Shown in pieces: positions 1 through 64,000 of a stretch of 64,000 bases of DNA. The notes beneath the pieces were generated by a model. That model saw nothing but the letters and a program-made list of their open reading frames with translations, searched no databases and was not told the DNA's origin. The stretch spans positions 2,673,501 to 2,737,500 of the forward strand of contig NZ_CP150667.1 of assembly GCF_038024065.1 (NCBI RefSeq), read 5' to 3'. The stretch is from Polaribacter sejongensis. Its GTDB lineage: Bacteria; Bacteroidota; Bacteroidia; Flavobacteriales; Flavobacteriaceae. The translations under genes and the position numbers were made by a program. Position 1 is the stretch's first letter; the number at the start of each line of letters is the position of its first letter.

Positions 1-831
1 AAAGAAGAAAACACCTCTATTTCTAAAAGTGATCAATTTAACAAATATTGGTATTCTGGTAAAGCAGAATTAAGCAGTTACACGTTAAAACAAGCTAGAT
101 ATGGCGAAATACGAGACGGAGAAGTTGTTTTAGTTTTTGTTACAGAACCTTTTTCTGTTAGCAAACAAGTTAAGTTAGACAACCCGCAAAAAGCAGGAAC
201 CGATAATATTTCTGTTCTAAAATTAAACCAGGTTCGTAAATTTAATACGGGGATTTACAATTACTCTATTGTCACCTCTACCTTTACCCCTATTGATACT
301 AAAAATCACCCTCTTACTTTAAAAGCTGCTACAAGTATTCAAGAATGGTGCGGACATACTTTTACACAACTAAACCTTGCTGATGACAAATATAATTTTA
401 AACAGTTTTCTTATTTTGAAGTTGATGGAGACGAGGAAAAAACAATTAATGCCACTTATTTAGAAGAAGCATTATTCACTAAAATTCGTATTTCAAAAGG
501 ACAATTACCTGAAGGAGAAATCAATTTGATTCCTTCTACTATTTACAGTCGTTTTAACTACAAAAAAATGGATGTAGAGAAAGCGGAAATTAGTAAAACA
601 ACATCAGAAAAAACGTTTACCTATAAAATAAAGTATCTAAATATTAATAGAACTCTTACCATTGATGTAGAAAAAGAGTTTCCCTATAAAATTTTAGGTT
701 TCACAGAAGTTGATGGAACTGGTTTAACCACAACTGCAAAACTTAAAGCAACTAGTAATGAGCCTTATTGGGAACAAAAAAAGTTATCGGATCAAGATAA
801 AAGAAAAGCTTTAAAATTAAAATACGAATAG
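1..831 (+). CDS. Conserved secreted/lipoprotein-like protein, 3' part only
   Basis: The reading frame is open from base 1 to the TAG at 829-831 (276 residues), so the start lies outside the window. The fragment has no membrane segment and reads as an extracytoplasmic beta-rich domain, with segments such as FNKYWYSGKAE and LKAATSIQEWCGHTF. From memory, flavobacterial homologues are about 300 residues with an N-terminal lipoprotein signal and are sometimes labelled 'septum formation inhibitor Maf'; nothing here resembles the Maf nucleotide pyrophosphatase fold, so I would not transfer that name. Function unknown. A TTG at 526 is internal and not a start. Confidence 0.8.
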   Translation, partial: KEENTSISKSDQFNKYWYSGKAELSSYTLKQARYGEIRDGEVVLVFVTEPFSVSKQVKLDNPQKAGTDNISVLKLNQVRKFNTGIYNYSIVTSTFTPIDTKNHPLTLKAATSIQEWCGHTFTQLNLADDKYNFKQFSYFEVDGDEEKTINATYLEEALFTKIRISKGQLPEGEINLIPSTIYSRFNYKKMDVEKAEISKTTSEKTFTYKIKYLNINRTLTIDVEKEFPYKILGFTEVDGTGLTTTAKLKATSNEPYWEQKKLSDQDKRKALKLKYE

Positions 832-903
832 TTTTTTTTTAAGGTTTCTGCTATTATTTATTAGCAAAAAAGTTACTTGACTTTCTCATAAAAAACAGCT
901 AAC

Positions 904-1570
904 TTCGTTTAACTTCTGATATAAAATGTTAAGACGTTTGATATCAATTGAGTTGTACACGATACGATTGCGAAAAATGAAAAAAACATTACTTTTATTG
1001 ATTACATTATTATCATTGAGTTGTTCAGAAAAACCAAAGAAAGATTGGAAAACAGAAACACCTACTTTCAATGATTTTGAAACATCTGGATTTTGTGATA
1101 TGAGTTTTCGTTCAACGAATCCAAATTTTGAAAATTCGAATATTGATACTAAATATAAAGCAGAAGTTATAAGACAATTCAAGAAAACTGAAAATTATTA
1201 TAACTGCAATTATATAATCACACCGATTCACAAAGCTGATAAAGAATGGGAATTACACATTTTTAACGCATATAACGGAGAATTTGTTCAGTCTTTAAAA
1301 CATCAATATGGAGCAGAATTAACAATAGAAAGTTCATTGATTATTCTTGATGGAATGGATGACGGAACATTTGATGAGTTAACCCAATTTTGGATTATGG
1401 AAAATGATAAAATGATACGAATAAAATAACCGTGTACAACAACTGGTATATTCTATAGCTTGGTTTTTGCACACTTACGAAAATCCTCTCAGATTTTCTT
1501 GGTCGGTAAATATTTACTAAATTAGTTGCTTAAAATACGCTACAAAACATACCAAAAACCGTTAAACGAA
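904..1570. repeat. Hairpin-bounded cassette-like unit around a lipoprotein gene
   Basis: Two nested pairs of inverted repeats enclose one gene. Outer arms are TTCGTTTAAC (904-913) and GTTAAACGAA (1561-1570); inner arms are GTTGTACACG (952-961) and CGTGTACAAC (1431-1440), the latter starting one base after the stop codon. The 130-bp right end folds further: GGTATATTCTATAGC (1445-1459) faces GCTACAAAACATACC (1539-1553) with 12 of 15 matches, the rest being G-T wobble on the minus strand, around a small hairpin GAAAATC/GATTTTC (1479-1485/1492-1498). A left hairpin TGATAT/ATATCA lies at 917-922/941-946. The outer arms fit the integron core patterns RYYYAAC and GTTRRRY. No integrase is present. 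Whether it moves is inference. Confidence 0.5.
977..1429 (+). CDS. Small predicted lipoprotein of unknown function
   Basis: This 150-residue protein starts MKKTLLLL and has a lipobox LSLSC at about residues 12-16, so it is probably a lipoprotein. ATG 977 is chosen because it begins the signal peptide; an upstream in-frame start at 926 would bury it and lies inside the flanking repeat. The mature part is acidic and has no motif I recognise. It is the only gene between the nested inverted repeats that span 904-1570, with the right repeat starting one base after its stop, which suggests it travels as the cargo of that unit. Confidence 0.65.
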   Translation: MKKTLLLLITLLSLSCSEKPKKDWKTETPTFNDFETSGFCDMSFRSTNPNFENSNIDTKYKAEVIRQFKKTENYYNCNYIITPIHKADKEWELHIFNAYNGEFVQSLKHQYGAELTIESSLIILDGMDDGTFDELTQFWIMENDKMIRIK

Positions 1571-1586
1571 CGTTTCTTAAAAAACA

Positions 1587-1621
1587 AAAAAGGCGAAAAA
1601 TTTTAAATTTTTCGCCTTTTT
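1587..1621. terminator. Bidirectional terminator between convergent genes
   Basis: Near-perfect palindrome: GGCGAAAAATTT (1592-1603) and AAATTTTTCGCC (1605-1616), flanked by A and T runs that give a U tract on either strand. It lies between the plus-strand lipoprotein gene and thiL on the minus strand. Confidence 0.75.
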
Positions 1622-1641
1622 ATATAAATTAATTTGCCTTT

Positions 1642-2694
1642 TTATTGCTCTTCTTTCAAAGCATTCCAACCTTGTGCTTTCAATGCAATTTCTTGGCTAG
1701 CTCTTGTTACTAAATTTAAACCTTGGTTTTCTGCAGTAACATGCCCAATAATAGAAAAATGTGGATTTCCTTTTATCTTATCAAAATCTGCAATTGGCAC
1801 GGTAAATAACAATTCGTAATCTTCACCTCCACTTAAAGCAACCATGGTAGAATCTAGCTCAAATTCTTCACAAGCAGAAATTACTTGCGGGTCTAAAGGT
1901 AATTTATCTTCATAAATCTTACACCCTACTTTACTTTGCGTACAAATATGAAAAAGTTCTGACGAAAGCCCATCAGAAATATCAATCATAGAAGTTGGTT
2001 TTACTTCCATTTCCTTTAATAAACCCGGAATGTCTTTACGTGCTTCTGGCTTTAATTGACGCTGAATTAAGTATGTGTAATTATCTAAATCTGGCTGATT
2101 ATTTGGATCCACCTTAAAAACTTGCTTTTCTCTTTCTAAAACTTGTAATCCTAAATAAGCGGCACCTAAATCTCCAGAAACCACAATTAAATCGGTTTCT
2201 TTAGCGCCATCTCTGTACACAACATCCTCTTTTTCTGCTTTACCAATTGCGGTAACAGAAATTAAGATTCCTTTGGTAGACGAAGTAGTATCTCCACCAA
2301 CTAAATCTACATTATAGCTTTCACATGCTAATTGAATTCCGGAATACAATTCTTCAATTGCTTCTAAAGGAAATCTATTCGAAACCGCAATAGAAACCGT
2401 AATCTGTTCTGCAACTCCATTCATTGCATACACATCAGATAAATTTACCATTACAGCTTTATATCCTAAATGTTTTAACGGCATATAACTTAAATCGAAA
2501 TGCACACCTTCAATCAACAAATCTGTGGTAACCAAAGTTTGTTTATCCGAAGCATCTAAAACCGCAGCATCATCTCCAACAGCTTTTATTGTAGATGGAT
2601 TTTGCACTTTAAAATATTGTGTAATATGGTTGATTAAACCAAACTCACCTAGTTCGGCCAACGACGTCTTTTGTGTATTTTTATCTTCTAACAT
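1642..2694 (-). CDS. thiL: Thiamine-monophosphate kinase
   Basis: ThiL phosphorylates thiamine monophosphate with ATP to give the cofactor thiamine diphosphate, in the cytoplasm. The 350-residue product shows the AIRS/PurM-type fold signatures: VGDDAAV near residue 39, TTDLLIEGVHF near 56, a metal-binding VGGDTT near residue 133 and SGGEDYEL near 288. Length fits the family. It is transcribed alone, away from the M1 peptidase gene, and ends at the terminator at 1587-1621. Confidence 0.93.
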   Translation of the reverse strand: MLEDKNTQKTSLAELGEFGLINHITQYFKVQNPSTIKAVGDDAAVLDASDKQTLVTTDLLIEGVHFDLSYMPLKHLGYKAVMVNLSDVYAMNGVAEQITVSIAVSNRFPLEAIEELYSGIQLACESYNVDLVGGDTTSSTKGILISVTAIGKAEKEDVVYRDGAKETDLIVVSGDLGAAYLGLQVLEREKQVFKVDPNNQPDLDNYTYLIQRQLKPEARKDIPGLLKEMEVKPTSMIDISDGLSSELFHICTQSKVGCKIYEDKLPLDPQVISACEEFELDSTMVALSGGEDYELLFTVPIADFDKIKGNPHFSIIGHVTAENQGLNLVTRASQEIALKAQGWNALKEEQ

Positions 2695-2798
2695 CTTGCA
2701 AAGATAGGTACATTCTAAAAAATGACAGAATTACTTTAACACCTATATTTTTTATTTTAGAATTTAAACAGTACTTTTAAATTCTAATCCTATTCCTC

Positions 2799-4718
2799 AT
2801 GGTTCGTTTTCTTGTAGTCTGCTTTTTTATTCTACTCCATATTTCAAGTGTAACTGCTCAAGAACTCATAGAAATTGCAGAAGCAGAATCTAAATCTGCT
2901 GCTACAAAAATTCATTTTAAAGCAAATTCTAATACCTCAAACTACGATATCACCTATCATAAATTAGAATTTTCTGTAGATCCTTCCGTGGCAGCTATTT
3001 CTGGTAAAGTAACCACCACTTTTACTGCTTTAAACAATTTATCTACTGTTACGTTTGATTTAGATGATAATATGACGGTGACTTCGGTTACTCAAAACGG
3101 AAATACTTTATCTTTTTCTCAAAACTCAAATGACGAATTGGTTATTACACTTCAAGCTACTTTAAACCAAGGAAACTCTACATCAGTTGTAATAGATTAC
3201 AATGGAAACCCAACAAGTAATGGTTTTGGTTCTTTTGAAGTAAATACTCACGGAACCGCAAATACTCCGGTTCTTTGGACGCTTTCTGAACCTTATGGCG
3301 CTTTGGGTTGGTGGCCTTGTAAACAAGATTTGAATGATAAAATTGATATGATTGATGTGTATATTACTGCACCAGAACAATATGTTTCCGTTTCCAACGG
3401 ATTAGAGCAGAGCACATCGACTAATTTAGGCTTTAAAACCACACATTTTAAACATCAATACCCTATTCCGGCTTATTTAATTGCCATTGCTGTAACCAAT
3501 TATGAAACTTATTCGCATGATGTTTCTCACAATGATAATAATTTTCCGATTGTAAACTATGTGTATCCCGAAAGTTTAACTTCAGCCCAAAACAGCACTT
3601 TAGTTACCGTTGATATTATGGAGCATTTTATCGATTTGTTTGGCGATTATCCTTATAAAAATGAAAAGTATGGTCACGCACAGTTTGGTTGGGGCGGTGG
3701 AATGGAGCACACAACTGTTTCCTTTATGGGAAATTTTAGCCGTGGATTAATTGCGCATGAATTGGCGCACCAATGGTTTGGAAATAAAGTTACCTGCGGA
3801 AGCTGGAAAGATATTTGGCTAAATGAAGGTTTTGCAACTTATTTATCTGGTTTAACCATTGAACATTTAGATGGAGATCTTTCTTTTAAAAACTGGAGAA
3901 GTTCAACCATTAATTCTGTAACCTCATCTACAAATGGAGCGGTTTACCTTACGGATATAGATACCACAAGCGTCAGCAGAATATTTAATAGTAGATTATC
4001 TTATAATAAAGGCGCCATGGTTTTACACATGTTGCGTAAAAAACTAGGCGACACGCATTTTTTTGAAGCTTTAAAAAACTACATTTCAGATCCTGATTTG
4101 GCTTACAATTATGCAAAAACTCCAGATTTAATAGCACATTTAGAAACTGCAAGTGGTTTAGATTTAGAAGAGTTTTTTAACGATTGGATTTACAATCAAG
4201 GATATCCAACTTACAATGTAAACTGGCATCAACCAGAAACAAATACCATAAATATAACATTGAATCAAACCCAGAGTGATCCTTCTGTTTCTTTTTTTGA
4301 AGCCAATGTTCCCATCCGTTTAAACGGAACAAACGGAGAAGTTTTAGACATCATTTTAAACAACACCACAAACGGACAAACTTTTGTAGAAAACGTTACT
4401 TTCACAGTAAATTCAATAGATTTTGATCCAGATACTCATTTAATTTCTAAAAACAATAATGTTACTTTAGGTATAGAAAACAATCCATTTATAGCAGAAA
4501 ACATTTCTTTGTTTCCGAATCCAGTAAATGATATTTTAACGATTGAAACCTCAAAGAATATTACATTCAAAAATGTGATTATTTACAACACGCTTGGTAA
4601 AGAAATTTTTACAACTAGTAATAAGGAGGTTAATCTTAGTCAATTGAATCAGGGTATTTATTTTATTAAAATATTTACGGATGCAGGAAACTTGTATCAG
4701 AAGATTATTAAAGAATAG
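2799..4718 (+). CDS. M1-family aminopeptidase with T9SS C-terminal sorting domain
   Basis: A secreted zinc metallopeptidase of 639 residues. Residues 1-20 form a signal peptide ending near TAQ. The M1 exopeptidase motif appears as GGGMEH, with H instead of the usual N, a variant I recall in secreted bacterial members. The zinc site HELAHQWFGN is followed 18 residues on by the third ligand in NEGFATY. The last 75 residues form a type A sorting domain beginning SLFPNPVND and ending in a basic stretch, which marks substrates of the type IX secretion system. It therefore probably acts on peptides at or outside the cell surface. Monocistronic: a repeat array follows it. Confidence 0.92.
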   Translation: MVRFLVVCFFILLHISSVTAQELIEIAEAESKSAATKIHFKANSNTSNYDITYHKLEFSVDPSVAAISGKVTTTFTALNNLSTVTFDLDDNMTVTSVTQNGNTLSFSQNSNDELVITLQATLNQGNSTSVVIDYNGNPTSNGFGSFEVNTHGTANTPVLWTLSEPYGALGWWPCKQDLNDKIDMIDVYITAPEQYVSVSNGLEQSTSTNLGFKTTHFKHQYPIPAYLIAIAVTNYETYSHDVSHNDNNFPIVNYVYPESLTSAQNSTLVTVDIMEHFIDLFGDYPYKNEKYGHAQFGWGGGMEHTTVSFMGNFSRGLIAHELAHQWFGNKVTCGSWKDIWLNEGFATYLSGLTIEHLDGDLSFKNWRSSTINSVTSSTNGAVYLTDIDTTSVSRIFNSRLSYNKGAMVLHMLRKKLGDTHFFEALKNYISDPDLAYNYAKTPDLIAHLETASGLDLEEFFNDWIYNQGYPTYNVNWHQPETNTINITLNQTQSDPSVSFFEANVPIRLNGTNGEVLDIILNNTTNGQTFVENVTFTVNSIDFDPDTHLISKNNNVTLGIENNPFIAENISLFPNPVNDILTIETSKNITFKNVIIYNTLGKEIFTTSNKEVNLSQLNQGIYFIKIFTDAGNLYQKIIKE

Positions 4719-4733
4719 TGTTTTGATTGAAGT

Positions 4734-4781
4734 GTTCTCGATACAAAATTTCTGAAAAAGAAATTTCACTCGAACTGACAG
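4734..4781 (-). repeat. Dispersed repeat, copy 1 (related copy at 46608-46659)
   Basis: On the minus strand it begins CTGTCAGTTCGAGTG and ends GTATCGAGAAC, around a small hairpin AAATTTCT/AGAAATTT. The same two ends occur on the plus strand at 46608-46659 with a different middle. Confidence 0.7.
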
Positions 4782-4842
4782 CATGTATTATTCAAAAGAT
4801 TTGTTACGCGGAAATGACAAAACTGGATAGAAACTAAACTAA

Positions 4843-5612
4843 GCTTGTCACTTCGAAGTATTGAGAAGTCTCAAAACAGTGATATCAAAGCGCAACCAAG
4901 CATTATGTGATTTCTCCAAAAAGGTCAAAATAACAAAACTGGATGGAAACAAAACTGAGCGCAGCCAAACTAAACACAAAAAAATACAAAGCTTGTTACT
5001 TCGAAGTATTGAGAAGTCTAATAACAGTTATAACACTGCACAACCAAGCCTTATGTGATTTCTCCCAAAAAGGTCGAAATGTCAAAACTGAATGGAAACA
5101 AAACTGAGTGCAGCCAAAACTAAACGCAAAAAAACACAAAGCTTGCCACTTCGAAGTATTGAGAAGTCTCACAACAGTGATACCATAGCGAAACCAAGCA
5201 TTATGTGATTTCTCCCAAAAAGATCAAAATAACAAAACTAAGCGCAGCCAAACTAAACGCAAAAAAACACAAAGCTTGTCACTTCGAAATATTGATAAGT
5301 CTCATAACAGTGATACCACAGCGAAACCAAACCTTATGTGATTTCTCTCAAAAAGGTCGAAAGGACAAAACTGGATGGAAACTAAACTAAACTAAACGCA
5401 AAAAAACACAAAGCTTGTCACTTCGAAGTATTGAGAAGTCTCATAACAGTGATAACACAGCGTAACCAAGCCTTATGTGATTTCTCCCAAAAAGGTCGAA
5501 ATAACAAAACTGGATGGAAACTAAACTAAACTAAACTAAACGCAAAAAAACACAAAGCTTGTCACTTCGAAGTATTGAGAAGTCCCATAACAGTGATACC
5601 ACAAAATTGAGT
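4843..5612. repeat. Tandem array of six imperfect hairpin units (133-150 bp)
   Basis: The motif CTTCGAAGTATTGAGAAGTC or a close variant recurs at 4851, 4999, 5149, 5282, 5421 and 5565, giving periods of 148, 150, 133, 139 and 144 bp; the last unit is truncated. Each unit is an imperfect inverted repeat: a left arm with CACTTCGA and GAGAAGTCTCATAA faces a right arm with TTATGTGATTTCTC and TCGAAATGAC. Hairpins are separated by a spacer of CTAAA steps whose number changes between units. The region has no credible gene; it fills most of the gap between the M1 peptidase gene and lpxH. Confidence 0.85.
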
Positions 5613-5699
5613 AGCAAAAATTGCATCCAACCTTTTTAAAGCCTTTCACCCGTTTATAAATTAGTTTTTCTATTTTTACCGATATAAAAAATTCATCTT

Positions 5700-6458
5700 T
5701 TGATTTCCATAACAACATCAGAAAATAAAAAAGTCTATTTTGCTTCCGACCAACATTTTGGAGCACCAACTCCTGAAGCTAGTTTTCCTCGCGAAAAAAA
5801 GTTTGTCGCTTGGTTAGATGAAGTAAAAAAAGACGCAGAAGCCATTTTTTTATTAGGCGATTTATTCGATTTTTGGTTCGAATACAAAACCGTAGTTCCT
5901 AAAGGGTTTGTAAGAGTTTTAGGAAAATTAGCAGAAATAAAAGATTCAGGAATTCCGATTTACTTTTTTATAGGAAATCATGATTTATGGATGAACGATT
6001 ATTTCCAAAAAGAACTGAATATTCCTGTTTATCATGAACCACAAGAGTTTTTAATCAACAATAAAAAGTTTTTAATTGGTCATGGAGACGGTTTAGGTCC
6101 TGGTGATCATGGGTACAAACGCATGAAAAAAGTGTTTACATTTCCATTATTCAAATGGATGTTTAGATGGTTGCATCCAGACATTGGCGTACGTTTAGGG
6201 CATTATATGTCTGTAAAAAATAAATTAATTTCTGGTGATGATGATGCAAAATACTTAGGTGATGAAAACGAGTGGTTGGTATTGTATTGTAAAGAAAAAC
6301 TAACCCAACAACATTACGATTACTTTGTATTCGGACACAGACACCTTCCTTTAGAAATAGAGCTACAGGAAAACAGTACATATATAAATCTTGGAGATTG
6401 GATTCAGTATTTCACCTATGGTAAGTTTGATAAAGAATTTAAGTTATTAAAAGCATAA
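5700..6458 (+). CDS. lpxH: UDP-2,3-diacylglucosamine diphosphatase
   Basis: This peripheral membrane phosphoesterase hydrolyses UDP-2,3-diacylglucosamine to lipid X in lipid A synthesis. All metallophosphoesterase motifs are visible in the 252 residues: ASDQHFG (about 15-21), LLGDLFDFW (about 51-59), IGNHDLWM (about 91-98), GHGDGLGPGD (about 126-135) and FGHRHLP near 212. The start is TTG 5700: an in-frame TAA at 5685-5687 precludes anything upstream of 5688 and no ATG precedes the first catalytic motif. It is convergent with the TonB-dependent receptor gene and shares the terminator at 6511-6536. Confidence 0.9.
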   Translation: MISITTSENKKVYFASDQHFGAPTPEASFPREKKFVAWLDEVKKDAEAIFLLGDLFDFWFEYKTVVPKGFVRVLGKLAEIKDSGIPIYFFIGNHDLWMNDYFQKELNIPVYHEPQEFLINNKKFLIGHGDGLGPGDHGYKRMKKVFTFPLFKWMFRWLHPDIGVRLGHYMSVKNKLISGDDDAKYLGDENEWLVLYCKEKLTQQHYDYFVFGHRHLPLEIELQENSTYINLGDWIQYFTYGKFDKEFKLLKA

Positions 6459-6510
6459 AAATAAACCTTCACTGATTTAGTTTAAATACTTTTATAAAAT
6501 AATAGACATA

Positions 6511-6536
6511 AAAAAAGCGGCAAATTGCCGCTTTTT
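6511..6536. terminator. Bidirectional terminator
   Basis: AAAAGCGGCAA and TTGCCGCTTTT form a hairpin flanked by A and T runs between two convergent genes, lpxH and the TonB-dependent receptor. Confidence 0.8.
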
Positions 6537-6554
6537 AAATATAAAATAATTCAT

Positions 6555-9431
6555 TTATTTCAAGTTAAAACTTACTCTTGCAAATAAGAATCTACCGCCA
6601 ATACCAAATTGCTGTGCTCTTCTAGACCAATCGAAACGACCATCACTTCTATTACCAAAAGAAGCTTCTGCCATATCTGGATAAATGTCAAACAAGTTAT
6701 TTGCACCAATTGTTAACGTTAAAGCATCTGTAGCTTTATACCCTAAAGATAAATCTGTAACTACCTTAGAACTGAATACCTGTTGGTTAGCAACTACTGT
6801 TGTAGCCTCTGTTACTTCACCAAAATATACATTTCTTAAAAAGATATTAAATTTACCCGTTGTAAAACTATTTGTTAAATTCAACTTCGTTCTTGGCACT
6901 GCTTCTTCTAAATACACTCTACTATCTTCAGGAAAATAAGTACTTACTAAGCCTGCATTTTCTAAAACCGTAGATGCATTAATATCTCCTACTTGCTCTG
7001 TTTTAGATAAAGTTGCAGATAAATCTGTTTTTAATCTAGAATTAGCACCAATATCAGCTTTATGCGTAATTACAAAATCGATTCCTTTAGATTGTGTGTC
7101 TATTGCATTTGCAAAAAAAGATGCTGCAGAAGCATTTGCTTGCGTTAATAAATTATCTAATTCTGTCCCAGTACCAGGGCCTTCAAACTGACCTGTATAA
7201 ACTACTCTGTCATCAATATTAACAACATAACCATCTAAAGTTAAAGTAATATTAGCATCTGGTAATTTTGCTGTAAACCCTGCACTAAAACTGGTAGAAG
7301 ACTCTTCTTCTAACTGAGGAATACCTAACAATTGAGCCGCTCTACTATCATTGGCAAAAGTCCCCACTTCTTGTGGATCTCCATTCTGATCAAAAATAGT
7401 TGAGGTAGAATTAAAGTTTAATTGGTGTAAAGAAGGTGCTCTAAATCCAGTATTAAAAGAAGCTCTAATTCTAAAGTTCTCTGAAGCTTTAATTAAAGTT
7501 GCTAATTTAAAATTTACAGTAGAACCAAAATCTGAATAATCTTCAAAACGAGTTGCGAAGTTTAACGAAATAGCTTCAGATAAATCTGCATCTAAATCTA
7601 AATAACCAGCAATACTACTTCTACCTCTAGACAGCTCATTACTTGGACTGAAACCTGGAAATACTTGCGAACCACCTGGTCTTGCAGCATCAAAAAAGTC
7701 TAATAAAGGCACCTGTGTAGATATCTTAATAGCCTCACCTGTTGCTGTATATTGAGTATAAGAAGCTTCTTCACCTGCAGTAATTTCATAATTCTCTAAA
7801 CGATATTCTGCACCAAAAGCGACACCTAAACCTTGAAAAGTATTTTTATAAAATTTATTTAAATCTAAGTTTACGGTATTTTGAGAAAAAGCAAAACCAC
7901 CAGCATCAAAAACTGTTGGAGAAGCATTTCCTTGCGATGCATTAAATGTATTTCCAATCATATAATCGAAAGCATTTCTACCATACGTATTTGAAAAATC
8001 TACATTCCATTCTCCAATCTTACCTTTAATTCCCACTGCTAAAGATTTATCTGAAATAGTAGAATTAATTTCTGGTAAAAAACCATTAATATAGGCAGGT
8101 GTGTACGTTCTACTTTGGTTTGGTAATCTATAAAAACCAGCAGAATTACCATCTCTAGAACCTAAACCAGCAAAAGAATACAGTTCGGTACCATTGTCAT
8201 CTAAAGGTAATTTAAAGTTGGCAAAAAACCTACCTCCTCTTACTTTAGACTGTCCAACTCTCATGTTAAAGTCTTTACTTTCTAAACCTCTTGCTGCTAA
8301 TTCTGCAGTTGTATTATCTCCTGATAAAACACCCTGTAATTGAGATTTTGTTGTAGCTCCATTTAAATTAATACCAGCCTGATTTGCATATTGAATAACA
8401 TCACTAACATCATTATCTAATAATTTGGTTAAATCATAACCATCATCATTTGCAAATCTTTCAACGGTATTATATAAATTGAATATCGTTCCTTCCCAAT
8501 CTTTCATTCTGTTGTAAGCTTCTCTCACATCAAAATCTCCAGTAAAGTTAATAAAACCACCTTTATCACCAATTGGCAATCCATAGTTTGCACTAATATT
8601 GGTAGTTTGTCCGTCTACACCTCCCGTTTGTCCGTTGGCATTTTTACTAAAATTAGCACCAGTAGTAACTACTAAAGCCAATTCATTTACGCTTTCATTT
8701 AAAACGATGTTAATAACACCCGCAATAGCATCAGAACCATATTGTGCTGCTGCTCCATCACGTAAAACTTCAATTCGTTTTATAGATGCTGCAGGAATTG
8801 CATTTAAATCTGTACCAACAGAACCTCTACCAAAAGTTCCATTAATATTTATTAAAGATGAGGTATGTCTTCTTTTACCATTTATTAATACCAAAACCTG
8901 ATCTGGTCCTAAACCTCTTAAAGACGCTGGATCTATATGATCTGTACCATCAGAAATTGTTTGTGTATTAGATGTAAATGATGGAGCTACAAAATTTAAA
9001 ATCTGATTTAAATTTACTTGTGGTGAAGATGCAGCCAATTCTTTCATATCTACAATATCTATTGGAACCGGAGAATCTATAGCAGTTCTATTAGGATTCC
9101 TAGAACCTATTACAACAACTTCCTCTAAAGAATTATCTTCATTTACCAAAATTGTTAAATAATTGGTATTTGTAACATTTACCTCTTTAGAAGCATATCC
9201 CATAGAGGAAACTACCAATTTTATAGGTAAACTTTCTACAGCAACAGAAAACTCTCCATTAATATCTGTAACCGATCCGTTGGTTGTTCCTTTTTCAATA
9301 ACATTTACATATGGCAAACCACCACCAGATGAATCTGTAACTTTACCCTTTATTGTTTGTGCTACCATAGCCAAAGGCAACATAAATAACAAAGTGATTA
9401 CTACGTTTTTTAATAAGTAATTTTCTTTCAT
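6555..9431 (-). CDS. TonB-dependent outer membrane receptor
   Basis: A 958-residue outer membrane transporter. Residues 1-24 form a signal peptide ending MVAQ; residues about 26-105 are a CarboxypepD_reg-like beta-sandwich domain (IKGKVTDSSGGGLPYVNV, typical of Bacteroidota receptors); a plug domain follows from about 115, with GSDAIAGVINI near 237; the rest is the 22-strand barrel, ending in an aromatic-rich strand (FARVSFNLK). The substrate cannot be read from sequence. No SusD-like partner lies beside it, so it is not a standard SusCD glycan pair. Confidence 0.92.
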   Translation of the reverse strand: MKENYLLKNVVITLLFMLPLAMVAQTIKGKVTDSSGGGLPYVNVIEKGTTNGSVTDINGEFSVAVESLPIKLVVSSMGYASKEVNVTNTNYLTILVNEDNSLEEVVVIGSRNPNRTAIDSPVPIDIVDMKELAASSPQVNLNQILNFVAPSFTSNTQTISDGTDHIDPASLRGLGPDQVLVLINGKRRHTSSLININGTFGRGSVGTDLNAIPAASIKRIEVLRDGAAAQYGSDAIAGVINIVLNESVNELALVVTTGANFSKNANGQTGGVDGQTTNISANYGLPIGDKGGFINFTGDFDVREAYNRMKDWEGTIFNLYNTVERFANDDGYDLTKLLDNDVSDVIQYANQAGINLNGATTKSQLQGVLSGDNTTAELAARGLESKDFNMRVGQSKVRGGRFFANFKLPLDDNGTELYSFAGLGSRDGNSAGFYRLPNQSRTYTPAYINGFLPEINSTISDKSLAVGIKGKIGEWNVDFSNTYGRNAFDYMIGNTFNASQGNASPTVFDAGGFAFSQNTVNLDLNKFYKNTFQGLGVAFGAEYRLENYEITAGEEASYTQYTATGEAIKISTQVPLLDFFDAARPGGSQVFPGFSPSNELSRGRSSIAGYLDLDADLSEAISLNFATRFEDYSDFGSTVNFKLATLIKASENFRIRASFNTGFRAPSLHQLNFNSTSTIFDQNGDPQEVGTFANDSRAAQLLGIPQLEEESSTSFSAGFTAKLPDANITLTLDGYVVNIDDRVVYTGQFEGPGTGTELDNLLTQANASAASFFANAIDTQSKGIDFVITHKADIGANSRLKTDLSATLSKTEQVGDINASTVLENAGLVSTYFPEDSRVYLEEAVPRTKLNLTNSFTTGKFNIFLRNVYFGEVTEATTVVANQQVFSSKVVTDLSLGYKATDALTLTIGANNLFDIYPDMAEASFGNRSDGRFDWSRRAQQFGIGGRFLFARVSFNLK

Positions 9432-9565
9432 ATTAAAGTATTTTTAAAGTTATTATCTCTAAATATCGCCTTTTTAAACTAAAAATACAATATTTTAACA
9501 ATTTCTTTATGCTATAACTCTTTTTATAAATTAAAAAAATAGACATCTTTAACCTTCTTTTAACA

Positions 9566-9594
9566 ACAATAATTTTGTTATTATTGTAGCTTTG
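9566..9594 (+). promoter_or_regulatory. Promoter -7 element with adjacent inverted repeat, upstream of the MoxR ATPase gene
   Basis: TAGCTTTG (9587-9594) matches the Bacteroidota -7 element TAnnTTTG, 35 bp before the start codon. Just upstream, ACAATAAT (9566-9573) and ATTATTGT (9580-9587) form an 8-bp inverted repeat that would overlap bound RNA polymerase and may be an operator. Confidence 0.5.
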
Positions 9595-9629
9595 TTCCTG
9601 TAAAAAATAACACCTAATACAATATTACA

Positions 9630-10619
9630 ATGGATGTAGATGTAAGAGCTATTAATGAGAAAATAGAAAGAGAAAGTGCCTTTATAGACATTCTTACTTT
9701 AGAAATGAATAAAGTAATTGTTGGCCAAAAACAAATGATAGAAAGTTTGTTAATTGGATTGATTGGAAACGGTCATATTTTGCTAGAAGGGGTTCCTGGA
9801 TTGGCAAAAACCCTAGCAATTAACACGTTATCTAAAGCGGTACAAGCTTCTTTTAGTAGAGTTCAGTTTACACCAGATTTATTACCTGCAGATGTTGTTG
9901 GAACCATGATTTACAACATGAAAGAAAACAACTTTGAGATCAAAAAAGGTCCTATTTTTGCAAATTTTGTGTTAGCAGATGAGATTAACAGAGCACCTGC
10001 AAAAGTGCAATCTGCTTTGTTAGAAGCAATGCAAGAGCGCCAAATTACTATTGGCGACACTACTTTTAAGTTAGACGAACCTTTTTTAGTAATGGCAACT
10101 CAAAACCCTGTAGAACAAGAAGGAACCTATCCTTTACCAGAAGCACAAGTAGATAGATTTATGCTAAAGGTTGTTATTGACTACCCTAAATTACAAGACG
10201 AACAAATAATTATGCGTCAGAATTTGTCTGGCGGATTTGCAAAAGTAAACCCTGTAGTTTCTGTAGAACAAATTATTAGAGCAAGAGAAGTAGCTAATGA
10301 AGTATATATGGATGAAAAAATTGAGAAATACATTCTTGATATCATCTTTGCAACTCGTTATCCAGAGAAATATAACTTACCACAATTAAAAGATTTAATT
10401 AGTTTCGGAGCATCTCCAAGGGGAAGTATCAACCTTGCAAAAGCAGCAAAATGTTATGCTTTTATCAAAAGAAGAGGGTATGTAATACCAGAAGATGTTA
10501 GAGCGGTTGTTTTTGATATTTTACGTCACAGAATAGGAATTACGTATGAAGCAGAAGCAGAAAACGTAACGTCTGTAGACATTATCAACTCAATTATTAA
10601 TGAAATTGAAGTACCATAG
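9630..10619 (+). CDS. MoxR-family AAA+ ATPase of the Bat locus
   Basis: A cytoplasmic AAA+ chaperone-like ATPase of 329 residues. It has Walker A (EGVPGLAKT, near 54-62), Walker B (VLADEINRAP, near 115-124) and the sensor motif MATQNPVEQEGTYPLPEAQ near 157, which is characteristic of the MoxR family. MoxR proteins work with von Willebrand factor A (VWA) proteins encoded nearby, and four such partner genes follow on the same strand. First gene of the Bat (aerotolerance) locus; its promoter is at 9587-9594. The gap to the next gene contains repeat debris. Confidence 0.93.
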   Translation: MDVDVRAINEKIERESAFIDILTLEMNKVIVGQKQMIESLLIGLIGNGHILLEGVPGLAKTLAINTLSKAVQASFSRVQFTPDLLPADVVGTMIYNMKENNFEIKKGPIFANFVLADEINRAPAKVQSALLEAMQERQITIGDTTFKLDEPFLVMATQNPVEQEGTYPLPEAQVDRFMLKVVIDYPKLQDEQIIMRQNLSGGFAKVNPVVSVEQIIRAREVANEVYMDEKIEKYILDIIFATRYPEKYNLPQLKDLISFGASPRGSINLAKAAKCYAFIKRRGYVIPEDVRAVVFDILRHRIGITYEAEAENVTSVDIINSIINEIEVP

Positions 10620-10628
10620 AAAAGAGTT

Positions 10629-10719
10629 TGCAGTAAAAACAGTTGCAGTAGGCAGTTGCTTACTCATGTTTCAATAAACTCGATTCAATTATACGCTTCA
10701 ACATTTAAACAATTACACG
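10629..10719. repeat. Repeat debris between the MoxR and DUF58 genes
   Basis: CAGTTGCTTACT (10654-10665) recurs at 52404-52415, and AAACAATTACACG (10707-10719) recurs at 13926-13938 beside the S23 gene. The 100-bp gap holds no gene and looks like the remains of the same repeat type that flanks the four-helix-bundle gene. Confidence 0.5.
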
Positions 10720-11589
10720 TTGCAAACTAAGGAGATACTTAAAAAAGTTCGTAAAATAGAAATTAAGACAAAGCGTTTGTCTAATGATATTTTTGGAGGT
10801 GAATACCATTCATCTTTCAAAGGACGTGGTATGACTTTTTCTGAAGTAAGACAATACCAATTTGGCGATGATGTAAGAGCCATTGACTGGAATGTTACTG
10901 CACGTTACAACGAGCCATATATAAAAGTTTTTGAGGAAGAGCGCGAGTTAACCATGATGCTTTTAGTAGATGTTTCTGGTTCAGAATTATTTGGTACATC
11001 CACACAGTTTAAGAAAGATACGGTTACAGAAATTGCCGCAACATTGGCCTTTTCTGCTACTCAAAATAACGATAAAGTAGGTTTAATTTTATTTTCTGAT
11101 GATGTAGAACTTTTTATTCCTCCTAAAAAAGGAAAAAGTCACGTTTTAAGAATTATTAGAGAGCTGATAGAATTTAAACCTAAAAGTAAAAAAACCAATA
11201 TTGCTGCTGCTTTAAAATTTTTATCTAGTGTGATGAAAAAAAGAGCGATTGTTTTTATGTTATCCGATTTTATGGATGATGATTACGAAAAAACACTAAA
11301 AATTGCGGCTAAAAAACACGACTTAACAGGAATAAGAGTTTTTGATAAACACGATGAAGAAATTCCTAATTTAGGAATGGTGCCTATGTTAGATTCTGAA
11401 ACAGGTAATGTACAGTTGATAAACACTGCTTCAAAATCTGTAAGAACTAGCTACAAAGCAAATGCCTTACGTTTGTCTGATTACTATTTAAACATGTTTA
11501 AAAGGAGTGGCGCAGGTACTGTTAACACAAGAGTTGATGAAAACTACGTAAAAAAATTATTAGGTTATTTTAAACATAAAGGAAGATAG
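10720..11589 (+). CDS. DUF58 domain protein of the Bat locus (VWA-like)
   Basis: A 289-residue cytoplasmic protein with the DUF58 core SFKGRGMTFSEVRQYQFGDD followed by IDWNVTAR (residues about 33-60) and a degenerate MIDAS-like VDVSGS near 83-88. DUF58 proteins are regular partners of MoxR ATPases and are thought to be targets or adaptors of the chaperone. The start is TTG 10720, directly before the conserved KEILKKVRKIE segment; no ATG lies close enough. It sits 100 bp after the ATPase gene and 20 bp before the next gene. Confidence 0.88.
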   Translation: MQTKEILKKVRKIEIKTKRLSNDIFGGEYHSSFKGRGMTFSEVRQYQFGDDVRAIDWNVTARYNEPYIKVFEEERELTMMLLVDVSGSELFGTSTQFKKDTVTEIAATLAFSATQNNDKVGLILFSDDVELFIPPKKGKSHVLRIIRELIEFKPKSKKTNIAAALKFLSSVMKKRAIVFMLSDFMDDDYEKTLKIAAKKHDLTGIRVFDKHDEEIPNLGMVPMLDSETGNVQLINTASKSVRTSYKANALRLSDYYLNMFKRSGAGTVNTRVDENYVKKLLGYFKHKGR

Positions 11590-11609
11590 TAACGCAGTTA
11601 CCCTTAAAA

Positions 11610-12527
11610 ATGAAAAAACAACTATTTTACATACTACTATTCGTTTCAACCATAGGTTTTGCACAAGAATCAATGGTAAAAGCAGAAATTGACACCACTA
11701 ATATTAGAATTGGTGAACAATTCAATTTAAAGATTACTGTGGATGACACTCAGAATGTGATCATGCCCAAATTGCAATTAAAGGGTTTAGAAATTATAGA
11801 TTCTACTCAAGTAGATACTATCAAAAACTCCTTAATAAGAAAGTATATTTTAACTGGTTTTGATAGTGGTGCATTTTACATTCCGCAACAACAAATATTT
11901 GTAAAAAATCAAGCTTTTTTAACAGATTCTTTATTGGTAAATGTAGCTACCATCGCTATTGACACAACTAAAGTAAAAAAGTTCCCTATCAAATCTATTA
12001 AAAGTGAACCATATACTTTTGATGATTTTAAAATATACATTTATATACTTTTAGCAGCATTAGCAATTATCAGTTTCTGGATTTATTGGTTTGTCATCAG
12101 AAAAAGAAAAGAAGAAGTGGAGGAAGATACTTATAAAGCAATGCCTCCTTATGACGAAGCTATTTTAAAATTAAATGAATTAGACGAAAAATTATTGTGG
12201 CAAAACAATAAAGTAAAAGAATATTATTCTGAATTGACAGAAATTGTACGTGGTTATATAGAGCGAGAATTAAAAGTACCTGCTTTAGAGAAAACAACTG
12301 ACGAAGTTTTAGACATGCTAAAAGACTTTAAGGACGCAGAAACCATACAAACATCAGAAGATACTATTAAAAAGTTAAGAGATTTATTAAGGGAAGCAGA
12401 TTTAGTGAAATTTGCAAAATCGAAACCTTTAGCTTTAGAAATAGAAGAAGATAGAAAAGATGCTCAGGATATTTTGAGTAATTTAAAACCTAAACCAATT
12501 ATTGAAGAGAATGATGAATTGGAGTAA
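11610..12527 (+). CDS. Membrane-anchored protein of the Bat locus (BatD-N-like/DUF4381-like)
   Basis: A 305-residue protein. A signal peptide (1-18, ending GFAQ) precedes an extracytoplasmic beta-sandwich resembling the N-terminal repeat of BatD (about 19-135), then one membrane helix (about 142-166), then a basic and acidic cytoplasmic helical region to residue 305 with LTEIVRGYIERELK near 210. This layout is usual between the DUF58 and batA genes in Bacteroidota. Its role is inferred from context: a membrane partner for the ATPase/VWA system. The 3' end overlaps the region where batA starts. Confidence 0.75.
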   Translation: MKKQLFYILLFVSTIGFAQESMVKAEIDTTNIRIGEQFNLKITVDDTQNVIMPKLQLKGLEIIDSTQVDTIKNSLIRKYILTGFDSGAFYIPQQQIFVKNQAFLTDSLLVNVATIAIDTTKVKKFPIKSIKSEPYTFDDFKIYIYILLAALAIISFWIYWFVIRKRKEEVEEDTYKAMPPYDEAILKLNELDEKLLWQNNKVKEYYSELTEIVRGYIERELKVPALEKTTDEVLDMLKDFKDAETIQTSEDTIKKLRDLLREADLVKFAKSKPLALEIEEDRKDAQDILSNLKPKPIIEENDELE

Positions 12528-13518
12528 TTTTGAGTTTCATAATCCGGAGTTTTTGTGGTTACTAATTGTAATTCCATTAGTAGCAGTCTGGCATTTTTTT
12601 ATGCGTAAAAAAGATGCTGCAGTATTAACAATGCCAAGTATAAAAGGTTTTAAAACAGATTCGCTTTTATCAAAATTAAAACCACTTTTATATCTTTTAA
12701 GAATACTAGCTTTAGTGGCAATTATTGTCGCTTTAGCAAGACCGAGAAATGTTTCTGTTAGTAAAAAAACAAAGAGTAATAAAGGAATAGATATTGTAAT
12801 GGCAATTGATGTTTCTGCAAGTATGTTGGCAAAAGATTTAAAACCTAACAGATTAGAAGCTCTTAAAAAAGTAGCCATAGATTTTGTAGATAGAAGACCA
12901 AACGACAGAATAGGGATTGTTGTATATGCCGGAGAAAGCTTTACACAAACACCTATTACAAGTGATAAAGGGATTGTAAAACGAACCATTTCCGAACTTC
13001 AATGGGGACAATTAGAAGGCGGAACAGCTATTGGAATGGGATTGGGTTCTGCCGTAAACAGGTTAAAAGAAAGTACTGCAAAAAGTAAGGTTATTATCTT
13101 ATTAACAGACGGTGTAAATAATACTGGTAACATAGACCCAAGAACAGCTACAGAACTTGCAAAAGAACTAGAAATTAAAACCTACACCATAGGATTAGGA
13201 ACTAATGGAATGGCAGATTTTCCTTACAGTAAAGACCCAAGAACAGGAAAATTACAATTTAGAAAGCTGCCCGTAGAAATTGATGAAGAATTGCTTAAAG
13301 AAATAGCTACGGAAACCCAAGGTAAATATTTTAGAGCTACAGATAATGAGTCTTTAAAAGAAATTTATGATGAAATTGACAAGCTTGAAAAAACGAAGAT
13401 AGAAGAATTTAAGTATTACAATTATCAAGAAAAATATAGAATTTTTATCTTTTTAGGATTAGGATTCTTGTTATTAGAATTTTTGTTGAGAAACACCATT
13501 TTTAAATCGTTTATTTAG
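12514..13518 (+). CDS. batA: BatA, VWA-domain membrane protein
   Basis: A 334-residue inner-membrane protein: two N-terminal helices (about 10-27 and 58-74) and one C-terminal helix hold a periplasmic or cytoplasmic VWA domain. The MIDAS metal site is intact: DVSAS near residue 93, the T in the GGTAIG segment near 170 and LTDGVNN near 201. BatA belongs to the Bat system first described for oxygen tolerance in Bacteroides. I choose ATG 12514 (MNWSNFEF); ATG 12511 is equally possible, while TTG 12502 would add residues not expected in the family. It overlaps the preceding gene by 14 bp, suggesting coupling. Confidence 0.88.
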   Translation: MNWSNFEFHNPEFLWLLIVIPLVAVWHFFMRKKDAAVLTMPSIKGFKTDSLLSKLKPLLYLLRILALVAIIVALARPRNVSVSKKTKSNKGIDIVMAIDVSASMLAKDLKPNRLEALKKVAIDFVDRRPNDRIGIVVYAGESFTQTPITSDKGIVKRTISELQWGQLEGGTAIGMGLGSAVNRLKESTAKSKVIILLTDGVNNTGNIDPRTATELAKELEIKTYTIGLGTNGMADFPYSKDPRTGKLQFRKLPVEIDEELLKEIATETQGKYFRATDNESLKEIYDEIDKLEKTKIEEFKYYNYQEKYRIFIFLGLGFLLLEFLLRNTIFKSFI

Positions 13519-13520
13519 AG

Positions 13521-13948
13521 AATGTGTAATTGTTGAATTGTTTAATCGTGTAAATGTAAAAAGGATGTATGTATTTTCATTTGAAAAGCTGAAGGTTTGG
13601 CAAGAAGCTATAGATCTCTCCGTAGAAGTTTATAGCATTACCAAAAACTTTCCTACTGATGAAAAATACGGAATTACAAGTCAATTAAAAAGAGCTTCAA
13701 ATTTAATTTCAGCAAATATAGCAGAAGGTACATCTAGAATTACAAATAAAGACAAAGCACATTTTTCAACAATAGCATTTAGTTCAACTATGGAAGTTTT
13801 AAATCATATTATTTTATGTCATAAACTTCAATTTATAAACGAAGAAATTTATAATGGCCTGCGTGAGAAAATTTATAAAATATCTAACATGTTAAATGCT
13901 TTACGCAAAGCACAGTTAAACAAATAAACAATTACACGATTACACATT
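13521..13948. repeat. Inverted repeats flanking the four-helix-bundle gene
   Basis: AATGTGTAAT (13521-13530) is the exact reverse complement of ATTACACATT (13939-13948), and TAATCGTGTAA (13543-13553) is the exact reverse complement of TTACACGATTA (13932-13942). They bracket one gene and separate batA from batB, as expected for an inserted unit. Confidence 0.65.
13565..13927 (+). CDS. Four-helix-bundle protein (S23/23S rRNA intervening-sequence type)
   Basis: A 120-residue all-helical protein with the family signatures FEKLKVWQEAIDLS near residues 6-19, QLKRASNLISANIAEG near 41-56 and a C-terminal helix ending ALRKAQLNK. Such genes were first seen inside intervening sequences of 23S rRNA but are mostly free-standing in Bacteroidota; their function is not established. 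ATG 13565 is used; the TTG at 13538 lies in the left flanking repeat. It sits between batA and batB, which are normally adjacent, inside inverted repeats, so it looks like an insertion into the operon that keeps the same transcription direction. Confidence 0.85.
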   Translation: MYVFSFEKLKVWQEAIDLSVEVYSITKNFPTDEKYGITSQLKRASNLISANIAEGTSRITNKDKAHFSTIAFSSTMEVLNHIILCHKLQFINEEIYNGLREKIYKISNMLNALRKAQLNK

Positions 13949-13955
13949 AAAAACA

Positions 13956-15002
13956 ATGTACAAAATAGAAGAACCCGTTTATTTTTCCCTGCTTATAATC
14001 ATTCCAGCAATGATTGTTGTTTTCTTGTTGGTTTTATGGTGGAAAAAAAGAACACAGAAAAAATTTGCTGATTTAAATTTACTTCAAAATTTAGCTCCAA
14101 ATTCATCCACTTTTAAATCGGTTTTAAAACTGGTATTTTTACTTTTAGGAATTACTTTTTTAGTAATAGCCTTAGTAAACCCTAAAATGGGAACCAAATT
14201 ACAAACCGTAAAAAGAGAAGGTGTAGATATTGTCTTTGCCTTAGATGTTTCTAAAAGTATGTTGGCAGAAGATATTGCCCCTAACAGATTAGAAAAAGCT
14301 AAACAAATTATCTCTAAAACTATTGATAAATTAGGTTCCGACAGAGTTGGTATTATTATTTATGCCGGAAATGCGTATCCGCTTTTACCAATAACCACAG
14401 ATCATGCAGCTGCAAATATGTTTTTGCAAAATGCGAATCCAGATATGGTTTCTAGTCAAGGTACAGACATCAATGGAGCGCTAGAATTAGCAAAAACTTA
14501 TTATAATAATGACGAACAAACAAATCGTTTTTTAATTATTATTTCTGATGGTGAAGATCATCAAGAAGAAACAAAACAAGTAGCCCAAACATTAACCGAA
14601 GAGGGCGTAAAGATTTACACAATTGGTGTAGGAACAGAAAATGGAGGCCCAATACCGATGCGTGTAAATGGATCTATGATTGGCTACAAAAAAGACAATA
14701 AAGGAGAAACTGTCATCACCAAACGTATGCCAGATGTTTTACAAGGCATTGCAGATGCTGCAGATGGTAATTATATTGATGGTAACATTACCAATGAACC
14801 TGTAACTGTAATTGCAGATATTATTGCAAATGCTGAAAAAAGCGAGTTCGAAACAAAACAATTTTCTGATTATAAAGACCAATTTCAATGGTTTGTAGCC
14901 ATCGGATTGCTATTCTTATTGATTGATATTTTATTATTTGACAAGAAAACCAAATGGTTGCGAAAAGTAGATTTGTTTGATGAAGAAAAACAGAAGAAAT
15001 AA
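13956..15002 (+). CDS. batB: BatB, VWA-domain membrane protein
   Basis: A 348-residue paralogue of BatA. Two N-terminal membrane helices (about 10-30 and 54-74), a VWA domain with the MIDAS residues DVSKS near 94, SSQGTDI near 168 and ISDGEDH near 196, and a C-terminal helix (about 309-328) with a short charged tail. Acts at the inner membrane with the MoxR ATPase and the other Bat proteins. A strong hairpin 70 bp after the stop suggests that the first Bat transcription unit ends here. Confidence 0.9.
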   Translation: MYKIEEPVYFSLLIIIPAMIVVFLLVLWWKKRTQKKFADLNLLQNLAPNSSTFKSVLKLVFLLLGITFLVIALVNPKMGTKLQTVKREGVDIVFALDVSKSMLAEDIAPNRLEKAKQIISKTIDKLGSDRVGIIIYAGNAYPLLPITTDHAAANMFLQNANPDMVSSQGTDINGALELAKTYYNNDEQTNRFLIIISDGEDHQEETKQVAQTLTEEGVKIYTIGVGTENGGPIPMRVNGSMIGYKKDNKGETVITKRMPDVLQGIADAADGNYIDGNITNEPVTVIADIIANAEKSEFETKQFSDYKDQFQWFVAIGLLFLLIDILLFDKKTKWLRKVDLFDEEKQKK

Positions 15003-15072
15003 CGACTTTACTCCTTCCGAGGTACGAGGAAATTTCTTAAAATTACAACCTTTTTATAAAGTTACATTTTAG

Positions 15073-15107
15073 ATGAGCTGATTAATAATTTTAATCAGCT
15101 CATTTGT
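15073..15107 (+). terminator. Terminator after batB
   Basis: ATGAGCTGATTAA (15073-15085) pairs perfectly with TTAATCAGCTCAT (15091-15103), followed by TTGTTTT. It separates batB from the glycosyltransferase gene. Confidence 0.75.
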
Positions 15108-15179
15108 TTTATTTCATTTGTTAGAAAAAACTTCATCTATTACACAATAAAATCTTCCGCTCATTAAATAAGGATACTT

Positions 15180-15200
15180 TTTACCCATAAAATGGGTAAA
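15180..15200. promoter_or_regulatory. Perfect inverted repeat upstream of the glycosyltransferase gene
   Basis: TTTACCCAT (15180-15188) and ATGGGTAAA (15192-15200) are separated by AAA. It lies 115 bp before the start codon in the 312-bp gap after batB and has no T tract, so an operator is more likely than a terminator. Farther down, TAATCTTG (15279-15286) is a one-mismatch -7 element. Confidence 0.4.
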
Positions 15201-15314
15201 TAATACACACTTAAAAACACCTGAAAAAGATAAACTACTGTAAAACAGATACATCTACTAATGGTACATATATTGATTTAATCTTGGTACAAAAAGTCCT
15301 AAACAACCACCATC

Positions 15315-16709
15315 ATGAAATCAACAGCATTTAATTTAAAGTTACAAAATAATAAATTTTCCATAGAAGACAGAAAAACTTCTCCAATTAACTTTAGAGC
15401 GGTTATTGTTCTTGTTAGTTCATTTGTTATAATGATTGGTGCCGCTTTTGCAGTTTACTTATTACAAGATGATTTTTCAAAATTTAATTTTGAAAGATTA
15501 AACAATAGTTTCGGAGCTGTATTTTTTAATCTTGCAGCTGTATTATTTGTTTTTACATCATTAACATTTCTTTACGATGTATACTTATATTTTAAATACA
15601 AGCCTATTGAATCTGTAAGTGATGAAGAATTGCCAACAGTTACCGTTATTGTGCCAGCATATAACGAAGGGAAGCAAGTTTGGGCTACCTTAAAAAGTTT
15701 AGCTAAAAGTGATTATCCTAAAGAAAAATTACAATTATTATCTATTGATGATGGTAGTAAAGATGATACTTGGGAGTGGATGAAAGAAGCTAAAAGAATT
15801 TTAGGAGATCAAGTTACTATTATGCAACAGCCTAAAAATATGGGTAAGCGTCATGCTTTATACCGTGGTTTTAACATGGGAACAGGAGAGATTTTTGTTA
15901 CTGTTGATAGTGATTCAATCGTAAAAGAAGACACACTACGTAATCTAGTAAGTCCATTAGTTGTTGATGAAAAATGTGGAGCTGTAGCTGGTAATATACA
16001 AGTACTGAATAATAAAAAAGCTTTATTACCAAAAATGTTAAATGTAAGTTTTGTAATGAGTTTCGAATTTAAACGTTCTGCTGAAAGTAGTTTAAACTCA
16101 GTATTATGTACCCCTGGTGCTTTAGCTGCTTATAGATCAACTGCTGTTTTTGCTTGTTTACCAGAATGGATAGATCAAAAATTTATGGGTAAAGCTTCTG
16201 ATATTGGAGAAGACAGAGCATTAACTAATATGATATTAAAGCAAGGTTACAGCGTATTATTTCAAAGAAATGCTTTTGCTTATACAAATGTACCGGAAGA
16301 TTATAAAGGCTTGTATAAAATGTTTATTAGATGGGGAAGAAGTAATGTTAGAGAAAACATTGCAATGTCTAAATTTGTATTTACAAACTTTAAAGAAGGA
16401 AACAAATTCGGATCTAGATTATTGTTTTTAACACAATCAATTAAAATGATTATGTCTTATCCTTTCTTAATATTTATGTTATATTTTATAATTGCACATC
16501 CAGCATTATTTATAAGCTCTACGTTATTAAGTATTTTAATAATATCTACTTTTCCAGTATTATTTTACGCAAAAAGATACGATTTTAAAGAAGCATTTTG
16601 GGCATATTCATATAGTATACTATATACTTTTGGGTTGTTCTGGATTACTCCGTATGCCATTGCAACAGCAGGAAAAAGTGGTTGGTTAACTAGAGAATTA
16701 GCCGCTTAA
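15315..16709 (+). CDS. Membrane family 2 glycosyltransferase (hyaluronan/chitin synthase-like)
   Basis: A 464-residue processive-type GT2 enzyme. Two membrane helices (about 25-48 and 63-88) come first, then the GT-A domain with VIVPAYNEG (about 111-119), SIDDGSKDD (about 140-148), the metal-binding DSDS near 196-199 and GEDRAL near 299, then several C-terminal helices. The product-site motif QxxRW, usual in this superfamily, reads MFIRW here, so the Q is missing. The sugar and product cannot be told from sequence. It interrupts the Bat locus between batB and batC but has terminators on both sides and so is probably an independent unit. Confidence 0.85.
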   Translation: MKSTAFNLKLQNNKFSIEDRKTSPINFRAVIVLVSSFVIMIGAAFAVYLLQDDFSKFNFERLNNSFGAVFFNLAAVLFVFTSLTFLYDVYLYFKYKPIESVSDEELPTVTVIVPAYNEGKQVWATLKSLAKSDYPKEKLQLLSIDDGSKDDTWEWMKEAKRILGDQVTIMQQPKNMGKRHALYRGFNMGTGEIFVTVDSDSIVKEDTLRNLVSPLVVDEKCGAVAGNIQVLNNKKALLPKMLNVSFVMSFEFKRSAESSLNSVLCTPGALAAYRSTAVFACLPEWIDQKFMGKASDIGEDRALTNMILKQGYSVLFQRNAFAYTNVPEDYKGLYKMFIRWGRSNVRENIAMSKFVFTNFKEGNKFGSRLLFLTQSIKMIMSYPFLIFMLYFIIAHPALFISSTLLSILIISTFPVLFYAKRYDFKEAFWAYSYSILYTFGLFWITPYAIATAGKSGWLTRELAA

Positions 16710-16763
16710 GTAGCATAAAAATAACATATAAATAATTCTGCACCCCTATGTAGAATTATTGAG

Positions 16764-16808
16764 AAAACATCCAGGAGGCTCTTTTATAGCGTAAACTGGA
16801 TGTTTTTA
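16764..16808 (+). terminator. Terminator after the glycosyltransferase gene
   Basis: ACATCCAG (16767-16774 region) and CTGGATGT (16796-16803) form a stem followed by TTTTATTT. Confidence 0.65.
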
Positions 16809-16948
16809 TTTGTAGAAAATTAAACACAATATTTTTCCTCCCAAACCACTTCACCATACAATAAGTTCGTCAAAAGCAACCTAAAACAATGAATATTAGG
16901 CTCCTTAAAAATAACAACTTATTAACAAAATTCTTTTTTTGAATACCT

Positions 16949-16956
16949 TACTTTTG
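16949..16956 (+). promoter_or_regulatory. Promoter -7 element for batC-batD-batE
   Basis: TACTTTTG matches TAnnTTTG exactly, 34 bp before ATG 16990 and after the terminator at 16764-16808, so the second half of the Bat locus has its own promoter. Confidence 0.5.
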
Positions 16957-16989
16957 TAATCATTACTTTTATGTAAAAAGATACAAATT

Positions 16990-17832
16990 ATGAAAGAAGT
17001 TAAAGGTAACATGAAGATCTTACAGTACATCCTTATCGTTTTCTTAATGCTATTTTCACCGAAAGAAATTTTAGCACAAAAAGACTCTATTGCCTTACAA
17101 CGAGAAGCTAGAAAGTTGTTAAGACAAGGAAATGATTTATATAGTAAAAAGCAATTTACAGATGCTTCAGTTGCGTATCAGAAATCATTATCAAACAATA
17201 CAAAATACGATAAAGCATCTTACAATTTAGGTAATGCTTTATATGAAAATAATAATTTTAAAGAAGCGGTACCACAATACGAATTAACCGCAGAAACTGC
17301 AAAAGATAAGTTTACAAAGGCAGAAGCGTATCATAACATTGGTAACGCAATGATGGAGCAAAAACAATATCAAGCTGCTGTAGATGCCTACAAAAATTCC
17401 TTAAGAAATAACCCTAATGATGATGAAACTCGTTATAATTTAGCCGTTGCTCAATCCTTACTAGAAAAGGAAAATCAGGATAATAAAGACGACAAAAATA
17501 AGGACAACAAGGATAAAAAAGATCAGGACAAGAAAGACAAAGACGATAAGAAAGACGGAGACGACAAAGATAAAGATAAGGATAAAGACAAAGATCAAAA
17601 AGACCAGAAGGATAAGGACGGCAAGGGAGATGATGAAAAAGACAAAAATAAAGATCCTAAAAAAGATGAGAAAAAGGAACAAGAAAAGCCTAAACCTCAA
17701 CCAGGAAAAATGTCTCCAGAACAAGTAAAGCAATTGTTAGAAAGCTTAAATAACGAGGAAAAGAAAACACAAAAGAAAATGAATGCTCAAAAAGCAAAAG
17801 GCGAAAAAGTAAAACAAGAAAAAGATTGGTAG
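16990..17832 (+). CDS. batC: BatC, secreted tetratricopeptide protein with Lys/Asp-rich tail
   Basis: A 280-residue exported protein: signal peptide ending ILAQ near residue 30, then about three tetratricopeptide repeats (residues 37-155, for example SYNLGNALYENNNFKEAV), then a low-complexity tract made almost only of K, D, Q and N (about 156-235), then a short helical end. The TPR part is the protein-interaction platform of the Bat system; the charged tract is probably disordered. ATG 17011 is an alternative start that gives a shorter signal peptide. A promoter element lies at 16949-16956; batD follows. Confidence 0.85.
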   Translation: MKEVKGNMKILQYILIVFLMLFSPKEILAQKDSIALQREARKLLRQGNDLYSKKQFTDASVAYQKSLSNNTKYDKASYNLGNALYENNNFKEAVPQYELTAETAKDKFTKAEAYHNIGNAMMEQKQYQAAVDAYKNSLRNNPNDDETRYNLAVAQSLLEKENQDNKDDKNKDNKDKKDQDKKDKDDKKDGDDKDKDKDKDKDQKDQKDKDGKGDDEKDKNKDPKKDEKKEQEKPKPQPGKMSPEQVKQLLESLNNEEKKTQKKMNAQKAKGEKVKQEKDW

Positions 17833-17964
17833 AAATCTACCCTTAATCTTAATTGAAGTTAACGTACATCATATTCTAAAAATTAGTTTGTTTAAAAAAT
17901 AAGTACAAAATTGAATACATATAAAATTAAAACAATAAGTAAAACTCAAGAGTGGCTTTCACAA

Positions 17965-19731
17965 ATGGGGAAAGTCAGAGGTGCCTTTATGCTTATATTT
18001 TGTTTCGTAACCACTTTTTTAGCTGCTCAAGAAGCTACCTTAACAGCAACTGTAAGCAAAAATAAATTGGCAGTAAACCAGCGTTTACGAATTGAGTTTA
18101 CCATTAATAAACAAGGTGGAGACAATTTTTCTCCTCCTAAGTTTACAAATTTTAAAGTAGTTGGTGGTCCAAGTCAATCTGTTAGTCAGTCTTGGGTAAA
18201 TGGAAAAACAAGTTTTTCACAATCTTACACGTACATTCTTCAACCAAATAAAAAGGGAGAATTAACTATTGGAGAAGCTAGTATTAAAATTTCTGGTAAA
18301 ACCATAAAATCTGAAGCTATAAAAATTATAGTTTTAGATGCTGTAGATATTCCTAAAAACCCAAATGACCCAAACTATATTGCACAACAAAACATTCATC
18401 TAGTAGCAGAAATATCTAAATCTAGACCTTATGTAGGAGAAGGTATTTATGTAGAATATAGATTGTATGTTAGCGAAAATGTTAGTGTGTATGATACTAA
18501 TGTTACAGAAGCTCCTCAATACAATGGTTTTTGGAACCAAGCCATTAAAATAAATAATTACCCTGTAAAAATGGGAAAATACAATGGTGAAGATTATAGG
18601 TACATTGTACTTCAGAAAGCATTATTAATACCTACAAAAACAGGGAATCTAACAATAGATCCAATGAAAATGGATATTGTTATAGGCGTTCCTACAGGTA
18701 GAGCCGATTTTTTTGGAAATGTAATTACAAGAAATGTTCAAAAAGAATTTGCATCTGCTAAAAAAATAATCAATCCTAGATATCTTCCTTTAGAAGGAAA
18801 ACCAACAAATTTTACTGGTGCCGTTGGTGATTTTAATTTTGATGTTACCTTAAGCAAAGAGGTTTTAAAAGCGAATGAAAGCTCTCAAATTAAGGTGGCT
18901 GTTTCTGGTAAGGGAAATTTAAAGTTGTTTGAATTACCAGAGGTAACAACTCCTGTTGAGTTAGAAAAATATCAACCAGAAAGAAAAGAAAAAGTTCAGG
19001 TAAATTCTAGTGGAATTTCTGGTGAAGTATCAGATTTATATACCGTAGTTCCGCAGTATAAAGGAAAATATAAAATACCGAATATTTCCTTCTCTTATTT
19101 TAATCCAAATGAACGAAAATACCATACAATTACAACAGATGATTTCTTTGTAGATGTCTTGGAAGGAAAAGAACTAAAACCTGCAATAGATACAAATGCT
19201 ACGCAAAAACAAGATGTGGTTTCTACAGGTAATAATTTTAGATACATACAAACAAAAAGTAATTTAGAACTTTTAGACACAGAAGATTTCTTTAAGTCTA
19301 ACCTATTTTACATTTTGTTATTGTTGCCGTTAATAACAATTCCTATTGGTGTTTTTATTGCTAAAAAAGCAGAAGAAAGAAGTAATGACCTTATTGGAAA
19401 TAAATTAAGAAAAGCAGAAAAATTAGCTAAAAAATATTTATCTGAAGCACAAAAACAACTGGGTAAGAAAGAAGCTTTTTACGAAGCCTTAGAAAGAGCA
19501 TTACACAACTACCTAAAAGCAAAATTAGGTATTGAAACAGCAGATATTAGTAAAGAAAAAATTACAGAAATTTTAGAAAATAAAAAGGTTGAACCAACAA
19601 CAATTATTCAATTTATAGAAGTTTTAAAACACTCTGATATGGCACGTTACTCACAGATAACAAATACAGAAATGGAAGCTGAATTTGAGCGTGCTAAACA
19701 AGTTATTGTTCAATTAGATAAACAATTATAA
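17965..19731 (+). CDS. batD: BatD, oxygen-tolerance family protein
   Basis: A protein of 588 residues (606 if TTG 17911 is used). I choose ATG 17965 because it begins directly before a conventional signal peptide (LIFCFVTTFLAAQ). A long extracytoplasmic region of repeated beta-sandwich domains (about 22-440) carries conserved pieces such as NFKVVGGPSQS and GKGNLKLFELP; one membrane helix lies at about 452-470, followed by a cytoplasmic helical domain. BatD is the large structural partner of BatA and BatB at the inner membrane. 59 bp separate it from batE. Confidence 0.85.
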   Translation: MGKVRGAFMLIFCFVTTFLAAQEATLTATVSKNKLAVNQRLRIEFTINKQGGDNFSPPKFTNFKVVGGPSQSVSQSWVNGKTSFSQSYTYILQPNKKGELTIGEASIKISGKTIKSEAIKIIVLDAVDIPKNPNDPNYIAQQNIHLVAEISKSRPYVGEGIYVEYRLYVSENVSVYDTNVTEAPQYNGFWNQAIKINNYPVKMGKYNGEDYRYIVLQKALLIPTKTGNLTIDPMKMDIVIGVPTGRADFFGNVITRNVQKEFASAKKIINPRYLPLEGKPTNFTGAVGDFNFDVTLSKEVLKANESSQIKVAVSGKGNLKLFELPEVTTPVELEKYQPERKEKVQVNSSGISGEVSDLYTVVPQYKGKYKIPNISFSYFNPNERKYHTITTDDFFVDVLEGKELKPAIDTNATQKQDVVSTGNNFRYIQTKSNLELLDTEDFFKSNLFYILLLLPLITIPIGVFIAKKAEERSNDLIGNKLRKAEKLAKKYLSEAQKQLGKKEAFYEALERALHNYLKAKLGIETADISKEKITEILENKKVEPTTIIQFIEVLKHSDMARYSQITNTEMEAEFERAKQVIVQLDKQL

Positions 19732-19790
19732 CCTATTTCCTGCAAGGCTTCAAAAACCCTGTAGGTATATTTCAATATAGACTATTTCGA

Positions 19791-20549
19791 ATGAAAAGAA
19801 TATTTTTTTTATTGTTGATAATTGCCAATTCGGTTACTGCACAAAATGTAGATAGCTTATTTGTTTCTGCAAATAACTTATATAAAGATGGTAAATTTAG
19901 CGAGGCAATTGAGTTCTACAAGCAAATAGAAACTAAAGAATTAGTATCATCAGAATTGTATTACAATTTAGGTAATTCTTATTATAAGCTTAACAAAGTT
20001 GGGCCAGCTATTTATTATTATGAAAAGGCGTTAATATTAGATCCTTTAAATGCTGATGTAAAAAACAATTTGGTTTTTGCAAAACGTTTAGCATTAGATA
20101 ATATAGAAGAATTGCCAAAAACTGTTTTACAAAAATTTAAAATAAATTACTTACAAAAGCTTTCTTACAACCAATGGGCAATAGTAGTTGTAGTATTTTC
20201 AATTTTAGGAAGCTTCTTGTTTTTACTCTTTTATTTTGCTGATGGACCTACTAAAAAAAGGTTCTATTTTACAACGAGTATTATTAGCTTTATACTTCTT
20301 ATTGCATCATTATTTATCACTTATAATCAATATAATTTTGCACTTAACAATAAAGAAGCTATCGTTTTTGCAGAAGAAACAGACGTTAGAAATGCACCTA
20401 CATTAAACTCCGAAGAAATATTTACGTTACATGAGGGAACTAAAATTATAGTTTTAGATGGTGTAGATGAATGGAAAAAAGTTAAGATTAATGATGGTAG
20501 ATTAGGCTGGATATACGCTGAAGACATTAAGTTATTAAACGATATTTAA
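19791..20549 (+). CDS. batE: BatE, TPR and SH3-like domain protein
   Basis: A 252-residue protein with a signal peptide (ending VTAQ at 18), two or three TPR repeats (about 20-105, YYNLGNSYYKLNKVGPAIYYY), two membrane helices (about 124-145 and 157-176) and a C-terminal bacterial SH3-like domain (about 190-252) with DVRNAPTLNS and GWIYAEDI. This arrangement is that of BatE, the last gene of the Bat operon. Cell-envelope location; the SH3-like part probably binds peptides or cell wall. Confidence 0.87.
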   Translation: MKRIFFLLLIIANSVTAQNVDSLFVSANNLYKDGKFSEAIEFYKQIETKELVSSELYYNLGNSYYKLNKVGPAIYYYEKALILDPLNADVKNNLVFAKRLALDNIEELPKTVLQKFKINYLQKLSYNQWAIVVVVFSILGSFLFLLFYFADGPTKKRFYFTTSIISFILLIASLFITYNQYNFALNNKEAIVFAEETDVRNAPTLNSEEIFTLHEGTKIIVLDGVDEWKKVKINDGRLGWIYAEDIKLLNDI

Positions 20550-20602
20550 TTTTTTTTTAACACTAAATACAAAAAGCTTTCTTAAATTCGCAAAAAAAAT
20601 AC

Positions 20603-20896
20603 TTGAAAGTTAAAGTAGCACTTTTCTTTATATTGATATTTTCCTCCCTATTAATTACGCCTACAGTAATTAGTTTAATTGACAGTACCCAAGACATTTC
20701 TGTCTTAATTAACATGAATGAGGAAGAAGAAAATCATGGGAAAAATACTTTAAAAGAAGTAAAAGTTATTCCTTATTCTGATGTTTCTATCTCTTTTAGA
20801 AAAAATCAGAAGATCAAAAATGTACGTTACAGATCTAAAAACTACATTTCTGAATACCCAAATATAGTGACTCCTCCACCTAAGTTTGTACTATAA
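20603..20896 (+). CDS. Small conserved membrane/secreted protein
   Basis: A 97-residue product starting at TTG 20603. The N-terminal 25 residues are a hydrophobic helix (VALFFILIFSSLLITPTVISL), followed by an acidic NEEEE patch and a short tail ending in PPPKFVL. I recall similar short proteins in flavobacteria but no function. It is near the end of the Bat locus but 54 bp after batE and may have its own promoter. Confidence 0.55.
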   Translation: MKVKVALFFILIFSSLLITPTVISLIDSTQDISVLINMNEEEENHGKNTLKEVKVIPYSDVSISFRKNQKIKNVRYRSKNYISEYPNIVTPPPKFVL

Positions 20897-20941
20897 CTTC
20901 CGTACAAAAAAACAAAATTTATAAAACTTAACAAATAGCTC

Positions 20942-20962
20942 TACTCTAAAAAGAATAGAGTA
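20942..20962. promoter_or_regulatory. Inverted repeat before the SulP transporter gene
   Basis: TACTCTA (20942-20948) and TAGAGTA (20956-20962) with a 7-base loop, 15 bp before the start codon of the transporter. It could be an mRNA structure or operator affecting translation or transcription. Confidence 0.35.
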
Positions 20963-20976
20963 AAAATATATTACAT

Positions 20977-22569
20977 ATGTTTAAAAATATTAAAAACGAC
21001 TTACCTGCAAGTATTGTAGTGTTTTTCGTAGCATTACCATTGTGTTTAGGTATTGCATTAGCTAGTGGTGCGCCCTTATTTTCTGGAGTAATTGCTGGTA
21101 TAGTTGGTGGTGTTGTTGTAGGAGGACTAAGTGGTTCTAAGCTTGGTGTTAGTGGACCTGCAGCAGGTTTAGCTGCTATTGTATTAACTGCCATTGCTAC
21201 TTTAGGTAGTTATGAAAACTTCTTAGTGGCTGTAGTTTTAGGTGGAATTATTCAAATAATTTTTGGCTTTTTAAAAGCAGGAGTTATTGGTTATTATTTT
21301 CCTTCATCAGTAATTAAAGGAATGTTAACAGGTATTGGAATTATCATCATATTAAAACAAATACCAAACTTTTTTGGTTATGATGAAGAATCTGCTTGGG
21401 ATCTAGAATTTTTTGAACTTGATGGTGGAAATACATTCTCTGAGCTTATTAAAATGTTTAGTAACATAAACCCAGGAGCTGCTTTAATAGGTTTTTTAAG
21501 TTTAGCAATTATACTTTTTTGGGACATCATTTTAAGTAAGAAAGCAAAAATATTTAAAGTTATACAAGGACCCTTTATTGCTGTTGTTGCAGGAATTATA
21601 TTTTATACGCTTACTTTAGGTGATGAAACACTTTCAATTGCTAGTAAACATATGGTAAGTGTACCAATTCCAGAAGATTTAAGTTCTTTTGTAGGGCAGT
21701 TTAGTTTCCCTAACTTTTCAGTTATTTTTCAACACGAAGTATGGATTGTAGCATTTACAATTGCTTTGGTTGCTAGTTTAGAAACGTTATTAAGTGTAGA
21801 GGCTTGTGATAAGTTAGATCCAGACAAAAATGTAACACCAACCAATAGAGAATTATTGGCACAAGGAACCGGTAACATTATTTCTGGTTTAATAGGTGGG
21901 TTACCTATTACACAAGTAATTGTAAGAAGTTCTGCAAATGTGCAATCTGGCGGAAAATCAAAATTATCTACCATTTTACACGGTATTTTATTATTGATAT
22001 CAGTAGTTTTAATTCCTACTTTATTAAATAAAATCCCATTAGCAGTTTTGGCTTCAATTCTATTAGTTGTAGGATACAAATTAGCAAAACCAGCTCTTTT
22101 TAAACAAATGTATAAATTAGGTTGGAAACAGTTTATTCCTTTTATAGTTACAGTTGTAGGTATTGTTTTTACAGATTTATTATCAGGAATTGCTTTAGGT
22201 CTTTTAGTAGGAATTGTTGTGATCTTATTAAAGAGTTACCAAAATTCTCACTTTCTTCACATTGAAGACAATAGTAATGGTAAACATAAGATAAAAATGA
22301 CCTTAGCAGAAGAAGTAACTTTCTTTAATAAAGGAGCTATTTTAAAAGAATTAGACAGCTTACCTGAAGATTCTTACTTAGAAATAGATCTTATTAAAAC
22401 AAGGTATTTAGATAATGATATTATAGAAATTCTTGAAGACTTTTTATACAAAGCAAAAGAAAGAAATATTGATATTAAACTTATATCTAAACGAGGAACT
22501 GTAGAAAACCCAGAAAGTTTTATCAATTTCTTTAAGGAAAATCCAAAGTCTAACATTAGTTTGAGTTAA
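20977..22569 (+). CDS. SulP-family anion transporter, probable bicarbonate transporter
   Basis: A 530-residue inner-membrane transporter. The SulP core (about residues 5-420) starts with the conserved DLPASIVVFFVALPLCLGIALASG, and GPAAGL near 63 contributes to the anion site; a cytoplasmic STAS domain follows (about 440-530). SulP proteins carry sulfate, bicarbonate or other anions in symport, often with sodium. Two carbonic anhydrase genes follow on the same strand, which points to bicarbonate; this is inference from context. Confidence 0.85.
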   Translation: MFKNIKNDLPASIVVFFVALPLCLGIALASGAPLFSGVIAGIVGGVVVGGLSGSKLGVSGPAAGLAAIVLTAIATLGSYENFLVAVVLGGIIQIIFGFLKAGVIGYYFPSSVIKGMLTGIGIIIILKQIPNFFGYDEESAWDLEFFELDGGNTFSELIKMFSNINPGAALIGFLSLAIILFWDIILSKKAKIFKVIQGPFIAVVAGIIFYTLTLGDETLSIASKHMVSVPIPEDLSSFVGQFSFPNFSVIFQHEVWIVAFTIALVASLETLLSVEACDKLDPDKNVTPTNRELLAQGTGNIISGLIGGLPITQVIVRSSANVQSGGKSKLSTILHGILLLISVVLIPTLLNKIPLAVLASILLVVGYKLAKPALFKQMYKLGWKQFIPFIVTVVGIVFTDLLSGIALGLLVGIVVILLKSYQNSHFLHIEDNSNGKHKIKMTLAEEVTFFNKGAILKELDSLPEDSYLEIDLIKTRYLDNDIIEILEDFLYKAKERNIDIKLISKRGTVENPESFINFFKENPKSNISLS

Positions 22570-22678
22570 AACTAAGACGACAAAAAGAATATAAAAACCA
22601 AATAGCATCTAAACTAAAAACACTACAAGTACTGTAAGGTAATAGATAACGATGCTAAATTTCAAAACAAATAATTAT

Positions 22679-22694
22679 TGAAACAAACGTTTCA
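22679..22694. promoter_or_regulatory. Perfect palindrome before the first carbonic anhydrase gene
   Basis: TGAAAC and GTTTCA separated by AAAC, 21 bp before the start codon. A candidate operator. Confidence 0.35.
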
Positions 22695-22715
22695 TTAATA
22701 CAAAACATAAAGAAC

Positions 22716-23345
22716 ATGAAAGCACATACTAAAGAAACACAAGCAACAATGACGCCTAAAAAAGCGTTAGATTTTTTAGCAGAAGGAAACCAAAGATTTC
22801 AAGATAACTTAAAGGCACATAGAAACTTATTAGAACAAGTAAATGATACAAGTACAGGTCAATTTCCTTTTGCTACAATTTTAAGTTGTATCGACTCTAG
22901 AGTTTCTGCAGAGTTAATTTTTGATCAAGGTTTAGGAGATATTTTTAGTATTAGAATTGCAGGTAACTTTGTAAACCAAGATATTTTAGGATCTATGGAG
23001 TTTGGTTGTAAACTAGCAGGCACAAAACTTGTTGTAGTTTTAGGACACACTAGTTGTGGTGCCATAAAAGGTGCTTGCGACAATGCAAAATTAGGAAACT
23101 TAACTGCAATGCTTAACAATATTAAACCAGCTGTAAACGCTGTTTTAGAACCAAAAGAAGCTAGCTCTAGAACCTCATCTAACTTAGATTTTGTAGATAA
23201 TGTTGCTGCTAGAAATGTAACACTTACTATTGAAAGAATTAGACGCGAGAGTGAAGTTTTAACAACAATGGAAGAAAATGGTGAAATTATGATTGTTGGA
23301 GCGATGTACAATATTAATGATGGATCTGTTAATTTTATCAATTAA
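22716..23345 (+). CDS. Beta-carbonic anhydrase, type 1
   Basis: A 209-residue enzyme that interconverts CO2 and bicarbonate. The zinc ligands of the beta class are present: C in LSCIDSR (near residue 55) and the pair in LGHTSCGA (H and C near 108-111), with the D-R catalytic dyad in IDSR. It belongs to the clade with the insertion-containing ASSRTSSN segment near 150. It follows the SulP gene by 146 bp and is followed by a strong terminator, so it may be expressed alone or with the transporter. Confidence 0.93.
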   Translation: MKAHTKETQATMTPKKALDFLAEGNQRFQDNLKAHRNLLEQVNDTSTGQFPFATILSCIDSRVSAELIFDQGLGDIFSIRIAGNFVNQDILGSMEFGCKLAGTKLVVVLGHTSCGAIKGACDNAKLGNLTAMLNNIKPAVNAVLEPKEASSRTSSNLDFVDNVAARNVTLTIERIRRESEVLTTMEENGEIMIVGAMYNINDGSVNFIN

Positions 23346-23354
23346 AAATAAAAC

Positions 23355-23395
23355 AACTTAATAAAAGAGGGAACACAAGCCTCTTTTATTAAGTT
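23355..23395 (+). terminator. Terminator between the two carbonic anhydrase genes
   Basis: AACTTAATAAAAGAGG (23355-23370) pairs perfectly with CCTCTTTTATTAAGTT (23380-23395) around a 9-base loop; the CTTTTATT part gives the U-rich side. Confidence 0.75.
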
Positions 23396-23495
23396 ATAAT
23401 AATTACCTTTCCATTATTAATGCACAACATAATCATATATAAATGTGCAATTAGAAAAAGTATAAACTAAAAAAATACTAACTAAAACTTTAATA

Positions 23496-24122
23496 ATGAA
23501 CTTAGAAACTGTATTTAAGAACAATGAAAATTGGGTTAAAGAAAAATTAGCTACAGATAAAAACTATTTTGAAGAATTAGGGAAAGGCCAAAAACCAGAG
23601 TTGCTATACATAGGTTGTTCAGACAGTAGAGCTACTGCAGAGGAACTAATGGGGGCAAAACCTGGAGAAGTTTTTGTGCATAGAAATATTGCGAATATGG
23701 TTATTAGTATCGACTTAAACGTAATGTCTGTAATTAACTATGCCGTAGATCATTTAAAAGTAAGTCATGTTATTGTTTGTGGCCATTATGGTTGTGGTGG
23801 CGTTAAAGCAGCTATGCAATCTGCAGATCTTGGTATTTTAAACCCTTGGTTACGTAATATTAGAGACGTATATAGAATTCATGCTACAGAGCTGAATACT
23901 ATTAAAAACGAAGAAAAAAAATACGAACGTTTGGTAGAATTAAACGTAAAAGAACAATGTGTAAACCTTATTAAAACAGCGGCTGTACAGAAAGCATATA
24001 GAGATCGTGGTTTAAAAGTACATGGTTGGGTTTTTGATGTACATACAGGTAAATTAATTGATCTAAAAATTGATTTTGAAAAGTACTTAGACGATATAAT
24101 GGAAATTTATCATTTAGATTAA
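23496..24122 (+). CDS. Beta-carbonic anhydrase, type 2
   Basis: A 208-residue beta-carbonic anhydrase, only distantly like its neighbour. Zinc ligands are in YIGCSDSRA (C near 39) and CGHYGCGG (H and C near 93-96); the C-terminal half has ERLVELNVKEQC and GWVFDVHTG, typical of the Can/CynT-like clade. Two beta enzymes of different clades beside one transporter suggest different expression conditions or locations. Ends at a terminator 7 bp after the stop. Confidence 0.93.
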   Translation: MNLETVFKNNENWVKEKLATDKNYFEELGKGQKPELLYIGCSDSRATAEELMGAKPGEVFVHRNIANMVISIDLNVMSVINYAVDHLKVSHVIVCGHYGCGGVKAAMQSADLGILNPWLRNIRDVYRIHATELNTIKNEEKKYERLVELNVKEQCVNLIKTAAVQKAYRDRGLKVHGWVFDVHTGKLIDLKIDFEKYLDDIMEIYHLD

Positions 24123-24128
24123 AAAATA

Positions 24129-24160
24129 AAACCCAAGGAAAATTCCTTGGGTTTCTTTTT
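24129..24160 (+). terminator. Terminator after the second carbonic anhydrase gene
   Basis: AAACCCAAGGAA and TTCCTTGGGTTT with a 2-base loop, followed by CTTTTT; it lies between convergent genes. Confidence 0.8.
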
Positions 24161-24181
24161 GCCATAAAGTTTATGCAATTT

Positions 24182-24685
24182 TTATAAAGCTTTATCTTGT
24201 TCTTCTTCCTTTATTATTGATGGAAAAATAGTAGGTGCAACCTTTTTTACTGGAGCATATAATATAGATTCTTGCAATGTTTCCTTTTCTATAAAAGGGA
24301 TTGTATCATTCATTTTACCAAAAAAAATAAAAACAACACTTAGTATCAATCCTATTTTTAAGGCGCCAAATACACCACCCAATATTTTATTTAAAATTCC
24401 TAAAGAAGCAAAATCTGCAATTTTAGTCAATGCTTTTCCTAGCAGTGCAATTACCAAAATAATTATAACAAAAGTAACAGCAAAAGCCGCTAAAGAGATA
24501 TATTCTGGATTCCAAGAAACATACTCTTTTAAAAAATCTGAAACAAAATAAGAGAAATGAATTGCACCGTACACACCACCAATAAGTCCTACCAAAGAAG
24601 CAACTTCAACAAATAAGCCTTTTAATAACCCTCTAACAAAACCAAAAAGTAATAAAGAAGCTATAACAATGTCAAAAATATTCAT
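24182..24685 (-). CDS. CvpA-family membrane protein
   Basis: A 167-residue inner-membrane protein with four hydrophobic helices (about 4-20, 26-45, 62-86 and 103-122) and the family motif FDIVIASLLLFGFVRGLLKG at the N-terminus. CvpA was named for colicin V production but is widespread; its core function is not firmly known. It is divergent from the next gene and convergent with the carbonic anhydrase gene. Confidence 0.85.
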   Translation of the reverse strand: MNIFDIVIASLLLFGFVRGLLKGLFVEVASLVGLIGGVYGAIHFSYFVSDFLKEYVSWNPEYISLAAFAVTFVIIILVIALLGKALTKIADFASLGILNKILGGVFGALKIGLILSVVFIFFGKMNDTIPFIEKETLQESILYAPVKKVAPTIFPSIIKEEEQDKAL

Positions 24686-24715
24686 GAAATTAATTTTATC
24701 AAACCTACATAATTT

Positions 24716-24748
24716 TTTGTCAATTTAAAAATGCCAGTTGTATCTTTA
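24716..24748 (+). promoter_or_regulatory. Candidate promoter for the 24769 gene
   Basis: TTTG at 24716-24719 and TATCTTTA at 24741-24748 (one mismatch to TAnnTTTG) are 21 bp apart, the usual Bacteroidota spacing, 20 bp before the start codon. Confidence 0.45.
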
Positions 24749-24768
24749 CAACTTATAAAAAAAGTAAG

Positions 24769-25119
24769 ATGCCAAAAACACTCACCTTAAAAGAAAAATG
24801 GGAATTGTTAGTTAGTAAATTAACCAACCAATTTGCAGATGGAGACGAATTAAATATGGATGGAATCATCTATTTAATTGGTGTACAAGAATTAGGACAA
24901 GGACAAAGAGAATTTAAAAAAGACGAAAAAGTAAACCTTATGCATATTGCCATATGTAAGCTTTTAGAGCCTTATGGTTATTACGAATTCGATTATTATG
25001 ATGATGATACTTGGCCACATTATAAAACTCTAACAGAGTTACCAAACTTAAAACCCGGAGAACAAACGGTGTTAATGAAAGAAGCTATTATTAACTATTT
25101 TGAGGCTTTAAATTATTAA
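24769..25119 (+). CDS. Conserved hypothetical protein, 116 residues
   Basis: A small acidic cytoplasmic protein without signal peptide or membrane helix. It begins MPKTLTLKEKWELL and has a run DGIIYLIGVQELGQGQ near 36-51 and an acidic-aromatic patch YEFDYYDDDTWPHY near 67-80. I recall orthologues only in flavobacteria and know no function. Stand-alone gene with its own promoter; the next gene starts after another promoter element. Confidence 0.7.
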   Translation: MPKTLTLKEKWELLVSKLTNQFADGDELNMDGIIYLIGVQELGQGQREFKKDEKVNLMHIAICKLLEPYGYYEFDYYDDDTWPHYKTLTELPNLKPGEQTVLMKEAIINYFEALNY

Positions 25120-25143
25120 TAAGACTTTAAAATAGAGAAATAG

Positions 25144-25151
25144 TACTTTTG
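25144..25151 (+). promoter_or_regulatory. Promoter -7 element for the thioredoxin-like pair
   Basis: TACTTTTG matches TAnnTTTG exactly and lies 50 bp before ATG 25202. Confidence 0.5.
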
Positions 25152-25201
25152 GTATGCTTCTTGAAAATATTTTAACAAGACCAAAAATCAACCTTAAAAA
25201 G

Positions 25202-26566
25202 ATGAAAAAAATACTCGTTCTTATATTCTTAATTTCTTCATTTGCACAAGCACAATATACTGTTAACGGAACCATGTCTCCTACAATAGATACAGATTGG
25301 GTAATTTTATACAAAATTGAAGGCGCATCACAAAAGTTTATACAAAACTCAAAAATTAAAATAGATTCTGTTGATATTCAAGGAAAAAAACAAGCAATCG
25401 GTAGCTTTAGTTTTACACTTCCAGAAAATACAAAAGTAGGTTCTTATAGAATAACGTATAGATTAGAAAATGCAGGATTTGTAGATTTTGTGTTTAATAA
25501 AGAAGATGTAAACTTTGGTTTTCACCCAGAATATGCAAACCAAACAGTCACTTTTACAACTTCTAAAGAAAACATGTTGTACAAGGATTATGTAGATAAT
25601 ATTTCTATAGCACAAGAAAAATTAGACTCTATACAAGTTGCCGTTTTACAAAACCAAGACTTAGACCTTAAGAATGAATACAAAGAAGCTTTAAAAACAG
25701 TAAATAATATTCAAAAAGGGTATTTAGAAGCTTCAAACGGAATGTATGTACAGCCTTTTATTAAAGCTTCAAAAAGAATTAATCTACCAGAAATCATAGA
25801 AACGCCAGAAAAGTATATGGCTACTATGATTGGTACTTTTTTTGACCCTATAGATTTTAAGAGCAAAACACTATTAAACTCTGCTTTTATTACCGATAAA
25901 ATTACAGATTATGTTTTTTACATTAATTACTCTCCAGATCCAGCAACACAACAAAAATTATTTAAACAGTCTGTAGACACTGTTCTTTCTAAAATTGAGA
26001 ACCTATCTTATAAAAAGGAAATCATTGAGTTTTTAATCAACCAATTTGAAACGGATACGAATCTTGAACTAATAGATTATTTGTTCGATAACTATTATTC
26101 TAAATTACCAACCAATCTACAAGACAAAGGGTTTATAGATGGAAAAGAAGCCTTATTTGCTGCAGAAATAGGCCGAATTGCACCAGATTTCTCATGGAAA
26201 GAAGGTGGTAAACAATTAACCCTTTCTAAATTAAATGAAGCAGAAAACTATTTATTGATTTTCTGGAGTACTACATGCTCACATTGTTTAACAGAAATAC
26301 CTCAAGTACATACCTTTTTAGCCAAAAACGATCAAGTAAAAGTAATTGCTTATTCTTTAGAAAGTGATAGTTTCGGTTGGAATAGTTTCAAGAAAACATT
26401 ACCAAATTGGCACCATGTTTTAGGTTTAAATAAATGGGAAAATAAAACTGCTAGAACTTATAATATTATTTCTACTCCTAGCTACTTTATTTTAGATGCT
26501 AACAAAAAAATCATCGCAAAACCGGAACATTTTAAAGATGTAAAACTATTTTTTGATAAGAAATAA
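25202..26566 (+). CDS. TlpA-like periplasmic thiol-disulfide protein
   Basis: A 454-residue exported protein. ATG 25202 starts a good signal peptide (KKILVLIFLISSFAQAQ); the longer in-frame start at 25154 would hide it. The N-terminal part (about 20-320) is a DUF4369-like/helical region and the last 130 residues are a thioredoxin-fold domain with the active site TTCSHC near 358-363 and the cis-proline segment ISTPSYFI. Probably a periplasmic disulfide reductase. Its stop overlaps the start of the next gene (TAATG), so the two are translationally coupled. Confidence 0.82.
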   Translation: MKKILVLIFLISSFAQAQYTVNGTMSPTIDTDWVILYKIEGASQKFIQNSKIKIDSVDIQGKKQAIGSFSFTLPENTKVGSYRITYRLENAGFVDFVFNKEDVNFGFHPEYANQTVTFTTSKENMLYKDYVDNISIAQEKLDSIQVAVLQNQDLDLKNEYKEALKTVNNIQKGYLEASNGMYVQPFIKASKRINLPEIIETPEKYMATMIGTFFDPIDFKSKTLLNSAFITDKITDYVFYINYSPDPATQQKLFKQSVDTVLSKIENLSYKKEIIEFLINQFETDTNLELIDYLFDNYYSKLPTNLQDKGFIDGKEALFAAEIGRIAPDFSWKEGGKQLTLSKLNEAENYLLIFWSTTCSHCLTEIPQVHTFLAKNDQVKVIAYSLESDSFGWNSFKKTLPNWHHVLGLNKWENKTARTYNIISTPSYFILDANKKIIAKPEHFKDVKLFFDKK

Positions 26567-27057
26567 TGTCAAAAAAACTACTTATTTTTTTAGTTTTCTT
26601 AATTCATTTTTCTGCTGTAAGTCAACAGTTTTTTAAAATTGATGATACTGCTCCAGAATTTAAGCTTTGGCTTACAGACGGCAGTAAATTAACAAATAAT
26701 GATACCAAAGGAAAAGTAGTTGTTTTAAAATTTTGGTTTACTTCTTGCATGCCTTGTCTAACAGACATCCCTAAATTAAATAACCTTGTAAAAGAATTTG
26801 AAAAAAGAGATGATATTCTATTTATTGCACCTGCTTTAGACCGAAAACCAGCTATAGAAAAATTATTAGAAGTACATCCTTTTCATTTTAAAATAGCATA
26901 TTCTGCTATGGATGTTAGTCAGAAATTTAATAAGCAACAAGTTTATCCATCTTATTTTATCATCAACAAAAAAGGAAAAATTGCATACATAGATAGCGGC
27001 AGTAAAATGCCAGAAACTAACGACTTAAAGAATGCAATTATTGAAGCATTAAAATAA
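26566..27057 (+). CDS. Small TlpA-like thioredoxin-fold protein
   Basis: A 163-residue protein with a signal peptide (ending AVSQQ near 20) and a single thioredoxin fold: active site TSCMPC near 60-65 and cis-proline in VYPSYFII near 128. It shares one base with the stop codon of the preceding TlpA-like gene, so the pair probably works together in periplasmic disulfide chemistry. Its stop codon abuts that of the convergent EamA gene with no gap. Confidence 0.85.
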   Translation: MSKKLLIFLVFLIHFSAVSQQFFKIDDTAPEFKLWLTDGSKLTNNDTKGKVVVLKFWFTSCMPCLTDIPKLNNLVKEFEKRDDILFIAPALDRKPAIEKLLEVHPFHFKIAYSAMDVSQKFNKQQVYPSYFIINKKGKIAYIDSGSKMPETNDLKNAIIEALK

Positions 27058-27966
27058 TTACATTTTCTTATTCTTTGCTTGTTTTAAAGAAGTAATTACA
27101 ATACCAACTATCACTAAAAATGCTCCAAAAAACTGAAGCAACGTTAATCTTTCACCTAAGAAAAAAGACGCCAAAACAATAGTAGATATTGGCCCAACAC
27201 CAGCCACAATTGCAAAATTAGAAGAGCTAATCATTTTTATAGAAGCGCTTACCAAAAAAGAAGGAATTACGGTTGCAAAAACAGCTATTAAAAGTCCGAA
27301 ACCATATACTTGCCAAGGTAAATTAAACAAATCTGTTTCTCCCATAAAACTAAAGTGGATAAACACACAAAAACAAGAAACTAACATGGCGTACGCTGTA
27401 AATTTTACAACTCCGAATTTAGGAATTAGCCAACCACTTCCAACCAAATAAGAAGCATACGTTATAGCGCTTAAAAGCACAAAAAAGCCTCCTAAATAAA
27501 CGTTGTTTCCAGAAATATCTACTTCATCAGAAAATGCAATTACAATTCCTAAATAGGATAAAAAGATGGCTAAAGCTTGAAATTTAGTAATCGGTTGCTT
27601 AAAAAAAAGTCTATTTAATAAAATTACAATTGTTGGGTACACAAATAGAATAATACGTTCTAAACTCGCTTTAATATACGTTAAACCTTCAAAATCGAAA
27701 TAGCTTGCTAAATAATAACCAACCATACCAAAAAATACCACCCAATAATAATCACTTTTGGTAGTTTTGATCTCCTTATTTTTATTTCGATATAAATAGG
27801 CAATCACTACGTAAAACGGAAAAGAAAACAGCATTCTTAACAACAACATGGTAATTGCATCTACATTATAATTGTAAGCTAACTTAACCATTACCGCTTT
27901 AGAAGAAAAGAGCACAATGCCCAAAACACCTAAGAAAACACCCAACCAAAAGTTTTTTTTCATCAT
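27058..27966 (-). CDS. EamA-family (DMT superfamily) exporter
   Basis: A 302-residue inner-membrane protein with about ten helices arranged as two EamA repeats, for example LGIVLFSSKAVMVKL in the first and VAGVGPISTIVLASFFLGERLT near 250-271 in the second. Members export amino acids, nucleosides or other metabolites; the substrate cannot be inferred here. Zero-gap convergent with the preceding gene, so any termination must lie inside the coding sequences. Confidence 0.88.
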   Translation of the reverse strand: MMKKNFWLGVFLGVLGIVLFSSKAVMVKLAYNYNVDAITMLLLRMLFSFPFYVVIAYLYRNKNKEIKTTKSDYYWVVFFGMVGYYLASYFDFEGLTYIKASLERIILFVYPTIVILLNRLFFKQPITKFQALAIFLSYLGIVIAFSDEVDISGNNVYLGGFFVLLSAITYASYLVGSGWLIPKFGVVKFTAYAMLVSCFCVFIHFSFMGETDLFNLPWQVYGFGLLIAVFATVIPSFLVSASIKMISSSNFAIVAGVGPISTIVLASFFLGERLTLLQFFGAFLVIVGIVITSLKQAKNKKM

Positions 27967-28057
27967 AAAACGAATCTAAAACTTACGGTTTTAGAAAATT
28001 GTTTTAAAATTAAACGATTACGAAGTCTAACTAAAAAATTGAATTGAGAATTACAAG

Positions 28058-28078
28058 ATTCTGAAATAAATTCAGAAT
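28058..28078. repeat. Short dispersed hairpin near an REP-like tail
   Basis: ATTCTGAA (28058-28065) and TTCAGAAT (28071-28078), followed by GACAGAAAGTGTCA. It sits between two minus-strand genes and resembles common flavobacterial intergenic hairpins. Confidence 0.4.
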
Positions 28079-28089
28079 GACAGAAAGTG

Positions 28090-28449
28090 TCAAAAGTGAA
28101 GAAAAGCATCTTCTAAATGCTCAATTTTTGTTTTATTTTTTTGATGAATAATAGCAATGATATCAAACCGAACCTCCACGTCTAAATCTTTTGTTACCAC
28201 ATAATAATCGATTGCAGAAACTAATAATTTTATCTTTTTAGCTTTTACAGCATCTTGTGGTTCCTCAAAATAGTCTGAACTTCTTGTTTTAACCTCAACA
28301 GCTGCTAATACTTCTCCTTTTTGCGCAATAATATCTACTTCGGCTTTTAAATATCGGTAATTTGTTTCTAGAATTTTATAGTCGTTTTTTAACAAAAACG
28401 CAATGGCTAATTTTTCTCCTTTTTTACCAAGTTCATTGTGTTCTGCCAT
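28090..28449 (-). CDS. YraN-family (UPF0102) nuclease-like protein
   Basis: A 119-residue cytoplasmic protein with the restriction-endonuclease-like core: GKKGEKLAIAFLLKNDYKIL near 8-27, EVDIIAQ near 37 and the catalytic-type VEVKTRS near 52-58. The family is almost universal in bacteria, often next to rnhB or rsmI; its cellular role is not settled. Confidence 0.88.
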   Translation of the reverse strand: MAEHNELGKKGEKLAIAFLLKNDYKILETNYRYLKAEVDIIAQKGEVLAAVEVKTRSSDYFEEPQDAVKAKKIKLLVSAIDYYVVTKDLDVEVRFDIIAIIHQKNKTKIEHLEDAFLHF

Positions 28450-28542
28450 ATTATAAGTTTTCAGTTATAACTAACCTTGAATTATTGTTAAATGAAATTA
28501 CCAATGTGTTAATTTACACAATATTGATTACTTTTATAAACT

Positions 28543-28893
28543 ATGAGTGAAGAAACCTTGATTAAATATTTGGAATTTCTTAAAACGGAGTGCTTAAGGC
28601 ATTCTAATGATAAATTAGTCAATGAAAATGAAATTCAACTTTTTAAGCTTGAGGTAAATAAATTTATCTCTCTTTTTCAAAACTCAAAATTTGAACATAG
28701 TATAAAAGAAAAAGTACAAAATATTCACTTTGATTTTTCTATTCCGAAATATAAAGGAACTAACTTATTATCGTATATTATTGATGATAGCTGGACAAAT
28801 AGTAGACGAAGAGAAGAAATTATGTCTAAAAAATTTATAAGAATTTCCGAAGAAATAGGAAATTCAATCCTTGAAATAAAAGCTACTATCTAA
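28543..28893 (+). CDS. Hypothetical protein, 116 residues
   Basis: A soluble helical protein with no signal peptide or recognised domain. It starts MSEETLIKYLEFLKTEC; the C-terminal half has SWTNSRRREEIMSKKFI. Divergent from yraN and followed by a palindromic repeat at 28964-28996. It may belong to a small immunity- or toxin-related family, but nothing in the sequence proves this. Confidence 0.55.
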   Translation: MSEETLIKYLEFLKTECLRHSNDKLVNENEIQLFKLEVNKFISLFQNSKFEHSIKEKVQNIHFDFSIPKYKGTNLLSYIIDDSWTNSRRREEIMSKKFIRISEEIGNSILEIKATI

Positions 28894-28963
28894 ATTATTT
28901 AAAAAACTGAACATTTTTTAGCTTAAATCTTAGTAGATATGCTAATGTTTTGAATGACACAAA

Positions 28964-28996
28964 AAACCTCAAAGGTTTTAAAAACCTTTGAGGTTT
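28964..28996. repeat. Palindromic repeat (CCTCAAAGG type), possible terminator
   Basis: AAACCTCAAAGGTTTT (28964-28979) and AAAACCTTTGAGGTTT (28981-28996) form a 16-bp perfect stem with one loop base. The same design occurs at 62941-62973 and 63436-63468 with a slightly different arm. It lies between convergent genes and could also stop transcription. Confidence 0.7.
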
Positions 28997-29017
28997 ACTT
29001 TATAAAAACACTGTAGT

Positions 29018-30001
29018 TTATTTTTCAAAAACAACAGAACTCTGTCCAGAATCAACGGTTAACTGAATATTCCTTCCAAAAATTAAAGCTCTATTATCTG
29101 GTTCGTGTCCTGCAGGAAAATCAAACATTACCGGAAAATCATACTCTTTTACAACATCTAAAACAAGTTGTTCTATAGAGCTTCCCCATTTGGTAGAATT
29201 ATTCTTAATTCTAGAAATATCACCAATAATTAAACCCGCACAATTATCAAAATAACCAGCACGCTTTAAACTTTGCAACATTCTATCTATAGAATATTTA
29301 TACTCACCTATTTCTTCAATAAAAAGAATCTTTCCCTTTGTATCTGTCTGACTGTTGGACCCCAACATAGAGGATAATAATGCAAGGTTCCCTCCTACTA
29401 GTTGTCCCCTAACCACTCCTTTTTTATTGTAATTAGAAGAAGGAATCGTGTACTTTAATTGCTTACCAAAAATTGCTATTTTAAAACTAGCAACTGTTTC
29501 TATAATTGATTCTGGTTTCTCATCTACACTAGTGCCCATCATTGCATGCATCGTTTCTACGCCTAAATTATGAATATGACTATGAAAAGCCGTAATATCT
29601 GAATACCCAATAATCCATTTTGGTTGTTTTAAAAATGTAGTATAATCTAATTTATCTAAAACCCTCACAGAACCGTAACCTCCACGACCCGACCAAATTG
29701 CTTTAATATTTGGGTTGTCTAATGCTTTTTGAAAATCTTCTGCTCTTTCGTTATCTGTACCAGCAAAATGACTATTCTGATTAAAAATATGTTTCCCTAA
29801 AATTACTTTTAAACCCCAACTTTCTGCTAGTTTCTTAGCCCTTTGTATGGTTTCTGCCCTATTTTTTAAAATTCCGGCAGGTGCAAGAATTGCAATCGTA
29901 TCTCCAGGTTGTAAATAAGGTGGTGTAATTAATTTTTCTTGTGCATATATTGTTGAAAAAATCATAAAGAGTGCAAGTGTAAAAAGTGTTTTTTTAATCA
30001 A
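29018..30001 (-). CDS. LD-carboxypeptidase (peptidase S66), exported
   Basis: LD-carboxypeptidases remove the terminal D-Ala from tetrapeptide stems during murein recycling; the related MccF cleaves microcin C. The 327-residue product has the S66 signatures: the nucleophile in IIGYSD near 121-126, LVGGNLALLSSMLG near 202-215, FIEEIGEYKYSIDRML near 227-242 and GHEPDNRALI near 296. Unlike the typical cytoplasmic enzyme it has a clear signal peptide (residues 1-20, ending IYAQ), so it should act in the periplasm. Confidence 0.87.
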   Translation of the reverse strand: MIKKTLFTLALFMIFSTIYAQEKLITPPYLQPGDTIAILAPAGILKNRAETIQRAKKLAESWGLKVILGKHIFNQNSHFAGTDNERAEDFQKALDNPNIKAIWSGRGGYGSVRVLDKLDYTTFLKQPKWIIGYSDITAFHSHIHNLGVETMHAMMGTSVDEKPESIIETVASFKIAIFGKQLKYTIPSSNYNKKGVVRGQLVGGNLALLSSMLGSNSQTDTKGKILFIEEIGEYKYSIDRMLQSLKRAGYFDNCAGLIIGDISRIKNNSTKWGSSIEQLVLDVVKEYDFPVMFDFPAGHEPDNRALIFGRNIQLTVDSGQSSVVFEK

Positions 30002-30091
30002 AATATGTCTTATTTATGGGTTCTAATCTAGTAAAAATCTATTTCCTGTAAATGTATCAATTTTCAATGGTTTTTAAAAGTCTCTTTTTCG

Positions 30092-30099
30092 TACTTTTG
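30092..30099 (+). promoter_or_regulatory. Promoter -7 element for metG
   Basis: TACTTTTG matches TAnnTTTG exactly, 39 bp before the start codon. Confidence 0.5.
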
Positions 30100-30137
30100 C
30101 ACTTCAAAAATCAGTACATAATTAATACATAGAACAC

Positions 30138-32192
30138 ATGAGTGCTCCTAAAAGATATACAATTACAGCAGCTTTACCATATACAAACGGACCAATACAT
30201 ATTGGGCATTTAGCAGGTGTTTACGTTCCTGCAGATATTTATGCACGTTATTTACGTTTAACGGGTAATGATGTTGCCTATATTTCTGGTTCTGATGAAC
30301 ATGGTGCCGCCATACCAATGAGAGCAAAAAAAGAAGGTGTTTCTCCGCAGGTGATTATCGATAAATATCACGGAATTATCAAAAAATCTTTTGAAGATTT
30401 TGGAATTTCTTTTGATAACTATTCAAGAACTTCAGCAGAAATTCATCATAAGACTGCCTCAGAGTTTTTTACAAAGATGTATAATGATGGTGAGTTTATA
30501 GAAGAAACCTCTGAGCAATTGTATGATGCAGAAGCAAATCAGTTTTTAGCAGATAGATTTGTTGTTGGAACGTGCCCTAAATGTGGTTTCGAAGAAAGTT
30601 ACGGAGATCAATGTGAAAGCTGTGGAACTTCTCATAACGCAACAGATTTAATCAACCCAAAATCTGCAATTACTGGTAATACACCTACTTTAAAAGAAAC
30701 AAAACACTGGTTTTTACCTTTAGATAAACACGAAGCTTTTTTACGCGAATGGGTTTTAGAAGGACATAAAAAAGATTGGAAACCTAATGTTTACGGACAA
30801 GTAAAAAGTTGGGTAGAAGATGGCTTAAGACCAAGAGCCGTAACCAGAGATTTAGATTGGGGAATTCCTGTACCTGTAAAAGGCGGAGAAGGAAAAGTTT
30901 TATATGTTTGGTTTGATGCACCTATTGGTTACATTTCTTCTACCAAAGAATGGGCTGCAAGAGAAGGAAAAAACTGGGAAGACTATTGGAAAAAAGACGA
31001 TACGAAACTGGTTCATTTTATAGGAAAAGACAATATTGTTTTTCACTGTATTATTTTCCCTGCGATGTTAAAAGCACACGGAGATTATATTTTACCAGAC
31101 AATGTACCTGCAAATGAGTTTTTAAATTTAGAAGGAAATAAATTATCGACTTCTAAAAACTGGGCAGTTTGGTTGCATGAGTATTTAGAAGAATTTCCAA
31201 ATCAGCAAGATGTTTTACGTTATACTTTAACGGCAAACGCACCAGAAAGCAAAGACAACGATTTTACTTGGAAAGATTTTCAGGCAAAAAACAACAACGA
31301 ATTAGTAGCCATTTTTGGTAACTTTATTAATAGAGTTGTCGTTTTAACAAACAAATATTACGAAGGTATTGTACCTGCTGCAAATGATTTTACAGAAGTA
31401 GATGAAGATGTTTTAGCTGCTGTAAAAGAGTTTCCGAATATTATTGGTAAATCTATAGAAAGATACCGTTTTAGAGAAGCAAGCCAAGAATTAATGAACT
31501 TAGCAAGACTTGGTAACAAGTATTTAGCTGATGAAGAGCCTTGGAAAGTGATAAAAGTAGATGCAGAACGTGTACAAACAATTATGTATGTTGCCTTGCA
31601 AATTTCTGCAGCTTTAGCAGTAGTTTCTAAACCTTTTTTACCTTTTACTTCAGATAAATTAAAAGGGATTCTTAACCTTGATGAAACGTTGTCTTGGGAA
31701 GATATTACTGAAAAGGACGTTTTATTACCTGCAGCGCATCAAATAAATAAAGCTGAATTATTATTCTCTAAAATTGAAGATCAAACTATTGAAATTCAAT
31801 TAGAAAAATTAGCAGCTACAAAAATTGCCAACGAGCAAGAAAACAAAGTGGTAGAACCACAAAAAGAAACCATAGAGTTTGATGATTTTACCAAACTAGA
31901 TATTAGAATTGGTACTATTTTAGAAGCAGAAAAAGTGGCTAAAACTAAAAAGCTTTTAAAATTGAAAGTTGATGTTGGTATTGATACAAGAACCATTGTA
32001 TCTGGTATTGCAGAAAGCTTTTCTCCAGAAGATATTATTGGACAACAAGTATCTGTTTTGGTAAACTTAGCACCAAGAAAAATTAGAGGTGTAGAAAGCC
32101 AGGGAATGATTTTAATGACAGATACACCAGATGGTAAATTAGCTTTTGTAGAGCCTACAAAAGAAGTTAAAAACGGACAACAAGTAAGTTAA
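30138..32192 (+). CDS. metG: Methionine--tRNA ligase
   Basis: Charges tRNA-Met and initiator tRNA with methionine. The 684 residues hold the Rossmann catalytic core with PIHIGHLAG (about 19-27), a zinc knuckle CPKC...CESC (about 148-165), the KMSKS-equivalent NKLSTSK near 336-342, an anticodon-binding helical domain, and a C-terminal OB-fold (EMAP-type) tRNA-binding domain from about 577 to 684. Length and layout are those of the dimeric bacterial form. Monocistronic, with a terminator downstream. Confidence 0.97.
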
Positions 32193-32212
32193 TACAAACT
32201 TTTTATATTAGA

Positions 32213-32258
32213 ATCGTGTAATTTCTCCATTTGGTAGAAATTACATGATTTTATTTAT
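32213..32258 (+). terminator. Terminator after metG
   Basis: AATCGTGTAATTTCT (32213-32227) and AGAAATTACATGATT (32237-32251) pair with one mismatch, followed by TTATTTAT. The other 300 bp up to 32562 are AT-rich and show no gene, only a short palindrome TTCGTTTTAACGAA. Confidence 0.7.
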
Positions 32259-32562
32259 AAGTTAGAATTTTATTCTTAAATTACACTATGTAGTTTTACT
32301 TTTTATCGAGAATTACAAACGACTTAAAGAATATTGACTTCGTTTTAACGAATTAAAACAATATATATCAAGTAATTAAATAATTTAGCAACACGGTAAT
32401 ATAATCCCTATAAAATATTTAGAGAAGTAATTTGTTAGGAATCCCTAAATTTTTAACAAACTTAAGTTACTCTCCCTATGCTAAATCGCTAGAACATTCA
32501 TTTGTTTTTAGCGATTTTCATTTTACTCAAAAACTCTTTTTAGATTTAATACTGTTAGTACA

Positions 32563-34779
32563 TTAACCTAAAACACTGCTCTCTTTCAATTCGTTAATAA
32601 ATGGCTGCTTATAAATTCTTTTGCCTAATGCAGCATTAATTGCATTCGCAACGGCACCTCCTGCTGGTGGTAAACCTGGTTCTCCTAATCCTGTTGGAGA
32701 TAAATCATTTTCTACAAAATACACTTCTACTTTTGGTGTTTCTTGCATTCTAATTAAGCGATACGTATCAAAGTTTTTAGCATTTGGCTTTCCGTCCTTA
32801 AAAGAGAAATCTGCATACATGGCATGCCCTATTCCGTCTAAAACACCACCTTCTACTTGGTTTCTTGCTCCTGTTGGGTTTACTACAATACCACAATCTA
32901 CCGCAACAGTTACTTTTTTAACTACAGGAAAACCATCTTTTAATACAATATCGGCAATTTCTGCAACGTGCGTGTTGTGGCTATAATAAGCAGAAAAACC
33001 TTGATAAACTCCCTCTTCTGTTTTGCCCCAATTTCCTTTTTCTTTCACCAACTTAATAGTGTCTTCCATTCTTTGCCCAGAATATTCTATTTTATTATCT
33101 GTAGTTCCTTTTACGTTCTGTAATAAATCTAAACGCAATTGAATAGCATCTACATTTAATTCTGATGCTAATTCATCAAAGAAACTCTGTTCTGCAAACG
33201 CTAAAAAGTTAGTATAAGGTGCTCTCCAAGCTCCCGTTGTTATATTACTATTATAACTGCCCGTTTCTACTTTATAATTAGGGATACAGCCTGCAGGAAA
33301 AAAGTTAGGAATTAATCCGTACATATTTCCATTTACCGCAGCTTCTTTTAAATGATAACCTGTTACCACACCGTCTTTTAAAGCGGCTTTTATTCTATAT
33401 TTTACAGCAGGTTTGTAAACACCTGTTGTCATATCATCTTCTCTAGTAGAAACCAATTTTACTGGTTTTTTAATTGCATTAGATATCTCTGCAGCTTCAT
33501 ACACAAAATCGGCATACAATCTTCTACCAAAACCTCCACCCATTCTAGTCATTTCTAAAGAGATTTTATCGATATCAAAATCTAACAAATCTGCAACTAC
33601 ATTTGCAGCAAATTCTGGTGTTTGTACAGGACCTGCTAAATGTATTTTTTCTGATGTAACATCAGCATAAAAATTCATAGGTTCCATACAATTGTGTGGT
33701 AAAAAAGGCGAATGATATGTTTTTTCTATCACTTTATCTGCAGTTGCAAAAGCCTTTTTAATATTACCATCTTCTCTTCTTGTATCTAGGTTTTTTCCGT
33801 CTAAAATATCGGTTAAAACAGTATCATGGTTTTCTGTAGATTCTAAATTACTATCTTCTTTCCAAATTGCGGTAAGTGCTTTTTTACCTTTTATTGCTGC
33901 CCAAGTGCTTTCTGCAATAACCACTACTTTATCTGTTTTAGACATGGTAAATGTCCAGTTTTTCTTACCAGACGCAACATACTTTCTTATTTTATCACCT
34001 ATGGTAATAACATCAATTACACCTTTTACTTTTTTTGCTTCGGTAGCATCAAAACTTTCTAATATTTGCCCGAAAGCTGGTGGTCTTAAAACAGTTGCAA
34101 TCACCATTCCATCTGTTTTGTAATCCAATCCAAAAAGTGGTTTTCCTGTGATAATTTTATCAATATCTACATTTACAATTTCTTGACCAATAATGGTATA
34201 ATCCTTGGCTTCCTTTAATTTTACATTTTCCGGAACCTCTAATAATGCAGCTTCTTTAACAACATCTCCATAGCCTAATGTATCTCCATTGGCATTGGTT
34301 ATAACTCCTTTTGATGCTTTACATGTATTGGCATCTACATTCCATTTTGCAGCAGCAGCATTTACCAACATTTGTTTAGTGGTTGCTCCTGTTTGCCTTA
34401 AAGCATCCCAACCAAAGCGAATAGATTGACTTCCGCCAGCCAATTGTCTGGTAAAATTATTAGTGTCTAGGTTTCCTTGAGCTACGTTTACTTTACTCCA
34501 TTCGACATCTAATTCTTCTGCAATAAGCATAGGCATTGCTGTTTTTACACCTTGCCCTATTTCTGGGTTTGGCGAAAAAATAGTGACATAACCATCATCA
34601 GAAATTTTAATAAATGCATTAAAATCATTGAAGTTTAATTTTGTAATATCCACTGGCATTACTGCTTCTGGCTTACAAGCCGTTAATAAATTAAACCCAA
34701 TTAATAAACCACCACTTGCTAAAACTGATGCCTTTAAAAAGTTTCTTCTGCTAAAATTATTCTTTGATATAGATTCCAT
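32563..34779 (-). CDS. Molybdopterin-binding subunit of a Tat-exported aldehyde/isoquinoline oxidoreductase-type hydroxylase
   Basis: The large subunit (738 residues) of a xanthine dehydrogenase-superfamily enzyme of the IorB type, which oxidises aldehydes or N-heterocycles with molybdopterin cytosine dinucleotide. A twin-arginine signal SRRNFLKA lies at residues 10-17; the helix is followed by LLTACKP, which could be a lipobox. Molybdopterin and substrate-site motifs are visible: GGGFGRR near 414, GAWRAPYTN near 515 and GEPGLPPAGGAVANA near 697. It lies 20 bp after the gene for the iron-sulfur subunit. No FAD subunit is present, so electrons probably leave through a cytochrome. Confidence 0.87.
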   Translation of the reverse strand: MESISKNNFSRRNFLKASVLASGGLLIGFNLLTACKPEAVMPVDITKLNFNDFNAFIKISDDGYVTIFSPNPEIGQGVKTAMPMLIAEELDVEWSKVNVAQGNLDTNNFTRQLAGGSQSIRFGWDALRQTGATTKQMLVNAAAAKWNVDANTCKASKGVITNANGDTLGYGDVVKEAALLEVPENVKLKEAKDYTIIGQEIVNVDIDKIITGKPLFGLDYKTDGMVIATVLRPPAFGQILESFDATEAKKVKGVIDVITIGDKIRKYVASGKKNWTFTMSKTDKVVVIAESTWAAIKGKKALTAIWKEDSNLESTENHDTVLTDILDGKNLDTRREDGNIKKAFATADKVIEKTYHSPFLPHNCMEPMNFYADVTSEKIHLAGPVQTPEFAANVVADLLDFDIDKISLEMTRMGGGFGRRLYADFVYEAAEISNAIKKPVKLVSTREDDMTTGVYKPAVKYRIKAALKDGVVTGYHLKEAAVNGNMYGLIPNFFPAGCIPNYKVETGSYNSNITTGAWRAPYTNFLAFAEQSFFDELASELNVDAIQLRLDLLQNVKGTTDNKIEYSGQRMEDTIKLVKEKGNWGKTEEGVYQGFSAYYSHNTHVAEIADIVLKDGFPVVKKVTVAVDCGIVVNPTGARNQVEGGVLDGIGHAMYADFSFKDGKPNAKNFDTYRLIRMQETPKVEVYFVENDLSPTGLGEPGLPPAGGAVANAINAALGKRIYKQPFINELKESSVLG

Positions 34780-34799
34780 TTTGTGAAGTAGTTTTATGA

Positions 34800-35261
34800 T
34801 TAAGACATTTTATTTGCAGCAACTTTTACCGCTTTTTCAATTCTGTTATAAGAAGCACATCTACAAATATTACCATGCATGGCTTCTCTAATTTCTTCTT
34901 CTGAAGGATTTTTATTTTCTGATAAAAAAGCAGAAGCAGTCATTATTTGTCCCGCCTGGCAATATCCACATTGTGGCACATCAATCTCTTTCCAAGCTTC
35001 TTGTACTGGGTGTTTACCATCTGTAGACAACCCTTCTATGGTGGTAATTTTCACATCATCTAAAATAGAAACTTGCATTTGACAACTTCTTGTTGCAACG
35101 CCATCTATATGAACCGTACAAGCACCACATTGCGCAATTCCGCAACCAAACTTTGTACCTACTAAATTGAATTCATCTCTTAAAATCCATAACAATGGAG
35201 TGTCTGCATCTGCAGATACTTTACGCGCTGTTCCGTTAATATGAAGTGTATAATTTGGCAT
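34800..35261 (-). CDS. [2Fe-2S] subunit of the same hydroxylase
   Basis: A 153-residue protein with the two iron-sulfur cluster motifs of the family: the plant-ferredoxin-like GCGIAQCGACTVH near residues 39-51 and the second cluster in CGYCQAGQIM (about 97-106) plus GNICRCASY near 130. It carries electrons from the molybdenum site. It has no signal peptide of its own, so it is probably exported in complex with the Tat-signal large subunit. First gene of the pair. Confidence 0.9.
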   Translation of the reverse strand: MPNYTLHINGTARKVSADADTPLLWILRDEFNLVGTKFGCGIAQCGACTVHIDGVATRSCQMQVSILDDVKITTIEGLSTDGKHPVQEAWKEIDVPQCGYCQAGQIMTASAFLSENKNPSEEEIREAMHGNICRCASYNRIEKAVKVAANKMS

Positions 35262-35425
35262 AGAAAGTCGGTTTAAAATTAAAGTTGGAAGTTACAAAAA
35301 ATTGCTTTTGTTATTTTAACTGGAAGTTAAATGAATATATTTTGGGACTATCTTAACGAAAACAAAACATAAACCACTAAATAACAGCGAATTAATAATT
35401 TAAAAAACACTTTAAAACAAAAAAA

Positions 35426-35449
35426 AATCCACCCTAAAAAGGGTGGATT
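35426..35449 (-). terminator. Terminator after the 35495 gene
   Basis: AATCCACCCT and AGGGTGGATT form a stem; on the minus strand it is followed by a run of T. It ends the first minus-strand unit of the stress cluster. Confidence 0.8.
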
Positions 35450-35494
35450 CAACTTTTTCAAATCAATTTTACGCAGCTTTATCTTACTTTTTTT

Positions 35495-35941
35495 TTATTC
35501 CACATCTATAATTCGTTTTTGTTTTTCTTCTTTTTTTATCTTTTTTAAAACATCAAATAAATTTAGTTTTAACTCTCTATGTTCTTTTAAGTGATTTTTA
35601 AATAAAATAAGCAGTGTTTTATGCTCGTTCTTATAAGTTTCTTTTTGTTTATCACCCTCAGGTTCTATAACTTCTAGGTTATTTTCATGTTTTTGAACCA
35701 ATTGAATTAACGCATCATTGGTCTTTATAGAATTACTTAATTTCTCAATAATTTCTTTACTTTTATCATAAGATTGAAAATCGATTAATTGAAGCGTATT
35801 CCATTTTATTAAGTCTTCGAAAAAGAGATATTCATCATTTAAAAACTCTAATTCTAAACGCCATTCTTTAGAATCATTGTGCATTTCTTCTACACTTAAC
35901 CATTTTATATAACTTGTATTTACATGTTTAATTTTCATCAT
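35495..35941 (-). CDS. Hypothetical helical protein under the putative Crp-type regulator
   Basis: A 148-residue soluble protein, almost entirely helical and charged, with coiled-coil-like runs (for example KEIIEKLSNSIKTNDALIQ and a lysine/glutamate-rich C-terminus). It starts ATG 35941 or ATG 35938. No known domain recognised. Its promoter region has the palindrome TGATTAATATCA 29.5 bp from TAAATTAG, the same arrangement as at the universal stress and chaperone units nearby, so it is probably induced together with them. Confidence 0.65.
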   Translation of the reverse strand: MMKIKHVNTSYIKWLSVEEMHNDSKEWRLELEFLNDEYLFFEDLIKWNTLQLIDFQSYDKSKEIIEKLSNSIKTNDALIQLVQKHENNLEVIEPEGDKQKETYKNEHKTLLILFKNHLKEHRELKLNLFDVLKKIKKEEKQKRIIDVE

Positions 35942-35980
35942 AAATAGTATTAAATTCTACACTAAAAAACTTATCCACCC

Positions 35981-36024
35981 CTAATTTACTTAAAAAAACA
36001 AGCTTATAAAATGATTAATATCAT
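35981..36024 (-). promoter_or_regulatory. Crp/Fnr-type site and -7 element for the 35941 gene
   Basis: Palindrome core TGATTAATATCA (36012-36023, flanked by A and T) is centred 29.5 bp upstream of the first base of TAAATTAG (minus strand of 35981-35988; one mismatch to TAnnTTTG). The centre falls near -42 from the expected transcription start. Confidence 0.6.
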
Positions 36025-36029
36025 CTAAA

Positions 36030-36881
36030 TTAGTTTGCCTTTTCCCCTGAAGGAATTACTAAGAAAGGTACATTTAAATGAAAACCTATTTGACTAATTG
36101 TTGATTTAAAAAATAGATTTTCGAAAAAAGAATGCTTATTGTTTATCATCACTAACAGATTTATTCGCATTTTTAATTGAAATTCAGAAATAGCACCTGT
36201 TACACTTTGGTTGCTAACACTATAAAATAAATGGGAAACATTTTTTAAGATTTTATCTAACTTATGTTTATTTTCTATTTGATTTTTAGATAAATCATCG
36301 CCATAAGTAGTGTTTATTATATTTATTCTAGAACTATTAGAAAGGCCAATATCTACAATTAGTTTTACTTGTTTTTCATTAAAAGAAACTTCATAGTCCG
36401 AAGGAAATAATACTTCATTAGGAGCTTCAAAAGCATAATTACTTGGTATTGCTAACACGGGGCATTTTGCATTTTTAATGATATGTACGGTGTTAGAACC
36501 AAATAAAATTTCGGTTAAACCTGTTGCTCCTTTGGTTCCCATTACAATAAGATCCATTACATGTTTTTCATGCAACTCTTCTATCTCACTTGTTAGAGTG
36601 TTAAATGAAGCTATTTTACGATACGTATGGTTTGGGTTTTTAAATTGATTTTCAATTTTTTGTTGAAGTTTATCAAGTCCTTCCTCTGATGTGTTTTTTA
36701 CAACATCAACCAAATTAAAACCTTCAACACCTGGGTTCATATACTCTACATCATAAATCATTGGTGTATAAGTATTCATTATAAAGAAATTACATTTTTC
36801 GTCCTTAAATAATTGAATTGCATATTGAATTGCATTCCATGAATTATCTGAAAAATCTGTAGGTAAAAGTATATTTTTCAT
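36030..36881 (-). CDS. Universal stress protein, two-domain
   Basis: A 283-residue tandem UspA protein. The first domain (about 1-145) starts MKNILLPTDFSDNSWNAI and has the nucleotide-binding GTKGATGL...GSNT near 118-131; the second (about 150-283) is more divergent and lacks a clear Gly-rich loop. Usp proteins accumulate in growth arrest and energy stress. No TGAY-N4-RTCA site was found in its 273-bp upstream region, unlike its paralogue at 37938. Confidence 0.9.
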   Translation of the reverse strand: MKNILLPTDFSDNSWNAIQYAIQLFKDEKCNFFIMNTYTPMIYDVEYMNPGVEGFNLVDVVKNTSEEGLDKLQQKIENQFKNPNHTYRKIASFNTLTSEIEELHEKHVMDLIVMGTKGATGLTEILFGSNTVHIIKNAKCPVLAIPSNYAFEAPNEVLFPSDYEVSFNEKQVKLIVDIGLSNSSRINIINTTYGDDLSKNQIENKHKLDKILKNVSHLFYSVSNQSVTGAISEFQLKMRINLLVMINNKHSFFENLFFKSTISQIGFHLNVPFLVIPSGEKAN

Positions 36882-37086
36882 GATGTTTGTTTTTAATAAA
36901 TTCTAAATTATATTTCCTATTCCATAACCTCCTAGAAGAGATTTTTACCTATAAATTTATTTTATCTATATGGTTTTAAAATAGAATATGTTGCTTTTTA
37001 AGTATAAAATGAACCTCTAAATTTCTTAGATTCTCCTTTGTAAAGAGTTAAATATCTATCAGAAAGATAAAGCACATCTGTTGCAG

Positions 37087-37133
37087 AATTATTATCAGAC
37101 TAAAAAAAAGTCTTTATTAGCCTGATAATAATT
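37087..37133. promoter_or_regulatory. Double-stem structure after the hibernation factor gene
   Basis: AATTATTATCAG (37087-37098) pairs perfectly with CTGATAATAATT (37122-37133), and a smaller AGACT/AGTCT hairpin lies inside with an A-run loop. It follows the stop of the minus-strand hibernation factor gene; there is no clear T run after the outer stem, so its role as terminator is uncertain. The 273-bp gap has no other clear element. Confidence 0.4.
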
Positions 37134-37154
37134 TAACCGAGCATTTATCTGCAT

Positions 37155-37457
37155 TTACAGATAAGGTTTTGTAATTGCTTTTCTCTTTTGTAACTGCTTT
37201 TCTAAATCTGAAATAGTATTTTTTACAGCAAGCTCGTAATTTTTTTCATTTGAAGATGCAAATAATCTTGGTCCTGGTGCACTTAATTCTATTTCACAAA
37301 TTACACCTTTGTTTTTAGAATCATTTTCCTTTTTAAAAAACACATCTGCTTTAATAATTGTTTCGAATTTTTTAACCAAACCATCTAGCTTTTTTTCTGT
37401 ATAAGCTTCCATAGTTTCACTTGTAGACATGTTAACAAATTGAATATTCATTTTCAT
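37155..37457 (-). CDS. Ribosome hibernation promoting factor, short form (HPF/RaiA family)
   Basis: A 100-residue protein of the sigma-54 modulation/S30EA family that binds inactive ribosomes in stationary phase or stress. It shows the family pattern KMNIQFVNMSTSETMEAYTE at the start and ADVFFKKEND near 38-47, ending in a basic tail QLQKRKAITKPYL. Short form without the dimerising C-terminal domain. Third in a row after a Usp gene and a membrane protein gene, and probably transcribed with them. Confidence 0.88.
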   Translation of the reverse strand: MKMNIQFVNMSTSETMEAYTEKKLDGLVKKFETIIKADVFFKKENDSKNKGVICEIELSAPGPRLFASSNEKNYELAVKNTISDLEKQLQKRKAITKPYL

Positions 37458-37538
37458 CTTTATGGTGTTTTTAGTTATTAATAAAAAAATTATTGAAACC
37501 TATCGTTTCGTATGTAGTTCTAAGATAATCCTTTTTAA

Positions 37539-37925
37539 TTAAATTATTATAATAGCATATGCAATATTTAATAGATATAAACCTATTAGAAAAAGTAGTG
37601 TATATATTGCCTGTACAAATCTAATATTTACAAGTTTTAACCAATGTATGGTTCGCTTAGGAATACTAAAAAGAGATAACCCTATAAGTAATGACGACCA
37701 ACCAATTAGGGTAATTATAAGTTTCCAATTAGGCTCCCATATGTTATGGAATAGAATATTTATCAACCCAATAATAATGGCTAAAAAAGAAAAAATAATT
37801 AGAAATTTTTGATCTTCTAAATCATTAAATATTTGCCTAATCCTTTTTGGATTAAAACTTAGTATAACGAAAAAAATAAGTAAGTAATAACCCCAAAACT
37901 TTGCTAAAAAAATTGAATTATCCAT
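37539..37925 (-). CDS. Small membrane protein in the stress operon
   Basis: A 128-residue protein with four predicted membrane helices (about 11-24, 41-58, 66-84 and 104-126). No family recognised. It starts 12 bp after the upstream universal stress gene, so the two are almost certainly cotranscribed from the promoter at 38803-38846. Confidence 0.65.
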   Translation of the reverse strand: MDNSIFLAKFWGYYLLIFFVILSFNPKRIRQIFNDLEDQKFLIIFSFLAIIIGLINILFHNIWEPNWKLIITLIGWSSLLIGLSLFSIPKRTIHWLKLVNIRFVQAIYTLLFLIGLYLLNIAYAIIII

Positions 37926-37937
37926 AACATATTGTTT

Positions 37938-38777
37938 TTATTCATGCAGTACTAAAAAAGGAACATCGGTATGATAGCTTATTTCCGCTACCTTAGTATG
38001 AAATAGTATTTGTTGAAAATAATTAAGATTTTTTGCCACCATAGCAATCATATCTATATTTCTACTATTTACAAAACATTGCACAGCATCTTCTACTTTT
38101 TTATTTGTTAAAAAATGAAAACTGTGTTGGTAATTATAGAGATAATCTTCTAATAGTTCTTTACTTTTTTGTTGATCCTCATTTAAAGAGATCACTTTTT
38201 TACTGATATTTAAAACCCTTAAAGAAGCGTTTTTTTCTTCTAAGATTTTTATTATTGGTTCTAATATTTGTAATTCATTACATAGAGAAAAATCTGTTGG
38301 AAATGCCACCTCTTCTATTTTCTTAAATTTAGCATTCTCAGGTACTACTAAGGTTGTACATTTTACCTTTGTAATAACATCTCCCGTATTACTCCCAGTA
38401 ATATATCCCTGAAAACCACTAGCTCCTTTGGTTCCCATAACAATAACATCTATTTTTTTTTCTTCTACCTGCTGTCTTATAGATTCAATAAAAAAATTAG
38501 TATCTGTTAAAGTGTAAAAATTATGGTTCTTATTATTAAAGTTTAGGGCTATTTTTTGCTGAAGTCCTTTTAATTGTTTTTTTGCATTTTCTATGTTTAC
38601 ATCTATAATAACTTCTTGCGTGTTATCATAGAAATAATCATCTACTACAACATTATTTAACCTATTAACGTGTAACAAATAAAAATTGCACGTTGCGTGC
38701 TTATAAAAATTTAAAGCATACTCAATTGCATTCCAAGAATTGTCTGAAAAATCTGTAGGGAGTAAAATAGCTTTCAT
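37938..38777 (-). CDS. Universal stress protein, two-domain, with Crp-type promoter
   Basis: A 279-residue tandem UspA protein, paralogous to the one at 36030 (both start with LLPTDFSDNSWNAI). The first domain has GTKGASGFQGYITGSNTGDV near 123-142; the second has FPTDFSLC near 166 and ends VPFLVLHE. It leads an operon with the small membrane protein and probably the hibernation factor. Its promoter has a palindrome TGATATTAGTCA and an exact -7 element TAAATTTG. Confidence 0.9.
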   Translation of the reverse strand: MKAILLPTDFSDNSWNAIEYALNFYKHATCNFYLLHVNRLNNVVVDDYFYDNTQEVIIDVNIENAKKQLKGLQQKIALNFNNKNHNFYTLTDTNFFIESIRQQVEEKKIDVIVMGTKGASGFQGYITGSNTGDVITKVKCTTLVVPENAKFKKIEEVAFPTDFSLCNELQILEPIIKILEEKNASLRVLNISKKVISLNEDQQKSKELLEDYLYNYQHSFHFLTNKKVEDAVQCFVNSRNIDMIAMVAKNLNYFQQILFHTKVAEISYHTDVPFLVLHE

Positions 38778-38802
38778 TTAAATTCATCTTTTATCTAAAA
38801 GA

Positions 38803-38846
38803 CAAATTTATTGCTAGAATACTTTTTAAAAAATGATATTAGTCAT
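38803..38846 (-). promoter_or_regulatory. Crp/Fnr-type site and -7 element for the usp operon
   Basis: Palindrome core TGATATTAGTCA (38834-38845) is centred 29.5 bp upstream of the first base of TAAATTTG (minus strand of 38803-38810, an exact TAnnTTTG). Predicted site centre near -42 of the transcript. Confidence 0.65.
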
Positions 38847-38868
38847 ATGGCTGCTAATTCATTTAAAA

Positions 38869-39918
38869 TCAAGAAATATCTTTTAGTTTCTCTAAATCTA
38901 AAATTTTAATTGTTCTACCTTCTATTTCTATTAAACCTTGTTTTTTAAAACTAGACATAGTTCTAATTAATGTTTCTGTTGCAATACCTGCAACACTTGC
39001 TAAATCGTTTCTAGAAATTTTTATTTGATCGTCTGGTTTTCTATTTAATTTTTCTGCAAACATTAAAATTGTCTTCGCTGTTTTTTTACTTACAGAACTA
39101 TACGCCATTTGCAAAAGTTGATCTTTTACAACTGCTAAGTCTTCTGTTAACAATTCTATCAGCTCTAATGTTACTTTATGATTTTTGTTTAAAACACCTG
39201 TTAATGTTTTTTTAGAAAGACCAACTAATTCTGTTTTCTGAATTGCCGTTGCAGATTCTTGATATGCTAAATTCTGAGAAAAAGAAGTATAGCCAAACAA
39301 ATCATCTTCTTTATATAAAGCAGTTGTAAGTTGTTTTCCTTGCTCATCTAACTTATGGCATTTTATAAGCCCTTTATTTATTAAATAAATATAATTAGAG
39401 TTATTACCTTCTTTATAAATGCTTGCATCTTTTAGAAAAGTAAAAGTTTCTCCATTATCTTCAAAATAATTTTTTAAGTCATTAAGACTTCTTATGTCTT
39501 CTTCCTCTTCCTTTACAACTTCAATTTTTTCTCTACGATCTTTTAGTATCGCTGCTTTTGCCAATCTACTTTCTATAGCACTAATTAATTCATCTTCATT
39601 AAAAGGCTTTGTTATATAATCATCTGCCCCTAAATCCATTCCTTTTCTTACATCACTTCTTTCTGTCTTTGCTGATAAAAATATAAACGGAATGTGTTGC
39701 GTTATTTCGTTATTAGTTAAAGCTTCTAAAACACCGTAACCATCTAACTCTGGCATCATAATATCACAAACAATAATATCTGGAACTATTTTTTTTGCTA
39801 ATTGTACCCCTATTTTACCGTTAGCAGCACTGGTAACTTCATAGTTTGATAATTCTAAAAGTTCTGATGTGTTTTCTCTTAAAACTACATCATCCTCAAT
39901 TAATAGTATTTTTCTCAT
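38869..39918 (-). CDS. REC-Crp/Fnr fusion response regulator
   Basis: A 349-residue regulator in three parts: a receiver domain (1-125) with DD at 8-9, the phospho-acceptor D in VCDIMMPELDG near 52 and K in ITKPF near 103; a short coiled linker; a cyclic-nucleotide-binding-like beta-roll (about 155-260); and a Crp-type helix-turn-helix (about 270-349) with SRNDLASVAGIATETLIR. In the recognition helix the E and R of the FNR pattern ExxSR are kept (ETLIR), while S is replaced by I. The beta-roll lacks an iron-sulfur cysteine set, so activation is probably by phosphorylation from the kinase encoded just upstream, whose gene overlaps this one by 4 bp. Confidence 0.9.
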   Translation of the reverse strand: MRKILLIEDDVVLRENTSELLELSNYEVTSAANGKIGVQLAKKIVPDIIVCDIMMPELDGYGVLEALTNNEITQHIPFIFLSAKTERSDVRKGMDLGADDYITKPFNEDELISAIESRLAKAAILKDRREKIEVVKEEEEDIRSLNDLKNYFEDNGETFTFLKDASIYKEGNNSNYIYLINKGLIKCHKLDEQGKQLTTALYKEDDLFGYTSFSQNLAYQESATAIQKTELVGLSKKTLTGVLNKNHKVTLELIELLTEDLAVVKDQLLQMAYSSVSKKTAKTILMFAEKLNRKPDDQIKISRNDLASVAGIATETLIRTMSSFKKQGLIEIEGRTIKILDLEKLKDIS

Positions 39919-41156
39919 ATTGCTTTGTTAATAATCTTCAATGTAAAAGTTGATCCTATATTCTCTTCACTTTCAAAAGTAATTGTTCCTCCTAAATTTT
40001 GTAAATGACTTTTAATAATATTTAAACCAATTCCTGTTCCTTCCGTTAATAAAGCATTTTCTGCTCTAAAATAACGGTTAAATATATTTTTTTGATCTGC
40101 CTTCGGAATCCCAATTCCCTGATCTTTTATTTTGATGGTCGTCGTCGTGCTATCTTGCTTTATTTTAATGTCTATTTCAGAATTTTCTGGAGAATATTTA
40201 ATAGCATTGTTTATTAAATTAGATAATGCCAAGGCGATTGTTTTTTCATCTTGCAATAAAGAAATATCATCTATATCTTCTGGATATTTAATTCTTTGTC
40301 CTACTTTTAAAAGCATGTTTGCATTATAAATAACCTCATCTACTACCTTACTCAATTTAAAAGAATGAAACTTGTAATTTACTTTACCTGTTTCTAATAT
40401 TTCTATGGATAAAAAATCATTTAAAATATTATTTAAATAATGTACTTTATTAGTAATGGTTTCTAAGTGCTTATCTCTTTTTTCTTGTTGTTCTGCCAAC
40501 TTATATTTACCTAAAAGCATTGTAGACGTTAAAATACCACTTAACGGTGTTTTAAACTCATGAGAAACTAACGACAAGAATTTTGTTTTTAGCTCATTGA
40601 GTTCTTTTTGCTTTTTTAAAGCATCTTTAATTTTATTCTCTGCTTCTAGCCGTTTATGATTCTCTTTATCCAGCTCTATATTTACAGTTTTTAATTCATG
40701 AACTGTTTTACTTAATTCTTTTGTTCGTTCACAAACCTTTTTTTCTAGATCATTGTTTAATTGATGTATTTCTTCTTCTTGTTGCTTTCTAACAGAAATA
40801 TCTATAATTAAAGCCATTATAAAAGTTTGTCCTTCTATTTGAAACGGATTTAAACCTGCTTCTAACGGAAAAATAGCGCCATTTTTTCGGGCTCCATACA
40901 AATCTCTCCCATTGCCCATCTGTCTTTTTTCTTTGTTCTTCATAAAACCCTTAAAATGGGCTCCGTGACCTGCATGATAATTTTTAGGGATTAAAATATT
41001 AAGTGGTTTATTTATAAGTTCTCCTGGATCATAACCAAACATTCTCTCTACAGATGAATTTACAGAAACTATGTTTTGCTTATCGTTTACTACAACAACT
41101 CCCTCTGATACAGCCTCAAAAAGTACATTAAAAACATCCCGATCTTTACTTAGCAT
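39915..41156 (-). CDS. PAS-domain sensor histidine kinase, possibly haem-binding
   Basis: A 413-residue cytoplasmic kinase with no membrane helix. A single PAS domain (about 5-128) resembles FixL: MFGYDPGELINKPLNILIPK followed by YHAGHGAHF and GNGRDLYGARKNG, in which a His and an Arg align with the haem ligand and distal Arg of FixL by eye. A coiled coil (about 130-190) leads to the phospho-acceptor H in SLVSHEFKTPLSG near 198-210 and an ATP-binding domain with N-box NLINNAIKYSP and GIGIPK, TGIGLNI. It overlaps the REC-Crp gene by 4 bp and is its likely partner. Confidence 0.88.
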   Translation of the reverse strand: MLSKDRDVFNVLFEAVSEGVVVVNDKQNIVSVNSSVERMFGYDPGELINKPLNILIPKNYHAGHGAHFKGFMKNKEKRQMGNGRDLYGARKNGAIFPLEAGLNPFQIEGQTFIMALIIDISVRKQQEEEIHQLNNDLEKKVCERTKELSKTVHELKTVNIELDKENHKRLEAENKIKDALKKQKELNELKTKFLSLVSHEFKTPLSGILTSTMLLGKYKLAEQQEKRDKHLETITNKVHYLNNILNDFLSIEILETGKVNYKFHSFKLSKVVDEVIYNANMLLKVGQRIKYPEDIDDISLLQDEKTIALALSNLINNAIKYSPENSEIDIKIKQDSTTTTIKIKDQGIGIPKADQKNIFNRYFRAENALLTEGTGIGLNIIKSHLQNLGGTITFESEENIGSTFTLKIINKAI

Positions 41157-41225
41157 TTGGCAATAAATTATCTAATTAAACAAAGATTAAAAATACTACA
41201 TTTTATATTCAAATTATAGTAATTT

Positions 41226-41269
41226 ATGACTAATATCATAATTATATAACTCATTATTATATAACTTTA
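41226..41269 (+). promoter_or_regulatory. Crp/Fnr-type site and -7 element for the terB-like/dnaJ/cbpM unit
   Basis: Palindrome core TGACTAATATCA (41227-41238) is centred 29.5 bp upstream of the first base of TAACTTTA (41262-41269; one mismatch to TAnnTTTG). There is no -7 element at the mirrored position for the divergent kinase gene. Confidence 0.6.
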
Positions 41270-41292
41270 CTCATATTCATAAATTCTTAATT

Positions 41293-41700
41293 ATGAAACC
41301 ATCACAAAACACAATTATTTCTTTTTATGAAAACTTAGGTAAATTATTTTTCGCAATTGCAGCTGCAGATAACATTGTAGAAGAAGTAGAATTTAATGTT
41401 TTAAAAAAAATAGTAAAAGACAAATGGACTAAAGTAGATCCTGTAGATGATGATTTTCATTCGGATGCAGCCTATCAAATAGAAACCGTTTTCGATTGGT
41501 TAAATATTGAAAGTTTTTCTAATTCAGAAACTTGTTACAATGAGTTTATCGATTTTAAAAAAGAACATCCTTCCTTATTTACCGAAGAAATAAAAAGTCT
41601 AATTATAAAAACAGCAACTAAAATAGCTGCTTCTGTTGCAGATTTAAATAAATCTGAATTAAAATTGGTTGCAAAACTAAGTTTAGAACTTGAAAAATAA
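41293..41700 (+). CDS. TerB-like acidic protein
   Basis: A 135-residue soluble acidic helical protein. LFFAIAAADNIVEEVEFNVLKKIV near residues 14-37 has the pattern of the TerB/DUF533 metal-binding helix pair, and the C-terminal helices have AASVADLNKSELKLVAKLS. Family membership is by eye and moderate. It opens a unit with the DnaJ-like and CbpM-like genes behind a Crp-type site. Confidence 0.6.
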   Translation: MKPSQNTIISFYENLGKLFFAIAAADNIVEEVEFNVLKKIVKDKWTKVDPVDDDFHSDAAYQIETVFDWLNIESFSNSETCYNEFIDFKKEHPSLFTEEIKSLIIKTATKIAASVADLNKSELKLVAKLSLELEK

Positions 41701-41785
41701 TAAATTTAAGTATTATTTTAACCAAGTTGTAATACACAACCAAATTAAAAAAAATACGTATATTACTTTTTAAACACCTTAACTG

Positions 41786-42670
41786 ATGGCTTCTATAGAT
41801 TATTATAAAATTTTAGGAATTACCAAAAGTGCTTCTGAAGCTGATATTAAAAAAGCTTACAGAAAATTAGCACGAAAATACCATCCAGATCTAAACCCTA
41901 ATGATAAAACTGCTGAGAAAAGCTTTAAAGAAATTAACGAAGCTAATGAAGTTTTAAGTAATCCAGAAAATCGTAAGAAATACGATGCATATGGAGAGCA
42001 TTGGCAAAACGGAGAAGCTTACGAACAAGAAAAACGAAGACAGCAAGAACATCAAAGTAGGTCTCAAAGTAATCAAGGTGGGTATTCTCAAGAAGATTTT
42101 TCTGATATTTTTGGAGACATGTTTGGTGGTGCTTCTTCAGGAAGAAGGACGAATGCGAAATTTAGAGGGCAAGATTACAATTCTGAAATTCAACTAAATT
42201 TAAACGATGTTTATAAAACACAAAAACAAGTAATTACTGTTAATGGAAAAAACATTAGAATTACAATTCCGGCTGGTGTAGAAAACGGACAAGTAATCAA
42301 AATAAAAGGGCATGGAGGAAAAGGTGTAAATGGTGGACCTAATGGCGATTTATACATTCAGTTTTCTATTATAAATAACACCAAATTTAAACGAGACAAA
42401 GACAATCTTTATATTGATGTTGATTTAGATTTATATACGGCTCTTTTAGGTGGACAATTAACCGTTGATACTTTTGATGGACAAGTAAAATTAACCGTTA
42501 AGCCAGAAACAGCAAACGGAACCAAGGTAAAACTAAAAGGAAAAGGATTTCCTAAATATAAAAAAGAAGATCAGTTTGGAGATCTATATATCAATTATCA
42601 ACTTAAAATACCAACTAAATTAAACGAAAAAGAGATAGCATTAATTAAAGAATTACAAAAACTACGCTAA
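41786..42670 (+). CDS. CbpA-type DnaJ co-chaperone
   Basis: A 294-residue class B J-protein: J domain at 1-70 with HPD in KYHPDLNPND near 33-42, a Gly/Gln/Ser-rich linker with GDMFGGASSG, and two C-terminal substrate-binding beta domains with RITIPAGVENGQVIKIKG near 153-170; there is no zinc-finger domain. It would recruit DnaK. The cbpM-like gene starts 3 bases after its stop, as in the enterobacterial cbpAM pair. Confidence 0.9.
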   Translation: MASIDYYKILGITKSASEADIKKAYRKLARKYHPDLNPNDKTAEKSFKEINEANEVLSNPENRKKYDAYGEHWQNGEAYEQEKRRQQEHQSRSQSNQGGYSQEDFSDIFGDMFGGASSGRRTNAKFRGQDYNSEIQLNLNDVYKTQKQVITVNGKNIRITIPAGVENGQVIKIKGHGGKGVNGGPNGDLYIQFSIINNTKFKRDKDNLYIDVDLDLYTALLGGQLTVDTFDGQVKLTVKPETANGTKVKLKGKGFPKYKKEDQFGDLYINYQLKIPTKLNEKEIALIKELQKLR

Positions 42671-42672
42671 AC

Positions 42673-42969
42673 ATGGAAACTCAAAATTTAATATCTATTC
42701 AGCAGTTTTGTGCCCACTACAGCATTCCTACAGCTTTTATAAATGAGTTAAAAGAGTATGAATTAATAGAGATTATTGTAGAAAATAATGATCATTATAT
42801 TAAAATTACGCAAATAACAGAAGTTGAAAAAATGATTCGTTTGCATTATGATTTAAATATAAATTTAGAAGGTGTAGACGTAATTTATAATTTATTAAAC
42901 CAAGTAGATTCTTTAAAAAAAGAAATAACCGATTTACAAAACAAGCTCAATTTTTACGAAAACGAATAA
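42673..42969 (+). CDS. Chaperone modulator CbpM-like protein
   Basis: A 98-residue MerR-like helix-turn-helix protein: ISIQQFCAHYSIPTAFINELKEYELIEI near 7-34, then a linker and a C-terminal helix with DSLKKEITDLQNKL. CbpM binds the J domain of CbpA and inhibits it. Translationally coupled to the DnaJ-like gene by position. Confidence 0.82.
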   Translation: METQNLISIQQFCAHYSIPTAFINELKEYELIEIIVENNDHYIKITQITEVEKMIRLHYDLNINLEGVDVIYNLLNQVDSLKKEITDLQNKLNFYENE

Positions 42970-43083
42970 AATTCTAAAATAATTTCATATAAAAATAGTT
43001 CCTTATTTTAGCGCTACCTCCTAGTCTTTTTAGGCTTTTTACACCTAAAAAATCATATAATTAAAGATAAAAAATTAATAAAC

Positions 43084-43126
43084 TGATTTTTATCATATTT
43101 TATTTAATTGATTTTTAATACATTAG
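43084..43126 (+). promoter_or_regulatory. Crp/Fnr-type site and -7 element for the PNPOx-fold gene
   Basis: Palindrome core TGATTTTTATCA (43084-43095) is centred 29.5 bp upstream of the first base of TACATTAG (43119-43126; one mismatch to TAnnTTTG). Confidence 0.6.
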
Positions 43127-43154
43127 TCACTCCCTTTAACTAAAACTAAGCATC

Positions 43155-43616
43155 ATGATAACTAATTTAAAAGAGAATGAATGCATAAACATCTTAGAAA
43201 ATAACTATGTAGGGCAACTGAGCTATATTTATATAGAAAGACCTTTTATTGTACCCATGACTTATTTTTTTGACAAGAAAAATAGTATTGTAGGCTATTC
43301 CGAAGAAGGTCATAAAACAAAGGCAATGAGAAATTATAGAAAAGTTTCTCTGCAGGTTTCAGAAAAAGCAGACAGCAATACTTGTAATTCTGTTTTAGTG
43401 CATGGTATTTATGAAGAACTATCGGGTTCTGTAGCAAAAAAATATTTGCACGATTTTACCGAAGGTATTAAAGCAATTATTCTAAAAAATGAACACAGAA
43501 ATTTGCATTGTATAAGCGATTTCTCTAATAAAAGAACACAGAAAAAAATTCCAATTGTTTTTAGAATAACTGTTGATGAAATGACCGGTAAAAAAATTAC
43601 AAACGAGAGTTTATAA
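43155..43616 (+). CDS. Pyridoxamine 5'-phosphate oxidase-fold flavin-binding protein
   Basis: A 153-residue split-barrel protein of the PNPOx-like FMN-binding superfamily: GQLSYIYIERPFIVPMTYFFD near 18-38 and GYSEEGHKTKAMRNYRKVSLQ near 46-66 correspond to the flavin site. Members of this small type are often nitroreductase-related or of unknown role and commonly lie beside universal stress genes. It has its own Crp-type promoter. Confidence 0.8.
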   Translation: MITNLKENECINILENNYVGQLSYIYIERPFIVPMTYFFDKKNSIVGYSEEGHKTKAMRNYRKVSLQVSEKADSNTCNSVLVHGIYEELSGSVAKKYLHDFTEGIKAIILKNEHRNLHCISDFSNKRTQKKIPIVFRITVDEMTGKKITNESL

Positions 43617-43695
43617 CAAGAAAACATAAATATCAAATTTAAAAAGACCATCTAAAAAGGTGCAATACTTTCTAGACAGCCTCTTTCTATGTAAT

Positions 43696-44031
43696 TTATT
43701 TAGCTCCCAAAAGCAATAATTCATTCACCATAATTTCGGTAACATATCTTTTTTCTCCTTCTTTGGTATCATAAGAACGGTTTGTTAACTTCCCTTCAAC
43801 GGCAATTTCTTGCCCTTTATTTACATAGTTTTCTACCACTTTAACCAAACCTCCAGTAATAACAATATTATGCCAATAAGCACGCTCTACCTTATTACCT
43901 GCTTTGTCTTTGTAACTGTCATCTGTAGCCATAGAAAATTTAGCCATTTTATTACCATCTTTAAAAGTTACTATTTCTGGATCTTGACCCAATCTACCAA
44001 TTAACTGTACTTTGTTTCTTAACGTATTCAT
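43696..44031 (-). CDS. ssb: Single-stranded DNA-binding protein
   Basis: A 111-residue OB-fold protein beginning MNTLRNKVQLIGRLGQDPE with KMAKFSMATDDSYKDKAG and the conserved YVNKGQEIAVEGKLTNRSY. It is shorter than the usual 150-180 residues and lacks the acidic C-terminal tip that recruits repair proteins (it ends LLLLGAK), so it may be a secondary SSB paralogue rather than the essential one. Confidence 0.88.
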   Translation of the reverse strand: MNTLRNKVQLIGRLGQDPEIVTFKDGNKMAKFSMATDDSYKDKAGNKVERAYWHNIVITGGLVKVVENYVNKGQEIAVEGKLTNRSYDTKEGEKRYVTEIMVNELLLLGAK

Positions 44032-44209
44032 AAGATAAGTTTTTATGCATTTTTATTGAATGCAGGTTTATAATTTGTTTTTGTCAATTCGTTTTGACTC
44101 TGCAAAGTTGCGACACCATTACAATTTTATTCGGTTACAAAACAATTACTTTCGGTTGTAATTACTTGTAGTCGTTTGTAAACGGATAAAATTTAAGTAT
44201 ATTTACCTT

Positions 44210-44752
44210 ATGAAATTTCATTTAGAAACAGAAAGACTACTTCTTAGAGAATTTAGAATAACTGATGTAGAAGGAATGTTTGAGTTAGATTCTAACCCAA
44301 AAGTTCATAAATATTTAGGGAAAAAGACAATTAAAACGAAAGAAGAAGCAAAAAGAATGATTGAATTTATTCTAAAACAGTATAAAGAAAATGGTATTGG
44401 TCGGTTTGCTGTTATAGAAAAATCTTCAGGTAATTTTATAGGTTGGTCTGGTTTAAAACTAAATAAAGGAACAAAAGAAAGCTTAAATGGTTTTCAAGAT
44501 TTTATTGATATTGGCTATCGCTTCATTCCGAAATATTGGAAAAAAGGATACGGCTTAGAAACTGCTATTGCTTGTTTAGAATACGGTTTTAAAACCATGA
44601 ATTTAGACACTATTTATGGTGCTGCAGAAATTGGAAATATTGGTTCTAATAAAATTTTACAAAAAATTGGATTACAATTTGTAAACGAATTTAAAGAAGG
44701 TAATAAGCTGGTAAATTGGTACGAACTAAAGAAAGAAAACTATGGAAAGTAG
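44210..44752 (+). CDS. GNAT-family N-acetyltransferase (RimJ/RimL type)
   Basis: A 180-residue acetyltransferase with ETERLLLREFRITDVEGMF at the start and the acetyl-CoA loop region near RFIPKYWKKGYGLETA (about 103-118). RimJ/RimL-type members modify N-terminal amino groups or small molecules; the target is unknown. The last 11 bp overlap the next gene, so the two are coupled. Confidence 0.85.
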   Translation: MKFHLETERLLLREFRITDVEGMFELDSNPKVHKYLGKKTIKTKEEAKRMIEFILKQYKENGIGRFAVIEKSSGNFIGWSGLKLNKGTKESLNGFQDFIDIGYRFIPKYWKKGYGLETAIACLEYGFKTMNLDTIYGAAEIGNIGSNKILQKIGLQFVNEFKEGNKLVNWYELKKENYGK

Positions 44753-45092
44753 AAAATGTTTAGAATGTGATGAAGTTGTTAAAGGTAGAATTGACAAGAA
44801 ATTTTGTTCAGATTATTGTAGAAATGCGTACAATAATCGTGTTAACAAAGACAGTAAAAACCTCATTAGAAATATAAACAATCGACTTAGAAAAAATTAC
44901 AAGATTTTATCAGAATTAAATACAACTGGTAAAACAAAAGTAACCAGAACCAAATTGTACGATAAAGGTTTCGATTTTCAGTTCTTTACCTCTATTTACA
45001 AAACAAAAACTGGGAATACTTATTTTTACGTTTACAATGAAGGTTATTTGCCTTTAGAAAATGAGACTTTTTTATTAATAAGAAAAGAGTAA
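44742..45092 (+). CDS. Small zinc-ribbon protein
   Basis: A 116-residue protein with a zinc-ribbon-like CLECDEVV...KKFCSDYCRNAYNN at residues 5-31 (Cys pairs 5/8 and 22/26) and an otherwise basic region. Family members are annotated as DUF2116-like in other genomes; function unknown. It overlaps the GNAT gene by 11 bp and lies 30 bp before the GIDE-domain gene. Confidence 0.65.
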   Translation: MESRKCLECDEVVKGRIDKKFCSDYCRNAYNNRVNKDSKNLIRNINNRLRKNYKILSELNTTGKTKVTRTKLYDKGFDFQFFTSIYKTKTGNTYFYVYNEGYLPLENETFLLIRKE

Positions 45093-45122
45093 AAAATTTA
45101 CATCAACATATACTTTTATAAA

Positions 45123-45827
45123 ATGCCATTATTTACAGATTTCGAACCCTTTTTAATTCCAATACTATTTATTATAATAGTTGGTCTTATTATCTTTATA
45201 ACTTATTATTTTAGTACAAAACAAAAAATTATAAGAACACTTTCTAAACTACCAATTAAACAAATAGGAAGCTTAAAAAATAATGAACTTACAAGATTTA
45301 CAGGAAAAGCCTTACATGTTAAAGAGCCTTTAGTTGCGCCATTTAGCAAAAGAAAATGTGTGTTTTATGTCATAAAAATTGAACAACAGAAAAGTAACGG
45401 AAAACAACAAAGCTGGCGAACAATTGTACATGAAGAAAAAGTACAAGATTTTTTTATAGAAAAAAATAGTGATTTTGCTATGGTAAGACTCCATCAAAAC
45501 CCTAAAAACTACACAAGTTATTTAGTAGCTGATAAAAAAGTAAAATCGGGTACTTTCAATGACCCAACTTCAGAGTTTAAAGCATTACTAGAAAGCTATC
45601 ATATTAAAAGTGATAATTTTTTAGGACTTAATAAAACCTTACGCTACTCTGAAGCCATTATAGAAATTGGAGAAGAAATTACCGTTGCAGGTATTGCAAA
45701 GTGGAAAAGCTTAAAAGAGCCCATAGAAGGCTATTCGTATTCTAAAATAGCCGAACTAGAAAGTTCTGATAAACAAAAATTAATTATTACAGATTTACCA
45801 AATATTAAATCTAAAAAAAGGTTTTAA
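45123..45827 (+). CDS. GIDE/BAM-domain membrane protein
   Basis: A 234-residue protein with one N-terminal membrane helix (about 12-30) and a cytoplasmic-side domain. The pattern GKALHVKEPLVAPFSKRKCVFYVIKIE, W in SWRTIVHE, then FFIEKNSDFAMVRL and EIGEEITVAGIA resembles the GIDE/BAM domain also found in mitochondrial E3 ligases MULAN/MAPL; this bacterial version has no RING domain. Role unknown. It is convergent with the CBS-protein gene with a 4-bp overlap. Confidence 0.6.
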   Translation: MPLFTDFEPFLIPILFIIIVGLIIFITYYFSTKQKIIRTLSKLPIKQIGSLKNNELTRFTGKALHVKEPLVAPFSKRKCVFYVIKIEQQKSNGKQQSWRTIVHEEKVQDFFIEKNSDFAMVRLHQNPKNYTSYLVADKKVKSGTFNDPTSEFKALLESYHIKSDNFLGLNKTLRYSEAIIEIGEEITVAGIAKWKSLKEPIEGYSYSKIAELESSDKQKLIITDLPNIKSKKRF

Positions 45828-46294
45828 CTATTCCACGTATTTCCTTTCACACTAATTGCAGCTTTTAAAACATCTGTTTGACTTATTTGACCAATTAGCT
45901 TTCCGTTTTCTACTACAGGGAATCTTCTTCTGTGAGAACTAATAAATTTAAAAGCTGCATCAAAAATATTGGTATTCTTATCAATAGTATCCACACCGAT
46001 AGCCATATATTTACCTACTGTATTGTTAACATCAGAAGGCATATTGTAATATTTACTTTCAGATATATGTTTAATACAATCTGTTTCAGAAATAATTCCT
46101 ATTAAATCGTTTTTATCATTTACAACCGGTCCTCCAGAAATTTTATGTGTAATTAATTGTTCAATTACATGATCTAAGGTATCCTCAGCTTTAAAAGTTA
46201 TCAATTTTTTTGTCATGTAATCAGATACTAAAATTTGCGCATCTTCTTTTCCCTGACTTGTATCTCTTTTTCCTTGAAAGCTTTTAATTGCCAT
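45824..46294 (-). CDS. CBS-domain pair protein
   Basis: A 156-residue protein made of two CBS domains (about 25-80 and 95-150), the first with VSDYMTKKLITFKAEDTL and the second with VGKYMAIGVDTIDKN. CBS pairs bind adenosine nucleotides and usually signal energy state. It belongs functionally with the stress genes upstream, but I found no Crp-type site at its promoter. Confidence 0.88.
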   Translation of the reverse strand: MAIKSFQGKRDTSQGKEDAQILVSDYMTKKLITFKAEDTLDHVIEQLITHKISGGPVVNDKNDLIGIISETDCIKHISESKYYNMPSDVNNTVGKYMAIGVDTIDKNTNIFDAAFKFISSHRRRFPVVENGKLIGQISQTDVLKAAISVKGNTWNS

Positions 46295-46607
46295 AATAGT
46301 TTCGTTTTTGGTTCTCTTAAATTTACTGTTTTTTCTGTTTTAAACAACTTTTCTATTAAGTTTTTTTTTATTTACTACATTTAAATAAACTTATTTATCA
46401 AATAATCAAATAAAAGCCTTTTCATCTCTTATATCTGTATTTAGAATTATCGGTCTTATTTTTTGGAGTTTTTCTGATTTAAAACCTCTATTTCATCTAG
46501 AAAAAAAGTCTAAATAGAATTCTCTATAAATAATGCACTTTGTCTTTTAAAGAAAGAAAAACAGCTGTCAAACAAGTTTAGCCCAGATTGAAACGGCATC
46601 CTTTTTT

Positions 46608-46659
46608 CTGTCAGTTCGAGTGGTTTTTATGACGAAGGAAGAAAAATTGTATCGAGAAC
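46608..46659 (+). repeat. Dispersed repeat, copy 2
   Basis: Begins CTGTCAGTTCGAGTG and ends GTATCGAGAAC, as the minus-strand copy at 4734-4781, but the middle differs. It is preceded by GTTTAGCCCAGATTGAAAC, another motif I recall as common between flavobacterial genes. The 476-bp gap 46295-46770 contains these, the terminator at 46719 and otherwise AT-rich sequence. Confidence 0.65.
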
Positions 46660-46718
46660 AGAAGAAAAAAGATATAGTGGAAAGCTGGAAATAGCTTCTA
46701 AAAAAGTAAACGCATAAA

Positions 46719-46750
46719 AAAAAGCATCTAGAGATCTCTAGATGCTTTTT
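46719..46750 (-). terminator. Terminator after pyruvate kinase gene
   Basis: A perfect 32-bp palindrome centred on GAGATCTC with AAAAAGCATCTA arms; T run on the minus strand follows it. Confidence 0.8.
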
Positions 46751-46770
46751 AAATATAATTTTAGGCTGTT

Positions 46771-48198
46771 TTAGTCTATTTCAGAAACTCTTAATGTATT
46801 TACCATACCTTTTGCTTCAACTGGCATAGAAGTAAGGTTAATCATTAAATCTCCTTCTTTAACAAAACCTTTTTCTTTAGATATTTTGTTAATATCTACA
46901 ACAGTATCATCTGTACTTAAGTTTTTATCGTAATAAAAAGCTTTTACACCCCAAAGTAAGTTTAGTTTTCCTAAAATTCTTCTTTCTGATGAAAATGCTA
47001 ATATTTTAGCTTGTGGCCTCCATGCTGAAATTTGGAATGCTGTATAACCACTATTTGTTAAAGTAGAAATTGCGGTTGCATCGATATCATTTGCCATTAA
47101 AGCTGCGTGATGACAAACTGATTTTGTTATAAATCTGTTTGTTCTAATATGTGGCGCTTCATGTGGTACTTTAATCATTCTAGAGTTTTCAACTGCTTTA
47201 ATGATTTCAGACATTTTCTGAATTACTTTTAAAGGGTGTTTCCCTACAGAAGTTTCTCCAGATAACATTACTGCATCTGCTCCATCCATAATAGAATTGG
47301 CAACATCATTTACTTCTGCTCTAGTTGGAACAGGATTATCAATCATTGTTTCCATCATTTGAGTTGCAATAATTACAGGAATTCTTGCTCTCTTTGCACG
47401 TCTTACTAATTTCTTCTGAATTAATGGAACGTCTTGCATAGGAATTTCTACTCCTAAATCTCCACGGGCAACCATTAAACCATCACAAAAAGGAATTAAT
47501 GCATCAATATTTGCAACTGCTTCTGGTTTTTCAATTTTAGCAATTACGGGTACTCTATAATCTGAATGCTCATCAATTAAATCGCGCAACATTCTTAAAT
47601 CTTCTGGAGTTCTTACAAAAGAAAGTGCCATCCAATCGACGTTTAAGCCTAAAGCAAAAACGGCATCTTCTTTATCTTTTTCTGTTAAAGCGGGTAAAGA
47701 AATAGCTGTGTTTGGTAAGTTTACTCCTTTTTTAGAATGTAAAGGTCCACCAACTATAACTTTGACAACAACTTCTTTGTCTTTATCTGTAGAAACTACT
47801 TCAAAACGTAATTTACCATCATCTACCATAATGTTTTCACCAACTTTTACGTCTTTAGGAAAACGTTGGTAAGTCATAAATGCTTTTTTGTTGTTACCTA
47901 TACACTTTTCTGTTGTAAAAGTAAACAAGTCGCCATCATTTAAGATAACATTTTCTTCCATTACTCCAACACGAAGTTTTGGTCCTTGTAAATCTGCTAA
48001 AATGGCAACATTAAAGCCTTCTTCTTCATTAATCTCTCTAATTCTTTCTACATTTTGTTTTACGATATCGTAATTTGCATGCGAGAAGTTAATTCTAAAA
48101 ACGTTGACACCTGCAACTGCCAACTCTTTCATCTTTTCTTTAGTATCGATTGCTGGACCTAAGGTTGCAACTATTTTTGTTTTTTTGTAGTCTTTCAT
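46771..48198 (-). CDS. pyk: Pyruvate kinase
   Basis: Catalyses the last step of glycolysis, PEP plus ADP to pyruvate plus ATP. The 475-residue enzyme has TKIVATLGPA at 6-15, RINFSHA near 34-40, the catalytic VIAKIEKPEA near 217-226, the ADP/metal site VARGDLGVE and the signature QMMETMIDNPVPTRAEVNDV near 274-293. It is 3 bp after the IPExxxVDY gene, so the two form an operon. Confidence 0.96.
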   Translation of the reverse strand: MKDYKKTKIVATLGPAIDTKEKMKELAVAGVNVFRINFSHANYDIVKQNVERIREINEEEGFNVAILADLQGPKLRVGVMEENVILNDGDLFTFTTEKCIGNNKKAFMTYQRFPKDVKVGENIMVDDGKLRFEVVSTDKDKEVVVKVIVGGPLHSKKGVNLPNTAISLPALTEKDKEDAVFALGLNVDWMALSFVRTPEDLRMLRDLIDEHSDYRVPVIAKIEKPEAVANIDALIPFCDGLMVARGDLGVEIPMQDVPLIQKKLVRRAKRARIPVIIATQMMETMIDNPVPTRAEVNDVANSIMDGADAVMLSGETSVGKHPLKVIQKMSEIIKAVENSRMIKVPHEAPHIRTNRFITKSVCHHAALMANDIDATAISTLTNSGYTAFQISAWRPQAKILAFSSERRILGKLNLLWGVKAFYYDKNLSTDDTVVDINKISKEKGFVKEGDLMINLTSMPVEAKGMVNTLRVSEID

Positions 48199-48200
48199 GT

Positions 48201-48671
48201 TTAAAATATTAAAAAGTCTTTAGACTTTAAGGTGTTTTTATCTATTGAATATGCGGTAATTACATTATCAATACTTTTAATTCTATTTACTGTTTTCATT
48301 ACAAAATCATCGTCTGAATCTCCACAAATTTTTAAGAAAAAATCTACTTTTTTCTTTTCTGGAATTAGGTATGTTATTGTTTCTGATGTTAATAACAACT
48401 CGTTAGATGCTGATTGGTTTTCTGTTCTATAACTATTCGTTATTAAAAACCACTCGTAATCATATTCTATATTTTCATAATTATATATAGAAAAAGAGGC
48501 TTTCTTTTCTTCTATAACAAATTTTAAGTCTTCTTTTGCTTTATAAAACCTGGTATTAAGGTTTTTATTTAATAAGTAGGCAAGTTTATAATCTTCTAAA
48601 GTAGAATGGATTCCTATTAAAGAATATTCTTCTTCGCAAAAATCGTCCATTTCTAAAGCGTGTACCTGCAT
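48201..48671 (-). CDS. IPExxxVDY family protein
   Basis: A 156-residue protein named for its motif, here LIPEKKKVDFF near residues 97-107. The family is confined to Bacteroidota and its function is unknown; it usually lies next to pyk or rnc as here. First gene of the unit with pyk, with a -7 element at 48704-48711. Confidence 0.85.
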   Translation of the reverse strand: MQVHALEMDDFCEEEYSLIGIHSTLEDYKLAYLLNKNLNTRFYKAKEDLKFVIEEKKASFSIYNYENIEYDYEWFLITNSYRTENQSASNELLLTSETITYLIPEKKKVDFFLKICGDSDDDFVMKTVNRIKSIDNVITAYSIDKNTLKSKDFLIF

Positions 48672-48703
48672 AGATTATAACTAATACTCGTTTTTATGAA
48701 AAA

Positions 48704-48711
48704 CAAAATTA
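48704..48711 (-). promoter_or_regulatory. Promoter -7 element for IPExxxVDY-pyk
   Basis: TAATTTTG on the minus strand matches TAnnTTTG exactly, 33 bp before the start codon. Confidence 0.5.
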
Positions 48712-48761
48712 CTAATTGTTTACGAACTTTACTGTTAATTTTAACGAAAACGTTATCGTGG

Positions 48762-49499
48762 TTAGCCTAAATTGATTTCTTTTTGAAACGCAAAATAGAC
48801 TCTTTTAGCAGCTTGCTCTTCTGCTTTTTTCTTAGAAGTAGCTCTACCTTTGGCTATTTGTTCTCCATCGATACTTACCTTTACACTAAAGTGTTTGATA
48901 GCTTCGTTACCAGAATCTTCATAGGTATCAAAAGTATATTTCTTCTTTTGTTTCTGGCACCATTCTATTATAAGCCCTTTGTAACTTGTAATTTTCCCTT
49001 CTAGCTTTTCAATATCTACGTAGGGTACAATTACATTTTCATAAATAAATTTCTGACAAGTATTGTAGTTTTTATCTAAATAAATAGCGCCTACTAATGC
49101 TTCAAAAATATTACCATGAATATTATCGCCTACGTTAGCTTGATCTATATTACTTTTTACGAAACGTATTAAGTCTAGATCTTTTCCTAATTCATTTAAA
49201 TGCTCTCTACTAACAATTTTAGAGCGCATTTGTGTAAGATAACCTTCACTACCTGTAGGTACTTTTTTGTATAAATAAGATGCAATTACAGATCCTAAAA
49301 TAGAATCACCTAAAAACTCTAAACGTTCGTAATTTATAGGAATTCCTTTGCTGTCTAACATTTGCACAGACCTATGTGTAAATGCTTTTTTATATTTATT
49401 TATTCTTCTTGGAGAAAAATTAAGTAGTTTTTTTAATTCGTTGTATAATTGTGCATCCTCTTCACTGTGAGGTTTTACTATTTTACGAATAAAATTCAT
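48762..49499 (-). CDS. rnc: Ribonuclease III
   Basis: Cleaves double-stranded RNA in rRNA and mRNA processing. The 245-residue enzyme has the catalytic YERLEFLGDSILGS near 58-71 and the second acidic site GNIFEALVGAIYLDKNY near 128-144, then a double-stranded RNA-binding domain (about 165-245). It follows fabF by 6 bp in an acpP-fabF-rnc operon, an arrangement that is widespread in Bacteroidota. Confidence 0.95.
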   Translation of the reverse strand: MNFIRKIVKPHSEEDAQLYNELKKLLNFSPRRINKYKKAFTHRSVQMLDSKGIPINYERLEFLGDSILGSVIASYLYKKVPTGSEGYLTQMRSKIVSREHLNELGKDLDLIRFVKSNIDQANVGDNIHGNIFEALVGAIYLDKNYNTCQKFIYENVIVPYVDIEKLEGKITSYKGLIIEWCQKQKKKYTFDTYEDSGNEAIKHFSVKVSIDGEQIAKGRATSKKKAEEQAAKRVYFAFQKEINLG

Positions 49500-49505
49500 A
49501 GAGTA

Positions 49506-50759
49506 TTATTCATCAAGTTTTTTAAATGCAACACATGCATTATGTCCACCGAAACCAAAAGTATTACTCATAGCAATATTAATATCGCGCTTTTGAGCTT
49601 TATTTAAAGTTAAGTTTAATTCTGGATTGATATTTTCATCTACATTAACATGATTAATTGTTGGAGGTACAATACCATTTTTCATGGCTAAAATTGCAGC
49701 TATAGACTCTATAGCTCCTGCAGCTCCCAACAAGTGACCTGTCATAGATTTTGTAGAATTAATATTAATGTTTTTAGCATGTTCTCCAAAAACTGCAGAA
49801 ATTGCTTTCAATTCTGCAACATCTCCTAAAGGAGTTGAAGTACCATGTGTATTAATATGATCTACATCTTCTGGTTTAATACCTGCATTTTCTAAGCAGT
49901 TATTCATTACAGCAATCACACCAATTCCTTCTGGATGTGGTGCCGTCATATGGTGAGCATCAGAAGACATTCCTCCTCCAATAACCTCAGCATAAATTTT
50001 TGCTCCCCTAGCTTTAGCATGCTCATAGCTTTCTAAAACCAAAGCACCTGCTCCTTCACCTAATACAAAACCATCTCGTTCTGCATCAAAAGGTCTAGAT
50101 GCTGTTTCTGGACTTTCGTTTCTTGTAGATAAGGCATGCATGGCATTAAAACCACCAACACCAGAAATTACAACTGCAGCTTCCGAACCACCAGTTACAA
50201 TAACATCACAAGTACCTAAACGAATATAATTTAAAGCATCAATCATTGCGTTAGCAGATGACGCACATGCAGAAACCGTAGTATAATTTGGCCCCATAAA
50301 TCCATTTTTAATAGAAATATTTCCTGGCGCAATATCTGCAATCATTTTTGGGATAAAAAATGGGTTAAATTTTGGTGTACCATCTCCGGCTCCAAAATTT
50401 ATAGCTTCGTTTTGAAAAGTTTCTAAGCCTCCAATTCCTGCTCCCCAAATTACACCAACGCGTAATTTGTTTAATTTTTCTAGATCAAAATTTGCATCTG
50501 CAATTGCTTCATCTGAAGCAACCATTGCATACTGCGTAAATGGATCCATTTTTCTAGCGTCCTTTCTATTAATAAAGTCCGTTACCTCGAAGTTTTTTAA
50601 TTCACATGCAAAACGAGTTTTGAACTTGGCAGCATCAAACCGCTTGATAGGTGCTGCACCGCTAACTCCGTTAACTAAAGCATTCCAATACTCTTCAATA
50701 TTATTACCAATTGGCGTAAGTGCGCCAAGTCCAGTGACTACAACTCGTTTTAACTGCAT
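49506..50759 (-). CDS. fabF: Beta-ketoacyl-ACP synthase II
   Basis: A condensing enzyme of fatty acid elongation. The 417-residue enzyme has the Cys-His-His set: C in VSACASSANA near 164, H in NTHGTSTPLGD near 304 and H in KSMTGHLLGAAG near 341. It starts 7 bp after acpP. Confidence 0.96.
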   Translation of the reverse strand: MQLKRVVVTGLGALTPIGNNIEEYWNALVNGVSGAAPIKRFDAAKFKTRFACELKNFEVTDFINRKDARKMDPFTQYAMVASDEAIADANFDLEKLNKLRVGVIWGAGIGGLETFQNEAINFGAGDGTPKFNPFFIPKMIADIAPGNISIKNGFMGPNYTTVSACASSANAMIDALNYIRLGTCDVIVTGGSEAAVVISGVGGFNAMHALSTRNESPETASRPFDAERDGFVLGEGAGALVLESYEHAKARGAKIYAEVIGGGMSSDAHHMTAPHPEGIGVIAVMNNCLENAGIKPEDVDHINTHGTSTPLGDVAELKAISAVFGEHAKNININSTKSMTGHLLGAAGAIESIAAILAMKNGIVPPTINHVNVDENINPELNLTLNKAQKRDINIAMSNTFGFGGHNACVAFKKLDE

Positions 50760-50765
50760 ATAAAT

Positions 50766-51002
50766 TTACTTTTTAGCTTCTTCAATATAGCTTACTGCTT
50801 GACCTACTGTTCCGATGTTCTCTGCTTGATCATCTGGTATTTGAATATCAAATTCTTTTTCGAATTCCATAATTAATTCAACAGTATCCAAAGAATCTGC
50901 TCCTAAATCGTTTGTGAAGCTAGCTTCTGTTGTTACTTCGTTATCGTCTACGCCTAATTTGTCTACGATAATAGCTTTTACTCTTGATGCAATGTCTGAC
51001 AT
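50766..51002 (-). CDS. acpP: Acyl carrier protein
   Basis: A 78-residue acidic protein with the 4'-phosphopantetheine site [12 protein letters not shown] (Ser near residue 37). Shuttles acyl chains in fatty acid synthesis. First gene of the operon with fabF and rnc. Confidence 0.96.
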
Positions 51003-51033
51003 AATTTTGTGTTTTTTAAAATTTTAATCGGGG

Positions 51034-51041
51034 CAAAAATA
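51034..51041 (-). promoter_or_regulatory. Promoter -7 element for acpP-fabF-rnc
   Basis: TATTTTTG on the minus strand matches TAnnTTTG exactly, 32 bp before the acpP start. TTAG lies 19 bp farther upstream, one base from the TTTG -33 element. Confidence 0.55.
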
Positions 51042-51173
51042 CAAATCTTAGCAATTAAAACTAATTTTTGTCCCGAAAATGATTCTTAAAAGTAAATAAA
51101 AATATTTAATCTTCTCTTAAAATAATCAATTTGTTAATAATTATTCTTTTTTTTGTAGCTTAGAAATGAAGTT

Positions 51174-51746
51174 ATGAAGCGTATTGTTATTTTTGCATCT
51201 GGTTCTGGAACGAACGCAGAAAACATTATTAAATTTTTTAATCATACTAAAACCGCTAAGGTTACTACTGTGCTATGTAACAATGAACATGCCAAAGTAT
51301 TTGATAGATGTAAAAAATTAGACATCAAATGTTTACATTTTAAAAAAGAAGCTTTTTTTACTTCGGATGAAGTGCTAAACCTATTAAAAGAGCAGGCAGA
51401 TTACATTATTTTAGCTGGTTTTTTATGGAAAATTCCAACCAAAATTATCGATGCTTTTCCGAATAAAATCATAAATATTCATCCTGCATTATTGCCAAAA
51501 TATGGCGGAAAAGGGATGTATGGAATGAACGTTCATAAAGCGGTAAAAGAAAATAAAGAATCAGAAACGGGTATTACAATTCACTATGTAAATGCCAATT
51601 ATGATGAAGGTGCCATCATTTATCAGGCAAAAACAGCCTTAAACGAGGAAGATTCTCCCGAAAAAATTGCAGAAAAGATCCATATTTTAGAGCAACGTTA
51701 CTTTCCTAGAGTTATTGAAGATGTAATTTTAGCTATAAATGAGTAA
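51174..51746 (+). CDS. purN: Phosphoribosylglycinamide formyltransferase
   Basis: Transfers a formyl group from 10-formyl-THF in the third step of purine synthesis. The 190-residue enzyme has the nucleotide loop FASGSGTNAENI near 6-17, the catalytic INIHPALLPKYGG near 99-111 and the Asp in NYDEGAII near 141-148. A few bases overlap the next gene. Confidence 0.95.
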   Translation: MKRIVIFASGSGTNAENIIKFFNHTKTAKVTTVLCNNEHAKVFDRCKKLDIKCLHFKKEAFFTSDEVLNLLKEQADYIILAGFLWKIPTKIIDAFPNKIINIHPALLPKYGGKGMYGMNVHKAVKENKESETGITIHYVNANYDEGAIIYQAKTALNEEDSPEKIAEKIHILEQRYFPRVIEDVILAINE

Positions 51747-52374
51747 AAAAAAGTTTTATGTAGTTTGGAACGGACACAGAAAAGGGGTTTTTACGTCTTG
51801 GAAAGTCTGTAAAAAGCAAATTGATGGTTTTGAAGGTGCTCAATATAAATCGTTCGCAGATTTAAATGAAGCCGAAATAGCTGCAACCAAAAGTTATGCA
51901 GACTATGTAGGGAAAGACACTAAAAAGAAAACGTTATCATCAACAGAAAAAGAAAAAATTGGGAGACCTATTTTAGAAAGTATTTCTGTGGATGCAGCTT
52001 GTTCTGGAAATCCTGGTAAAATGGAATACAGAGGCGTTTTAACGCATAATAAGCAACAAATTTTTATAAAAGGCCCATTTGCTAGAGGAACTAACAATAT
52101 TGGCGAATTCCTAGCTCTAGTGCACGGAATTGCTTTGTTAAAGAGCAAGAACAAGGAAAATATTCCTATTTATTCCGATTCTAAAATTGCCATGAGTTGG
52201 GTAAAGCAGAAAAGATGCAAAACCAACATGCATTTTGATGCTTCTAACAAAGATTTATTAGAGTTGATAAAAAGAGCTGAAACTTGGCTAAAGAATAACA
52301 CGTATAAAAACCCAATTCTTAAATGGGAAACCAAAGCTTGGGGAGAAATTCCTGCGGATTTTGGGAGGAAGTAA
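51739..52374 (+). CDS. Viroplasmin-domain ribonuclease H
   Basis: A 211-residue fusion of an N-terminal viroplasmin/Cauli_VI domain (KKFYVVWNGHRKGVFTSW near 4-21) and a type 1 RNase H domain. The catalytic acidic residues are present: D in SVDAACSGNPG, E in NNIGEFLA, D in IYSDSKIA and D in PADFGRK at the C-terminus. It removes RNA from RNA-DNA hybrids; the viroplasmin domain probably binds nucleic acid. It overlaps purN by 8 bp. Confidence 0.9.
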   Translation: MSKKKFYVVWNGHRKGVFTSWKVCKKQIDGFEGAQYKSFADLNEAEIAATKSYADYVGKDTKKKTLSSTEKEKIGRPILESISVDAACSGNPGKMEYRGVLTHNKQQIFIKGPFARGTNNIGEFLALVHGIALLKSKNKENIPIYSDSKIAMSWVKQKRCKTNMHFDASNKDLLELIKRAETWLKNNTYKNPILKWETKAWGEIPADFGRK

Positions 52375-52403
52375 AAAAGTACGCAGTTGGCAGTAACAGT
52401 TTT

Positions 52404-52415
52404 CAGTTGCTTACT
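52404..52415 (+). repeat. Repeat fragment shared with the Bat locus
   Basis: CAGTTGCTTACT is shared with 10654-10665 in a similar run of CAGT-rich sequence. Confidence 0.45.
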
Positions 52416-52541
52416 GTTGTGGAAATTATTACTGAACACTCTAGTATATCCAATACTAAATAGTAGAATTCTTGTTATTACGTACAACTTGTCCCTTTAA
52501 AGTAATGAGAAGTCGCATGACAGTGATAATCAACAAGACTT

Positions 52542-52652
52542 AAAATCATAAAAAGAAGACAAGAGTTAGAGCTCTCTCAAACAGATTTAACCATTAAATT
52601 AAACATGACCACAAGTGGATGTCTTAATAAAGAGAAAGAGACTTTAAACTAG
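52542..52652 (+). pseudogene. Remnant of a Cro/CI-type (XRE) helix-turn-helix gene
   Basis: An open frame of 36 codons ending at TAG 52650-52652 translates to IIKRRQELELSQTDLTIKLN and a following short tail; LSQTDL-x-IKL fits the helix-turn-helix signature of XRE regulators. There is no start codon (stop at 52527-52529), the recognition helix is followed by a truncation, and the region around is debris: a degenerate copy of the hairpin-array motif (52495-52525) upstream. The 470-bp gap 52375-52844 holds these and the terminator at 52746. Confidence 0.45.
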
Positions 52653-52745
52653 ATCTTTTAAGGCTATTTTACAGTTGTAGGCTGTTTAAATATGGGTACT
52701 AAAACACTTTTTTTTAAGCTAAATTATCAACTTTTATTATAAAAC

Positions 52746-52780
52746 AAAACCCCGAAACTAATAATTAGCTTCGGGGTTTT
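52746..52780. terminator. Terminator between the XRE remnant and the sdh operon
   Basis: AAAACCCCGAA (52746-52756) and TTCGGGGTTTT (52770-52780) with A and T runs on both sides; it can serve the sdh operon on the minus strand and the plus-strand genes. Confidence 0.75.
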
Positions 52781-52844
52781 TATATTTATAAATTTACTTT
52801 AAGATTGATTTGTAAAAAATCGCAATGATATTTAAATTAGCTTA

Positions 52845-53585
52845 TTATAAATTAGCTTTCATCAACTCTCTATTCATACGAGCTATATTGTCTAAAGAAA
52901 TTCCTTTAGGACATTCTACCTCACAAGCCCCTGTATTTGTACAGTTTCCAAAACCTTCTAAATCCATTTGAGCTACCATGTTTTGTACACGATCTGCAGC
53001 CTCTATTTGTCCTTGTGGTAATAAAGCATACTGAGATACTTTTGCACCTACAAATAACATTGCAGAAGAGTTTTTACACGTTGCTACACAAGCACCACAA
53101 CCAATACAAGCTGCTGCATCCATAGCCTCATCCGCTGCATGTTTAGAAATAGGCAACGAGTTAGCATCTTGTGTATTACCAGAAGTGTTTACAGAAATGT
53201 AACCACCTGCTTGCTGAATACGCTCAAAAGCCATTCTATCTACAATTAAATCTTTAATTACAGGAAATGCTGATGCTCTGAAAGGCTCTATAGTAATAGT
53301 TTCTCCATCATGAAACATACGCATGTGTAATTGACAGGTAGTAATACCTCTATCTGGCCCATGTGCTTCTCCATTAATATATAAAGAACACATACCGCAA
53401 ATACCTTCACGACAATCATGATCAAAAGCAACAGGTTCTTCACCTGAATTAACCAATTGTTCATTCAAAACATCCATCATTTCTAAGAAAGACATATGCT
53501 CTGAAATATCAGTCACTTTATAGTCTACCATTTGACCCTTTGAACCAGCGTCTTTTTGTCTCCAAATTTTAAGTGTTAAATTCAT
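52845..53585 (-). CDS. sdhB: Succinate dehydrogenase/fumarate reductase iron-sulfur subunit
   Basis: A 246-residue subunit carrying three iron-sulfur clusters: CREGICGMC near 58-66 for [2Fe-2S], [12 protein letters not shown] near 154-165 and [15 protein letters not shown] near 214-228 for the others. It transfers electrons between the flavoprotein and the membrane quinone. Last gene of sdhCAB, ended by the terminator at 52746-52780. Confidence 0.95.
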
Positions 53586-53595
53586 TTTGTCTTTC

Positions 53596-55608
53596 TTATT
53601 TGTATGAACGTTGTTTAAGTTCTATATCTTTAAATTCTAATTCTTCTTTATGTAAAACTGCGTCTGCAGGTTCTCCTTTATATTCCCAAGCAGATACAAA
53701 AGCAAAATCTTTATCATTACGTTTTGCTTCTCCTTTTTGCTCACCGTCTAATTCTACAGATTCTTCTCTAAAGTGTCCACCACAAGATTCATTTCTTACT
53801 AAAGCATCTTTAGCAAACAATTCTCCTAATTCTAAGAAATCTGCTACACGTCCTGCTTTTTCAAGCTCTACATTCATTTCGTTTGCAGTACCAGGAACCA
53901 TTACGTCTTTCCAGAACTCTTCACGAATTGCTTTAATTTCTGCCATAGCAGCTTTTAAATCTTTTTCGTTACGAGACATACCTACTTTATCCCACATTAC
54001 TTTTCCAAGACGTTTGTGGAAATGGTCTACAGATTTTGTTCCTTTATTGTTCAAGAAGAAATCGATTCTATCTGTTACTTCTTTTTCAGCCTCATCAAAC
54101 TCTTTAGTATCGGTTGCAATCGCTCCCGTTCTAATATCATCAGATAAATAATCTCCAATTGTATAAGGTAATACAAAATAACCATCAGCTAAACCTTGCA
54201 TTAAAGCAGAAGCTCCAAGTCTGTTTGCACCATGATCAGAGAAGTTAGCTTCACCAATACAGTATAAACCTTCTACAGTAGTCATTAGGTTATAATCTAC
54301 CCAAACACCACCCATTGTATAGTGTGTTGCTGGATAAATCATCATTGGAGTTTCATATGGGTTTTCAGCGATGATTTTTTCATACATCTGAAATAAGTTT
54401 CCGTATTTTTCTTCAATAATTGCTTGTCCTAATTCTATAATTTTTTCGTTAGAAGCATTTTTAATACCATGAATCTTAGCTTGCTCTTTACCATAACGTT
54501 GAAAAGCAGAAGCAAAATCTAAATACACAGCTTCACCTGTTGCATTTACACCATAACCAGCATCACAACGCTCTTTTGCTGCTCTAGAAGCAACATCACG
54601 TGGTACTAAGTTACCAAAGGCAGGGTAACGTCTTTCTAAGTAATAATCTCTATTTTCTTCAGCAATTTCAGTAGGCTTTAATTTACCTTGCTGAATTAAT
54701 TTTGCATCTTCTATTCTTGCAGGAACCCAAATTCTACCATCGTTACGTAAAGATTCAGACATCAAAGTTAATTTAGACTGATAATCTCCTGAACGAGGAA
54801 TACATGTTGGGTGAATTTGTGTATAACAAGGATTTGCGAAATACGCTCCTTTTTTATGGATTTTCCAAGCTGCAGTAGCATTAGAACCCATTGCATTTGT
54901 AGATAAGAAATACACGTTTCCGTAACCTCCCGTTGCAATTACAACAGCATGTGCAGAATGACGTTCTATTTCTCCTGTAATTAAATCTCTCGCAATAATT
55001 CCTCTTGCTTTTCCTCCAACTTTAACAACGTCTAACATTTCATGACGATTGAACATCTCAATCTTACCACGAGCAATTTGACGGTTCATTGCAGAATAAC
55101 ATCCTAATAATAATTGTTGTCCTGTTTGTCCTTTTGCATAAAAAGTTCTAGAAACTAAAACTCCACCAAAAGAACGGTTATCTAATAAACCACCATAATC
55201 ACGTGCAAAAGGAACTCCTTGTGCCACACATTGATCTATAATGTTACCAGATACTTCTGCCAAACGGTGTACGTTTGCTTCACGAGAACGGTAATCTCCT
55301 CCTTTTACAGTATCGTAAAACAATCTGTAATTAGAATCCCCATCTCCCATGTAATTTTTTGCTGCGTTAATTCCACCTTGTGCTGCAATTGAATGCGCTC
55401 TACGAGGAGAATCTTGGTAAGCAAATGCTTTTACGTTATATCCTAATTCTGCTAACGTTGCTGCTGCAGAACCTCCTGCTAAACCTGTACCAACAACAAT
55501 AATATCAATATTACGTTTGTTAGCTGGATTTACAAGATCTATTTTATCTTTATAAGTTGTCCATTTATCTTTAATTGGACCTTCTGGTATTTTTGAATCT
55601 AAAGCCAT
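53596..55608 (-). CDS. sdhA: Succinate dehydrogenase/fumarate reductase flavoprotein subunit
   Basis: A 670-residue flavoprotein of the TCA cycle. FAD-binding [17 protein letters not shown] near 37-53 and [15 protein letters not shown] near 72-86 (His of the covalent flavin); the active-site [11 protein letters not shown] near 264-274 and the [18 protein letters not shown] near 452-469. Located in the inner membrane complex with sdhB and sdhC, 10 bp from sdhB and 17 bp from sdhC. Confidence 0.95.
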
Positions 55609-55625
55609 AGTTATAAGATTAATGG

Positions 55626-56285
55626 TTAATGATTAAAATGATGAAACAATGCAACAATGATAAATCCTAAAGGAATAATTATAGAATATATTTTACCAAA
55701 GTTTTGTAATGCTTTTTTTCTACCTGCAGTAACTCCCATAGATTGGAAAGCAGATGTAAAACCGTGTGCTAAATGCAATCCTAAGAAAACAAAAGCGATA
55801 ACATAAAATGCAACTCGCCAAAGAGGTACAAATTTTTCTTGTAACTCATGAAAATATCTTACAGGATCTTCTGGTAATGCTGCAATGTATTTATGGTTAA
55901 CTTCTGGAATCCAGAAATCTATAAAGTGAAGTACAATAAAAGCCAAAATAGCTGCTCCACTCCAAATCATGTTTCTACTCATCCAAGATGAATTAGCTGC
56001 ACCATTGTTTTTAGCATAAGCAACTCCGTTTGCTTTTTTGTTTTTTATTTCTAAAATAAAACCTAATACAAAGTGAAAAATAACACCAAAAACTAATACA
56101 GGTTGCAACGCAAATTGTACTAAAGGATTGGTTCCCATAAAATGAGACAACTCATTAAAGAGTTCTTCACTAAAGAGTGATGTAATATTTACCGCTAAAT
56201 GTATAATTAAGAAAAACATGAGGAAGAATGCGGAAAGCGCCATGGCTACCTTTCTCCCAACTGAAGATTTGAAAAATCCGCTCAT
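55626..56285 (-). CDS. sdhC: Succinate dehydrogenase cytochrome b subunit
   Basis: A 219-residue diheme cytochrome b-type membrane anchor of the menaquinone-reactive class, with five helices (for example [20 protein letters not shown] near 13-32 and [14 protein letters not shown] near 168-181) and conserved His residues for two haems. First gene of the operon. Confidence 0.92.
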
Positions 56286-56322
56286 TGTATAAATGTATAA
56301 TTAAGTTATAATTGTTCTTTTA

Positions 56323-56330
56323 CAAATGTA
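56323..56330 (-). promoter_or_regulatory. Promoter -7 element for sdhCAB
   Basis: TACATTTG on the minus strand matches TAnnTTTG exactly, 38 bp before the sdhC start. Confidence 0.5.
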
Positions 56331-56435
56331 CCATTTAGATACGCTCTACTGAAATAATAATGGTTGTTTTTTGGTTATTTAGAATCGTTTTAAGGTGATG
56401 ATTTTGTTTTAAATATTACTTTATTTTTTAGCGTG

Positions 56436-58052
56436 TTATAACACTGCCATTACTTCTGCTACAATAATTATAAGAACCAATGAAAAAGGATACACAGCTG
56501 CATAAGCAATTTGAGGAGCATCCGAATCGGTCATAGAATCTGTTGCACTTAATCCTGGTGTAGAAGTCATACCTCCTGTTAAGGCTCCTAAAACAGACAA
56601 AAAGTTTATTTTTAATAGGAATCGTCCAACAAGAACAGTAATAATCATAGGAATTAAGGTAATTAAAGCACCGTATAAAAATAAAATAAAACCATGTTTT
56701 TCAATTGCTGAAATTAAACTTTGTCCTGCTTTTAAACCAACAGGAGTAAGAAATAATAAAAGCCCAAACTGACGTAATATTTGGTTTGCAGGACCCGATA
56801 AATTCCAAATTACAGTAGCAAACTTTCCTTTCCAACTTAAAAATATAGAAGATAAAAGCACACCTCCTGTAAGACCTAATTTTAAACCAATTCCTCCTAA
56901 AGGAATAGCAATAGCACCTACAAGAATACCGATAACAATACCAAATGCTACAGGTAAAAAACTTGTTTGTCCTATTCTTTTTAAACTATCTCCAAAGAGT
57001 TGCGTCACCGCAGGAACATTCCCTTTAGAGCAAGAAACTAAAATTTTATCACCATATTTTATTTTGGTTGATGGATGCGGAGCTAAATCGATACTAGCTC
57101 TTCTAATACGTGTTATGGTAGCAGAATAATTTTCTAGAAGATTAAGTTCTTCAATGGTTTTATTTACCACAGCATCATTACTTACTACATACCATTTTAC
57201 TTCGTATGTTCCACTTCTAGGGATTTTAATATCGGTAACTTTACCTAATAAAACCTCTATTCTTTGCAACGCATTTACCGTACCTACTGCTTTTATAATA
57301 TCTCCCGTTTCTAAAATAGTATCTTTTGTTGGAGAAATAGGCAACTGATTAGGCTTCATAATACGTGAAATATTCGCTTTGGTCATAAAACGAATTCTCA
57401 ATTCTCTAATCGTTTTACCATTTACGTTTTCATTAGAGATAATTAGGTTTTTATTGATCACCATTGGAGTGCTAGATTTCGATTTTTCTTCAAAATCTTT
57501 TTCTTCTTTTTCGATGTTCACCCTAAACAACGAAGGACCTAATTTTACAAATAAAATAACACCTAAAACTCCAAACGGATATGCAATACCATAACCAATA
57601 GACGCTAAAGGAGATTGAGAAGCCTCTATAGAAGCAGCCAAACCAGGTGTAGATGTTAGTGCTCCTGTTAGTAAACCACTCATCATATTCATATCTACAT
57701 CATAAATATAAGAAATAGACACTGCAGTAATACCACCTGTTAGAACTGTAATTCCTGCTAAAACAATTAACTTAGCTCCTTGTTCTTTAAAAGAGCTAAA
57801 AAAAGAAGGTCCTGCTTGCATACCAATGGTGTAAATAAATAACACCAAACCTACACTTTGAATAATTGGAGGAATATTAAAGGTAATGCCGTTTAAATTG
57901 TACAGATATCCAAAAAAGATAGCGACAAAAATAACCGCAGAAGTATCAAAACTTATCCCTTTTATACGAATGTTTCCTAGGGCGATTCCTAAACCAATAA
58001 CTAGAAATAACACAAAGTAATCTTTAGTGAGTAATTCTAAAAAAAATTCCAT
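56436..58052 (-). CDS. AspT/YidE-family transporter with two RCK_C domains
   Basis: A 538-residue inner-membrane transporter: two halves of about six helices, each carrying a repeated loop motif, GALTSTPGLAAS near 133 and GGMTSTPGLSATD near 500, separated by a cytoplasmic region with two TrkA_C (RCK_C) domains (about 200-360). AspT exchanges aspartate for alanine in lactobacilli; YidE-type substrates are unknown. It is a stand-alone gene with a promoter that has the TGAY-N4-RTCA palindrome of the stress cluster. Confidence 0.87.
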   Translation of the reverse strand: MEFFLELLTKDYFVLFLVIGLGIALGNIRIKGISFDTSAVIFVAIFFGYLYNLNGITFNIPPIIQSVGLVLFIYTIGMQAGPSFFSSFKEQGAKLIVLAGITVLTGGITAVSISYIYDVDMNMMSGLLTGALTSTPGLAASIEASQSPLASIGYGIAYPFGVLGVILFVKLGPSLFRVNIEKEEKDFEEKSKSSTPMVINKNLIISNENVNGKTIRELRIRFMTKANISRIMKPNQLPISPTKDTILETGDIIKAVGTVNALQRIEVLLGKVTDIKIPRSGTYEVKWYVVSNDAVVNKTIEELNLLENYSATITRIRRASIDLAPHPSTKIKYGDKILVSCSKGNVPAVTQLFGDSLKRIGQTSFLPVAFGIVIGILVGAIAIPLGGIGLKLGLTGGVLLSSIFLSWKGKFATVIWNLSGPANQILRQFGLLLFLTPVGLKAGQSLISAIEKHGFILFLYGALITLIPMIITVLVGRFLLKINFLSVLGALTGGMTSTPGLSATDSMTDSDAPQIAYAAVYPFSLVLIIIVAEVMAVL

Positions 58053-58108
58053 AATTTTTAATATTAATTTTATTATTTTTTATAAAAATTGACTTTAATT
58101 TAAGTAGA

Positions 58109-58152
58109 CAAAAGTAGGTCTTTAGTGTATTTAATTTTTATGATAATTATCA
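58109..58152 (-). promoter_or_regulatory. Crp/Fnr-type site and -7 element for the AspT-like gene
   Basis: Palindrome TGATAATTATCA (58141-58152) is centred 30.5 bp upstream of the first base of TACTTTTG (minus strand of 58109-58116, an exact TAnnTTTG). One base longer spacing than at the other four sites. Confidence 0.55.
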
Positions 58153-58257
58153 CTAGAAACCTTGCTGTTACTGATATTTTAAAACTACACGCTCTCCAAC
58201 TACTATATCTATTGAACGAATACGTTGTAGTACATTTTATCAATTAAAATGAGCCAT

Positions 58258-58875
58258 TTATTTAGTATCCGAGGAGATTAGACATTTATCATTTTTCCAC
58301 TTCCCCATAAGTTCCTCTTTCTGAATTACTTCTCCATTGCATGTCAAAAAATTCCCTTTTTCGTCCTTTTTTATAATTTTCATTTTACCTTTCTCAATAG
58401 CATTTACAATTCTATAAACCAACCCGTTTTTAGAAACAATACTTCCTTTTGCAATTAATTTTAAGCCTTCCTCATTATTGTGTAAATCCATTTCAGTTGA
58501 AATTTCATCTGGCACAACACCATCTTCTAATTTTTGTTTCTTGTACGTTAAATAATTTTCTTTTTCATGTGCCTCCCCTAAAGAACGAGCAGCATTTTCA
58601 CCCATTTCTTGCGCTAGTCTTGCCATCCAATAAGCATGTCTAAAAGCATCTACCTGCCCACCTGCTCCATCTTTATCTAACAAATCTGTTTTTGCAATTG
58701 AATCTGAAACCCTATTTGTTTCTTTAGAAATTTCTAAAGATTTTGTCGCCTTAAAAGGATGAAAAAATACCCATTTTTTAATTGGTGGAGAGAGCTTAAA
58801 AAAACTTTTAAAATTAGATTGTCCAAATGAATGTACAGTAAAAAGTATCGTTAAAAGAAATAGTGTCTTTTTCAT
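58258..58875 (-). CDS. Secreted DUF6973-like protein
   Basis: A 205-residue exported protein with signal peptide (KKTLFLLTILFTVHSFGQ) and a central helical domain with GGQVDAFRHAYWMARLAQEMGENAARSLGEAHE near 93-124, where two His and a Glu form a possible metal site. I relate it to DUF6973, from memory. Function unknown. Its 441-bp upstream region contains TTGATATTAATCAA at 59019-59032. Confidence 0.65.
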   Translation of the reverse strand: MKKTLFLLTILFTVHSFGQSNFKSFFKLSPPIKKWVFFHPFKATKSLEISKETNRVSDSIAKTDLLDKDGAGGQVDAFRHAYWMARLAQEMGENAARSLGEAHEKENYLTYKKQKLEDGVVPDEISTEMDLHNNEEGLKLIAKGSIVSKNGLVYRIVNAIEKGKMKIIKKDEKGNFLTCNGEVIQKEELMGKWKNDKCLISSDTK

Positions 58876-59018
58876 TTTGAAAATAATGATTTGTAAAAAA
58901 CAAAAATACTCCTTTTAATCGAAAAACAAATTGATGCGTAAACTTCCATACCACTTATTTTTAAAAAAACATTCAACAGCAAACTCCTTTATGAGTCTTA
59001 ATTTCAAAGTAGTAATAC

Positions 59019-59032
59019 TTGATATTAATCAA
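59019..59032. promoter_or_regulatory. FNR-type palindrome without matching -7 element
   Basis: TTGATATTAATCAA fits TTGAT-N4-ATCAA exactly. It lies in the 441-bp gap between the AraC gene's 3' end and the start of the 58258 gene, 144 bp from that start, with no -7 element at the spacing used elsewhere. The rest of the gap (58876-59316) is AT-rich and shows no gene. Confidence 0.35.
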
Positions 59033-59316
59033 TTTTAAAAATTTAGTACAAAAAAAATCATCTTAATTATAAAAATTAAAATGATTTAAATATATGTTTT
59101 TAAAAAACAGGAATCACTTCCTAAAAAATTGAAGAAATTGGGGGAAACCTTAATTATTTGTAGCAAAACTAAAGTTAATTAAAAACATTTTTAGATAATA
59201 ATACTCCAAAAAACTGTAGAAATGGGAAAATAAATAAGAATTCACCTACTTTTTTAAGTGAAAACGGCTTTTAAATTATAGAAACTTAATGTTATTCGAA
59301 TAAATTCAAAAAAACA

Positions 59317-60189
59317 TTACACATATTTTTTTCTAAACTCTTCTGGTGTAGAATTAGTGTGTTTTTTAAAATATTTATACAAATTGGTAGGCTCATTAAA
59401 ACCAGTTTTAAAAGCAATTTCTTTTATAGAAAGATTATAATGTATCAGCAATCTTTTCACTTTAATTATAACAGTATCATCTATAAACTCTTTAGCAGAT
59501 TTGTTTGCTATAAATTTTACAACCATATTAAGCTTCTTTGCAGAATACCCTAACTTATTTGCATAATCATACACTTTTTTAGTTTTGTAGTAATCTTCTT
59601 CTAGTAAATTTTGAAATATAATAAACTCTTTTAAATACCTACTTTGTTGCAAAGTGTTATAGCCTGTCGATTTAATTCTATAAATCAAAGTAATTAAAAT
59701 ATGTAATAAACTCCTTATCAGTTTAAAAGAATAAATATCATTTACAACTAAAACCTCTTTTTCTATTCCTTTTATTAATTTAAAAATACTCTCAAAATCG
59801 CAGTCTTTTAATTGTGTTTTTGGAGAAACTAATAACTCATTAAACATCTGAATTGCATTTGCAACCTCAATTTCATTTAAATAACTATTTAAAAACTCTT
59901 CTTTAAAACATAATAGAAAACCTTTTGTTGCCTTATTTAAATAAAACCGATGCATTTGATCTTTTCTAATAGCCAAAATAGTCCCTTTATCATATTCATA
60001 ATCAGAAAAATCTATTGAGTGTTTACCTTTTCCTTCTGTTATAAAAATTAATGCATAAAAATCTACTTTATGATTTTTTGTAAGAATTTCTTCACTTTCA
60101 AACTTATCTAAGTCTTGAAAATTAACAATATCAAAATTTGATTGCTGGAGTTTTAAGTAATTATGGGTTCTGTGTAGGGTAATTGACAT
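59317..60189 (-). CDS. AraC-family transcriptional regulator
   Basis: A 290-residue regulator with an N-terminal cupin-like sensing domain (DFYALIFITEGKGKHSIDF near 43-61) and a C-terminal double helix-turn-helix (about 185-290), NLSIKEIAFKTGFNEPTNLYKYFKKHTNSTPEEFRK near the end. It follows the biosynthetic genes on the same strand and may control them. Confidence 0.9.
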   Translation of the reverse strand: MSITLHRTHNYLKLQQSNFDIVNFQDLDKFESEEILTKNHKVDFYALIFITEGKGKHSIDFSDYEYDKGTILAIRKDQMHRFYLNKATKGFLLCFKEEFLNSYLNEIEVANAIQMFNELLVSPKTQLKDCDFESIFKLIKGIEKEVLVVNDIYSFKLIRSLLHILITLIYRIKSTGYNTLQQSRYLKEFIIFQNLLEEDYYKTKKVYDYANKLGYSAKKLNMVVKFIANKSAKEFIDDTVIIKVKRLLIHYNLSIKEIAFKTGFNEPTNLYKYFKKHTNSTPEEFRKKYV

Positions 60190-60225
60190 CTATTTAAGGT
60201 ATTAAAACCTCTAAAATACAGATTA

Positions 60226-60684
60226 TTATTTTAGTCCTTTTATAATTATTGTATTTCCATTAAAAACAATTGCATCTTCCATCTTTTTACCTAACAACAA
60301 CTTACCGATTGGGGACGAAACAGAAATAGCAAAATACACTACATTATCAACTGTAAGTTGACCTGCAGAAATAGATAAAAAATAATTAGCCATAGTTGTT
60401 TCAATCACCGTGCCTAAATGCGCAATATTAGACGTTTTAGAAACATCAATTTTAGCTAAAATTTCTTTCATTTGTGTAATTCCGGCAAGTTGCTGACTCG
60501 CTTTTTCCATTTCTAACTGCAACATGGCTCTACCAGTTTCATGCTTATCGCCAGCAGAACTTTTAGTTTCTGATTGCAATGCTTTTTGATTAGAGGATAT
60601 AATTTCAGTAACCGTGTTTAAGCGTTTATTTACAAAAGCTTCACACTGCTTATAAAGTGCTTCTTTAACTTTTAATTGCGTCAT
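60226..60684 (-). CDS. GreA/GreB C-terminal-domain-like protein
   Basis: A 152-residue protein: an N-terminal helical half with ETKSSAGDKHETGRAMLQLEME near 40-61 and a C-terminal half like the FKBP-like domain of Gre factors, with SSPIGKLLLGKK near 122-133. It lacks a full Gre coiled coil, so it is not a normal transcript-cleavage factor. Other genomes call such proteins '3-oxoacyl-ACP synthase', probably because of neighbouring genes; no condensing-enzyme motif is present. It follows the phosphopantetheinyl transferase gene by 9 bp. Confidence 0.6.
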   Translation of the reverse strand: MTQLKVKEALYKQCEAFVNKRLNTVTEIISSNQKALQSETKSSAGDKHETGRAMLQLEMEKASQQLAGITQMKEILAKIDVSKTSNIAHLGTVIETTMANYFLSISAGQLTVDNVVYFAISVSSPIGKLLLGKKMEDAIVFNGNTIIIKGLK

Positions 60685-60693
60685 ATATTATTT

Positions 60694-61260
60694 TTATTTT
60701 TCTAAAGAAAACACAAAGGCACCATAATTTCCATGATGCGAAATTGAGCAAGATTTGGTTAATAATTTTTCCTTGTGATAAAACAAAGGAGCTCCAATAA
60801 TTGTTTTTACTTTTACGATTTCATCGGATAAAACTCCTGTTTCTATCGACAATTGTGTTTTTAAATCGATATAAATATTTTTTGATGCGCCAATCTTTAA
60901 AAAAATAGCAACCTTACTGCTCTCTTCTTTGGCAATTGTATGAATATAAAGTGGATTATAACTTGTACTTGTGCAATATTTATTTTCTTCAAAAAGAACA
61001 AACCCTTCTGTTTTAGAAACTAAACTACATTCAAATTTTTGAGGTGCAAAAAAGCGCTTTTCTATTTTTTGAGTATAACATTTATAAGCCGCTTCTTTCA
61101 TAGACCAAAATTGCCAAACTTTAAAAAAAGGATTCTCAGCATCATGGATTTCTTCTTGTTCATTTTGGGTGAATTGTTTCTCTAAAAATCCTTTTCGCAG
61201 CCAATTACTTTCCGTTCTAGCAAGGTTTAAATCTACAATATCATTGCCAATATTATGCAT
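60694..61260 (-). CDS. 4'-phosphopantetheinyl transferase
   Basis: A 188-residue AcpS/Sfp-like enzyme that loads phosphopantetheine onto carrier proteins. Metal- and CoA-binding motifs: IGNDIVDLN near 4-12 and WSMKEAAYKCY near 52-62. It overlaps the ACP gene by 8 bp and so almost certainly activates that ACP. Confidence 0.87.
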   Translation of the reverse strand: MHNIGNDIVDLNLARTESNWLRKGFLEKQFTQNEQEEIHDAENPFFKVWQFWSMKEAAYKCYTQKIEKRFFAPQKFECSLVSKTEGFVLFEENKYCTSTSYNPLYIHTIAKEESSKVAIFLKIGASKNIYIDLKTQLSIETGVLSDEIVKVKTIIGAPLFYHKEKLLTKSCSISHHGNYGAFVFSLEK

Positions 61261-61504
61261 CCATTTTAGATTGAATTACAGCAATAGTAGCTTTTACAGA
61301 AAGCATTTTCTCCATAGAATCGTTGTCTATTTCTATTTTAAACTCATCTTCTACATCTAAAATAATATCTACCAAATTTGCAGAATTTATTTCTAAATCA
61401 TTTATAAAATCTGTTTCTTCTGATAAATTTTTAAAACCTTCTTCGTTTTGAATATATGGTTTTACAATAACAGTTAATTTCGATATAATTTCTTCTTTTG
61501 TCAT
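61253..61504 (-). CDS. Acyl carrier protein of the biosynthetic cluster
   Basis: An 83-residue ACP with helices of the family and attachment site DLEINSANLVDI (Ser near 41). It differs clearly from acpP at 50766, so it is a dedicated carrier of this cluster. Confidence 0.88.
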   Translation of the reverse strand: MTKEEIISKLTVIVKPYIQNEEGFKNLSEETDFINDLEINSANLVDIILDVEDEFKIEIDNDSMEKMLSVKATIAVIQSKMDA

Positions 61505-61519
61505 TTTTATAGTTATTTA

Positions 61520-61654
61520 CACTTCGACAAGCTCAGTGTGACATTGTTAGTTTTTATTGTTCCAGCGTTTTTAATTATTAACTTTCATAAATTTATATCA
61601 AAAATTAAAAACACTAATTAACGCTACGCATATCAGTCTGAGCCTGTCAAAGTC
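61520..61654. repeat. Nested inverted repeats between the ketosynthase and ACP genes
   Basis: ACTTCGACAAGCTCAGTGTG (61520-61539) faces CAGTCTGAGCCTGTCAAAGT (61634-61653) with 16 of 20 matches; an inner pair AGCGTTTTTAATTA (61564-61577) and TAATTAACGCT (61615-61625) lies inside. The right arm reaches the ketosynthase stop codon. These arms resemble dispersed flavobacterial repeats. Confidence 0.55.
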
Positions 61655-62928
61655 TATTTTTCATATTTCTTAAAGATAACACATGCGTTTACGTCACCAA
61701 AACCAAAACTTGCTTTTGCTAAAATAGTAATGCTTTTCTCAATCAATTTAGTCGGAATTTTATCTGTAGAAATTAATTCAGAAATTTCCGGATGAACATC
61801 TTCACAATTGATATTCGGAAACACAAACTGTTCTTTAATTTGCAAAACGGAAGCCACAGATTCAATAGCACCAGAAGCAGCCAAACAATGGCCAACCATA
61901 GACTTTAAAGAGTTAATAGTTGGAAAATCAGTTCCTCTTCTTTGCAATGCTTTGGTCCAATTTTCTATTTCTAAACTGTCTTTAGAAGTAGCTGTTAAAT
62001 GTCCGTTTATTACATCTATTTCATCTGCAGAAATACAAGCATCTAAAATTGCATCTGTAATACATTTCTGAACAGCTTCTGCATTCGGAGCCGTTAACGT
62101 TCCGCCATTTCTTTGTCCGCCAGAATTTATATTTCCACCTAAAACCTCTGCATAAATTGTAGCTTTTCTTTCTAAAGCACTTTCTAAAGATTCTAAAACC
62201 AAAGCTCCCGCTCCACTTCCAGGAACAAAACCAGACGCAGTTTCACTCATCGGTCTCGATCCTTTTTCTGGCGTTTCATTGTGCTTATAAGACATCACTC
62301 TCATGGCATCAAACCCACCCCAAGTATACAAACTACTATCACTAGAACTGCCGACCAACATTCTTTTTGCCTTTCCGTTTTTAATACGTTCAAAACCTAA
62401 TAACAAGGCTTCTGTACCCGTTGTACAAGCAGATGAATTTGTGGTTACTTGGTTTCCTAAACCTAAAATCCCGCCTAAATATGCCGAAATTCCGCTTGCC
62501 ATTGTTTGCACTACAGAAGTACTTCCTAAACGTCTTACATTTTGATCGTCAATTTTATAAATTGCTTCTCTAAATTTTTCAATTCCCGAGGTTCCTGTTC
62601 CAAAAATTAAACCAGAATCATAGTCTAATTTAGAGTTCTCATCTACAGAAAAACCTGCATCTTTCCAGGCATCAATTCCTGCCATACAACCGTATAAAAT
62701 CGACGTACTGTTAAATCCCCGTAATTGTAAAGGTGTTAAATAGGCTGCTTTTTTTTCTTCGGAAACCTCAGGGATTCCACCAATACAGCAAGAAAAACCT
62801 TTGTCTTTTAAATTTTGATGAAAGGTAATCCCCGATTTCCCTGTTTTTATTGCATTTGTAAATTCTTGCAAACCAACGCCATTTGGCGCAACAACCCCTA
62901 AACCCGTAATTACAACTCTGTTTTTCAT
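61654..62928 (-). CDS. Beta-ketoacyl-ACP synthase of the biosynthetic cluster
   Basis: A 424-residue condensing enzyme starting KNRVVITGLGVVAPNG (ATG 62928; the longer GTG start at 62949 lies in the palindromic repeat). The active-site C is in NSSACTTGTEA near 164 and a His in KSMVGHCLAASG. The first His motif is NGHLTATSKDS rather than HGTGT, a change I associate with ketosynthases of aryl-polyene and flexirubin clusters. Confidence 0.85.
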   Translation of the reverse strand: MKNRVVITGLGVVAPNGVGLQEFTNAIKTGKSGITFHQNLKDKGFSCCIGGIPEVSEEKKAAYLTPLQLRGFNSTSILYGCMAGIDAWKDAGFSVDENSKLDYDSGLIFGTGTSGIEKFREAIYKIDDQNVRRLGSTSVVQTMASGISAYLGGILGLGNQVTTNSSACTTGTEALLLGFERIKNGKAKRMLVGSSSDSSLYTWGGFDAMRVMSYKHNETPEKGSRPMSETASGFVPGSGAGALVLESLESALERKATIYAEVLGGNINSGGQRNGGTLTAPNAEAVQKCITDAILDACISADEIDVINGHLTATSKDSLEIENWTKALQRRGTDFPTINSLKSMVGHCLAASGAIESVASVLQIKEQFVFPNINCEDVHPEISELISTDKIPTKLIEKSITILAKASFGFGDVNACVIFKKYEK

Positions 62929-62940
62929 TTTTAAATATTT

Positions 62941-62973
62941 AGACCTCACAGGTTTTAAAAACCTGTGAGGTCT
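62941..62973. repeat. Palindromic repeat (CCTCACAGG type), copy 2
   Basis: AGACCTCACAGGTTTT and AAAACCTGTGAGGTCT around one A; arms identical to copy at 63436-63468. It lies between the ketosynthase and dehydratase genes. Confidence 0.75.
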
Positions 62974-62980
62974 ATTAAAA

Positions 62981-63421
62981 TTAACCTTTTATCATGCCAG
63001 AAATGGTTCCTCTGCAAACCAATTCATTTTTCTCATTCACCATTTTTACTTTGCACTTTAACTTATTGAATCTAAAAAATTCTTTCTCCGAAATTACAGT
63101 TACTTTTTCATTCGGTAAAACCGGTAAATAGAAATCAACCTGATTAGAAGTTAACGCAATTTGTAGTTTTTTTTCTTCGGATAAAATTTCGTCTTTTAAT
63201 AAATAAATACCCAAACACACAACACCAATTTGTGCCATGGTTTCCGTTAGAATAACACCTGGCGTAATCGGATTTCCTTTAAAATGGCCTTCATAAAAAA
63301 AGGCACTTTCGTTGAAGGTGTAATTTCCAGTAACTCCATTTTCTGAAATTTCTGTGAGTTCATCAACAAACAAAAAAGGCGTTGTATAAGGAAGATTTTT
63401 TATGATTTCTATTTGGTTCAT
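62981..63421 (-). CDS. FabZ-like 3-hydroxyacyl-ACP dehydratase
   Basis: A 146-residue hotdog-fold dehydratase. FLFVDEL near 17-23 and the catalytic YEGHFKGNPITPGVILTE near 43-60 (His and Glu). Removes water from 3-hydroxyacyl-ACP intermediates. It sits between two copies of a palindromic repeat. Confidence 0.83.
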   Translation of the reverse strand: MNQIEIIKNLPYTTPFLFVDELTEISENGVTGNYTFNESAFFYEGHFKGNPITPGVILTETMAQIGVVCLGIYLLKDEILSEEKKLQIALTSNQVDFYLPVLPNEKVTVISEKEFFRFNKLKCKVKMVNEKNELVCRGTISGMIKG

Positions 63422-63435
63422 TTATTTAGTTTAAC

Positions 63436-63468
63436 AGACCTCACAGGTTTTTAAAACCTGTGAGGTCT
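63436..63468. repeat. Palindromic repeat (CCTCACAGG type), copy 3
   Basis: Same 16-bp arms as at 62941-62973, with loop base T instead of A, so the two copies are in opposite orientation. It lies between the dehydratase and polyketide synthase genes. Confidence 0.75.
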
Positions 63469-63481
63469 AATTCAAATTCAA

Positions 63482-64000
63482 TTACCATTCCAACAATATT
63501 CGCTGTGCCGAAAAACCAGGACCAAAACTTAACATAAGCCCTCTTTCTCCTTTTGCCGGATTCCGATCCATAAATCGTTCTAAAACATACAAAACAGTTG
63601 CGCTGGACATATTACCGTACAAACGTAAAACTTCTTTTGTATCGTCTATATTTTTGCCTAAAACACCGAATAAATCTTCTACCGTTTGTACAATTTTCTT
63701 TCCTCCTGGATGAAAAATTAAGTGGTCTACATCATCAATCGTTAAATTATTTCGTTCTAAAAAAGGATGCACAATTGCCGGAAAATGATCTGATATTTTC
63801 TGAGGAACTTCCTTATCCAATATCATTTGCAAACCTGTATTTACCAATTTAAATCCCATCATAGAAGTCGCATCGTAAAAATGATACATCGCTTCATCAA
63901 TAACTGCAGGTCCTTCATCATCTCCATAAGAAGATAAAATAACCGCAGAAGCTCCATCACCAAAAATAGCAGCACTTACAATATTTGTCATCGAATAATC
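63482..64000 (-). CDS. Type III polyketide synthase, C-terminal part
   Basis: The frame stays open to base 64000 on the minus strand, so the N-terminal part with the active-site Cys is outside the window. The visible 172 residues have two of the three catalytic residues of the chalcone synthase fold: His in FHPGGKKI and Asn in YGNMSSATV, and the ending SFGPGFSAQRILL. Type III synthases condense malonyl-CoA units on acyl starters to give resorcinols or pyrones. Confidence 0.87.
   Translation of the reverse strand, partial: DYSMTNIVSAAIFGDGASAVILSSYGDDEGPAVIDEAMYHFYDATSMMGFKLVNTGLQMILDKEVPQKISDHFPAIVHPFLERNNLTIDDVDHLIFHPGGKKIVQTVEDLFGVLGKNIDDTKEVLRLYGNMSSATVLYVLERFMDRNPAKGERGLMLSFGPGFSAQRILLEW

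Follow-up and report, generated by a model that had tools for sequence, protein, structure and literature searches.

Bacteroidota are major degraders of marine organic matter and, to our knowledge, their low-oxygen gene control is poorly charted. A 64,000-nucleotide stretch of the Polaribacter sejongensis genome (the window) raises the question of what the inverted repeat TGAY-N4-RTCA does in front of several stress-linked genes and which regulator reads it. The first-pass annotation had proposed a regulon of five units, controlled by a receiver-Crp fusion protein (REC-Crp) encoded among them. We found no description of the box or of the REC-Crp regulator among the literature matches listed, which were covered by titles and abstract openings, most subscription papers and all preprints lying outside that scope.

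All five palindromes were found where the annotation had placed them, each at the reported distance between its centre and an element resembling TAnnTTTG: 29.5 bp at four sites and 30.5 bp at the fifth, with two elements exact and three differing by one mismatch. The gene of a helical protein (35495..35941, minus strand; no match above the cut-off in a Pfam profile search) is preceded by the palindrome TGATATTAATCA (36012..36023, minus strand) and, at 29.5 bp, the one-mismatch -7-like element TAAATTAG (35981..35988, minus strand). The usp–membrane protein–hibernation factor (hpf) operon (37155..38777, minus strand; assigned by Pfam) has the palindrome TGACTAATATCA (38834..38845, minus strand) and, again at 29.5 bp, the exact -7 element TAAATTTG (38803..38810, minus strand). 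Next come the genes of REC-Crp, the proposed binder (38869..39918, minus strand), and of a sensor histidine kinase with a FixL/DosP-like PAS domain (39915..41156, minus strand), which overlap by 4 bp here and in 55 of 78 loci. In the region divergent with the kinase gene, the TerB-like–dnaJ–cbpM operon (41293..42969, plus strand; TerB-like match with E 0.067, under the cut-off) carries TGACTAATATCA once more (41227..41238, plus strand), 29.5 bp from the one-mismatch element TAACTTTA (41262..41269, plus strand). The PNPOx-fold gene (43155..43616, plus strand; Pfam Pyridox_ox_2) follows TGATTTTTATCA (43084..43095, plus strand) and the one-mismatch element TACATTAG (43119..43126, plus strand) at 29.5 bp, and the AspT-like transporter gene (56436..58052, minus strand) follows TGATAATTATCA (58141..58152, minus strand) and the exact element TACTTTTG (58109..58116, minus strand) at 30.5 bp. 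The distance of 20 to 45 bp said to separate each -7 element from its gene fails at aspT, where the element ends 56 bp before the ATG, and the window holds a sixth intergenic palindrome (59020-59031), without a -7 element at either spacing, that the annotation had missed.

Palindrome counts alone are a weak guide, as the annotation had cautioned in expecting several chance matches per 64 kb: 6 stand against 3.16 expected, and 7 of 100 shuffles reach 6. All 6 are intergenic, the intergenic share of the window being only 15% by a simple ORF mask. The spacing, rightly named as the main support, is far more telling, since a -7 element with no more than one mismatch lies 29.5 or 30.5 bp from 5 of the 6, whereas randomly placed intergenic centres have one in 6.9% of cases (P = 8.6e-6, or about 4e-4 after a 50-fold factor for the choice of distance). 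The loci of 80 relatives contain 480 TGAY-N4-RTCA palindromes, of which 134 are centred 29.5 bp away from an exact TAnnTTTG; elsewhere in the range of 5–80 bp no distance collects more than 4 exact composites, and the largest pile for 12 control motifs, of 6, is kinase coding sequence. The genome scan suggested by the annotation yielded 16 exact composites of palindrome and spaced -7 element in the P. sejongensis genome versus 0 reversed controls; a separate tally by gap, restricted to the TGAT half and with a reversed control of 4 over all gaps, has 11 at gap 23, 4 at gap 24, and 1 at each of 9 other gaps. Across 296 Bacteroidia genomes, 1042 exact composites occur versus 29 controls, distributed over 238 genomes, a background low enough for the regulon to be read straight from genomes. 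With one mismatch allowed, the P. sejongensis genome has 39 composites (9 of these matches without a locus, and 6 of 30 fetched loci, one-mismatch cases, left out) versus 20 controls; single one-mismatch sites, including three of the annotated five, therefore need conservation as support. Chance palindromes in AT-rich intergenic DNA, selected for their spacing, would be compatible with the unremarkable palindrome count and the one-mismatch figures, but they leave unexplained the 29.5-bp peak without counterpart in controls, the excess of exact composites and the conservation described below, and we give this explanation practically no credence. The spaced composite is thus confirmed as a real observation.

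Conservation upstream of orthologues, on which the annotation had staked its proposal, is strong at two of the units and poorer at others. Orthologues were dropped from the tally at coverage below 60% or with less than 250 bp of upstream sequence, and spacings of 28.5, 29.5, and 30.5 bp were pooled, nearly all being 29.5 except at the kinase promoter. Of 78 loci, 75 have the composite ahead of usp2, of the usp–membrane protein–hpf unit, and the TerB-like gene has it in 39 of 41 orthologues (16 of those 39 exact, and 1 or 2 with a spacing 1 bp shorter), whereas operon-internal genes, serving as negatives, have it in 0/78, 0/18, 0/29, and 2/20 cases, the last being one-mismatch composites before dnaJ, which is operon-internal in the window. 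A further count, 44 of 78 for usp1, is not evidence, because the best matches of usp1 and usp2 are one and the same ORF in 41 of the 78 loci. Conservation is poorer at the helical-protein and PNPOx sites: the composite is retained before 8 of 27 helical-protein orthologues and 13 of 23 PNPOx-fold orthologues, all one-mismatch in the latter, where the palindrome itself is found before 18. At aspT the same spacing recurs in all 5 close same-genus orthologues found; of 6 orthologues with roughly 50% identity, 5 lack the site, as do 2 that are more distant, so that the aspT orthologues offer weak independent support. The promoter of the kinase and REC-Crp genes has a composite in 14 of 76 loci, all one-mismatch, giving little indication of class II autoregulation.

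The layout of the composite is informative as to function. In the available portion of PMC9723704, the TAnnTTTG promoter element of F. psychrophilum spans -12 to -5; with the element starting at -12, a distance of 29.5 bp puts the palindrome centre at -41.5, which would correspond to the class II Crp/Fnr position, overlapping -35/-33. A TTTG motif, the -33 element, is not enriched in the 23-bp spacer (27 of 134 sites versus 22.5 in shuffles), in agreement with the annotated geometry in which the bound site replaces the -33 element, and the class II layout is seen here on a TAnnTTTG promoter. The symmetric AT tracts on both sides of the palindrome would suit a repressor or silencer site, and a palindrome at 2111281-2111292, roughly 30–40 bp upstream of the FNR-type gene discussed below and without a forward -7 element at the spacing, could repress; a repressor would nevertheless tolerate varied positions, while the fixed 29.5 bp, the centre at -41.5 and the absence of -33 enrichment form the layout of a class II activator, making repression a very improbable account of the sites. 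More improbable still is a single long promoter motif, recognised by an alternative sigma factor: the spacing of the composite is as rigid as that between two sigma boxes, but its upstream part forms an inverted repeat whose flanks are symmetric, the -7 element is the normal TAnnTTTG, a spacing longer by 1 bp is tolerated, and composite abundance tracks two Crp-type proteins. We regard it as quite probable, judging from the sequence evidence as a whole, that the box is a Crp/Fnr class II activator site, with REC-Crp as the main activator in the cluster and an FNR-type protein sharing the box.

REC-Crp combines a receiver with a cNMP-binding fold and a Crp helix-turn-helix (HTH), which places it in the Crp/Fnr superfamily (PF00027, 1.8e-12; PF13545, 1.1e-14). 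Asp52 of the receiver and E315, I318, and R319 are each conserved in 81 of 81 sequences (the window protein and 80 relatives), and the E and R that the annotation had pointed out in the recognition helix are accordingly invariant. The Glu and Arg that mark the cAMP pocket, in GlxR the E within GE and the R within RTS, are each aligned with a Y in REC-Crp, and the protein was rejected as a cAMP-CRP. It is likewise not FNR proper, as its N-terminus is a receiver domain and not the Cys cluster that binds [4Fe-4S], its sequence containing only two Cys, nor a FixJ, its output domain being a Crp HTH and not a LuxR-type HTH. In the kinase, HisKA and HATPase domains follow the PAS domain, whose His64 (65 of 66) and Arg84 (59 of 66) align with a His and, 20 residues further on, an Arg in FixL and DosP, which we take to be the heme ligand and the distal Arg, respectively. 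Sensing of O2 by this FixL-like PAS domain is plausible; in five kinases from other families, compared by eye, the His is kept and the Arg is replaced by M (3) or K (2), so heme-based O2 sensing cannot be assumed across the whole class.

The attribution of the box to one regulator is partly settled. Besides REC-Crp, three Crp/Fnr proteins of P. sejongensis exceed the Pfam cut-off. Two of them, L143 (SRSNLNVL) and L144 (SRVVISRL), differ in their recognition helices and were discounted as candidate binders; the third, the FNR-type protein L141, encoded near cco, matches REC-Crp in its E-x-x-I-R helix. Genomes with both regulators average 8.1 composites, those with REC-Crp only 3.5, those with the FNR-type only 3.7 (3.68), and those with neither 0.8; classes were set by our own E-value limits (1e-60 for REC-Crp; 1e-38 for the FNR-type, whose matches may include other Crp/Fnr paralogues), 12 of the 296 genomes were ambiguous and set aside, and the relatedness of the genomes means that the comparison overstates statistical independence. 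Co-occurrence partly backs the claim that REC-Crp binds TGAY-N4-RTCA; it does not uphold REC-Crp as the only binder, as genomes with the FNR-type only also have the box. One could go further and assign the sites to L141 alone, with REC-Crp binding elsewhere and adjoining the targets by coincidence, a reading that the shared helix, the composites of FNR-type-only genomes and the composite at ccoS/ccoN, about 5 kb from L141, would all allow. It is nonetheless unlikely: 97 genomes have REC-Crp and no FNR-type match below 1e-38, and it is these that average 3.5 composites; in 19 such genomes, a REC-Crp gene stands no more than 10 kb away from 13 of 95 composites, versus 0.53 expected, counting the composites and REC-Crp genes among the matches listed; and the same-genus genome G238 has REC-Crp and 9 composites, its best Crp/Fnr match to L141 reaching only 1.3e-30. 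The cluster operator is therefore most likely bound mainly by the kinase-driven REC-Crp fusion, as far as genomic evidence can indicate. It may be that the FNR-type protein suffices for some of the five window sites, or for all of them. A likely operator is hereby assigned to the widespread REC-Crp regulator family.

In the proposed mechanism, the box is probably switched on by the two-part sensor system encoded alongside. The neighbouring kinase would respond to an oxygen (or NO) signal and phosphorylate the receiver domain of REC-Crp, whose Crp HTH (E-x-x-I-R) would then bind the inverted repeat at -41.5, standing in for the -33 element and driving the TAnnTTTG promoter. The FNR-type protein near the cbb3 oxidase, having the same recognition residues, would read the same box, and the two proteins would thereby join low-oxygen, nitrogen-oxide, and dormancy genes in one shared network. 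Whether this extends to a class-wide Bacteroidota hypoxia and dormancy network, we consider evenly balanced. Such a network would be a compacted FixL-FixJ-FixK circuit, with a heme-PAS kinase acting through the one REC-Crp fusion. Together with a protein of the FNR type, the fusion would switch on class II promoters of the ATGAY-N4-RTCAT kind, serving genes for cbb3 oxidase, denitrification, chaperones, universal stress proteins, and ribosome hibernation. Low-oxygen sensing in Bacteroidota is in this way made directly testable.

The arrangement resembles known systems in part. The DosR dormancy regulon of mycobacteria shares the heme-type kinase logic and usp, Hsp20, hibernation, and PNPOx-type genes, but its regulator is of the LuxR type, with a different operator, and is not homologous to REC-Crp. 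FNR, FixK, Anr, and Dnr regulons likewise have an inverted repeat with N4 centred at -41.5 and count cbb3 oxidase and nirK among their targets; they differ in the outer bases, ATGAY and not TTGAT in the 134 locus sites, and in the promoter, here TAnnTTTG. The L141 helix keeps the E and R of FNR, but at the positions of V and S in the aligned A. fischeri FNR it carries T and I. The FixL-FixJ-FixK cascade, as far as described in the available parts of PMC7888657 and PMC9104804, also joins a FixL-like PAS kinase, a receiver, and a Crp/Fnr output to cbb3 targets; unlike in that cascade, a single protein here unites receiver and Crp output, which removes the FixJ-to-fixK transcription step. Two Crp/Fnr regulators from the same phylum as REC-Crp are MalR, from the accessible text of PMC8510549, and HcpR2, for which the accessible text of PMC1274295 gives the site GTAAC-N4-GTTAC, differing in half-site and in its hcp targets. 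The same text prints the DNR box as TTGAT-N4-ATCAA.

The cluster consensus is the inverted repeat AAAnATGAY-N4-RTCATnTTT. The outer position before TGA, tallied over 134 sites from 80 loci, is A in 73%, C in 22%, and T in 0/134, and none of the five window sites has T. TTGAY-N4-RTCAA occurs at 4 of the 16 exact composites of the P. sejongensis genome (L116, L119, L121, and L126); these may belong to another regulator, which would bring the count for the ATGAY box nearer 12. T also precedes TGA at the sites of two aspT relatives and at 3 of 13 other-family sites. Base frequencies at usp, terB, and cco sites (75, 16, and 12), compared without a formal test, did not distinguish an FNR-type from a REC-Crp preference. 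The regulon itself is real and wider than the five stress-linked units first proposed, with composites also at ccoS/ccoN, nirK, pta, and pfk. In ten stretches from other families, mostly chosen for a composite near REC-Crp and so indicating which genes are present and not their frequency, composites near REC-Crp lie before usp, ccoN-like, hsp20, TerB-like, and kinase genes.

All six TGAY-N4-RTCA palindromes in the window are intergenic (15% expected), and their number, 6 against 3.16 expected, is unremarkable by itself. Five of them, lying upstream of the helical protein gene, the usp-membrane protein-hpf unit, the TerB-like-dnaJ-cbpM unit, the PNPOx-fold gene, and the aspT-like transporter gene, are followed at a fixed distance by a TAnnTTTG-like -7 element, against a rate of 6.9% for intergenic centres placed at random (P = 8.6e-6; 4e-4 once a factor of 50 allows for the choice of distance). 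The positions that the first-pass annotation assigned to these palindromes and elements were borne out, as was its spacing from palindrome centre to first base of the element (29.5 bp in four cases and 30.5 bp in one); its placing of every element 20-45 bp before a gene fails for aspT, where 56 bp separate the end of the element from the start codon. The sixth palindrome (59020-59031) has no -7 element at the fixed spacing.

Relatives are represented by the best 80 of 570 loci retrieved from named genomes with the REC-Crp protein as query. They sample Polaribacter, Kordia, Confluentibacter, Winogradskyella, Tenacibaculum, and others, and two or more genomes are present twice. Of the 480 palindromes in these loci, 134 are followed by an exact TAnnTTTG whose first base is 29.5 bp from the centre; every other distance from 5 to 80 bp has at most 4. 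The biggest pile among twelve control motifs was 6 (TTGY-N4-RCAA at 22.5 bp), which we judge, from its fixed place and reading, to be coding sequence of the kinase PAS region. With an exact palindrome, up to one -7 mismatch, and a spacing of 28.5 to 30.5 bp, composites precede usp2 in 75/78 loci, the TerB-like gene in 39/41, PNPOx in 13/23, the helical protein gene in 8/27, and hpf in 5/8. They are few before genes that are operon-internal in the window (REC-Crp, 0/78; cbpM, 0/18; the membrane protein, 0/29; dnaJ, 2/20); usp1 was left out because 41 of its 78 best matches were the usp2 ORF. Tested separately, the aspT site is kept at 30.5 bp in five close genus orthologues (88-99% identity) besides the window copy, with unchanged palindrome halves and a centre altered in three. 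Among six orthologues at ~50% identity, one has the site, at 29.5 bp, and it is absent from the other five and from two more distant ones. Genus relatives (L151, L158, L160, L161, and L162) share a further conserved stretch, ACTACAACGTATTCG, ~80 bp upstream of the aspT palindrome.

The P. sejongensis genome holds 16 exact composites versus none in reversed controls, and 39 versus 20 when one mismatch is permitted, so that about half of the single one-mismatch matches are noise. No composite fell inside an ORF of over 80 aa among the 24 loci examined (16 exact and 8 one-mismatch, from 30 fetched). A scan of gaps 8-38 with the TGAT half gave 11 matches at gap 23 and 4 at gap 24, plus single matches at 9 other gaps (reversed controls, 4), and 30.5 bp therefore looks like a second permitted spacing. 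Across 296 Bacteroidia genomes, we found 1042 composites versus 29 in controls, with at least one composite in 238 genomes.

The consensus of the 134 sites is AAAnMTGAY-N4-RTCATnTTT. The box is similar to the FNR box but differs in its outer base at these sites: TGA is preceded by A in 73%, by C in 22%, and never by T, and TCA is followed by T in 99%. This difference is not universal, since 4 of the 16 exact sites in the P. sejongensis genome read TTGAY-N4-RTCAA (1168744, 2615894, 2776097, and 3433888; L116, L119, L121, and L126, respectively); in the remainder, TGA follows A, G, or C, and TCA is followed by T or G. T also precedes TGA in two aspT relatives and in 3 of 13 sites from other families. 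This subclass may answer to another regulator. Its sites are followed by an old-yellow-enzyme relative (below cut-off), a ribB-like gene, a metal-dependent-hydrolase relative, and, 276 bp downstream, an ORF; a below-cut-off Crp/Fnr match (L145) ends immediately before the L116 site. The 23-bp spacers of the 134 sites are enriched neither in TTTG (27 versus 22.5 in shuffles) nor in TTG (53 versus 51.1), which fits the palindrome replacing the -33 element. In Flavobacterium psychrophilum, transcriptome data place TAnnTTTG at -12 to -5 (PMC9723704), which would centre the palindrome at -41.5, the class II position. The regulon that the first-pass annotation proposed thus exists, is conserved, and has a class II layout. 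It departs from the known Crp/Fnr class II kind in the outer base, the Bacteroidota-type promoter, and the proposed activator, a kinase-driven REC-Crp fusion.

Four Crp/Fnr proteins of P. sejongensis exceed the Pfam cut-off, and only two carry an E-x-x-I-R helix: REC-Crp (38869-39918, minus strand; ATETLIRTM) and an FNR-type protein (TATESAIRLL) encoded ~5 kb from ccoN. The recognition helices of the other two, L143 and L144, lack it. Excluding 12 genomes set aside, the mean number of composites per genome was 8.1 with both regulators (n = 45), 3.5 with REC-Crp only (n = 97), 3.7 with the FNR-type protein only (n = 71), and 0.8 with neither (n = 71). For the family to which the window belongs, represented by 11 genomes in this set, the counts were 16, 8, 20, and 17 with both, and 2, 9, 4, 7, 5, 5, and 6 with one. 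Of the 95 composites listed for 19 genomes that have REC-Crp and lack an FNR-type match under the set limit, 13 are found 10 kb or less from REC-Crp, where 0.53 would be expected. Ten stretches around REC-Crp from other families, nine of them from genomes without an FNR-type match under that limit and most picked for a nearby composite, together contain 13 composites. Three of these precede Usp genes and two precede genes resembling ccoN; the rest lie before the kinase gene itself, hsp20 and a YgaP-like membrane protein gene (both Pfam), a TerB-like gene (match slightly under the cut-off), and others. One stretch has neither a composite nor a kinase match. In 14 of the 80 loci, ccoN, a gene for an FNR-type protein, and the REC-Crp gene are neighbours. 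Based on the class means and the composites close to REC-Crp, both proteins probably read the box; REC-Crp, named earlier as its binder, likely does bind it, judging from co-occurrence and proximity, but probably shares it with the FNR-type protein.

The FNR-type protein (L141:1039-1731; genome positions 2111324-2112016) has C-x2-C near its N-terminus. Aligned with A. fischeri FNR, it also has a Cys opposite the distant one of that protein but no counterpart of the third N-terminal Cys, and its cofactor may differ from that of FNR. The palindrome TGATATATATCA (2111281-2111292), ~30-40 bp upstream of its gene, forms a 30.5-bp composite on the minus strand, which may point to autorepression or to a divergent target.

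REC-Crp comprises receiver, cNMP-binding, and Crp HTH domains. All 81 sequences, the window's among them, have Asp52, E315, I318, and R319, E-x-x-I-R is present by eye in the ten proteins from other families, and the cAMP-pocket Glu and Arg are substituted (alignment with GlxR). In 55 of 78 loci, the adjoining PAS kinase gene (39915-41156, minus strand) shares 4 bp with that of REC-Crp. Among solved structures, the kinase's PAS domain finds its best matches in FixL and DosP, with His 64 in 65 of 66 sequences and Arg 84 in 59; five kinases from other families have the His, with M or K for the Arg (by eye). This pattern makes heme-based oxygen sensing plausible for the window's kin, and we do not assume it elsewhere. 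REC-Crp-linked kinases of other Bacteroidia (L166, L167, L170, and L171) differ from the window kinase (413 aa) in being longer (630-639 aa) and in having a hydrophobic region at the N-terminus.

Genes downstream of exact sites in the P. sejongensis genome include pta, methylmalonyl-CoA epimerase, copper nitrite reductase, phosphofructokinase, and ccoS with ccoN (NCBIfam above cut-off), and others that we take to be ribB and PEPCK also follow sites. One cytochrome c and one TetR protein (Pfam above cut-off) follow composites, and a RIC-like protein (below cut-off) follows a one-mismatch site. This target set fits low oxygen as the signal, as does the induction of cbb3 oxidase that the F. psychrophilum study describes under oxygen limitation (PMC9723704). 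Among the matches listed in a literature search, none described the box or the regulon. At L124 (1501-2451), a composite is followed by a 45-aa ORF and the Crp/Fnr gene L144, a possible regulator cascade; the genes after L144 are presumably cytochrome-c-like and thioredoxin-like.
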